A stretch of 34,186 nt of DNA, from assembly GCA_017514235.1 (NCBI GenBank), contig JAFWKK010000017.1:1-34186 (forward strand), written 5' to 3'. The notes below the pieces were generated by a model. The model made no database searches. It was not told the origin of the DNA and saw only the letters and a program-made list of their open reading frames with translations. This stretch comes from Kiritimatiellia bacterium (GTDB lineage: Bacteria; Verrucomicrobiota; Kiritimatiellia; RFP12; UBA1067). A program made the translations under genes and the position numbers. Shown here one piece after another: positions 1 to 34,186 of the stretch (the first letter of the stretch is position 1; each line of letters begins with the position of its first letter).

Positions 1-60
1 AATGCACAGGGGAAAGTTGTTTCATCGGATGATTCAGCAAGCCGTGACAATGCGCCCTAA
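1..60 (+). CDS. 3' end of an unknown upstream gene (partial)
   Basis: Frame 1 is open from the first base to a TAA at 58-60 and would encode the last 19 residues of a protein (ending S-R-D-N-A-P). The stop lies 17 bp before the next ATG, which has its own Shine-Dalgarno sequence, so an operon with the following gene is plausible. The stretch is too short to assign a function and could be open by chance. Confidence 0.4.
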   Translation, partial: NAQGKVVSSDDSASRDNAP

Positions 61-77
61 GTCAATAAAGGAGTTCT

Positions 78-1091
78 ATGTCTCATCACCCAGAAAGGAC
101 GGCCCGGAATGTTAGGCCCGTCAATCAGCCACCCAGTAAATATAATAGCGCAGATGTGGAGTTTAAACCATTAGACGAGAAAGGAAGAACAATAATTGTT
201 GAAGCGAATCCGTCATGGTTGCGACGTGTGTTGTTCGGGCCACGTTGTGAAGAGGTCTCAAACAAAGAAGTTGCGGATAAAATGCGAAACGCTGATTTCC
301 CTCTGAAAGAGATTTTTACGATGGGTGAGAAATTTTTGGATGATATGAGTTGGTATTTTCTTGCGTGGAACCAGCGGACGGCTTTTAATGCCGATGTGTG
401 CCATAACATGGATGTTTTTAAAAAGGATGCGCGAAATGTTTCAAGTGAGTTTCTAATCAATCTTTCTGAGAAAGACAGAGCCAGGATAAGTGAGCAAAGT
501 GTTGGATCTGGAGAGGCGTCAGGATGGTCCAAAGTAACTAAACTTGATCTTGGATTCTGCGTTGCACAGGCAGAGGCGAAAATGATGACTTATGCCATCT
601 ATGGGCAACAGAAGACACGTGAAGTGGGTGACGTATGGACGATCGATTCCGATATGTTGGATTCTTTTTTTCCGTTGCAGAGCAAAAACAGGAAGCCGTT
701 TTCATTTAAGGGCGGAGTCCTTGTGCTAACTGTAGTGTCTGATGATAATGGGATTGTGACAGTCAAGAGCCTGCCACGTGGAAAGGTTGATGGGGCGATG
801 ATATCTACAGATCTCAATATCGAGCCAAGAACTGAAGAGAGCGAACATAGACCCGAATTTACAACCTATATGCAGAACGAACATGACAATTTCGTAAAAT
901 TCATTATTGATACCGACAATCGTGTTTGCTCTAGCGCAGAGATTCAAGTGACACTTAAAGATTACAAAGGTGTTATACCAAAGGTCGAACAATTGCGTAT
1001 TAACGATCCTGAACATGGAATGCGTGCGAACATAGATGGGGGAACTGTAGTTTTACATGGTGTGATAACAACCGATGTGGAGGACAAGTGA
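78..1091 (+). CDS. hypothetical protein, 337 aa, no recognised family
   Basis: I do not recognise this protein. The ATG at 78 is preceded by AAAGGAG (67-73) at 4 nt, a convincing ribosome site. The product looks soluble: no signal peptide or membrane segment. The first ~25 residues are polar and Pro/Asn-rich. Residues ~30-150 are rich in charged and aromatic residues and look helical. The last ~130 residues, with alternating hydrophobics, look beta-rich. The TGA stop overlaps the start of the next gene, a small membrane protein, so the two are probably co-translated and may work together. Its DNA is clearly AT-richer, with different codon choice (many AAA, ATT, GAT), than the genes after position 3970. 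This suggests horizontal acquisition. It could be part of an accessory or defence-like module, but no motif shows that. Confidence 0.8.
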   Translation: MSHHPERTARNVRPVNQPPSKYNSADVEFKPLDEKGRTIIVEANPSWLRRVLFGPRCEEVSNKEVADKMRNADFPLKEIFTMGEKFLDDMSWYFLAWNQRTAFNADVCHNMDVFKKDARNVSSEFLINLSEKDRARISEQSVGSGEASGWSKVTKLDLGFCVAQAEAKMMTYAIYGQQKTREVGDVWTIDSDMLDSFFPLQSKNRKPFSFKGGVLVLTVVSDDNGIVTVKSLPRGKVDGAMISTDLNIEPRTEESEHRPEFTTYMQNEHDNFVKFIIDTDNRVCSSAEIQVTLKDYKGVIPKVEQLRINDPEHGMRANIDGGTVVLHGVITTDVEDK

Positions 1092-1468
1092 TGGAAGCCG
1101 TAAAGGTTCTTTCCCTAATTTTTACAAAGCGTAATATATTTGCGCTTGTTGCAGGGTTAGTGTTTGTGGTTTGTGTAATCGCATATTTCAATCGAAGCGG
1201 ACACATTTCGCCTAATACTTATGCTGCAGAAAATGGGGGCGAAATCATGATTGTTGATAATGACAATGTGCGGATTGTCAGAGGCAAGTCGACGCTGTAT
1301 TCGCTGCCAAATAAGATTAATCATATAGTGTACGATAAAGACGATTTGGCAAAGTCTAGGCCGCAGCGTTTGCGTCGTGTTGACAAGAATAGGGTTGAAT
1401 GGATCAGGGAGCCAGCTGGCCCAAGCCCAGAATATAAAGTGATGTTTTCAAAGCAAGATGGACGTTAA
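1091..1468 (+). CDS. small single-pass membrane protein, hypothetical
   Basis: A 125-residue protein with a short basic N-terminus, one hydrophobic segment at about residues 14-33, and a polar C-terminal domain of ~90 residues that would face the periplasm. I prefer ATG 1091 over GTG 1088: GGAGGA at 1079-1084 is 6 nt from the ATG but only 3 nt from the GTG. The start overlaps the upstream stop (TGATG), indicating translational coupling. No family was recognised. Its low-GC composition matches the preceding gene. Confidence 0.7.
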   Translation: MEAVKVLSLIFTKRNIFALVAGLVFVVCVIAYFNRSGHISPNTYAAENGGEIMIVDNDNVRIVRGKSTLYSLPNKINHIVYDKDDLAKSRPQRLRRVDKNRVEWIREPAGPSPEYKVMFSKQDGR

Positions 1469-1470
1469 TG

Positions 1471-1521
1471 CACCCTTATCCCTGATGTCTGTCAGAGCCA
1501 ATAAAATCCGGGACAAGGGTG
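1471..1521. repeat. 12-bp imperfect inverted repeat between genes
   Basis: CACCCTTATCCC (1471-1482) pairs with GGGACAAGGGTG (1510-1521) with a single A/C mismatch around a 27-nt loop. GTTAATG occurs at both outer edges (1464-1470 and 1521-1527) as a direct repeat. There is no T-tract after the stem, so it is not a classical intrinsic terminator. It may be an RNA processing or attenuation hairpin ahead of the patatin gene, or a recombination footprint. Confidence 0.6.
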
Positions 1522-1551
1522 TTAATGGGCGTATAGCAACAAGATTAAACA

Positions 1552-2727
1552 ATGAAACCGCAGAAACAGACTGAGAAGATTATCGTTGTAGCTGTTTTGT
1601 CGTTGCTGTTTGCTTTGAGTCATTGTGCAGCAGATAGCATTCGTGGTGACTCACAAATAGGGCTTGTCCTTTCGGGAGGAGGGGCAAAGGGTGCATATGA
1701 AGTCGGCGTATGGGAAGTGCTGAAGGAAACTCATGTGGCAGACGATATTGGTGCAATATCAGGAACGAGCATAGGCGCGATTAATGCCGCCCTCTTCGCT
1801 TCGGTCAAAAACCACGATGTTATAAAATCGATTTGGTTAGATGAGATTAATGGAATACTGTCCATTAGTGCCAATGCGCTTGCGATGTTTGGTACCCCAG
1901 AAGAACGGGCGAGTGAGGCGCTGTTGCGGAAGCGTCATATAGAAGAGGATGTTCGTGCAGAAGCCAAGAAGAGAAATATTCCTACGAATGCACTCCCCGA
2001 GACGGTCCTGTCCGAAATTGTTGATAGATGCTATTCTGTGTCGGCTAAGAAACTCTTGTTACAACATGGTGGGAGTCGATTGTGTGCGGCGGTTTGCGGT
2101 TTTCTTGCTGATGGTAGATCGGACGGATTTCTTGCAACTAAAGGATTGCAGGATGTAGCCCGCAACACGCTACCCCCGAGATGGGAACAGTCCGCCCCGC
2201 ACACATATGCAACTGCGCTTCGTAAGTTACCAAGCAATGAATTTAGCAAAGAAGTCTTCGCGTTGAATAAAGTGGATGCAGAAACCCGCATTGAAATGAT
2301 TTGCGCATCTGCATCGGTACCTGTGTTTTTCGGTACATTCAGTGTCAAGGGTGAAGCGTATGTCGATGGCGGATGGGAGGAAAAGGGCGGGGACAATGTG
2401 CCAATAGCCCCGATACTTGATAAGCATCCAGAAATCAAGACGATAATCGTGGTGTATCTTAAAGACGAGCGGCACATCAAGCCTGCGCAGCGTGATCGTG
2501 TCCGAGGCGCCGCAAAGAAGAAGGGCGTCCGACTCGTGGAAATCATACCATCCGAAGATATCGGTGGATCGTTCGGTGGCTGGGAGGGTATGTTCGACGA
2601 CTCCCCCGATACCGCCCGGCGGCTGATCGACCTCGGCAGCAAGGATGCTCGAAAAGTGCTGGAAGAGGCAGGGTTGGGGAAAGTCTCCTTGGAACACACG
2701 CAAGTGCGTAGCAGTGCAAGCCCATGA
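1552..2727 (+). CDS. secreted patatin-like phospholipase
   Basis: A 391-residue patatin-family serine acyl hydrolase, expected to cleave phospholipid or other acyl esters with a Ser-Asp dyad. A signal peptide or anchor (basic start, hydrophobic residues ~10-24, then C-A-A) suggests export; the C25 context (LSHC) is a poor lipobox. The oxyanion-hole motif SGGGAKGA is at 41-48, the nucleophile elbow GTSIG at 71-75 (Ser73), and the catalytic D-G-G at Asp272. Between the dyad residues lies a long insert (~90-240) less typical of short bacterial patatins. No clear Shine-Dalgarno precedes ATG 1552. Its stop overlaps the next ATG (ATGA). Patatins also serve as CBASS effectors, but those are cytosolic and lie beside nucleotide cyclases; neither holds here. 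Base composition shifts from AT-rich to GC-richer within the gene. Confidence 0.88.
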   Translation: MKPQKQTEKIIVVAVLSLLFALSHCAADSIRGDSQIGLVLSGGGAKGAYEVGVWEVLKETHVADDIGAISGTSIGAINAALFASVKNHDVIKSIWLDEINGILSISANALAMFGTPEERASEALLRKRHIEEDVRAEAKKRNIPTNALPETVLSEIVDRCYSVSAKKLLLQHGGSRLCAAVCGFLADGRSDGFLATKGLQDVARNTLPPRWEQSAPHTYATALRKLPSNEFSKEVFALNKVDAETRIEMICASASVPVFFGTFSVKGEAYVDGGWEEKGGDNVPIAPILDKHPEIKTIIVVYLKDERHIKPAQRDRVRGAAKKKGVRLVEIIPSEDIGGSFGGWEGMFDDSPDTARRLIDLGSKDARKVLEEAGLGKVSLEHTQVRSSASP

Positions 2728-3722
2728 GCATTGCTTGTGCCAGCATCCTTGCCGGGTGGCACGTTGACGAAAAGTCAGGGTGCATCATGCGTGACACTAT
2801 CCATCACATGGGGCGGCGGTGTCGCAACTGGGATTATGCCGGTCGGGGATGCTATCTCATTACCATGACCCTGCGCGACCGTTCGAAGTCGATATTGGGA
2901 AGGGTGCGCCGCAGCGTGGGTGGCGAGGCGCAAGGGAGCGCGGCGCAAGGTGACATGGCGCATCACTCGCACATCGATGCGCGGGGACAAGGCGAGGCGG
3001 TGCGCGGTCAGGGTCTTTTTGCCGATGGATTCGTTGATACCATCCTCTTCAATGAAGAAGCGCTTTCACGGGCGCTTGCCTATATGGCCGACAATCCTCG
3101 CCGCCTCCTTGAAAAGCGGGAGCATGCGGAGTACTTCCATGTGGTTCGCAAATTGATCGTGCGCTCGCCCATCAATGGGCGAGCGCTCCACTTCGCCGCC
3201 ATCGGCAATCAGCATCTGCTGGCGGCTCCATCTCTTATGCAAGTGCAGTGCTCGCGACATGATTTTGCCTACAGCAAAAATAGCGACTCCCGCATTGATG
3301 CACGAACAAAGCCTATCACTTGCACCCCCTCTTTTGAGGAGAAGGCCGCCGACTTGCTTGCGGCCGCTTCTCACGGCGCGGTGCTGGTTTCGCCATGCAT
3401 CTCACATGGGGAAAAGGAAATTGCCCGTCGCGCGATGTCGGTAGGCGCACGACTGGTCGTGCTGTTGAACAAAGGGTTTGCGCCGCGCTACAAGCCACCT
3501 GGCCTCTATTTTGACCGTTGCGTGGAGGGGCGTCTCTTGATGCTTGCTCCCGCTGCGTGGCCATTCCTGCTGGGCAAGAAGGCAATGACTCGCCAGGATG
3601 CCTGTGTCTTGAATCGAATCGCTCAACTCCTCTGTGGCGCGGGGGGTGCCGAAATCGACTACAAGGGGCTGGTTCCTGCTGACCTTGAGCGTCTTGTAGA
3701 AAGTGCAACGAAACAACCATAA
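2724..3722 (+). CDS. degenerate Y1/IS200-type transposase-like protein with a conserved C-terminal domain
   Basis: A 332-residue protein whose ATG overlaps the patatin stop. Residues ~30-60 (NWDYAGRGCYLITMTLRDR) match the start of Y1_Tnp/REP-associated tyrosine transposase-like proteins. Residues ~105-135 (FVDTILF, then ADNPRRLLEKRE) match their C-terminal helices. The middle, where the family has its metal-binding HxH strand, is replaced by ~45 low-complexity Gly/Ala/Arg/His residues with no recognisable catalytic motif. The C-terminal half (IGNQHLL, QCSR, LVSPCISHGEKEIARRA, then a KP and EGRLL-LAP pattern) resembles, from memory, a domain fused to such transposase-like proteins in other gut bacteria. 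Its role is unknown to me. It is probably a non-mobile, domesticated or decaying relative. No terminal inverted repeats were seen. Confidence 0.6.
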   Translation: MSIACASILAGWHVDEKSGCIMRDTIHHMGRRCRNWDYAGRGCYLITMTLRDRSKSILGRVRRSVGGEAQGSAAQGDMAHHSHIDARGQGEAVRGQGLFADGFVDTILFNEEALSRALAYMADNPRRLLEKREHAEYFHVVRKLIVRSPINGRALHFAAIGNQHLLAAPSLMQVQCSRHDFAYSKNSDSRIDARTKPITCTPSFEEKAADLLAAASHGAVLVSPCISHGEKEIARRAMSVGARLVVLLNKGFAPRYKPPGLYFDRCVEGRLLMLAPAAWPFLLGKKAMTRQDACVLNRIAQLLCGAGGAEIDYKGLVPADLERLVESATKQP

Positions 3723-3754
3723 GGGGCATGAAACGCTTAAAAGGGTCTGAAAGA

Positions 3755-3767
3755 ATGTCAATGACAT
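3755..3767. repeat. 13-bp palindrome ATGTCA-A-TGACAT
   Basis: A perfect inverted repeat, 6 bp per arm with a 1-bp centre, in the 247-bp gap after the transposase-like gene. It has the size of a dimeric regulator operator but lies about 190 bp upstream of the kinase promoter. Function is unproven and chance is possible. Confidence 0.3.
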
Positions 3768-3956
3768 CGGTATCATCAGGCATTATATGGAGCAATTCGC
3801 AAAAGACATGAATTGTGTGGCGCTGTTGGCAGTTAGGTGGCTATCGCTGCGGCAACATTACGCAACAGGCGTTTGATGCGGCTCATGGAGAAGGCCATTT
3901 CTTCGATTTGCTATAGGGCGAGTTCCCGAGTGGCAATCGCCTTAATCAGAATTTGG

Positions 3957-3962
3957 TATAAT
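3957..3962 (+). promoter_or_regulatory. extended -10 promoter of the kinase gene
   Basis: TATAAT preceded by TTTGG gives a TGn extended -10. There is no good -35. Seven bases separate it from the GTG start at 3970, so the transcript would begin at or within about 1-2 nt of the start codon. Confidence 0.75.
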
Positions 3963-3969
3963 TGCGTAT

Positions 3970-5301
3970 GTGAACACGGCAGAAGAAAAGGAAGTTCACG
4001 TTAACTGCGGAAATTGGCGGCTTGACCGTGAAGTCGGACGCGGCGCGTATGGCGTTGTCTACATTGCGACAAACGGCAATGGCGAACGCGCGGCCGTGAA
4101 GGTCTGTCGCCGCGACGAATTCGGCGAGGAGCGCTACGGACGCGAGCTGCGCGGCGCAAGGCTCTACAACGCGATCCCACCGCAGGAGGGTCTCGTCCGC
4201 ATGCGTGAGCTAGCGGAGGAGTCGTGGGGCTTCTACGCGGTCATGGACCTTGCGGATGACGAGTTCAGCCGAGAGCCTTCGGAAGAGATGTCCTATCGCC
4301 CGAAGACTCTCGCCAGCGTCATCGAAGGCGAAAAGGCATTGCCGCTCGGCGAATGCGTCAAGCTCGGCATCTCGCTCGCGAACGGCCTCGTCGCGCTTCA
4401 GCGCCATCACCTGCTGCACCGTGACATAAAGCCTGGGAACGTGATTTACGTCGGTGGGCGTCCCGCTCTCTCCGATCCCGGACTTGTCGTCGAGGAGTCT
4501 AAGGCGGTGTCGATTGTGGGAACGCCTGGCTATCCTCCCCCAGAGGGCTTCACTGCTGCTCCAAGCGACGTATACAGCCTTGGCCTAACCTTAAAGGCCG
4601 CAAGCTTTGGCAGACGCCTTGAAGACTTGGACAAGGGCCCCGCCCTGGAGGCTGATACGGGCGCAAAATTCTTTCCCGCATGGTGGCGCATACTCAATAA
4701 AGCGACAGACAAGGACCCTCGCCGCCGCCACCAGTCAGCCAAGGCGTTGCTAAAAGAGCTCAAGGCGCTCCGCATCAAAATGGCATGTGCCAAATGCTCG
4801 TGGACATATAAAGCGGCAATAGGCGCTTTGCTCCTGGCCGCTGTTGCATATGCGTATGTGTCCTATCAGGAAAGAAAGCGGCTGGAAGCCGAAATCAAGC
4901 CCCTGAAACAAATCGTTTCCATCGCGCAATCTCTGAATGACATGTCGGCGCAGGATGACACTGCGTGGTCTTCGTTTTCCGGCTCGTATTTCTGTCGAAC
5001 GGACGAGTCTCACAGGCAAAGGCTTAGAAGAGTAGAGGAGAAGGATCCCGGTAGAGCCGCGACGATGCGCGGCATTCTCGACAAAATGCAGGAAATCGAC
5101 AAGAAAGGAGAGGAGAACAACCGTAGGATAAAAGCCCTGCGTGATCAAAACAGGAATAAAGGCGAGACGGGGAAAGGAGCTTCAGAGAGATACAATCAGG
5201 CGGAAATGCTTTCGATGGAAAATGAGAAACTTGTTAAGGCCTGGCTCTCCCTTCTCGACCGTTTTATAACGATAGAGGACGAGGTTAAGTTGAACAAATG
5301 A
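3970..5301 (+). CDS. membrane-anchored Ser/Thr protein kinase
   Basis: A 443-residue eukaryotic-like (Hanks-type) kinase that should phosphorylate Ser/Thr on partner proteins. Visible landmarks are the glycine loop GRGAYG at 23-28, ATP-anchoring K44 (AAVKV), catalytic HRDIKPGN at 150-157 (D152, N157), and a GTPGY activation/P+1 segment at 184-188. The Mg-binding DFG motif reads DPG (169-171); the Asp is kept, so activity is likely. After the kinase domain comes one membrane helix (~281-299) and a charged ~140-residue C-terminal region predicted to be coiled coil, presumably periplasmic. It lacks PASTA or WD repeats. The start is GTG 3970; the ATG at 3967 runs straight into TGA. There is no room for a ribosome site downstream of the promoter, so leaderless translation is likely. 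A prepilin cluster follows 78 bp later. Confidence 0.9.
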   Translation: MNTAEEKEVHVNCGNWRLDREVGRGAYGVVYIATNGNGERAAVKVCRRDEFGEERYGRELRGARLYNAIPPQEGLVRMRELAEESWGFYAVMDLADDEFSREPSEEMSYRPKTLASVIEGEKALPLGECVKLGISLANGLVALQRHHLLHRDIKPGNVIYVGGRPALSDPGLVVEESKAVSIVGTPGYPPPEGFTAAPSDVYSLGLTLKAASFGRRLEDLDKGPALEADTGAKFFPAWWRILNKATDKDPRRRHQSAKALLKELKALRIKMACAKCSWTYKAAIGALLLAAVAYAYVSYQERKRLEAEIKPLKQIVSIAQSLNDMSAQDDTAWSSFSGSYFCRTDESHRQRLRRVEEKDPGRAATMRGILDKMQEIDKKGEENNRRIKALRDQNRNKGETGKGASERYNQAEMLSMENEKLVKAWLSLLDRFITIEDEVKLNK

Positions 5302-5342
5302 CATGCAAGCACTTTTGCTTTAAAAGGGTTGTAATCGTGCCC

Positions 5343-5372
5343 TTGATTCGACGTCCGTATTCGTGATATAAT
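5343..5372 (+). promoter_or_regulatory. promoter of the prepilin cluster
   Basis: TTGATT (5343-5348), an 18-bp spacer, and TATAAT (5367-5372) with a TG extension (TGATATAAT). The ATG at 5380 starts after a 7-nt gap, so the message is predicted to be leaderless. An in-frame ATG at 5371 lies inside the -10 and cannot be used from this promoter. Confidence 0.8.
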
Positions 5373-5379
5373 GCGCATC

Positions 5380-5535
5380 ATGAAGGGACGGAAGCGAAGC
5401 GGGCAGGCGGCGCTGGAGTACGTGCTTGCGATGGCCTCGATGCTGGTGGTCACGGGAATCCTCTGGGTCTTCGCCCGCGCTGCGGTTCACCATGCCGAGC
5501 GCACGGAGAGCCTGGTGACCGCCGACTGCCCCTGA
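5380..5535 (+). CDS. 51-aa prepilin/pseudopilin-like protein
   Basis: A very short gene: a basic leader (M-K-G-R-K-R-S-G), then QAALE and a ~20-residue hydrophobic helix (about residues 13-35), then a short polar tail ending in Cys-Pro. A Gly just before the cleavage point, with Glu at +5 of the mature sequence, is the class III/type IVb prepilin-peptidase signature of Flp and TadE proteins. Four following genes start with the same G-Q-(A/T) pattern, which argues strongly that this small gene is real. It is probably a minor pilin or pseudopilin processed at the inner membrane. Its start sits 7 nt after a -10 element. Confidence 0.78.
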   Translation: MKGRKRSGQAALEYVLAMASMLVVTGILWVFARAAVHHAERTESLVTADCP

Positions 5536-5556
5536 GCAAACGAAAGGGAACAAGCC

Positions 5557-5775
5557 ATGATGAAGAGACTGAGAAAAGGCCAGACGATGGTGGAGTACAT
5601 AATCATCGTCGTGCTGATTGCCGTTTCCCTGATCACGGTGTTCACCTTCCTGAGCCGCGCGATCGGCAAGAAGGCAGCAGGCGCCACGGAGGCCCTTTCG
5701 AGCGAAGAGGGCCAGAAGGCCAAGAGCGCGGCGGACGCGATCAGCGAAGAAAAGATCAAGCAGCTGGGAGAGTGA
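5557..5775 (+). CDS. Flp-like type IVb pilin
   Basis: A 72-residue protein (71 if ATG 5560 is used). The leader ends in R-K-G and is followed by QTMVE, a hydrophobic helix (~13-33) and a polar Ala/Glu/Lys-rich tail of ~38 residues. This matches the size and plan of Flp/TadE-system major pilins: cleavage after Gly, Glu at +5, and a short mature chain. AAAGGGA (5543-5549) lies 7 nt before ATG 5557. It is the best candidate for the major subunit of whatever fibre or pseudopilus this cluster builds. The secretion ATPase, inner-membrane platform and prepilin peptidase are not in the window. Confidence 0.8.
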   Translation: MMKRLRKGQTMVEYIIIVVLIAVSLITVFTFLSRAIGKKAAGATEALSSEEGQKAKSAADAISEEKIKQLGE

Positions 5776-5776
5776 C

Positions 5777-6250
5777 ATGCCGTCGCGGGCCGGGCAAGCG
5801 GCGGTAGAGACGGTGCTGGCCGTCCTGATCGTCACTTCCGTCTTCCTCGTCCTGTTCAGGCTATCGCACCTGCTTACCGGCAAGATCCTCGCTGAACATG
5901 CGGCAATGCGCGTCGCCCGCGCCCGCGCCGTCGGCTTCAACGACTTCATGTGCCGCAAGGCCGCGCGCCTCTGCGTCATTCCAGTCGCGGGGAAACGGCT
6001 TTGGCCGGACGGCGACTCCGACAAGTTCGGCATCGCAGAAGAGCGGGCGAAGATGCGCACGTACCTCGAGTCGCCCGACGAGGCGAGGGCTCACGGGCTC
6101 CTCGAATACGAGGGCTGGAACAAGATGTCGGTCGATCCGGGCGACGGCGGTCAGTCCGTCGTGACGCTCAACACGGAATGGTTCAAGGTCGAGGGCAAGG
6201 CCGGTGTCGAAGGCAACAGTTCCTACTACATGGAAGGCGGCGGAAATTGA
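5777..6250 (+). CDS. TadE-like pseudopilin
   Basis: A 157-residue protein one base after the previous stop, with GGGAG (5766-5770) 6 nt upstream of ATG 5777. The short leader M-P-S-R-A-G is followed by QAAVE, a hydrophobic helix (~8-30) and a soluble domain of ~125 residues with two Cys (in MCRKAARLC). This is the plan of TadE/TadF minor pseudopilins, which help assemble Flp pili. Cleavage after G6 leaves Glu at +5. The TGA stop overlaps the TTG start of the next gene (TTGA). Confidence 0.78.
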   Translation: MPSRAGQAAVETVLAVLIVTSVFLVLFRLSHLLTGKILAEHAAMRVARARAVGFNDFMCRKAARLCVIPVAGKRLWPDGDSDKFGIAEERAKMRTYLESPDEARAHGLLEYEGWNKMSVDPGDGGQSVVTLNTEWFKVEGKAGVEGNSSYYMEGGGN

Positions 6251-7656
6251 AGACGTCGAGGGGACAGGCCGCGCTCTATCTCGTGATGGCGCTCGTCGGC
6301 ATCATGATGCTCGTGCTTGCAAACGTCGGCGCGTTCCTGTCCGTCCGCGCCAAGAACCGCGCAATGAACGCCGGCGACGCCGCCGCGCTCGCCGCCGCCC
6401 GCCGCCAAGCCGAGCTGCTGAACGAAATCGGACGTCTCAACCTCCGCCACGCCGAGGCCGACTACATAGGCGACCGCGTAGCGGCCCTCGACTGCATCGA
6501 ACGGCAGCGCCGCCTTGCTTTCCTCGGTCCGCTCGACTGCCTCCGCCGGGCGAACGCCGCCGCGAAGGACAACGGCGCGGAGCCCGACGAGGACATGGCC
6601 GGCATAATCCGCAAACACGCTTCCGACATACGCGAAAAGTACATGAACAACCCGGACCTCTATCCCGAGCCGTGGGAAGGCGCATGGGAAGAATATGCCT
6701 CCGAGCTTTCCGCAATCGCCGCCGACGGCGTCTGCGCCGGCTGCGACAACATCGACTTTGTCGACGCCGTCTCGTGCTTTCCGCTTACGCACAAGTCGTT
6801 CTATTCGGCAGTGGCAGGCGAGTCGTGGTGCAAGTTCGTCGTTGCCGGATGGGAATGGCTGCTCGACCGAGACTCCCACAACATGCCGGCTCCAGTTCCG
6901 GGCGTGACTGCCGCCGTCGTGAACGGTGAGTTCTGTTCGCTCCACCTGAAGGCGGAGCTGCTTGCGCTTGACGGCTCCGAAATGGCCTCCTTCCGCGAGT
7001 TTCTTTCGGCCAACGGCGCATCGTTCCCGCCGATGCAGGGCGTGCCTTTCGCGGCAGACAACCGTCCGCCCGACGATCCGTCGCGCATTTATTTCTTCTA
7101 CGACACGGAAGGCGTCTGGCGCCAGTGGATCGAGCTCGACCCGCAGTCGAAGTTCCACATGCCGCTCGCAGGCAAGGCCAAGCCCGAGTTCGACGTGCTA
7201 GGCTGCACGGCTGTGTTCCGCGTCACCGAAACGATGCCGAGGCTCCTTTCCGGCGACAGCACGACCGTCGCATGGAATGCCGCCGCCAAGCCCTTCGGCA
7301 CGATCGGGACTGTGGACGGCGTGTCACCCGTGACGCATGAAGAGGCGCGGGGGCTGGTTCTTCCGGCATACGAAGCCGTAAGGCTTATTCCGGTAGGCGC
7401 GGCGAACGCCGACGGGCTTGATCTCTCCACCGCCGACGCAAAATGGCTGGACCACGTGCGTGACCATGTGCCCGCGTACTGCGCTGAAGGCATCGGCGGC
7501 ATGTCCGCAGGGTGCGGCTACTGCGCCTGCCTGATGAAATGGGAAGATCCCGCGTACCGGGCAAGGGCGGCGGAGTGGATCGCGCGGAACGCCGAAACAT
7601 GCCGACGAGGTTCTGGAGGCAGCGGACCGACTGGAGGCACGTCGTATGCGCATTAG
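6247..7656 (+). CDS. TadG-like pilus-assembly protein
   Basis: A 469-residue protein with an N-terminal R-G-QAALYLV segment, a single membrane helix (~10-31), and then GDAAALAAA, a pattern typical of TadG-like proteins. A large soluble domain follows with several Cys pairs (CAGC, CGYCAC) that could form disulfides outside the cell. I chose TTG 6247 because it overlaps the upstream stop and puts the leader directly before the G-Q motif. The same frame stays open further upstream, but that part is the antisense-like shadow of the TadE gene. Residue +5 after the Gly is Tyr rather than Glu, so this member may be membrane-anchored and not cleaved. No von Willebrand domain was evident, unlike some TadG proteins. 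Confidence 0.72.
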   Translation: MKTSRGQAALYLVMALVGIMMLVLANVGAFLSVRAKNRAMNAGDAAALAAARRQAELLNEIGRLNLRHAEADYIGDRVAALDCIERQRRLAFLGPLDCLRRANAAAKDNGAEPDEDMAGIIRKHASDIREKYMNNPDLYPEPWEGAWEEYASELSAIAADGVCAGCDNIDFVDAVSCFPLTHKSFYSAVAGESWCKFVVAGWEWLLDRDSHNMPAPVPGVTAAVVNGEFCSLHLKAELLALDGSEMASFREFLSANGASFPPMQGVPFAADNRPPDDPSRIYFFYDTEGVWRQWIELDPQSKFHMPLAGKAKPEFDVLGCTAVFRVTETMPRLLSGDSTTVAWNAAAKPFGTIGTVDGVSPVTHEEARGLVLPAYEAVRLIPVGAANADGLDLSTADAKWLDHVRDHVPAYCAEGIGGMSAGCGYCACLMKWEDPAYRARAAEWIARNAETCRRGSGGSGPTGGTSYAH

Positions 7657-7921
7657 GGAAAGGGTCGTAAAGAGGCGCGGGCAGGCGCTGATGGAGCTGG
7701 CGGTCGGAATGTTCGCGCTTGCGCTCGTGGTGAGCGCGCTATGCGTCTTCGCGACGTACATCGTAAGGTCGCTTGAGGTGCAGAACTCGTTGCGGAGTTC
7801 TGCGCCGCAGATGAACAAGCCGGTAAAGGTAGATGACTTCGCGGTCAATCATTTCACGGGGCGCGACACGCTGAAGATGGACGAGAAGGCGGTGATGCCT
7901 CCGCTGGAGGTTACGAAATGA
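7646..7921 (+). CDS. 91-aa prepilin-like protein
   Basis: ATG 7646 overlaps the end of the TadG-like gene by 11 bp, and GGAGG (7633-7637) lies 8 nt upstream. A basic leader ends in R-R-G before QALME, followed by a hydrophobic helix (~17-38) and a ~50-residue polar tail. Glu at +5 after the Gly again marks a prepilin-peptidase substrate. It is the fifth consecutive protein with this N-terminus. Its stop overlaps the ATG of the aminopeptidase gene (ATGA). Confidence 0.75.
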   Translation: MRIRERVVKRRGQALMELAVGMFALALVVSALCVFATYIVRSLEVQNSLRSSAPQMNKPVKVDDFAVNHFTGRDTLKMDEKAVMPPLEVTK

Positions 7922-8931
7922 GAAGAGACGAGTTCATGAAGATGGCCGGGCGGCGTCGGCTCGACCAGACGCTGGTGTCCGGCGAGGCGAACGTGATGGC
8001 CCTGACAGGCATAAGATGCGACAATGCCGTCGTCACCAAAGACGCGTTCTACACCGATTTCCGCTATCTGCCGATGGTGCGGCGCATCGCTCCGCAAGGG
8101 CTTGCCGCGCGTGACATGCGAAAGCTCGCGGGAGCCATGCCGCGCCGCGCAGGAAGCCGCATCGGCTACGAGGCGTCGGTTCCGCACTCGCGCTTTCTCG
8201 AGCTGAAGAAGCTCGCGCCGCGCGCGACGTTCGTCGACATCTCAAAGGACCTCGCCGCGCTCCGCGCCGTGAAGACCGGCGAAGAGATCGCCGCCATTCG
8301 CGCGGCGGCCGCGCTCAACTGCGAGATATGGAACGAGGCCCGCGCCCGCTTCACTCCCGGCATGACCGAACGCCAGATGGCGCGCATCATCCAGACGCTG
8401 ATGGCTGAGCGCGGCGACGGCGAGGCGTTCTCCACCATCGTGTGCGTCGGCGCGAACGCCGCGGAGTGCCACCACGAGCCGGACGGCACGGTCTGGAACG
8501 GACGCGAACCGGTGCTGGTCGACATGGGCGTCAAGCTGAACGGCGTCTGCTCCGACATGACGCGCAACATCGTTCCGCCAAGGGCGCGTCCGATCTACCG
8601 CAAGGTCCACGACCTTGTGCTGCGGGCGAACCGAGCGGCGATTGCCGCCGCGAGGCCGGGCATGGCCGCGAAGGCGCTTGACAAGGTGGCGCGCGACGTG
8701 ATACGCGACGGCGGCTTCGGCAAGTGCTTCGGGCATTCGCTCGGACATGGCGTCGGCTACGAGATACACGAGGCGCCGGCGGTCTCCAAGCGCGGCGACA
8801 TGGTGCTGCGCGAGGGAATGGTGTTCACCATAGAGCCGGGCGTCTACCTTGAAGGCAACCTGGGCGTCCGCATAGAGGACCTGGTGCTGCTCACCGGAAA
8901 CGGCTGCGAGGTGCTTTCAGGCGGCTCCTGA
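7918..8931 (+). CDS. Xaa-Pro aminopeptidase (M24 family)
   Basis: A 337-residue cytoplasmic metallopeptidase that removes N-terminal residues preceding proline. The creatinase-like N-terminal domain spans ~1-115 and the pita-bread catalytic domain ~120-337. All metal ligands expected from the family are present: D202, D213, H277 (GHSLGHGVG), E306 (TIEPGVY) and E320 (RIEDLV); H284 is the usual second active-site His. Length is typical of the short PepQ/YqhT-like group. It is translationally coupled to the last pilin-like gene by ATGA. This may be simple operon packing rather than a functional link, since prepilins are cleaved by a different enzyme. Confidence 0.92.
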   Translation: MRRDEFMKMAGRRRLDQTLVSGEANVMALTGIRCDNAVVTKDAFYTDFRYLPMVRRIAPQGLAARDMRKLAGAMPRRAGSRIGYEASVPHSRFLELKKLAPRATFVDISKDLAALRAVKTGEEIAAIRAAAALNCEIWNEARARFTPGMTERQMARIIQTLMAERGDGEAFSTIVCVGANAAECHHEPDGTVWNGREPVLVDMGVKLNGVCSDMTRNIVPPRARPIYRKVHDLVLRANRAAIAAARPGMAAKALDKVARDVIRDGGFGKCFGHSLGHGVGYEIHEAPAVSKRGDMVLREGMVFTIEPGVYLEGNLGVRIEDLVLLTGNGCEVLSGGS

Positions 8932-8951
8932 CCGGGCGGTTGCAATTATGC

Positions 8952-8957
8952 TATAAT
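8952..8957 (+). promoter_or_regulatory. extended -10 promoter of the nifU-like operon
   Basis: TGC-TATAAT with no convincing -35 at the right spacing. Transcription would start near 8964, leaving a ~24-nt leader. AAAGGAG (8968-8974) lies 13 nt from ATG 8988, longer than the usual spacing. Confidence 0.7.
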
Positions 8958-8987
8958 ACGTCGGTCGAAAGGAGTTGACGGACAACA

Positions 8988-9209
8988 ATGGAAGAGAAAG
9001 TCAAGGAAATGCTCGAGCGGCTGCGGACCGGACTGCAGGCGGACGGCGGGGACCTCGAGTTCGTGGAGATGGAAGGCAAGGTCGTGCGGCTTCGGCTCGT
9101 CGGCCACTGCGGCAGCTGCCCGTTCGCCATGATGACCCTCAAGCAGGGCATCGAGGCCTCGCTCCGGGAGATCGACCCTGAGATCACTGTGGAGCGGGTT
9201 GAGGCATGA
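8988..9209 (+). CDS. NifU-like Fe-S scaffold domain protein
   Basis: A 73-residue stand-alone version of the NifU C-terminal domain, which holds and passes on [4Fe-4S] clusters. The CxxC motif sits in GHCGSCPFAMMTL at about residues 39-51. The protein has no N-terminal IscU-like or BFD-like domain, so it resembles NfuA-type or plant Nfu single-domain carriers. It overlaps the next gene, an oxidoreductase subunit, by ATGA. This suggests it supplies clusters to that complex or to ferredoxin partners, which is inference from position. Confidence 0.88.
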   Translation: MEEKVKEMLERLRTGLQADGGDLEFVEMEGKVVRLRLVGHCGSCPFAMMTLKQGIEASLREIDPEITVERVEA

Positions 9210-9799
9210 AGACCGTCAACGTGTCGCTCGTCGGCGTCGGCGGGCAGGGAATAATCCTTACGGCCGACATACTGGCCAAGACCGCCGCGCTCGCCGGCTA
9301 CGACGTCAAGAAGTCGGAGATACACGGCATGGCCCAGCGCGGCGGCTCCGTCACGAGCCAGGTGCGCTTCGGCGATACCGTCGCTTCTCCGATAATCCAG
9401 GAGGGGACGGCTGACGTGCTGGTTTCCTTCGACAAGCTGGAGGCCGTGCGCAACGCCGGCGTGCTGGCGGCGGACGGCGTTGCGCTTGTCAACGACCTGT
9501 ATCTCGTGCCGGTCACGGTATCATCCGGCCAGCAGCCTGCCGCCGAAGACCTCGACGGTCGTGTGCGCGGCGCGTTCGGTCGCCTTGTGATGCTCGACGC
9601 GATGAAGATCGCGGCGGAAGAAGCCGGCAACGCCCGCACTATGAACATGGTAATGGCGGGCGCGCTCTCGACGCTCTGCCCCTTCGGCGAGACCGACTGG
9701 CTGAAGGCGATGGAGGAGCTTCTCTCCGGACCGAAGGCCAAGCTGCTTGCCGTAAACGAGAAGGCGTTCCGGCTCGGCCGTGCGGCTGCCGGAGCCTGA
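9206..9799 (+). CDS. iorB: indolepyruvate ferredoxin oxidoreductase beta-like subunit
   Basis: A 197-residue protein with the 2-oxoacid:ferredoxin oxidoreductase gamma-type fold. It has the N-terminal glycine-rich GVGGQGI motif at 10-16, and SEIHGMAQRGG at about 37-47, characteristic of IorB. With IorA it would oxidatively decarboxylate aryl-pyruvates from aromatic amino acids, making acyl-CoA and reduced ferredoxin. Its usual partner iorA (the TPP and Fe-S subunit) is not adjacent. The neighbours are a NifU-like scaffold upstream and thiE, for a TPP-precursor enzyme, downstream. That set is suggestive, since the complex needs both Fe-S clusters and thiamine diphosphate. Confidence 0.85.
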   Translation: MKTVNVSLVGVGGQGIILTADILAKTAALAGYDVKKSEIHGMAQRGGSVTSQVRFGDTVASPIIQEGTADVLVSFDKLEAVRNAGVLAADGVALVNDLYLVPVTVSSGQQPAAEDLDGRVRGAFGRLVMLDAMKIAAEEAGNARTMNMVMAGALSTLCPFGETDWLKAMEELLSGPKAKLLAVNEKAFRLGRAAAGA

Positions 9800-9802
9800 G
9801 GC

Positions 9803-10423
9803 ATGGAAGATTTCGGACTATACCTCGTGATGACCAATCCGGTCGTCGGCTACCTTCGTTGCTGCGAAGCGGCGGTGAAGGCCGGGGTGAGGATGGTTCA
9901 GCTGCGCATGAAGGACTCCCCGCGCACGGAGGTAGTTTCCGTCGCGCGGGAGCTGCGAAAGGTGACTATGGGAACGGCGACGCGCCTCATCGTCAACGAC
10001 GACCCGGCCGCCGCCGCAGAGTCCGAGGCGGACGGCGTGCACGTCGGCCAGACGGACATGCCGGTAGCAGAGGTGCGCAGGCGCTTCCCGTCGCTCGGCA
10101 TCGTGGGCAAGTCGACTCATTCGCTGGCGCAAGCCGTCGCCGCGCAGGACGAGTCGCCCGACTACATAGGCGTCGGCCCGGTCTGGGCTACGCCGACGAA
10201 GAAGATTCCCGACCCTACGCTCGGCGTCGATGCGGCGGTGCAGATGATGCGCGCGTCGCGCTGTCCCGCAGTTGCCATCGGCGGAGTGACGGACGAGCGT
10301 CATGTCGCGGAGCTGGCGGCGGCGGGCTTCGCGAACTTCGCCGTAGTGCGGGCAGTGTGCGGATCGGATGATCCGTATGCGGCGATCGTGCGCCTCCAAA
10401 AGGCGTTCGGCCTGCTTCCATGA
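9803..10423 (+). CDS. thiE: thiamine-phosphate synthase
   Basis: A 206-residue (beta/alpha)8 protein that couples HMP diphosphate with thiazole phosphate to give thiamine phosphate in the cytoplasm. Family signatures are in order: QLRMKD near 33-38, NDDP near 66-69, GVHVGQTDMP near 78-87, GKSTHS near 102-107, GVGPVWATPTKK near 123-134, and AIGGV near 157-161. It starts 3 nt after the iorB-like stop. No other thi genes and no recognisable TPP riboswitch were seen; expression probably depends on the 8952 promoter. A terminator follows at 10470-10491. Confidence 0.93.
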   Translation: MEDFGLYLVMTNPVVGYLRCCEAAVKAGVRMVQLRMKDSPRTEVVSVARELRKVTMGTATRLIVNDDPAAAAESEADGVHVGQTDMPVAEVRRRFPSLGIVGKSTHSLAQAVAAQDESPDYIGVGPVWATPTKKIPDPTLGVDAAVQMMRASRCPAVAIGGVTDERHVAELAAAGFANFAVVRAVCGSDDPYAAIVRLQKAFGLLP

Positions 10424-10469
10424 CCGCCGGCCAGTCCGCTCGGCGAAACGGCTTCGGAGTGCCGTGCAG

Positions 10470-10491
10470 TGCGCGATGACGTGCAATTTTT
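10470..10491 (+). terminator. intrinsic terminator after thiE, overlapping the next promoter
   Basis: TGCGCG (10470-10475) pairs with CGTGCA (10480-10485), one pair being G-U, around an ATGA loop. ATTTTT follows. The T-run is immediately followed by GATATAAT, so the terminator tail is also the upstream part of the ABC-exporter promoter. The stem is short and efficiency is probably modest. Confidence 0.55.
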
Positions 10492-10493
10492 GA

Positions 10494-10499
10494 TATAAT
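10494..10499 (+). promoter_or_regulatory. extended -10 promoter of the glycan-export operon
   Basis: TTTTTGATATAAT: an extended -10 (TGA-TATAAT) after a T-run. ATG 10511 lies 11 nt after the -10, so the leader is only about 5 nt with no ribosome-binding site. Confidence 0.75.
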
Positions 10500-10510
10500 A
10501 GCAGCCTAAT

Positions 10511-12460
10511 ATGGCGCTGGAATACAAGAAAGAGTTTTTCGACCGCAACTATACGGTCCGGGAGGCCTATTCGCGGGCGTGGGGCTATGCGCGCAAATAC
10601 AAGTTCCGCATTTTCGTCGGCATCGTCTGCGGGATGCTGACGGCCGGCACGCTGGTGCCGCTCTTCCAGGTCATACAGCCGGCCTTGCAGCAGGCCAGCG
10701 CCAACGAGCGCGAGGCAGAGGTTGCGACGGAAGCGGCCGCAGCGGCCCCTCAGGGCGAGAGGCGGCTCACGCCGATGGAGCGCAAGGTGGCGAAGGCGGC
10801 GACGCTGCCCAGCTGGTATCCGAAGGTGGAGCGGGTGGCGAAGCGGTGCGGAATCGAGCTGCAGGACAAGAGCGGCGCGATGGGCGGAGCCCTGCTGCTG
10901 ATTGCGGTCGTGGTCATTCCGCTGTTGGCGGCGGTGCGGCTTCTTCTCATCTTCCTCAACCAGTACTGCCTGTGCTGGGCGGCCACGCGTGCCGTTACCG
11001 ACCTGCGCGTGGACCTCTTCCGGCAGATACAAAGGCAGTCTCTCCAGTTCCACGGGCGCATCGACGTGGGGCAGCTGATGATGCGTGCGGTAGGCGACCC
11101 GTCGACCGTGCAGATGATGATACAGTCGATGCTCTCGCAGCTGGCGCGCGCACCGTTCGAGATTCTCGCCGCAGTCGCGTTCATCGTCCATTTCGCGATC
11201 CAGAACCACATGCTGGCGACTCTCGGAGTGATCGTGATCGGCATGCCGGCGTTCATGTTCCCCGTGGTCGGGCTCGGGAAGCGCATCCGCGCCTGGAGCC
11301 GCAAGTCGCTTGAGAAAGGCACGGTCGTCGGCAGCCATCTGCACGAGGTTCTGACGTGCGTCCGCGTCGTCAAGGCGTTCGGCACCGAGGAGTTCGAGAA
11401 CCGCCGCTACGAGAGCGTCAACCGCCGGCTGCTCAGCACAATAATGAGGGCCTTCCGCTGGGGGCTGTTCGTTGGGCCGACGGTGGAGACGATAGGGATC
11501 GTCATACTCTGCGGCTTTCTCGTCTGGTGCTTCATGGCCCGCGTCACGCTGGCGAACGTGCTGCCGATGCTGGCGCCGCTGCTCCTCATCTACAAGCCCG
11601 TGAAGCAGCTGTGCAGCCTGCAGGTCTCGCTCGAGACGGCGCAGGCGTCGCTGCAGAGGATCTGGTCGCTGATGGACCTCGACATGGAGATGCCCGAATC
11701 TCCGGACGCCGCGCCGAAGGCCAGCTTCGACGACCGTATAGTGTTCAACGACGTGTCGTTCCGCTACGAGGGCGCCGACCGCGACGCGGTGAGCCACGCG
11801 AGCTTCGAGGTGGAGAAAGGGCGGACGGTCGCGGTCGTCGGCGGCACGGGCAGCGGCAAGTCCACGCTTTCCGGCCTGCTCTGCCGGTTCTTCGACCCGC
11901 AGTCTGGCTGCGTCACGATGGACGGCCGCGACCTGCGCGAGATGCGCACGGCGGACCTGCGCGCCCTGATCGGCTCGGTGCAGCAGGAGACGCTTCTCTT
12001 CAACGAGACCATCGAGGCGAACATCAGCTACGGGTCGCCAGGCGCTACGCACGAGCAGGTCGTGGCTGCGGCGAAGATGGCGAACGCGCACGAGTTCATA
12101 ATGTCGCAGCCGGAGGGCTATGACCGCGTCGTCGGGGAGAAGGGCTTTTCGCTGTCGGGCGGCGAGCGCCAGCGAATCGCCATCGCCCGCGCCATCTTGC
12201 GCAATCCGCCGATACTCATCCTCGACGAGGCGACGAGCGCGCTCGACACGGTTACGGAGCGGCTCGTGCAGGACGCGATCAACAACCTGATGGCCAACCG
12301 CACGACGTTCGCGATCGCCCACCGCCTTTCGACGATACGCAACGCCGACCTCATTCTCGTCATGGACCGCGGGCGTATCGTCGAGCGCGGCACCCATGAT
12401 GAGCTATACGCCGCAGACGGCGTCTACCGCCGGCTCTGCGACATGCAGACTACAGCCTGA
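10511..12460 (+). CDS. MsbA-like ABC exporter (fused permease and ATPase)
   Basis: A 649-residue half-transporter that would dimerise in the inner membrane to flip lipid A, a lipid-linked glycan or another amphipath. The first membrane helix is at ~32-56. An unusual ~65-residue charged Ala/Glu/Arg/Lys insert (~62-126) separates it from helix 2 (~127-150) and would lie in the periplasm. Further helices run to ~385. The nucleotide-binding domain has Walker A GGTGSGKST near 443-451, the LSGGE signature near 547-551, and Walker B ILILDEATSAL just after. It is followed at one base by glycosyltransferase, acyltransferase and ATP-grasp genes. This points to a surface-glycan or lipid-linked intermediate as cargo, but MsbA homologues in such positions can also be generic. 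The start is near-leaderless. Confidence 0.9.
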   Translation: MALEYKKEFFDRNYTVREAYSRAWGYARKYKFRIFVGIVCGMLTAGTLVPLFQVIQPALQQASANEREAEVATEAAAAAPQGERRLTPMERKVAKAATLPSWYPKVERVAKRCGIELQDKSGAMGGALLLIAVVVIPLLAAVRLLLIFLNQYCLCWAATRAVTDLRVDLFRQIQRQSLQFHGRIDVGQLMMRAVGDPSTVQMMIQSMLSQLARAPFEILAAVAFIVHFAIQNHMLATLGVIVIGMPAFMFPVVGLGKRIRAWSRKSLEKGTVVGSHLHEVLTCVRVVKAFGTEEFENRRYESVNRRLLSTIMRAFRWGLFVGPTVETIGIVILCGFLVWCFMARVTLANVLPMLAPLLLIYKPVKQLCSLQVSLETAQASLQRIWSLMDLDMEMPESPDAAPKASFDDRIVFNDVSFRYEGADRDAVSHASFEVEKGRTVAVVGGTGSGKSTLSGLLCRFFDPQSGCVTMDGRDLREMRTADLRALIGSVQQETLLFNETIEANISYGSPGATHEQVVAAAKMANAHEFIMSQPEGYDRVVGEKGFSLSGGERQRIAIARAILRNPPILILDEATSALDTVTERLVQDAINNLMANRTTFAIAHRLSTIRNADLILVMDRGRIVERGTHDELYAADGVYRRLCDMQTTA

Positions 12461-12461
12461 C

Positions 12462-13445
12462 ATGACGGAAGTGTCCCCGCTGATCTCCGTGCTGATGCCG
12501 GCGTACAACCACGGTAAGTACGTCGGGGCGGCGGTCCGCTCCGTGCTGTCGCAGGACTGGCCCCGCATCGAGCTTCTCGTCGTTGACGACGGTTCCGCCG
12601 ACAACACTTGGGAGGTCCTGCAGTCCCTCCGGACGGAATGCGAGGCCCGGTGCGAGCGAGTGGAGATGTGGCGACAGGAGAACTGCGGCACGTGCGCGAC
12701 GCTGAACCGCCTGCTTGCCGCCGCGCACGGCGAGTTCGCAGGCGTTCTCGCTTCCGACGACATGTACCTGCCGGGCGCGTTCAAGGCCCTGGCGAAGCCG
12801 CTTTTCGCCGATCCGGGCGTGGGGCTGGCGGTCGGGCAGAACCAGCTTGTGGACGGCGAGGGGCGGCAATGCTACTGGGACGCCGGGCGGAACACCGTAT
12901 ATGACGAAACGAAGGCCGCGTTCCGCACGCTGAACGAGCACATGGCGTCCGAGCGGGGTGTTTCCGGCGACAGCCGCGCCTTCGGCACGTACGCCGAACT
13001 CTTGCACACGAACCACGTCGCCAACGGAGCGCTGATCCGACGCGCCTGCCTGGACATGATCGAGCCGTGCTCCTCCGAGACGCCGCTGGAGGACTGGTGG
13101 ATCATGCTGCAGCTGTCGAAGGTGACGCGCATGACGTCCGTCGCCGCACCGACGTTCGCCTACCGGTGGCATGGCACGAACACCGTGCGTCAGTCGGAGC
13201 GCATGGGCAGATACTTCCTGCGAAACATGGCCGCGGAGGAGGCGCTTCTGCTGCGGAAGCGCGACTGGCCGCGCCTGCGGCAGTACCTTGCCGCGCAAGG
13301 GCAGTTGCGCAGGTCGTTCGGGCTGCGTGGCGCGTTCCGGCGGCAGGTCTACGTTACGAGGCAGTCCCGGATCACGTTCTACGAGCTGCCGGGAATTACG
13401 TTCGTGCGCCGACGGGCGCAGGCAAGGAGGTCCGAGGGAAAATGA
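12462..13445 (+). CDS. family 2 glycosyltransferase
   Basis: A 327-residue GT-A fold enzyme that should transfer a sugar from a nucleotide-sugar donor to a growing surface glycan on the cytoplasmic face. The N-terminal SVLMPAYNHGKYV is at ~9-21, the nucleotide-binding VVDDGSADN at 40-48, and the metal-binding ASDDMY near 98-103. I start it at ATG 12462, one base after the exporter stop and directly before the conserved strand. An in-frame ATG at 12396 would add 22 residues encoded inside the exporter gene and is unlikely. No membrane helix is evident. The stop overlaps the next ATG (ATGA). Confidence 0.88.
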   Translation: MTEVSPLISVLMPAYNHGKYVGAAVRSVLSQDWPRIELLVVDDGSADNTWEVLQSLRTECEARCERVEMWRQENCGTCATLNRLLAAAHGEFAGVLASDDMYLPGAFKALAKPLFADPGVGLAVGQNQLVDGEGRQCYWDAGRNTVYDETKAAFRTLNEHMASERGVSGDSRAFGTYAELLHTNHVANGALIRRACLDMIEPCSSETPLEDWWIMLQLSKVTRMTSVAAPTFAYRWHGTNTVRQSERMGRYFLRNMAAEEALLLRKRDWPRLRQYLAAQGQLRRSFGLRGAFRRQVYVTRQSRITFYELPGITFVRRRAQARRSEGK

Positions 13446-13903
13446 ATGCGAAGATACATGCGCTGTCCGACGTGCAGGCGACGGACATCGGCGACGGCAC
13501 GCGCATCTGGCAGTACGCCGTGATACTGCCGCAGGCGAAGATCGGGCGTGACTGCAACATCTGCGCGCACTGCTTCATCGAGAACGACGTCAAGATCGGC
13601 GACCGCGTCACGGTGAAGCCGTTCGTAGCCATCTGCGACGGCGTGACGCTCGAGGATGACGTGTTCATCGGCCCGCAGGTGAGCTTCACGAACGACCGCC
13701 ACCCGAAGTCAGGCAACCGCGGCTTCAAGCTGGAGCGGACGCGCGTATGCAAGGGCGCGTCCATAGGCGCGGGAGCGATGGTCATGGCGGGGCTCACGAT
13801 AGGCGAGGGCGCGATGGTCGCCGCCGGCAGCGTCGTCACGCGCGACGTGCCGCCAGGCGTGACTGTGTTCGGCTGCCCTGCGAAGCCGCGTACGGCAAAG
13901 TAG
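13442..13903 (+). CDS. hexapeptide-repeat acyltransferase (WlbB/FdtC-like)
   Basis: A 153-residue left-handed beta-helix protein with repeated [I/V]-G-x-x-x triplets (KIGRDCNI, KIGDRVTV, DVFIGPQV, SIGAGAMV, TIGEGAMVA). FTNDRHP near 82-88 is typical of sugar N-acyltransferases that acetylate an amino sugar on a UDP or dTDP carrier. It would modify a residue of the glycan built by the flanking glycosyltransferases. The start is ATG 13442, overlapping the GT2 stop; upstream extension in the same frame lies within the GT2 gene. The end carries the usual GxPAK-like motif (GCPAKP). Confidence 0.87.
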   Translation: MNAKIHALSDVQATDIGDGTRIWQYAVILPQAKIGRDCNICAHCFIENDVKIGDRVTVKPFVAICDGVTLEDDVFIGPQVSFTNDRHPKSGNRGFKLERTRVCKGASIGAGAMVMAGLTIGEGAMVAAGSVVTRDVPPGVTVFGCPAKPRTAK

Positions 13904-13912
13904 GAGACGCAC

Positions 13913-15739
13913 ATGGCCGACATCGACATCATCATGCCGACGTGGAACAAGGCCGCCACCATCGCGGCCGCGCTCGACTCCGTCTTCCGCCAGAAGACCT
14001 CGCGCACGTTCCGCGTCATCGTCGCCGACGACTGCTCCTCCGACCGCTCGCTGGAGATCGTAGCCGAATACGAGAAGGCCCACCCGGGCGTCATAACGGT
14101 ACTGCGCAGCGACAGGAACCAGAAGCTCTTCCGCAACGTGCTGCGCGCTTACGCGGTGACTGACGCGCCGTTCTTCTGCGTGCTCGATCCCGACGACTAC
14201 TGGACTGACGACGCCCACCTGGAGAAGGCCGTCGGCTTCCTGTCCGCCCACCCCGACTTCACCATCTATTCCGCAGGCATCGAGCGGCTGGAACGCGACG
14301 GCACGCGCCGCCGGTGCGCGGAGTTCCCGGAGGCGGAGTCAGACGCCGACTTCTCCGACTACCTGCGGCGCCGCGCGGTTATAGCATACACGCAGACGTG
14401 CGTCTACAGGAACGTCGTCTTCGCAAAGGGACTGCCCGGCGACATCGTGCACCCGCCTGCCCCGACGATGGAGCAGACGATGCGCGGCGACAGCTTTCGG
14501 AACTTCCTGCACATTCGCGAGGGCAAGGCGCATTTCTCGCCCGGCGTCGAAGGCTGCTACCGCATTACGGACGACGGCGTATACCAGAGCGTATCCGAGG
14601 CGAAGCAGCAGTCGATGAACGCCAGGTTCTACGCGGACATGTGGCTTTACGACGGACGCCGCCACGAGCAGCTGCTGGCCATCGCCCACGGATTCGAGAA
14701 CGCCGCGCAGCGCCTGCGCGAGAAGGAGGCGGCGGAACGCGGCGAAAAGGCCGCGCGTCCGGCGGCGGCGAAGGGCAAGGGACTGTTCAAGGTGGAGAAG
14801 GACTTCTGGCGCCTTGACGTCTATCTTTGCGGACGGCGTGTCTTTTCGAGGAAGCGCGCGCCGAAGATCAAGCGCATATTCGACCGCCGCTTCAGGGGGC
14901 TTTCGGACGACGAGGCCCGTGCCGTCATCGAGTGGCAGTACCGCACGATTACGGGACGCGTCCCCGACCTTGACCGCCCGAAGACGCTGTCGGAGAAGCT
15001 TCAGTGGATAAAGTGGAAGCGCCGCGACCCGCTGATGATTACGCTGTCAGACAAGGTCGCCGTGCGCGACTACATCAGGGAAAAGGCCGGCGAAAGGTAC
15101 CTTGTGAAGGCTCTCGGCGTCTGGGCCTCGCCAGACGAGATAGACTTCGGCGCCCTGCCTGACAAGTTCGTCCTCAAGGTTAACTGGGGCTGCCACCAGA
15201 ACATAATCTGCGGCGACAAGGCCAAGCTGGACAAGGAGGACGTGAAGCGGAAGCTCGAAGCCTGGACCATGCCGTACAGCAACCACTACTACAACTTCTT
15301 GGAATGGGCGTACCTGGCAATACCTGCGCGTATCATCGCCGAGGAATTCCTGGACGACGGGCACGGGCTCAGGGACTACAAGTTCTTCTGCTTCCGCGGC
15401 GAGCCCAAGCTTCTGGTGGTTTGCGACGGGCGCGAGAGCGAGACGCCGACATTCACCACCTACGACTGCGACTTCAAGCGCATGAACGTCGTCTGGGGCG
15501 GCGGTGCGCTTTACAAAGGCGAGATGGAGAAGCCGTCAGCCTGGGACGATATGCTGGAGGTCTGCCGCAAGCTGTCGGCGGAGATGCCTTTCCTGCGCGT
15601 CGACCTTTATTTCGTGGACGGACAGGTCAAGGTCGGCGAACTGACCTGCTATCCGGGCGCGGGCTGGGCCATTCCTGAGCCGTATTCCCTCAACGAAGAG
15701 CTCGGCAAGCTGCTGCCGATCCCCGAACTCGGCGAATAA
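13913..15739 (+). CDS. GT2 glycosyltransferase fused to a TupA-like ATP-grasp domain
   Basis: A 608-residue two-domain protein with TAGGAG (13901-13906) 6 nt before its ATG. Residues ~1-250 are a family 2 glycosyltransferase: DIIMPTWNK near 4-12, VADDCSSDRS at 37-46, and DPDDYW near 96-101. A Lys/Ala/Glu-rich linker (~265-290) leads into residues ~335-600, which resemble TupA-like ATP-grasp proteins of teichuronopeptide biosynthesis (FVLKVNWGCHQN, AEEFLDDG, LRDYKFFCF, VDLYFVDGQV, GELTCYPG). ATP-grasp enzymes form amide bonds through acyl phosphates, so this protein may both add a sugar and attach an amino acid or peptide to a uronic acid. That combined role is inference. It is the last gene of the glycan operon, ending 2 bp from the convergent PHP gene. 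Confidence 0.85.
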   Translation: MADIDIIMPTWNKAATIAAALDSVFRQKTSRTFRVIVADDCSSDRSLEIVAEYEKAHPGVITVLRSDRNQKLFRNVLRAYAVTDAPFFCVLDPDDYWTDDAHLEKAVGFLSAHPDFTIYSAGIERLERDGTRRRCAEFPEAESDADFSDYLRRRAVIAYTQTCVYRNVVFAKGLPGDIVHPPAPTMEQTMRGDSFRNFLHIREGKAHFSPGVEGCYRITDDGVYQSVSEAKQQSMNARFYADMWLYDGRRHEQLLAIAHGFENAAQRLREKEAAERGEKAARPAAAKGKGLFKVEKDFWRLDVYLCGRRVFSRKRAPKIKRIFDRRFRGLSDDEARAVIEWQYRTITGRVPDLDRPKTLSEKLQWIKWKRRDPLMITLSDKVAVRDYIREKAGERYLVKALGVWASPDEIDFGALPDKFVLKVNWGCHQNIICGDKAKLDKEDVKRKLEAWTMPYSNHYYNFLEWAYLAIPARIIAEEFLDDGHGLRDYKFFCFRGEPKLLVVCDGRESETPTFTTYDCDFKRMNVVWGGGALYKGEMEKPSAWDDMLEVCRKLSAEMPFLRVDLYFVDGQVKVGELTCYPGAGWAIPEPYSLNEELGKLLPIPELGE

Positions 15740-15741
15740 GG

Positions 15742-16554
15742 TTACGACAGCCAGGCTGGCGCGGCGAGATATTCCTCCGCGTCGGCGAAGCGGTCGAACG
15801 CGCAGTCGATGGCGTCGGCGGAGTGCGCGTCGGACGAAAGGATGAAATGCGTGCCGCGCACCCGCAGAAGCCTGCGGAACGCGGCGGACGGGTAGGCGTC
15901 GTCGAGCCAGCCTCGCGAAATGGCCCCGGTGTTGACTTCCACGACCTTGCCGCTCGCGGCAATCGCGTCGGCCGTCCGTTCGATCTCCTCGCGGTACCAA
16001 TCCGCCTGCTCGTCGAAATACGGGTGCCGGGCGTTGAACTTGCGCACGAGGTCGGGGTGCCCGAGAATGTCGAAGTCGAAGCGCCCGACCATATCGCGCT
16101 CCTGTGCGAAGTACGCCCGGACGAACGCCTCGGCGCTGCCGCCGAAGTGATCGCGAATGCCGTCCGCCAGCTGGCCGGGCGAATGGTCGACGGGAACGCG
16201 CGCGCCGTCGGACGCGACGACGAAATGGATGGAGCCGATGACGTAGTCGGGGGCGACCGAAGAGTATGCGGCACGGTCGGGCGTCGCACCGCCCGGGCCC
16301 GGCACGTAGTCCGCTTCGACGCCGCAGAGAATGCGCAGCCGCGGCGCGCATTCCGCCGCCAGCGCGCGGATGTCCGCCGCATAGCGGGGGGCCTTTTCGG
16401 GCGTCAGCACCCAACCGACGTCGTCTTCGGGAAGCATGGAGTGCGACGAGAAGCCCAGGACGGCGAAACCCTTCCCGATCGCCGCGTCGGCCACTTGCCG
16501 AGGCGTGCTTTTCCCGTCGCACCAGGTCGTATGCGTATGGTAGTTCGCCTTCAT
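15742..16554 (-). CDS. PHP-domain phosphatase (histidinol-phosphatase-like)
   Basis: A 270-residue metal-dependent phosphoesterase. PHP motifs are visible: N-Y-H6-T-H8 at the start, FSSHSMLPED near 36-45, GVEADY in the middle, GSIHFV, ILGHPDL, and a C-terminal SSDAH. These should bind three metal ions at the end of a (beta/alpha)7 barrel. HisK-type members dephosphorylate histidinol phosphate, but no his genes are nearby, so the true substrate is unsettled. ATG 16554 overlaps the upstream hydF stop by one base (TGATG), so the two are one transcript. Confidence 0.85.
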   Translation of the reverse strand: MKANYHTHTTWCDGKSTPRQVADAAIGKGFAVLGFSSHSMLPEDDVGWVLTPEKAPRYAADIRALAAECAPRLRILCGVEADYVPGPGGATPDRAAYSSVAPDYVIGSIHFVVASDGARVPVDHSPGQLADGIRDHFGGSAEAFVRAYFAQERDMVGRFDFDILGHPDLVRKFNARHPYFDEQADWYREEIERTADAIAASGKVVEVNTGAISRGWLDDAYPSAAFRRLLRVRGTHFILSSDAHSADAIDCAFDRFADAEEYLAAPAWLS

Positions 16555-17690
16555 CAGGTCAGGACGTCTCCGATCGGCAGCCCGTTCGCTGCGGCGAGAA
16601 GCATGCCGTAGTTCACTATCGGCACGCCGGCCTCGCGACAGCGAGAGATGCGCAGCATCACCTCGCGCCGCGTCAGCATGCACCCGCCGCACTGCACGAC
16701 GAGTCTGGCGCGGTCCGCACCGTCTCCGAAGTCGAACGCACCGCCGCTTGCGAACGAAAAGCGGAGCTTCCGTCCGGTCATCTTCAAGAGTGCCTTCGGA
16801 ATCTTGACCGTACCGATGTCGTTGCACTGCCGACGGTGCGTGCACCCCTCCGCGACGAGCACCATGTCGCCGTCGCGAAGCGCCGGAATCGCCGCAAGGC
16901 CCTTTGCATACTCGCCGATGTCTCCCTTCTGCCGCGCGAACAGGATGGAGAACGACGTAAGGCGCGGAGCCATGCCGCCGCCGCCGGCAAAGCTGCGGAT
17001 CGCGTCGCTGACGGCGCCGAACGCCTGCGAGTCCGTCACGACTAGGTTGCAGGCGACGTCGGGAAGGACGGCGGGGAGTTCGCTCGGCTGGCATACGGCG
17101 CACCATGCGCCTCGGTCAAGGCAGTCGCGTATGACCTGAACCTGAGGAAGGATAAGGCGGCCCTTCGGTGCGCTTTCGTCAATCGGGCAGACGCAGACGA
17201 TGCGGTCGCCCGCGGCAACGAGCCCGTCCAGGAGTCCGGGCGGCGTCTCGGACAGCCTGAGTTCGGCGATGCGGCGCTTCAGCCCTTCTACCGAATCGCC
17301 GCGCCTGTACTCCAGCACTGAAATCGCCCGCCCCGCGCACGCGGCATCGAAAATGGAGCGCGCCCGCGTCTCGTCGACGCCGTCCGCACCTGCGACCCAG
17401 ACGGCGATGTCAGTCGTCGCCAGCACGTCGAGCGACTTCCTTACGCGCTGCTCGCCGAGCGGCCCCTCGTCGTCCAGCCCGGCTGTGTCGGTGATGAGGC
17501 ATGGACCGAGCGGAAGTATCTCCATCGCCTTCGAGACAGGATCCGTCGTGGTGCCGGCGACGTCGCTTACGATGGCCACTGGCTGGCCGGTGAAGGCGTT
17601 GACGAGCGTGGACTTGCCGGCGTTGCGCAGTCCGAAAAACGAGATGCGCATGCGGCTTCCCCTGGGCGTTTCGCTCAAGTCGCCGGTCAC
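16554..17690 (-). CDS. hydF: [FeFe]-hydrogenase maturation GTPase
   Basis: A 378-residue scaffold and GTPase on which the HydE/HydG products assemble the 2Fe subcluster before transfer to the hydrogenase. The N-terminal G domain has P-loop GLRNAGKS at 20-27, GTTTDPV near 46-52 and DTAG at 68-71. The C-terminal cluster-binding domain keeps the three expected Cys: C283 (CTH), C334 and C337 (CGGC). The His that often precedes CGGC is Gln333. GTG 17690 is chosen because a GGGGGAGAG site lies just upstream and the -10 promoter at 17772-17777 excludes the more distal ATG 17771. The N-terminal LSETPRG motif is also typical of the family. hydE, hydG and the hydrogenase are not in the window. Confidence 0.92.
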   Translation of the reverse strand: MTGDLSETPRGSRMRISFFGLRNAGKSTLVNAFTGQPVAIVSDVAGTTTDPVSKAMEILPLGPCLITDTAGLDDEGPLGEQRVRKSLDVLATTDIAVWVAGADGVDETRARSIFDAACAGRAISVLEYRRGDSVEGLKRRIAELRLSETPPGLLDGLVAAGDRIVCVCPIDESAPKGRLILPQVQVIRDCLDRGAWCAVCQPSELPAVLPDVACNLVVTDSQAFGAVSDAIRSFAGGGGMAPRLTSFSILFARQKGDIGEYAKGLAAIPALRDGDMVLVAEGCTHRRQCNDIGTVKIPKALLKMTGRKLRFSFASGGAFDFGDGADRARLVVQCGGCMLTRREVMLRISRCREAGVPIVNYGMLLAAANGLPIGDVLT

Positions 17691-17771
17691 GGGAGCTCTC
17701 CCCCGGGAAAACCCTTCATTTGTTGCATGCTTTCCATTTCCTGCATTCTGGCATGGCTTGCCACGGCCCAT

Positions 17772-17777
17772 ATTCTA
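17772..17777 (-). promoter_or_regulatory. extended -10 promoter of hydF
   Basis: On the minus strand the sequence reads TGG-TAGAAT, an extended -10. Transcription would start near 17765, giving a ~75-nt leader to GTG 17690. It is divergent from the rubrerythrin promoter 30 bp away, so the two could be co-regulated. Confidence 0.6.
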
Positions 17778-17805
17778 CCATATTTTCCAGGCGGGCGGGC
17801 TGCTG

Positions 17806-17834
17806 TTGACTACGTGCGGCGCAAATGGTAATAT
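17806..17834 (+). promoter_or_regulatory. rubrerythrin promoter
   Basis: TTGACT (17806-17811), a 17-bp spacer, and TAATAT (17829-17834), with TGG before the -10. This is the best complete -35/-10 pair in the window and fits a strongly expressed gene. Confidence 0.7.
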
Positions 17835-17870
17835 TTGTGAAACACGGAACGAAAGAAGGAGAACCCAAGC

Positions 17871-18404
17871 ATGGAACTCAAGGGATCAAAGACGGAAGCG
17901 AACCTGATGCACGCCTTCGCTGGCGAATCACAGGCACGCAACAAGTACGACTACTACGCCTCGAAGGCGAAGAAGGACGGCTTCGAGCAGATCTCCGCCA
18001 TCTTCCAGGAGACGGCCCTGAACGAGAAGGAGCACGCCAAGATGTGGTTCAAGCTCTTTGCCGGGATCAAAGGTACGCAGGAGAACCTGCTTGAGGCGGC
18101 GGCGGGCGAGCACGAAGAATGGACCGACATGTACAAGCGCTTCGCCGAGGAGGCAGAGGCCGAGGGATTCGCCGACATCGCCCTCAAGTTCCGCAAGGTC
18201 GCTGAGGTCGAGGCGCAACACGAAGCGCGCTACCGCAAGCTTGCGAAGAACATCGAATCCGGCGAAGTGTGGGTCAGGGTCGGAGCGAACCGCTGGCAAT
18301 GCCGCAACTGCGGCGCGATCGTCGAGAGCGAAAGCGCACCCGAGGTCTGCCCGGTCTGCGACCACCCGAAGGCCTACTTCCAGCTGGAGCAGGCCAACTT
18401 CTAG
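17871..18404 (+). CDS. rbr: rubrerythrin
   Basis: A 177-residue peroxide-scavenging protein of anaerobes that reduces hydrogen peroxide to water with electrons from rubredoxin. The four-helix ferritin-like domain supplies di-iron ligands E19, E52/H55 (NEKEH), E80 and E114/H117 (EAQH). A C-terminal rubredoxin-like [Fe(SCys)4] site uses C144-x-x-C147 and C160-x-x-C163. Size and order are canonical. AAGGAG (17856-17861) is 9 nt from the ATG. Its TAG stop shares the palindrome CTAG with the stop of the convergent GT8 gene. Confidence 0.96.
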
Positions 18405-19381
18405 GCTTCGGTACGCCCGGAGCCGCGACACTTGTCCAGCAGCTGCCGTATGCGGCGTAGGTTGCGGCGGGCGGCAAAGTCGTGGAAAGGCGCCGTCAGC
18501 GGTTCGCTCGGCGGCGTCTGCCCGACGGCATGCATCGCTTCGTGGTAGAGGCGGCGGTAGGGGCGGTGGCTCTTCAGCCAAGGTTTCTTCGGTCCCCAGA
18601 AATGGAGAATGGCAGGCTCCAGCGCCGCCTCCAGGCATTCCTGCGGCGGATTCCCGAGCCAGTACTTGTCGCGCACGTCCCACTTCGCGAAGCTCTTGAT
18701 CAGCCGGTCGTGGAAGTTCCACTTGAGCGGCAACAGCCGTGTCCGTTGCCAGTACAGCGCGTTCCACGCGTCCTGCTCGATGCGGTCGGCGATGCCGTAA
18801 TGCCCGCGATACCACTCCAGTATCCGCTCCCACGTGCGTTCCTCGCGGCACCTCGCGACGTTGAAGACAAGCGTTCCCGTGTTGAAGTAGCGCTCCGCCT
18901 CCGGCGGCAGTATGCCGTCGCTCCAGATGCGCGACTCGACGGCTCCGCCGCCGCGATGGTACTCCGCGACGGCGGCGATCAGGCAGTCGCCAAGGTCGGT
19001 CTCGAAGAGCGGGGAGATGTCGGTTGCGACGAGCATGTCGATGTCGAGATGGATTACGTTGCCTGCTGCGTCCGGCAAGAGTGCAGGCACGAAAACCGGA
19101 GTCCAGGTGAATACGTTCCACCGCGATCCGGCACGGTTCATTATGAGGTCGGCGTAAGGCGCGACCGCAGGTTCCGCGTCGACATGGCGCACCGAGGCGT
19201 TCGGGAAACGCGCGACGACTTCGGCGAGCTTCCGCTTGCTTTCGGGGGAGTGTCCGCCAAAACCCTCGAACACGTTGACGCGGATCGGCTCAGAGCCCCG
19301 ATAGTTGGAAAGCAGCGACCACACGGTGACGCAAAGGAACTTCGCGCCCCTGTCGTCGCAGCTGAACACCACGTCCCTCAC
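18401..19381 (-). CDS. family 8 glycosyltransferase
   Basis: A 326-residue retaining glycosyltransferase related to LPS galactosyl/glucosyltransferases (RfaI/RfaJ-like). The N-terminal VVFSCDDRG contacts the nucleotide sugar, and the metal-binding DxD is D113-I-D115 in HLDIDML followed by ATDISPLF. The C-terminal part has the HFWGPKKPW-like segment with His and Lys used by GT8 enzymes. The start is GTG 19381: GAGGAGGG sits 5 nt upstream and the GTG overlaps the stop of a 34-codon ORF (GTGA). It is the last gene of the minus-strand operon and converges on rubrerythrin with a 4-bp overlap. Confidence 0.88.
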
Positions 19382-19482
19382 GCGGCCCTCCTCAAGTCTG
19401 CTTTCAGCGTTTCCTTACGCATGTTGCACTTCATCAGGTACTGGTGCCTTTGCATTTCCGATCCCTGCGGCAGCAAGCGCAT
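19378..19482 (-). CDS. candidate 34-aa small protein between dtd and GT8
   Basis: ATG 19482 lies 2 nt after the dtd stop, and the TGA (19380-19378) overlaps the GT8 GTG start (GTGA). The predicted product is basic, with Met/Gln/Leu-rich content, two short amphipathic helical stretches and a single Cys. No membrane segment or family was recognised. Only a weak GGTGA precedes the ATG. The perfect operon-like spacing on both sides suggests it is translated, either as a small protein or to couple dtd to GT8. The alternative is untranslated linker DNA. Confidence 0.45.
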   Translation of the reverse strand: MRLLPQGSEMQRHQYLMKCNMRKETLKADLRRAA

Positions 19483-19484
19483 TT

Positions 19485-19946
19485 TCACCGTTGAGCCTTG
19501 TCGCCGGACGTCAGTTCGACTGAAAACGGACCGTCGTTGACGAGCCGCACCTTCATTTCTGCGCCGAAGCGGCCGGTGCCTACGCGATCGCGCCCCAGCC
19601 GCTCGCGGAGCTTTTCCGCCACGCGTTCGTAGAGCGGCTCCGCGACGGGGCGCGGCGCGGCGGCCGAGTAGCCGGGACGTCGCCCGTGCGCAGTGTCGGC
19701 GTAGAGCGTGAACTGCGAGACAAGCATGACGCTGCCGCCGACGTCCTCCACCGACAGGTTGGACTTTCCGTTCGCATCCTCGAATATCCGCAGCGTGGCG
19801 ATCCGGGCGGCGATGTCGTCGGCCTCGCGAGCGGTGTCGGAGTGCGTTACGCCGAGCAGCACCAGGAACCCGGTGCCGATCGACGCCAGAGTCTCGTCTC
19901 CGACCGTAACGCTTGCCTCCGAAACGCGCTGCACCCAAGCCTTCAC
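19485..19946 (-). CDS. dtd: D-aminoacyl-tRNA deacylase
   Basis: A 153-residue cytoplasmic proofreading enzyme that hydrolyses D-amino acids (and Gly) mischarged on tRNA. The start region [13 protein letters not shown] is the family N-terminus, and the SQFTL active-site segment is near residue 80. The C-terminal motif that is usually NxGPVT reads NDGPFS; the key Gly-Pro is kept. GTG 19946 is preferred to TTG 19961: it follows the GntP stop by 4 nt and a GGGG ribosome site lies ~7 nt upstream. It sits between a permease and a glycosyltransferase with no obvious functional tie. Confidence 0.9.
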
Positions 19947-19950
19947 GCCG

Positions 19951-21216
19951 TCACCCCGCAATCATGTAGACGAGCGTCGACACCGCCGTCGTCGTCGCGC
20001 CGACCAGTTCGCCGAACGGGAAGAGCCGCAGCCGGTCCTTTACGCTCATGCCGACGGCGCCTGCGGTCGCGTGGAAGAAGCTGCCGTGAGGGAGCGCGTC
20101 GAAGACCGTGCCGCCCGCATGGAGCATCGCGGCCGCCGCGGTGGCCGGCACGCCGGCCGAAAGCAGCGTGCCGGAAAACGTCTGGGCCGCTATGGTGACG
20201 CCGGCCGTGGTGGACGCCGTCGCGCCGGAGAGCAGCAGCCCTGAGACCGGGGCCAGGGCGAAGACGGGCAGGTGGCACGCGCCCAGCAGGCGGATCATGT
20301 CGGCATTGAGGCCAGACGCCTTGACGATTCCCGCCACTGTGCCGGTTCCTATCAGCAGCACCGAGACGCCGATGACCTTGGAAAGGCCGAACTCCGAATA
20401 TTCGACCGTCTGGCGCCAGCGTCCGCAGGCAAGGATGGAGACCAGTCCGCCGGCCGGAAGAGCAACGAGCGGATCGATCGTGACGCCGCAGACGGGGCGG
20501 AGGGCGAGCAGCGCGATGACGACGAGCGGACCGGACGCCGCCTGCGCGGCGGACGGCAGCTTTGCCGCGCAGGACGCCGCCTCGGACAGCGACGAAGCGC
20601 AACTGGTCCATCTCTTCGCAAGCCACGTCGAAAGCGCCACCGTCACGGCGAACGCGCACGCGGCGGGCAGCAGGTTCGCGGCCATGACGGACGTAAGGTC
20701 CAGATGGAACGCCTCTGCGACTGCGATCGTGTTGGGGTTGGGGGAGATGACGTTTCCAGCCTTTCCCCCGCCGATCATGGCGAGCAGGAGCGCCGGCACC
20801 GGAATGCCGGCTTTGCGCCCCACGGCCAGCGCGACCGGGGCGACCGTGATGACGGCGATGTCGACGAACACGCCGACCGACGTTACGATTAGCGTCGCGA
20901 GCGCCACAGCCGCGAGCGCGAAGCGCGTGCCGAGGCGGGCGACCACGGCGTCGGCTATTTTCGCCGCGCTGCCGGTCTTGACGAGTGCGCCGACCAGCAC
21001 GCCTGAGGCGAGGATGCGCAGCACCGACGGCATCATCGACTGCGTTCCGGAAATCATCGCGGCGACCGTCCCGGAAAGCCCGCCGCCGCCAAGAAGCCCG
21101 CCGACGAGGGCGCCTAGGACGAGCGCATAGGCCGGGGTCGCCTTCCGCACGATCAGCACGATCGCCACGGCCAGGCCCGCAAGGGCGCCCCACGTCGAGA
21201 ACACGGCCTCCGTCAC
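19951..21216 (-). CDS. GntP-family permease
   Basis: A 421-residue inner-membrane transporter with about 11-12 hydrophobic helices. Family hallmarks include GVFVDIAVI near the middle of the first half, [17 protein letters not shown], and a C-terminal [13 protein letters not shown]. Members take up gluconate or related hydroxy acids with protons; substrate cannot be read from sequence, and glycerate-type acids are possible. GTG 21216 overlaps the upstream symporter stop (GTGA) and is preceded by GGGAGGAGAC. Upstream open frame beyond this start is a shadow of the symporter gene. Confidence 0.88.
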
Positions 21217-22388
21217 GTCTCCTCCCTGCGGCGGCCGCGGTAGATGCGGTCGACGATGATCGCGATCGCGCCGTCGCCGGTCAGGTTGCAGGCGGTGCCC
21301 ATGCCGTCCAGGGCCATGTACGTCGCTATGACGAGGGCGTAGCGTTCCGGCGTGAAGCCGAGAATCGTCTCGGCTATGGTCGCGGACGCCAGCACCACGC
21401 CGCCGGGTATGCCGGGTGACGCCACGGCTATGACGCTTAGCACGAACATGAACTCGATGTACCTGACGATTGAGATATCGCCGCCGAAGAGGACCGTGAA
21501 CCCGGCCGTGTAGACGACCATGTTCGCCATAGACCCGGCGAGGTGCACGTTGGCGCAAAGCGGAATCACGAGGTCCACGATCTTGTCGGAGACGCCGTTC
21601 TTGCGCGTCTGGCGGAGCGTGACCGGCAGCGTCGCGGCGGAGGAGCAGCACCCCCAGCCGGTCAGGTACGCCGGAAGCATGTTCAGGAGCGCCTTGAACG
21701 GGTTCTTGCCCGCGAAGACGCCTGCGACGGCGTACTGCATGACCAGCACGAGGGACGTCACGCCGAAGGCGACGCCCATGATCGCGACGCAGCTTCCGCC
21801 GACGACAGCGAGCTTGCCGCTGGCAGTCAGGTCTGCTATGACGGAGAGTATGTAGAACGGAAGGAGCGGCAGGAACGCCTTGCTGATCGTCAGCGTCACC
21901 GTCTCGCGCATCTCGGCGAACGTGCGTTTCAGCGTCGGCGCGTCGAGCTTTACCATCGCAAGGCCGAAGATGAAGGCCGTCACGAGGGCCGAGGTGATGC
22001 CCATCACCGGCGGTATCTCCAGTATGAAGTAAGCAGGAAACGTCTGCACCTGCGAGGCCGCGTCGAGCGTGCCGTGAAGGACGCGCGGGAAGATGGCGTC
22101 GGACGCGCAGAACGCAAACGCGCCGGAGAACAGCGTCGACGCGTAGGCTATGCCCATCGTCACCAGCAGCATCCTTCCCGCGCCCACGCCAGTCTCCGCG
22201 ATGGCGGGGGCCACCAGCCCCAGCACTATGAACGGCACGAAGAACCTGATGAACTGGCCGAACGTGCCGCTGAAACAGTTTAGGGCGCGTATCACGCAAC
22301 TTGGCGCAACGGCGCCGACTGCCGCACCGATGGCGATGGCAAGAAACAGCCTCGGGAGAATGCCTATCTTGATTCCTCTCTTGAACAT
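21213..22388 (-). CDS. dicarboxylate/amino-acid:cation symporter (DAACS family)
   Basis: A 391-residue sodium- or proton-coupled transporter for C4-dicarboxylates, glutamate/aspartate or serine/threonine. About eight to ten hydrophobic segments are visible, plus a GWGCCSSAATLPVT hairpin-like segment (the Ser-rich HP1 of GltPh-type transporters), a central PLCANVHLAGSM, and NLTGDG near the C-terminus. The NLTGDG follows the DGxxTxxNxxGD pattern that binds substrate. ATG 22388 lies exactly 7 nt after a TATAAT, so the message is predicted to be leaderless. The in-frame start at 22430 is upstream of the promoter and is rejected. Confidence 0.88.
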   Translation of the reverse strand: MFKRGIKIGILPRLFLAIAIGAAVGAVAPSCVIRALNCFSGTFGQFIRFFVPFIVLGLVAPAIAETGVGAGRMLLVTMGIAYASTLFSGAFAFCASDAIFPRVLHGTLDAASQVQTFPAYFILEIPPVMGITSALVTAFIFGLAMVKLDAPTLKRTFAEMRETVTLTISKAFLPLLPFYILSVIADLTASGKLAVVGGSCVAIMGVAFGVTSLVLVMQYAVAGVFAGKNPFKALLNMLPAYLTGWGCCSSAATLPVTLRQTRKNGVSDKIVDLVIPLCANVHLAGSMANMVVYTAGFTVLFGGDISIVRYIEFMFVLSVIAVASPGIPGGVVLASATIAETILGFTPERYALVIATYMALDGMGTACNLTGDGAIAIIVDRIYRGRRREET

Positions 22389-22395
22389 GGCGCAT

Positions 22396-22401
22396 ATTAT
22401 A
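22396..22401 (-). promoter_or_regulatory. extended -10 promoter of the symporter-GT8 operon
   Basis: On the minus strand: TTTATGGTATAAT, then 7 nt, then ATG. The element is TGG-TATAAT with no recognisable -35. It would drive five coupled genes (symporter, GntP, dtd, 34-codon ORF, GT8). Confidence 0.75.
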
Positions 22402-22522
22402 CCATAAAGGAGAGCAGTCCTGCGCGGCATGAAAATCTACACGTTCTGCACGGCTATATCCCGTTGTCGTTGCCTGAAGATCCCGTTGCGCCCCTGTGCA
22501 AGCGAATCCGTCGGCGTGTGGC

Positions 22523-22564
22523 AAAAAAAAATAAAAAATGAAATCCGAGGCGCGGGGCCCCGGA
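22523..22564 (-). terminator. intrinsic terminator on the minus strand with no clear gene upstream
   Basis: Read on the minus strand, TCCGGGGC (22564-22557), a CCCGC loop and GCCTCGGA (22551-22544) form an 8-bp stem with one G-U pair. TTTCA, then T6, A and T8 follow (22543-22523). This is the most convincing intrinsic terminator in the window. It faces away from DUF58 and lies upstream of the symporter promoter, so it must end some transcript that starts at higher coordinates. Confidence 0.8.
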
Positions 22565-22783
22565 CTCATTCAAGGTTATTCAGAAAGAACTTTAATGAAA
22601 TCTTTGGACTTCCGATCGGATCGCTGCGGCCGTTTGTTTCCGCTCCCCGTTCCTCCATCCAGTTGAGTGTATGCGGCGGTGACAATCCAATGACAGAAAA
22701 ATTTTCATATTTTTTTGCAGCCAGACGCATTTACAAAAACCAAGTTTGATATTTCCAAGAAATTCATTGATTAACGGTCTTTT
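22523..22783 (-). ncRNA. candidate small RNA of ~260 nt
   Basis: This is inferred, not recognised. A possible promoter (22819-22790, minus strand) and the strong terminator at 22523-22564 bracket about 260 nt of AT-rich sequence without a credible reading frame. No known RNA family was identified. It could instead be the remnant of a lost gene. Confidence 0.3.
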
Positions 22784-22865
22784 TTCATAATTTAACCAAT
22801 TTCTAATTCCAATGCCCAAATCAATAATGTCGCAGGGGCATTTGTCGTGGAGCCTTCGTTTTTGC

Positions 22866-22871
22866 TATAAT
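22866..22871 (+). promoter_or_regulatory. extended -10 promoter of the DUF58 operon
   Basis: TTTTTGC-TATAAT: a T-run followed by an extended -10. Transcription near 22878 gives a ~19-nt leader ending in AAGGAG, which directly abuts the ATG at 22897. Confidence 0.7.
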
Positions 22872-22896
22872 TCCCCCACAAGCGGGAACTAAGGAG

Positions 22897-23787
<891 letters not shown>

Positions 23788-23791
23788 GCGT

Positions 23792-24700
23792 ATGACGTGC
23801 CTGCTCATAGCTGCGGCCGTCCTTGAGATGAGCCGGAACGGAGTCGACTTCAAGATCGATGCCGACAGGACGCAGGTCGATCCTGCGCGGAGCGTGTTCC
23901 TGCGCGTCGAGCTGAAGGCGCCGTCCGACCGCAAGGCGACGCTGCCGGACCTGCGGGACCGCGTGCAGGGCTTCTCGCTGGCCGAGGAGTTCGCCGAGGA
24001 GCCGAAGACGGAGAACGACGGCTCGCAGACGCAGGTCATGAACTGGAGGCTGCTTCCGGAGCCTTGCGCGCCGGTCTACAAGATCCGTCCGTTCGTGGTG
24101 AAGGTCTCGCCGAAGCTTCTTTCGGCCCGTTCCGACGAGGGGAAGTACTCGTTCGTTGCAGGCCCGGTCCGTTTCGACCCGCCGTCCGCGCGTGAGCCGG
24201 TCACGGGCGCAATGGAGTGCGACCCGAAGCGCGACCTTCCTCCGCTCTCGTGGAAGCTTGTGGGCTGGCTCTCGCTGGCGCTTGTCGGGATCGCCGCGGC
24301 AGTCGCCGCCGCCGCCGTGCTGGCCCGTTATGCGGCCCGGCGCATACGCGAACATCGCATGAGCCCTATCGAGCGTGCCTGGGCAGAGCTCGACCGGCTG
24401 CTGAAGAAGGGCCTTCCCGGCCGGGGAAGGTACAAGGACTTCTACGTCGAGCTCACGATGGTCGTCAGGCGGTACATACAGCGCAAGTACGGCATCAGCG
24501 CTCCGCACATGACGACCGAGGAGTTCCTTCGCACCGCCAAGCCGTCGGACGAGCTGCGCCGTTTCCTGGAATCGGCCGACATGGTCAAGTTCGCCGGCGT
24601 CGAGGCAACCCCTGACATGGCCGACGAGGCCACGGAGTCTGCGCGCGGCTACCTGAAGAGCGACGCCGCGGCGTCCGCGCCCTCGTCCAAGGCGGATTGA
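23792..24700 (+). CDS. BatD/DUF4381-like membrane protein
   Basis: A 302-residue protein with a weakly hydrophobic N-terminus, a beta-rich domain (~15-150), one membrane helix (~153-177), and a cytoplasmic tail. The tail pattern (SPIERAWAELDRLL, then YKDFYVELTMVVRRYIQRKYG, TTEEFL, ADMVKFAG) resembles the C-terminal part of DUF4381 and BatD-like proteins of MoxR-DUF58 operons. The beta domain would sit outside the inner membrane and the tail would contact DUF58 or MoxR partners. It is much shorter than classic BatD (~500+ residues). It ends 3 nt before an intrinsic terminator. Confidence 0.72.
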   Translation: MTCLLIAAAVLEMSRNGVDFKIDADRTQVDPARSVFLRVELKAPSDRKATLPDLRDRVQGFSLAEEFAEEPKTENDGSQTQVMNWRLLPEPCAPVYKIRPFVVKVSPKLLSARSDEGKYSFVAGPVRFDPPSAREPVTGAMECDPKRDLPPLSWKLVGWLSLALVGIAAAVAAAAVLARYAARRIREHRMSPIERAWAELDRLLKKGLPGRGRYKDFYVELTMVVRRYIQRKYGISAPHMTTEEFLRTAKPSDELRRFLESADMVKFAGVEATPDMADEATESARGYLKSDAAASAPSSKAD

Positions 24701-24702
24701 GA

Positions 24703-24733
24703 CGCGGCCGGCCCGGTGCCGCGCGATTTTTTT
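24703..24733 (+). terminator. intrinsic terminator of the DUF58 operon, fused to the next promoter
   Basis: CGCGGC (24703-24708) pairs perfectly with GCCGCG (24718-24723) around a 9-nt loop, then CGA and T7 (24727-24733). The T7 leads straight into TTTGGTATAAT, so the terminator tail and the next promoter share bases. Confidence 0.75.
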
Positions 24734-24735
24734 GG

Positions 24736-24741
24736 TATAAT
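24736..24741 (+). promoter_or_regulatory. extended -10 promoter of the 24752 gene and transporter operon
   Basis: T7-GG-TATAAT, an extended -10 after a T-run. ATG 24752 follows after 10 nt, leaving a leader of about 4 nt and no ribosome-binding site. Confidence 0.75.
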
Positions 24742-24751
24742 ATGTGCTGAC

Positions 24752-25168
24752 ATGGCAGAAGAAGAGAAACCCGATTCCTGGCGTGCGCCCGTGCCGGTCC
24801 TGGCGAAGGTCTTGACTGGCATCGCCTGGTTTTGGACGGCGTACGAGTGCGACACCATAGGCATCGACGTATTTGACATGCTCCTGAAGCGCTTCCCCGG
24901 CCAGCTCTGGATCATGGCGGCTGTGCTGACCTGGCTTACGATAATATGGATGCCGAAGAACCTCCTGACGCGCTCCGTGATGGGCCTGTTCATGCTGCTT
25001 CCGGCGGAACTCTTCCGCGTGACGCGTCCGTTGCTGCCCGAAAGCGGGTTCGCGCCAGTGCAGATCGTCGTCGCGATCGCCTACGTCCTTGCCGTGATCG
25101 GCATGTACGGCATGTTCTACCCGTGGCGCATAGAGGCGGCGCTAAAGTGGGTGCTTAGGCGCAAATGA
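24752..25168 (+). CDS. small multi-pass membrane protein, hypothetical
   Basis: A 138-residue protein with about three to four hydrophobic segments (roughly 18-40, 50-68, 75-90 and 104-124) and a basic C-terminus, consistent with an inner-membrane protein. I do not recognise a family. The start is near-leaderless: ATG 24752 comes 10 nt after the -10. The stop overlaps the phosphate-transporter ATG (ATGA), so the two are coupled and it might be an accessory membrane subunit; that is inference from position only. Confidence 0.75.
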   Translation: MAEEEKPDSWRAPVPVLAKVLTGIAWFWTAYECDTIGIDVFDMLLKRFPGQLWIMAAVLTWLTIIWMPKNLLTRSVMGLFMLLPAELFRVTRPLLPESGFAPVQIVVAIAYVLAVIGMYGMFYPWRIEAALKWVLRRK

Positions 25169-26850
25169 CAGCTTTGTCCGCGATGCTCGTTACGGTGCTT
25201 GGAGGGCTTGGGGTCTTCCTGCTCGGAATGAAGCATCTCTCCGAGGGCCTTCAGGCCGTGGCCGGCCGCGAACTGCGGCGGATTATGACGCTTGCCACGA
25301 CGCACCGCGCCGCCGGGGTCGGCACGGGCGTGGTATCGACGATACTCGTGCAGTCGTCGTCGATCATCACCGTCATGCTGGTCGGCTTCGTGTCGTCCGG
25401 GCTGATGACGCTGCAGCAGGCGATCAACGTGATAATCGGCGCGAACATCGGCACTACGGCGACGGTGTGGATCGTCGCGTTCGCCCCCGACCCGCAGGTG
25501 CTGGGGCTGGCTGGGCTTGGGCTTGGCGGAGTGCTGTATTTCTTCGTAAGGGGGGAGCGTCCGCACAACGCCGGCCTCGCCGTGCTCGGTTTGGGGCTCG
25601 TGTTCCTGGGAATGTACTTCATGTCCAAGGGCGTGGCGCCGATACGCCATAACCCCGACATACAGGCGGCGTTCGCCCGCATGGGGGCGACTACGCTTGG
25701 CGGCGTGGCGCTCGTGGCGTTGGTCGCCGCCGTGTTCACAGCCGTCATACAGAGCTCAGCCGCCTCGATAGCCATTGCCATGACGCTTGCCTCCCAGCAG
25801 CTGATCACTTACGAGATGGCGATTGCGGTGCTGTTCGGCGCGAACATCGGCACCACGGCCACTGCGTGGCTTGCGGCGATAGGCGGCACGGCTTCGGCGC
25901 GGCGCACCGCACTGGCGCACACGCTCTCCAACGTGCTGGGCTCGCTCGTGTTCCTGCCTCTCGTGCTGCCGGTGTTCGTGCCGATGGGCAAGGCGCTCTT
26001 TCCGAACTGGGCGGTCGTGACCGAGACGGCGAAAGGCCCGATGCTGCTTGGCGTGATGGCGCCGATCGCAGTCACGGACACCGTGTTCTCCGCGCTGCGC
26101 GGCCTTCTCTTCTTCCCGTTCGTGAAGCCGTTCGCAGCCCTCGTGGAGAGGCTGGTTCCCCAGAAGGACGAGGAGAAGCCTCACCTTTCCGTGCTGAAGA
26201 TGGGCGTAAGGCTTTCGCCCGTCATCGCGTGCGACCAGGCGCTCCTTGAGATACAGTTCATGAAGGAGTCCAACCTCGATCTCATCGCCTGTGCCCGCAG
26301 GGTCGTCGCCGGCGTGGCGGACGAGTCGGTGGAGAATCACATACTGCACCGCGAGGACATACTTGACAACGTGCAGCGCGAGGTCACGGAGTTCCTCGGC
26401 TCGATCATGACGAAGCGCCTGCCGCAGGACGTCGCGGAGCGGGCCCGGAGGCTGCTGCGCCTTACGGACGAGCTGGAATCCATTTCCGACGAGTGCGCCC
26501 AGGTGCTGAAGGTCGTGCGGCGCCTCCGCCGCCAGAAGCAGGCGATGTCCGAGGCGTCGGTCGCCCTGCTGCTTAATGTTCACGACAGGGTGTCGGCGTT
26601 CGCCGTGCGGATCACTCCGCTCATCTGTTCGCCGCGCGTGCCGTTCGACCTGGAGGCGGTTCAGGCCGAGTCGACGGCCATTCACGAGTTCATACGCGAC
26701 TGCCGGCGGATCCAGCTCGGGCGGATCGGCCCGGAGGACCCCGGCTCGTCGATACGCGTACTTGGCGAGCTGGACATCATCAACGCCTACGAGCGTGTCC
26801 GGGCCTATTACCTCAACTGCGCCGAGACGCTTGCGGGAGGCAAGCGGTGA
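25165..26850 (+). CDS. Na+/phosphate cotransporter with PhoU-like tail
   Basis: A 561-residue protein. The N-terminal ~320 residues form the inverted-repeat NptA/YjbB-type membrane domain, with paired QSS motifs (QSSS near 63-66, QSSA near 196-199) and paired GANIGTT motifs (near 92-98 and 225-231). These line the substrate and sodium path. The C-terminal ~200 residues are helical and PhoU-like (EFMKESNLDLI-type and LTDELESISDECAQV segments) and probably regulate flux. The family imports or exports inorganic phosphate in the inner membrane. No pho regulators are nearby. The stop overlaps the peptidase start (GTGA). Confidence 0.9.
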   Translation: MTALSAMLVTVLGGLGVFLLGMKHLSEGLQAVAGRELRRIMTLATTHRAAGVGTGVVSTILVQSSSIITVMLVGFVSSGLMTLQQAINVIIGANIGTTATVWIVAFAPDPQVLGLAGLGLGGVLYFFVRGERPHNAGLAVLGLGLVFLGMYFMSKGVAPIRHNPDIQAAFARMGATTLGGVALVALVAAVFTAVIQSSAASIAIAMTLASQQLITYEMAIAVLFGANIGTTATAWLAAIGGTASARRTALAHTLSNVLGSLVFLPLVLPVFVPMGKALFPNWAVVTETAKGPMLLGVMAPIAVTDTVFSALRGLLFFPFVKPFAALVERLVPQKDEEKPHLSVLKMGVRLSPVIACDQALLEIQFMKESNLDLIACARRVVAGVADESVENHILHREDILDNVQREVTEFLGSIMTKRLPQDVAERARRLLRLTDELESISDECAQVLKVVRRLRRQKQAMSEASVALLLNVHDRVSAFAVRITPLICSPRVPFDLEAVQAESTAIHEFIRDCRRIQLGRIGPEDPGSSIRVLGELDIINAYERVRAYYLNCAETLAGGKR

Positions 26851-29800
26851 AAGCCAGGTCCGCCGGCTGCCTGCTGTGGGCGTCGCTGCTTCTGGCGTCG
26901 GTCGCGGCGGGCGGGGTGCTCCGCTCCCGATCAGTCACGGCCTCGGAGTGCGGGGAGCTGGCGCCGCAGGCAGGCGGCAGGCTCGCGCTTCCGGCGTTCG
27001 GCGGCGAGAAGGTCACGCTGACGCTTGGAGCGCGGACTGAGTCCGTGACCGGCCACGCCTCCTACGGCGGGCGCTCCCTCGGTTCGCCCGTACGCAACGC
27101 GACCGTAGTCGAGACGCCGTCAGGGTTCGTCGCCACGGTGACGGACATGCGCACGCGCCACGTTTTCGTGTTCCGCTGGGACGGCGAGAGCCTGCGTGTT
27201 TCGGAGCGCACTCCGCCCGGCGGAAAGCGGCATTGCGGGGCGAAGTCGCCGTCCGTCGCGCCGCCGGAGAAGCCGCCCGCCGCGATGTCGGCCTCGTCCT
27301 TCTCCAAGTCGGCTAAAATCGCCCGCCTGACCGGTGATCCCCTTGTTGACGGGCGCGAGATGCTGTCCGGCGAGACGCTTACGAACGTTGTGGACGTGCT
27401 GTTCGCCTTCGACAAGTCGGGCGCGGAGTGGGTGCGCGCCGCCTCGTCCTTCGCAGGGGAGAAGAACGCGGTCGGGCTGTTCGCCGAAGACCGCATCGCA
27501 AACATGAACAACGTTCTCGCCAACAGCGGCCTTGCGGACAGGTTCTCGTTTCGGCTGGCAGGCACCGTCGCCGTCTCGTCCGACGCGCGGACCGTTCGCA
27601 CCGCCTACGGTTCGGCGGACCTCGACGCCATCTCCGACTATCTGGCGGGCGTGCGGACCGATTCCGACTCGGCGCGCGCGGCGGACTGGAAGCGCATCCG
27701 CAACAAGCGCAAGGCCGTCGGCGCGGACCTTGTGACGTTCCTCGTCAAGAGCGCGGAGCAGGGTCTCGTCGGCATCGGCTTCGCCCTGGACGACGATTCG
27801 ATCTTCAAGGCGGACTTCCCGGACTACGCCTACAACGTCTGCGCGGTCTCCGTCGCAGCCTACGACTGTACGATAGCGCACGAGTGCGGCCACAACATGG
27901 GTGCCGGCCACGCCAAGATGCGCGACTCCGACAGCTCGGGACCGCAGCTGTACGGCTATTCCGTCGGTCATTACTTCGACGTCACGAACGCCGAGGGCGT
28001 GGTCGTCGACCACTGCACGACCGTGATGGGCTACAACAACGACGGGCGAAGCTCGGAGCACGCCAAGGCCTGGCGCGAATACGCCATGTCGCACCATGTC
28101 ACGGTCAACGGCAGACGGACGCGGCTGATCGATTCCGCGTATTACGACAGCAACTGGTCCGACGGGGAGTACCGCGAGACGAGTCACTTCTCCAGCCCGG
28201 CCGTCGGATGCCTCTATGACGACCCGGTGTCGGGCGTGACCGTGCGGAGCGGAGTGCCTACGGGGACGGCGTCGCACGACAACGCGAGACTGCTGGGGCT
28301 TACGTATCCGCTTGTCGCGAACTACCGTCTTCACAAGGACGCTCTGCTTGTTTCGTGCAACGGGAGCGGCTCGGTCGAGGGCGGCGGGCTATACGTGCCC
28401 GGCAAGCGCGCGAAGCTCGTGGCGACGCCGAAGAAGGGATATGTCTTCTGCGGCTGGTACGCCGACGCAAAGATGCGCTCGCCGCTGCCCGGGCTCTGGC
28501 AGGCGGACTCGTACTCCTACGCGGTGCCGGCGGGCGGCGCGACAGTCTATGCGAAGTTCCGCAAGAAAACGAGCGAGGCGGCGCAGAAGCTGTCCTCCGG
28601 GACGGACGCCGGCTTTTACGCGCTGACGCCGGGCGAGGCGCGGACCATTCCGCTCAACGTCGCGGCAGGCTGCCTCCCTGCGGTCGTCGCGTCAAATCTC
28701 CCGGGCGGCATGTCGCTCAAGCGGCTGGGCGACGGGAGCTGGGTCATTGCCGGCACGCCGACGGCGCGCGGTGAGTGGACGGTTTCGCTTTCTGTTTCCA
28801 CTGCGGCTCGCCCGGGAGGAGTCGTCGTAGCGTTCGACGTCCTCGTAGGCGAATGGAACGGCCCGACGCCTGCGGAAGCATCCGTGCGCATGCGAACCGG
28901 CACCGGAGCCTACGAGACGCTTGCGGAAGGCTCTACGAACGTGGTGACGGTCGGAGTGAAGCAGAGGCTGGCGCTACGCTGCGCCGACATGGCCGGCGAG
29001 GCAGACCCTTATGTCGTAGAGGGTTTGCCGCCGGGGCTTTCCTGCGCGGGCGGCGTCATTTCGGGCGTTCCGACGGCGAGCGGGCTCTACAGGGTGCGGG
29101 TCGCGGCAAGGAAGTCTTGGAAGTGGGACTGCGCGACCTCGTTTTCTCTCCGGGTGCGCCCGTTGCCGGCCTGGGCTAAGGGCACGTTCGTTGGAAGCGG
29201 CCTTTGCACGAATTCGCTTTCCGCGGCAGGCCGGTGCTGCGGTCCGGCGACGCTGACCGTCGGCTCCACCGGCAAGGTCAGCGGGAAAATGCGGCTGAAC
29301 CGCGGCGGCACGGCGACGTTCTCGTTCGGGTCCTACACTGCGCGGTTTGACGGCACGCTGACGGCCAACGGAACGGCCAAGGTCGTAAAGGGCGGCAAGA
29401 CGTGCAAGTTCGCGATGACGCTGGAAGTGTCCGACACGGAATCGGGAAGAGGCGTTGCTTCGCTCACGATGCTCGGTTCGGACGGCAACCCCGCGCGCGA
29501 ATTCGGCTGGGACGTTGTCGGGGCGGCTTTCGGACAGGTCCGCTGGAAAGGCTCCGACAAGGCGCTGGCGGCGGCGCTGGACGGCAAGTCTCTCGTCGTC
29601 TCCACCAGGAAGTCCGACCCGTCGGCATTTCGCTACAAGCTGACGCTGGCGTTCGGGCCTAATGGAAGCGTAAAGGTGAAGTACCGCGTGAAGGATGTCG
29701 CTGCGGACAAATGGCTGTCGGGTTCGCATTCGGCTTCGGGCACGGTCGTTCTCCTGTCGGAGAAGTCCGGCGGGTTCTCGGCCGGCGTGCCGCTTCTCCT

Positions 29801-29921
29801 CAAGAAGCCTGCCGCGGAATGCGCTGAGGTCTCCTTTTCCCTGTCTCCGCAAGGCGACGTGTCTTCGCCTGTCGCCCATGCCGGGTTCCGTTCCGGGACA
29901 ATGGTCCGGAAGAGTCCGTGA
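26847..29921 (+). CDS. secreted reprolysin-like zinc metallopeptidase with InlB and Ig-like modules
   Basis: A 1024-residue exported protein. A signal peptide is visible (basic start, hydrophobic ~9-21, Ala/Gly end), with GTG 26847 overlapping the upstream stop and GGGAGG 6 nt before it. The M12/metzincin active site HECGHNMGAGH is at 345-355 (zinc ligands H345, H349, H355, catalytic E346), with a probable Met-turn M394 (VMGYNN). Then follow an InlB B-repeat-like module (~500-575; LVATPKKGYVFCGWYAD, TVYAKF), one or two putative-Ig modules (~580-780) with the phrase IAGTPTARGEW / ISGVPTASGLY, and a Gly/Ser/Thr/Lys-rich beta domain to the end. No LPXTG, PEP-CTERM or type IX signal was recognised. 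It probably digests host or dietary proteins outside the cell; substrate unknown. Confidence 0.87.
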   Translation: MKARSAGCLLWASLLLASVAAGGVLRSRSVTASECGELAPQAGGRLALPAFGGEKVTLTLGARTESVTGHASYGGRSLGSPVRNATVVETPSGFVATVTDMRTRHVFVFRWDGESLRVSERTPPGGKRHCGAKSPSVAPPEKPPAAMSASSFSKSAKIARLTGDPLVDGREMLSGETLTNVVDVLFAFDKSGAEWVRAASSFAGEKNAVGLFAEDRIANMNNVLANSGLADRFSFRLAGTVAVSSDARTVRTAYGSADLDAISDYLAGVRTDSDSARAADWKRIRNKRKAVGADLVTFLVKSAEQGLVGIGFALDDDSIFKADFPDYAYNVCAVSVAAYDCTIAHECGHNMGAGHAKMRDSDSSGPQLYGYSVGHYFDVTNAEGVVVDHCTTVMGYNNDGRSSEHAKAWREYAMSHHVTVNGRRTRLIDSAYYDSNWSDGEYRETSHFSSPAVGCLYDDPVSGVTVRSGVPTGTASHDNARLLGLTYPLVANYRLHKDALLVSCNGSGSVEGGGLYVPGKRAKLVATPKKGYVFCGWYADAKMRSPLPGLWQADSYSYAVPAGGATVYAKFRKKTSEAAQKLSSGTDAGFYALTPGEARTIPLNVAAGCLPAVVASNLPGGMSLKRLGDGSWVIAGTPTARGEWTVSLSVSTAARPGGVVVAFDVLVGEWNGPTPAEASVRMRTGTGAYETLAEGSTNVVTVGVKQRLALRCADMAGEADPYVVEGLPPGLSCAGGVISGVPTASGLYRVRVAARKSWKWDCATSFSLRVRPLPAWAKGTFVGSGLCTNSLSAAGRCCGPATLTVGSTGKVSGKMRLNRGGTATFSFGSYTARFDGTLTANGTAKVVKGGKTCKFAMTLEVSDTESGRGVASLTMLGSDGNPAREFGWDVVGAAFGQVRWKGSDKALAAALDGKSLVVSTRKSDPSAFRYKLTLAFGPNGSVKVKYRVKDVAADKWLSGSHSASGTVVLLSEKSGGFSAGVPLLLKKPAAECAEVSFSLSPQGDVSSPVAHAGFRSGTMVRKSP

Positions 29922-29961
29922 GTCGCGCCGCAGACGTGTAAGGTATCAGCTGGAGGTTCGC

Positions 29962-31071
29962 ATGAAAGTCGTAATGGCAATCGATTCGTTCAAGGGCAGC
30001 TTGACTTCGCTTGAAGCCGGCGCTGCCGCAGCGGAGGGCGTTCGCCGCGCCATCCCAGATGCCGAATGCGTTGTGCGTCCGCTCGCAGACGGCGGGGAAG
30101 GAACGGTTGACGCGCTGGTCGGCGGCATGGGCGGAGAAAGGCAAGAGGTCGTCGTAACCGGCCCCGCGGGGCGTCCCGCGACCGCAGCCTACGGGTTGCT
30201 CCCCGGCGGGCTGGCCGTGATGGAGATGGCGCAGGCCGCCGGCTTGACTCTGGTCTCCGGCGACGGGCGCGATCCGCGGCTGACGACGACGTACGGCGTA
30301 GGCGAGATGATCCGCGACGCCGCCGGGCGAGGCGCGCGGAGCTTCATCATGGGCATCGGCGGCAGCGCTACGAACGACGGCGGCGCAGGAATGCTTCAGG
30401 CGCTCGGCTGGCGGCTTCTCGATGCGGCCGGACGCGACCTGCCGCGCGGCGGGGCGGCCCTTGTGCGCCTTGCGCGCATCGAGCCGCCGTCGGACGGCTC
30501 CCTGCGGGACCTTTCGTTCCGCATCGCCTGCGATGTGACGAATCCGCTGTGCGGCCCTAACGGGGCGAGTGCGGTGTATGGTCCGCAGAAGGGCGCTTCG
30601 CCGGAGGCGGTGCGCGAGCTTGACGCCGCGCTGGCGCATTTCGCGTCCGTAGCCGGCGGCGAGCCGGATGCGCCCGGCGCCGGCGCGGCTGGAGGCCTCG
30701 GATATGCGTTCAAGACATTCCTTGACGCGGAGCTGACGCCGGGCGTCGACCTGATCCTGAGGGAGACGCACCTTGAGGACGTTTTGCGTGACGCGGACGT
30801 GGCCGTGACCGGCGAGGGCCGCCTTGACGGGCAGACCGCGATGGGCAAGGCGCCTGTCGGTGTGGCGCGGCTCGCGAAGCGCCATGGCGTCAGGACGGTC
30901 GCGTTCGCCGGGTGCGTCGGCGAAGGGGCCGAGGCCGTGAACGCGGCGGGGATAGACGCCTACTTCCCGATCTTGCGCCGGATCGCCACGCTTGACGAGG
31001 CTCTCGACCGCAAGACGGCGTCCGCCAACCTGACCGCAACCGTCGAGCAGGCGTTCCGCCTTCTCCGGTGA
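29962..31071 (+). CDS. glycerate kinase (GarK/GlxK family)
   Basis: A 369-residue cytoplasmic enzyme that phosphorylates D-glycerate with ATP, giving 2-phosphoglycerate in most members of this class. Signatures are DSFKGSLTS at 7-15, PLADGGEGTVDAL near 43-55, and GIGGSATNDGGAGML in the middle. ATG 29962 is chosen because TGGAGG (29951-29956) is 5 nt upstream and the DSFKGS motif follows. Open frame further upstream lies inside the peptidase gene. The upstream gap is only 40 bp. The GntP-family permease elsewhere in the window could import a suitable acid, but they are not linked. Confidence 0.93.
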   Translation: MKVVMAIDSFKGSLTSLEAGAAAAEGVRRAIPDAECVVRPLADGGEGTVDALVGGMGGERQEVVVTGPAGRPATAAYGLLPGGLAVMEMAQAAGLTLVSGDGRDPRLTTTYGVGEMIRDAAGRGARSFIMGIGGSATNDGGAGMLQALGWRLLDAAGRDLPRGGAALVRLARIEPPSDGSLRDLSFRIACDVTNPLCGPNGASAVYGPQKGASPEAVRELDAALAHFASVAGGEPDAPGAGAAGGLGYAFKTFLDAELTPGVDLILRETHLEDVLRDADVAVTGEGRLDGQTAMGKAPVGVARLAKRHGVRTVAFAGCVGEGAEAVNAAGIDAYFPILRRIATLDEALDRKTASANLTATVEQAFRLLR

Positions 31072-31088
31072 CGCCGGAAGCCGCCTCA

Positions 31089-32500
<1,412 letters not shown>

Positions 32501-32501
<1 letters not shown>

Positions 32502-33223
32502 TGGGCGCGGCGCTCGAGCGGAAGGCCTATCTGCTCGCGGGGCCGACGGCGAGCGGCAAGAGCGCGATTGCGGCTGCGCTTGCGCGGGAGACGGGCGCAT
32601 GGATACTGAGCGCCGATTCCATGCTGGTCTATCGCGGCATGGACGTCGGCACCGCGAAGCCTCCGCCGGAGGAGATCGCCGAGTTCCACATGGGCGGCGT
32701 CGACCTCGTGACGCCGGCGGAGGAGTTTTCGTCCGGCGCATGGCTGCGCGCGGCGGCCGCCTGGGCTGCGGGCGTGCCGGCTGACGTGCCGATCGTCGTC
32801 GTCGGAGGCACGGGGCTTTACTTTTCGGCGCTCCTGCGGGGGCTTGACCGCAAGTGGACGAAGCCGCCGCCCGAGTACCCGGTCATACGCATCGACCGCG
32901 CCGTCGTGCGCGAGCGGATTGCGGAGCGCCTTGACGGCATGTTCATGGCAGGGCTCGAGGATGAGAAACGCCGTCTGCGCGCAGAGTACCCGGCGTGGTC
33001 GCGCACGGCAGCCTTGGCGATCGGCTACCGCGAAGGGGACGACAGGGCGAAGATCCTCACGCGCACCTGCCAGCTGGCCAAGCGCCAGGACACGTGGTTC
33101 CGGCACCAGGCGACGCCTCTTTACGTGGAGCCGACGGTCGGGAGCGTGCGCGACTGCTGGCGCGCGCACGGCCCGTGGACCGTGCGGTTCGAGGCATGGT
33201 CCGGCCCGGTGCGCGGCGGCTGA
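32501..33223 (+). CDS. miaA: tRNA dimethylallyltransferase, shortened
   Basis: A 240-residue enzyme expected to prenylate A37 of tRNAs reading UNN codons with DMAPP. The P-loop GPTASGKS is at 14-21; ADSMLVYRGMDVGTAKP near 38-54 and VVGGTGLYF near 101-109 follow. The C-terminus keeps LAIGYREG and TCQLAKRQDTWFRHQ. Typical MiaA is about 300 residues. Here the usual HPND..RI.RALEV segment and its surroundings after the GLD motif are missing: the chain runs from LRGLDRKW through a short linker to RAVVRERIAERLDGMF. The reading frame is intact, so this is a compact variant rather than a frameshift. Activity or tRNA selection may differ. Confidence 0.88.
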
Positions 33224-33243
33224 CCCCAGGCGCACTGGCGGTA

Positions 33244-33272
33244 TTGCCAGGCGGCGGAGATTTTGATATACT
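33244..33272 (+). promoter_or_regulatory. rpsB promoter
   Basis: TTGCCA (33244-33249), a 17-bp spacer and TATACT (33267-33272) with a TGA extension after TTTT. It has a complete -35/-10 pair, as expected for a highly expressed ribosomal gene. The -35 lies in a small inverted repeat (CTGGCG/TGCCAG). Confidence 0.75.
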
Positions 33273-33278
33273 ACACTC

Positions 33279-33373
33279 TAATTCGCCCATGGTGGGCGGG
33301 TTGAAGCGAATGAGCCGGGCCCCATTCCCGGCCAAAGCGGATTGAACTTGAAACTGGTTCGAAAGGAGAAAAA
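33279..33373 (+). promoter_or_regulatory. rpsB mRNA leader with hairpin and short ORF
   Basis: A ~95-nt 5' leader. GCCGGG (33314-33319) and CCCGGC (33327-33332) form a perfect 6-bp stem with a 7-nt loop. An 18-residue open frame (ATG 33289 to TGA 33343-33345) spans the hairpin. AAAGGAG (33362-33368) then serves rpsB. S2 represses its own leader in several bacterial groups, so autoregulation is plausible here, but I do not recognise a described S2-leader family. Confidence 0.5.
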
Positions 33374-34186
33374 ATGGAAATGCCGACATCTGCCCTTACG
33401 GGCATCACCCTCAAGGACATGTTTGACGCCGGGTTGCACTTCGGCCATCAGACGAAGCGCTGGAACCCGAAGATGAAGGGCTACATCTTCGACAAGCGCA
33501 ACGGAATCCACATCATCGACTTGCAGCAGTCCGTCGAGATGCTCGACGAGGCCGCAGCGTTTGTCAAGGGGGTGGTCCTCGCCGGCAAGAAGCTTCTTTT
33601 CGTGGCGACCAAGAAGCAGATGGCCGAGCTTGTCAAGGCGGCCGCGCAGGGAGTTGACCAGTTTTACGTTACCGAGCGCTGGCTCGGCGGCACCCTCACC
33701 AACGCCAAGACGATCCGCTCGTCGGTCAAGCGCATGCGTCAGCTGCAGGCGACGGCGAAGGCGAACGGCGGCCAGCTCTCCGAGCACAAGCAGGAGGCCT
33801 CGATGCTCCGCCGCGAGCTCGGCAAGCTCGAGACGAACCTTACGGGCATCGCCGACATGGCCGAGATGCCCGGTGCCGTCATCATAGTGGATTGCGTGAA
33901 GGAGGCGAACGCTGTCAAGGAGGCCGTCCGCCTGCACATTCCGGTCGTCGCGATCGTAGATACGAACGCCGACCCGGAGCCGATTGACTACGTTATTCCA
34001 GGCAACGACGACTCAGTGCGCGGCGTCGAGCTTGTCATCAACGGCCTTGTTAAGGTAATAAAGGAGGCCAACGACGAGTACAGCGCTCATGCGGCCGAGG
34101 AGAACCGCCGGCGCGAGGCCGAGCGCGCGCAGCGCGCGGCGACGGAGAAGGCCGCGCGGGCCGAGCGCAAGGCGAAGGCGTCGGCG
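33374..34186 (+). CDS. rpsB: 30S ribosomal protein S2 (runs off the window)
   Basis: The first 271 residues of S2, with no stop before the window ends. Family signatures are AGLHFGHQTKRWNPKM near 20-35, IHIIDLQQS near 46-54, FVATKKQ near 76-82, and ERWLGGTLTN. The conserved IPVVAIVDTNADP and IDYVIPGNDDS follow further along. The core normally ends near residue 240; here an Ala/Arg/Glu/Lys-rich helical extension continues to the edge. ATG 33374 is 5 nt after AAAGGAG. tsf (EF-Ts) usually follows rpsB but would lie outside. Confidence 0.97.
   Translation, partial: MEMPTSALTGITLKDMFDAGLHFGHQTKRWNPKMKGYIFDKRNGIHIIDLQQSVEMLDEAAAFVKGVVLAGKKLLFVATKKQMAELVKAAAQGVDQFYVTERWLGGTLTNAKTIRSSVKRMRQLQATAKANGGQLSEHKQEASMLRRELGKLETNLTGIADMAEMPGAVIIVDCVKEANAVKEAVRLHIPVVAIVDTNADPEPIDYVIPGNDDSVRGVELVINGLVKVIKEANDEYSAHAAEENRRREAERAQRAATEKAARAERKAKASA

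Follow-up and report, generated by a model that had tools for sequence, protein, structure and literature searches.

Extended -10 promoters are known in the form TGn and, in Gram-positive bacteria, TRTGn, and Akkermansia muciniphila is a member of the phylum studied here, from another class. Leaderless genes are likewise well known as such, and what the Kiritimatiellae would contribute is an added lineage. A Deinococcus radiodurans study reports a -10 box ~6-7 bp ahead of the open reading frame in nearly a third of genes, with experiments identifying it as the -10 region (PMC12340547), and Cappable-seq on mouse caecum places ~10% of the mapped A. muciniphila starts on the start codon, as leaderless starts (PMC4782308). 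For TA-led genes, as described in a third source, a TA-like signal ~10 bp before the start is the sign of a leaderless gene and applies to ~20% of Actinobacteria genes, and TG ahead of the box is reported in Lactococcus; Verrucomicrobia, Lentisphaerae and Kiritimatiellae are absent from the list given there of groups that have such genes (PMC3160421). Within the part of the open literature searched, we found no earlier report of leaderless genes in Kiritimatiellae. The GeneMarkS-2 work of Lomsadze 2018, cited in PMC9581028, may cover some such genomes.

We analysed a 34,186-nt stretch of DNA from a Kiritimatiellia bacterium (hereafter the window), in which an initial annotation had placed extended -10 boxes 7, 7, 7, 11 and 10 nt ahead of five genes, and on re-checking the window all five box coordinates and gaps proved correct. 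On the plus strand, TGGTATAAT at 3954..3962 (box score 24.3) lies 7 nt (tgcgtat) ahead of GTG 3970, which opens a serine/threonine kinase-like gene (3970..5301) and is the first in-frame ATG, GTG or TTG past the upstream stop, and TGATATAAT at 5364..5372 (score 15.3) lies 7 nt (gcgcatc) ahead of ATG 5380 of a 51-codon prepilin-like gene (5380..5535), where a second ATG in the same frame, at 5371, shares bases with the box; both genes are read as leaderless. The third 7-nt gap (atgcgcc) is on the minus strand, between TGGTATAAT at 22396..22404 (score 22.4) and ATG 22388 of a symporter-like membrane protein gene (21213..22388). The remaining two boxes, both on the plus strand, are TGATATAAT at 10491..10499 (score 25.1), 11 nt from ATG 10511 of an ABC exporter gene (10511..12460), and TGGTATAAT at 24733..24741 (score 22.3), 10 nt from ATG 24752 of a small membrane protein gene (24752..25168) that has a same-strand gene 51 nt ahead. 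The name symporter comes from the initial annotation, and the names kinase, prepilin and ABC exporter come from that annotation together with a look at the sequence.

That list of boxes was incomplete, as it omitted three exact plus-strand boxes with leaders of 23-30 nt. These are TGCTATAAT at 8949..8957, 30 nt ahead of ATG 8988 of a leadered gene that looks NifU-like, with AAAGGAG ending 13 nt ahead of the start, a long spacing; TGCTATAAT at 22863..22871, 25 nt ahead of ATG 22897 of a leadered gene, with AAGGAG abutting the ATG; and TGGTATAAT at 31108..31116, 23 nt ahead of ATG 31140 of a leadered gene that looks adenylosuccinate-lyase-like, with AAGGAAGG 6 nt ahead. Scored for Shine-Dalgarno (SD) sequences, 31140 is the only one of the three with a match of at least 4. 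Because these three exact boxes lead leadered genes, we read the box as a general promoter for which leaderless spacing is one of two uses, and we rejected the idea that all boxed genes are leaderless on these three boxes together with 63 of 119 boxed genes in the gene sample described below. Allowing up to one mismatch, TGNTATAAT occurs 15 times in the window (8 of them exact) against 3.6 +/- 2.1 times in shuffles (largest 11), and a chance origin of the five sites was rejected on these shuffle counts together with the backwards and N{16,18} controls.

Across the 3.96-Mb genome, TGNTATAAT has 545 matches versus 11 for the pattern read backwards, and TATAATN{6,8}ATG has 221 versus 10 backwards, while the longer spacing TATAATN{16,18}ATG has 62 (221 versus 62, binomial p 4e-22). 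Divided by start codon, the short spacing of 6-8 nt was seen 221 times with ATG, 45 with GTG and 34 with TTG, where composition leads one to expect ~28, ~44 and ~28, respectively; GTG and TTG taken together reach 79 at this spacing versus 32 backwards. The genome that yields these strict TATAAT boxes is a draft assembly of 82 contigs, one of which (C2, 100 kb fetched) has 16.8% GC and looks foreign, and one could hold on these grounds that the spacing has no function and simply follows from AT-rich intergenic sequence or from contamination of the assembly. We regard this as scarcely credible: contig C2 was excluded from the gene counts and, while included in the whole-genome pattern counts, holds few of the listed matches; the backwards and N{16,18} controls have the same composition; and the excess recurs across the order but almost never in the remaining class and phylum. 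Counting a genome as positive when near matches were at least twice the far matches at p < 0.01, we saw the short-gap excess in 50 of the 96 surveyed from the order (near/far 6277/2529), in 2 of 48 from the rest of the class (1609/1667, or 0.97) and in 2 of 130 from the rest of the phylum (5716/5526, or 1.03). With ratios of 0.97 over 48 genomes and 1.03 over 130, a class- or phylum-wide habit of this form was rejected.

Spread over the order is uneven. By family, the excess was found in 33/49 genomes of f1, 11/17 of f2, 4/6 of f53, 2/19 of f4, 0/3 of f3 and 0/2 of f52, and within f1 the genera g109, g3 and g108 were without any genome showing it. One g3 genome held no match to TGNTATAAT in 374 kb and offered 2 seeds for a matrix of its own, and a scan of g3 with the degenerate pattern TGnTA[ATC][ACT][ACT]T gave no excess, with 1 ATG at gaps 6-8. 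Elsewhere in the phylum, near matches mildly outnumber far ones (713/498) in the 17 genomes of genus f30/g41, and both of the positive genomes among the 130 (40/11 and 37/18) belong to it.

To describe the spacing gene by gene, we used a sample of 424 genes in 625 kb, with starts set by a home-made caller at the first in-frame ATG, GTG or TTG past the box and with genes excluded if the stretch that held them showed no neighbour upstream; 119 of these genes were boxed, meaning that they carried a AWTTWTGGTATAAT box scoring above 11. Their box-to-start gaps fall into two classes, 4-12 nt in 53 genes (mode 7) and at least 18 nt in 63, with 13-17 nt in just 3. Measured against an even spread over 4-40 nt, gaps of 13-17 are depleted (p 4e-4) and gaps of 6-8 are enriched (p 1.5e-13). 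The second family of the order that we sampled (400 kb, 265 genes, 45 boxed) has 15 genes at gaps 6-12, 0 at 13-17 and 30 at 18 or more, as judged with a retrained and noisier matrix (120 forward versus 29 backwards).

These distributions bear on most of what the initial annotation had proposed. Its genome-wide peak at 7 nt is there (gaps of 6, 7 and 8 nt in 8, 18 and 8 of the 119 boxed genes), and "exactly 7 nt" holds for three window genes and as the mode but overstates a class that spans 4-12. Leaderless initiation as a habit of the lineage gains support from the short-gap excess, the two gap classes, the second family, the orthologues considered below and the genome surveys; its extent is genome-wide without being general, with 53 of 119 boxed genes at gaps 4-12 (34 of them at 6-8) and 63 at 18 or more. 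The idea that it concerns first genes needs loosening, since a neighbour on the same strand lies less than 40 nt away in 10 of the 49 genes at gaps 6-12, against 4 of 63 leadered genes and 187 of all 424. SD sequences inside operons, also proposed, were present in 103 of 186 operon-internal genes with starts unrefined.

The two gap classes also differ just ahead of the start codon. An SD match of at least 4 was found in 46 of the 63 leadered genes versus 3 of the 49 with gaps of 6-12, a difference that is partly automatic because at short gaps the box occupies the place of the SD; a search of this assembly for the 16S rRNA, which bears the anti-SD tail, found none. Start codons at gaps 6-8 are 30 ATG, 4 GTG and 0 TTG (few TTG being expected), and at gaps 9-12 they are 11 ATG, 2 GTG and 2 TTG. 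In 22 of 26 genes at gaps 6-7, a group picked after the counts were known, a pyrimidine directly precedes the start codon, versus 30 of 63 leadered genes (Fisher p 0.002), and genes at gap 8 lack this signal (4/8). Under the YR rule (PMC4782308), a pyrimidine before AUG is what one would expect if its A were the first transcribed base.

All of these starts are predicted, and in 4 of the 49 genes at gaps 6-12 another start codon does follow in frame, no more than 60 nt on and with an SD match of at least 5, so that one might suppose that the true starts lie further downstream and are SD-led, with the box-side ATG a chance or mis-called codon in front of an ordinary leadered gene. That rate is not above the one in SD-leadered genes themselves (8/46), and the next in-frame start lies 42 codons on from GTG 3970 and 41 codons on in the window's ABC exporter gene, for which two short-gap orthologues align their box-side ATG with residue 1. 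The excess of 221 over 62, moreover, requires an ATG at that very spot, and we consider downstream starts very unlikely.

TGn precedes TATAAT in 85 of 125 occurrences of the hexamer in the 625 kb, and in 100 strong boxes the TG columns are T 0.98 and G 0.99, these boxes having been partly selected for TG. At the -35 place the same 100 boxes have a weak T (0.47), and TTGACA with up to 2 mismatches occurs 11 and 9 times at spacings of 17 and 18, 6 times at 16 and at 19, and 1-7 times elsewhere. We take AWTTWTGGTATAAT to be, with high probability, an extended -10 element, putatively of the sigma-70 type, with a weak -35, the extended -10 being the form recovered by a promoter search that covered that form. 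AT-rich stretches ahead of start codons can help ribosome binding, and as transcription starts here are placed from sequence, an upstream promoter could conceivably yield longer messages with some other ribosome-binding signal, the box acting in translation or as a minor internal promoter; the same question in Deinococcus needed experiment (PMC12340547). We judge this less probable even than downstream starts, given that the same box, TG and upstream T precede SD-leadered genes at greater distance, as one would expect of a promoter but not of a signal to ribosomes, and that the weak -35-like T sits at the right spacing.

Short spacing persists in some orthologues. Among boxed relatives of four leaderless genes, window copies excluded, 11 of 24 have a gap of 6-10 nt with differing gap sequences (ABC exporter 2/4, symporter 5/8, membrane protein 3/5, kinase 1/7); for the leadered NifU-like gene the figure is 0 of 12, its boxed orthologues staying leadered. 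Both counts were made by hand from alignment rows using the best box per stretch, and relatives compared included 30 ABC loci (own included) and 30 NifU loci among more matches listed. In making them, we did not count the NifU relative L251 as boxed (score 11.0, box on an SD-like stretch, gap 3), used the aligned ATG of the NifU relative L239 at gap 38 rather than its in-frame TTG at gap 11, and passed over an in-frame TTG at gap 2 in L138. In the two short-gap ABC exporter orthologues, from two genomes of the genus, 7 and 6 nt separate the box from the matching ATG, and the symporter relatives and paralogues, which are few (7 of 59 genomes, own one included), contribute gaps of 6, 6, 9, 9 and 6. 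For the small membrane protein, the gap is 8, 8 and 9 nt in three genomes of the genus, and 26 and 27 nt, with SD-like leaders, in two that belong to different genera of the family, but its relatives mostly align from about residue 17 of the window protein, such that the start codons are not equivalent. Two boxed kinase relatives, at gaps of 14 and 16, fall in the range that is otherwise nearly empty.

Taken together, these observations are very probably explained by an extended -10 promoter, its -35 weak, from which transcription would start at or within ~2 bases of the AUG. A single strong type of promoter, AWTTWTGGTATAAT, would serve many of the organism's genes, with RNA polymerase opening at the box and starting ~7-8 nt further on, a position taken from the usual -10 distance. 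For the 34 of 119 boxed genes with gaps of 6-8, the message would begin at or no more than ~2 bases from AUG, rarely GUG; in 15 more, at gaps of 9-12, it would carry ~2-5 leader bases, and these genes are not strictly leaderless. Such short-gap messages would have no room for an SD, and ribosomes would presumably bind by way of the start codon at the 5' end, together with initiator tRNA, while in the 63 boxed genes at longer distance the same promoter would give a leader of at least ~11 nt, with an SD match in 46. What the sequences themselves show is the box, the two classes of spacing, the occurrence of these across the order and their retention in some orthologues; where transcription starts, which sigma factor acts and how ribosomes bind are inferred.

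More tentatively, and with the balance of our judgement leaning somewhat against it, a single promoter element may serve two translation routes, with the route an inherited trait of each gene and leaders of ~6-10 nt selected against. Some gene families would then tend to stay leaderless and others SD-led across genera, and a leader of ~6-10 nt would be too long for entry at a 5' AUG and too short for an SD. If true, box-to-start distance would be a switch readable from the genome, separating two gene classes that differ in initiation-factor and stress dependence. Given the uneven spread over genera within one family, along with the near-empty gap range, comparative work can test what short leaders cost. 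The lineage would join the bacteria with widespread leaderless genes, and AWTTWTGGTATAAT followed by 6-8 nt and ATG provides a sequence rule for correcting gene starts.

Set beside known systems, the boxes resemble extended -10 promoters in having TG one base before the hexamer, T two bases before the TG and a weak -35. Among Deinococcus-Thermus, D. radiodurans is alike in having box-adjacent genes alongside SD-led genes, but it belongs to another phylum and the Deinococcus box is TANNNT, mostly TACACT, where TGnTATAAT, preceded by a T, predominates in ours (PMC12340547). In E. coli, Deinococcus boxes were read poorly (PMC12340547), and extended -10 boxes that lack a -35 may fare likewise there. 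The leaderless starts of Akkermansia were measured, whereas ours are read from sequence (PMC4782308). TA-led genes share with those described here a -10-like signal near the start that marks leaderless genes; the high-GC TA-led groups of that source have a degenerate TAnnnT, whereas this genome, at 61% GC in the sample, keeps a strict TATAAT box (PMC3160421).

The initial annotation had placed an extended -10 box just upstream of five genes in the window (bases 1-34,186 of contig C5, in a draft genome of 3.96 Mb and 82 contigs), namely those for a kinase (GTG at 3970), a prepilin (5380), an ABC exporter (10511), a symporter (22388, minus strand) and a membrane protein (24752), and all five boxes are present as described. 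That account omitted three further exact boxes, which precede genes with SD-like (Shine-Dalgarno) motifs and gaps, counted between TATAAT and the start codon, of 23-30 nt. The motifs of two of these three sit at unusual spacings, on the close side for gene 22897 (region 22863-22905), where AAGGAG directly abuts the ATG, and on the far side for gene 8988, where AAAGGAG lies 13 nt upstream. In the prepilin-like gene (box region 5367-5382), the -10 box is overlapped by another in-frame ATG, at 5371, which could serve only on messages from a promoter further upstream.

Genome-wide, TGNTATAAT occurs 545 times, compared with 11 in a backwards control, and TATAATN{6,8}ATG 221 times (10 backwards), with 62 matches at a spacing of 16-18. 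Short spacings to GTG (45) and TTG (34) fall near the ~44 and ~28 estimated from composition (125 TATAAT in 625 kb, scaled up to the whole genome), so that the short-gap excess is almost wholly ATG. We then sampled genes from 625 kb of the genome, including the window and excluding contig C2 (L101-L105; 107 kb), whose GC content over the 100 kb read is 16.8%, against 59-64% in the other fetched contigs; it is probably foreign DNA binned into the genome, and one might guess that it perhaps derives from an anaerobic gut fungus. A simple codon-usage caller yielded 424 genes having an upstream neighbour, and a position weight matrix seeded by the exact boxes converged on AWTTWTGGTATAAT, scoring above 11 at 180 places versus 24 in reversed sequence. 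With such a score required between -200 and +60 nt of the called start, and a start codon required in frame downstream of the box, 119 of the 424 genes were boxed.

Counting gaps to the first in-frame start codon at least 4 nt past the box revealed two spacing classes. Gaps of 4-12 nt occur in 53 genes (3, 1, 8, 18, 8, 4, 7, 2 and 2 genes at 4 through 12, respectively), none fall at 13-15, three at 16-17, and 63 at 18 or more (leadered genes); an even spread would predict neither the excess at 6-8 nor the scarcity at 13-17. The 7-nt peak anticipated in the initial annotation thus holds as the mode, while its exactness does not, the class running from 4 to 12. An SD match of at least 4 was found in 46/63 genes with gaps of at least 18 and in 3/49 with gaps of 6-12, where the box itself occupies the SD place. 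Gaps of 13-17 would give leaders of ~6-10 nt, on the short side for accommodating an SD and on the long side for a 5'-AUG.

Transcription usually begins 7-8 nt past TATAAT, and we infer the same start position here. A pyrimidine immediately precedes the start codon in 8/8 genes at gap 6, 14/18 at gap 7 and 4/8 at gap 8; gaps 6-7 pooled (22/26) differ from leadered genes (30/63; Fisher p 0.002), the bias expected at these two gaps if transcription began on the A of AUG with a pyrimidine just before it. Only a weak -35 signal is seen (T at 0.47 across 100 boxes), with TTGACA-like hexamers at spacings 17 and 18 in 11/100 and 9/100, respectively. We propose that a single promoter form, with strong extended -10 and little -35 contact, probably sets the start 7-8 nt downstream, such that a start codon at that place would yield a leaderless or near-leaderless message and one further on would yield a leader, mostly with an SD. 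Passages in two papers describe leaderless messages as read via initiator tRNA or 70S particles and a 5'-terminal start codon (PMC10783764; PMC12340547).

Orthologues of the window genes differ in how far they retain short gaps. In two congeneric genomes the matching ATG of the ABC exporter is preceded by a box at 7 and 6 nt, with gap sequences differing from the window's 11 nt, and 25 of 30 loci examined lack a box scoring above 11 at that place. Among eight boxed relatives and paralogues of the symporter, five have short gaps (6, 6, 9, 9 and 6). The small membrane protein, whose first 16 residues are absent from most relatives, has short gaps (8, 8 and 9) in three congeneric genomes, but in two further genera of its family the gaps are 26 and 27 and the leaders SD-like. 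The leaderless case for the kinase is weakened, because only 1/7 boxed relatives has a short gap and two others (L218 and L220) lie at 14 and 16, a range near-empty elsewhere. Among 12 boxed relatives of the NifU-like gene, whose window copy is leadered, none has a short gap, and 10 carry a GGAG- or AAAGG-like motif as judged by eye. Pooled, the leaderless families (11/24) exceed NifU-like (0/12; Fisher p 0.006), a comparison of persistence rather than frequency because the four families were picked for a leaderless window copy.

The lineage-wide habit suggested in the initial annotation is supported within limits. Scoring a genome as passing where short matches (TATAATN{6,8}ATG) were at least twice the long (TATAATN{16,18}ATG) at p < 0.01, we found that 50 of 96 genomes of the order pass (6277 short, 2529 long), unevenly between families: 33/49 in the window's own family (f1), 11/17 in f2, 4/6 in f53, 2/19 in f4, 0/3 in f3 and 0/2 in f52. 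Within f1, the window's genus (22/23), g2 (7/7) and g110 (2/2) pass, and g109, g3 and g108 together give 0/7. The rest of the class (2/48 sampled genomes; 1609 short versus 1667 long) and elsewhere in the phylum (2/130; 5716 versus 5526) show a ratio of about 1, meaning no excess for this exact box and leaving room for leaderless genes with another. With the pipeline retrained on 400 kb from four genomes of genus g4 of f2, the two classes recur (15 genes at 6-12, 0 at 13-17 and 30 at 18 or more). One g3 genome (L192-L211) has zero TGNTATAAT and just 16 TATAAT in 374 kb, which suggests promoters of a different form.

A Kiritimatiellae MAG from yak caecum (L001) contains TGNTATAAT five times, and in three cases a candidate start ATG follows 8 nt later. 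It also carries the nearest named relative (83% amino-acid identity) of the window's adenylosuccinate-lyase-like gene (31140-32501), beyond which blastn of this record against the window gave zero matches, so that the Kiritimatiellae name depends on a single gene. After this one MAG, gammaproteobacteria dominate the next-best among matches listed for the protein, at ~57-61% identity, which suggests gene transfer.

Leaderless genes are described, in the portions of the literature consulted, as common in Actinobacteria and Deinococcus-Thermus (PMC3160421; PMC12340547), as ~10% of mapped starts in Akkermansia muciniphila (PMC4782308) and as predicted for 21.6% of bacterial species (PMC9581028, citing GeneMarkS-2 work). 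The kind of phenomenon is therefore known, and novelty seems to lie in three points: the lineage, the use of a strict extended box by a high-GC genome, and the clear separation of the two spacing classes. Our finding extends this known phenomenon and yields a testable leader-length rule.
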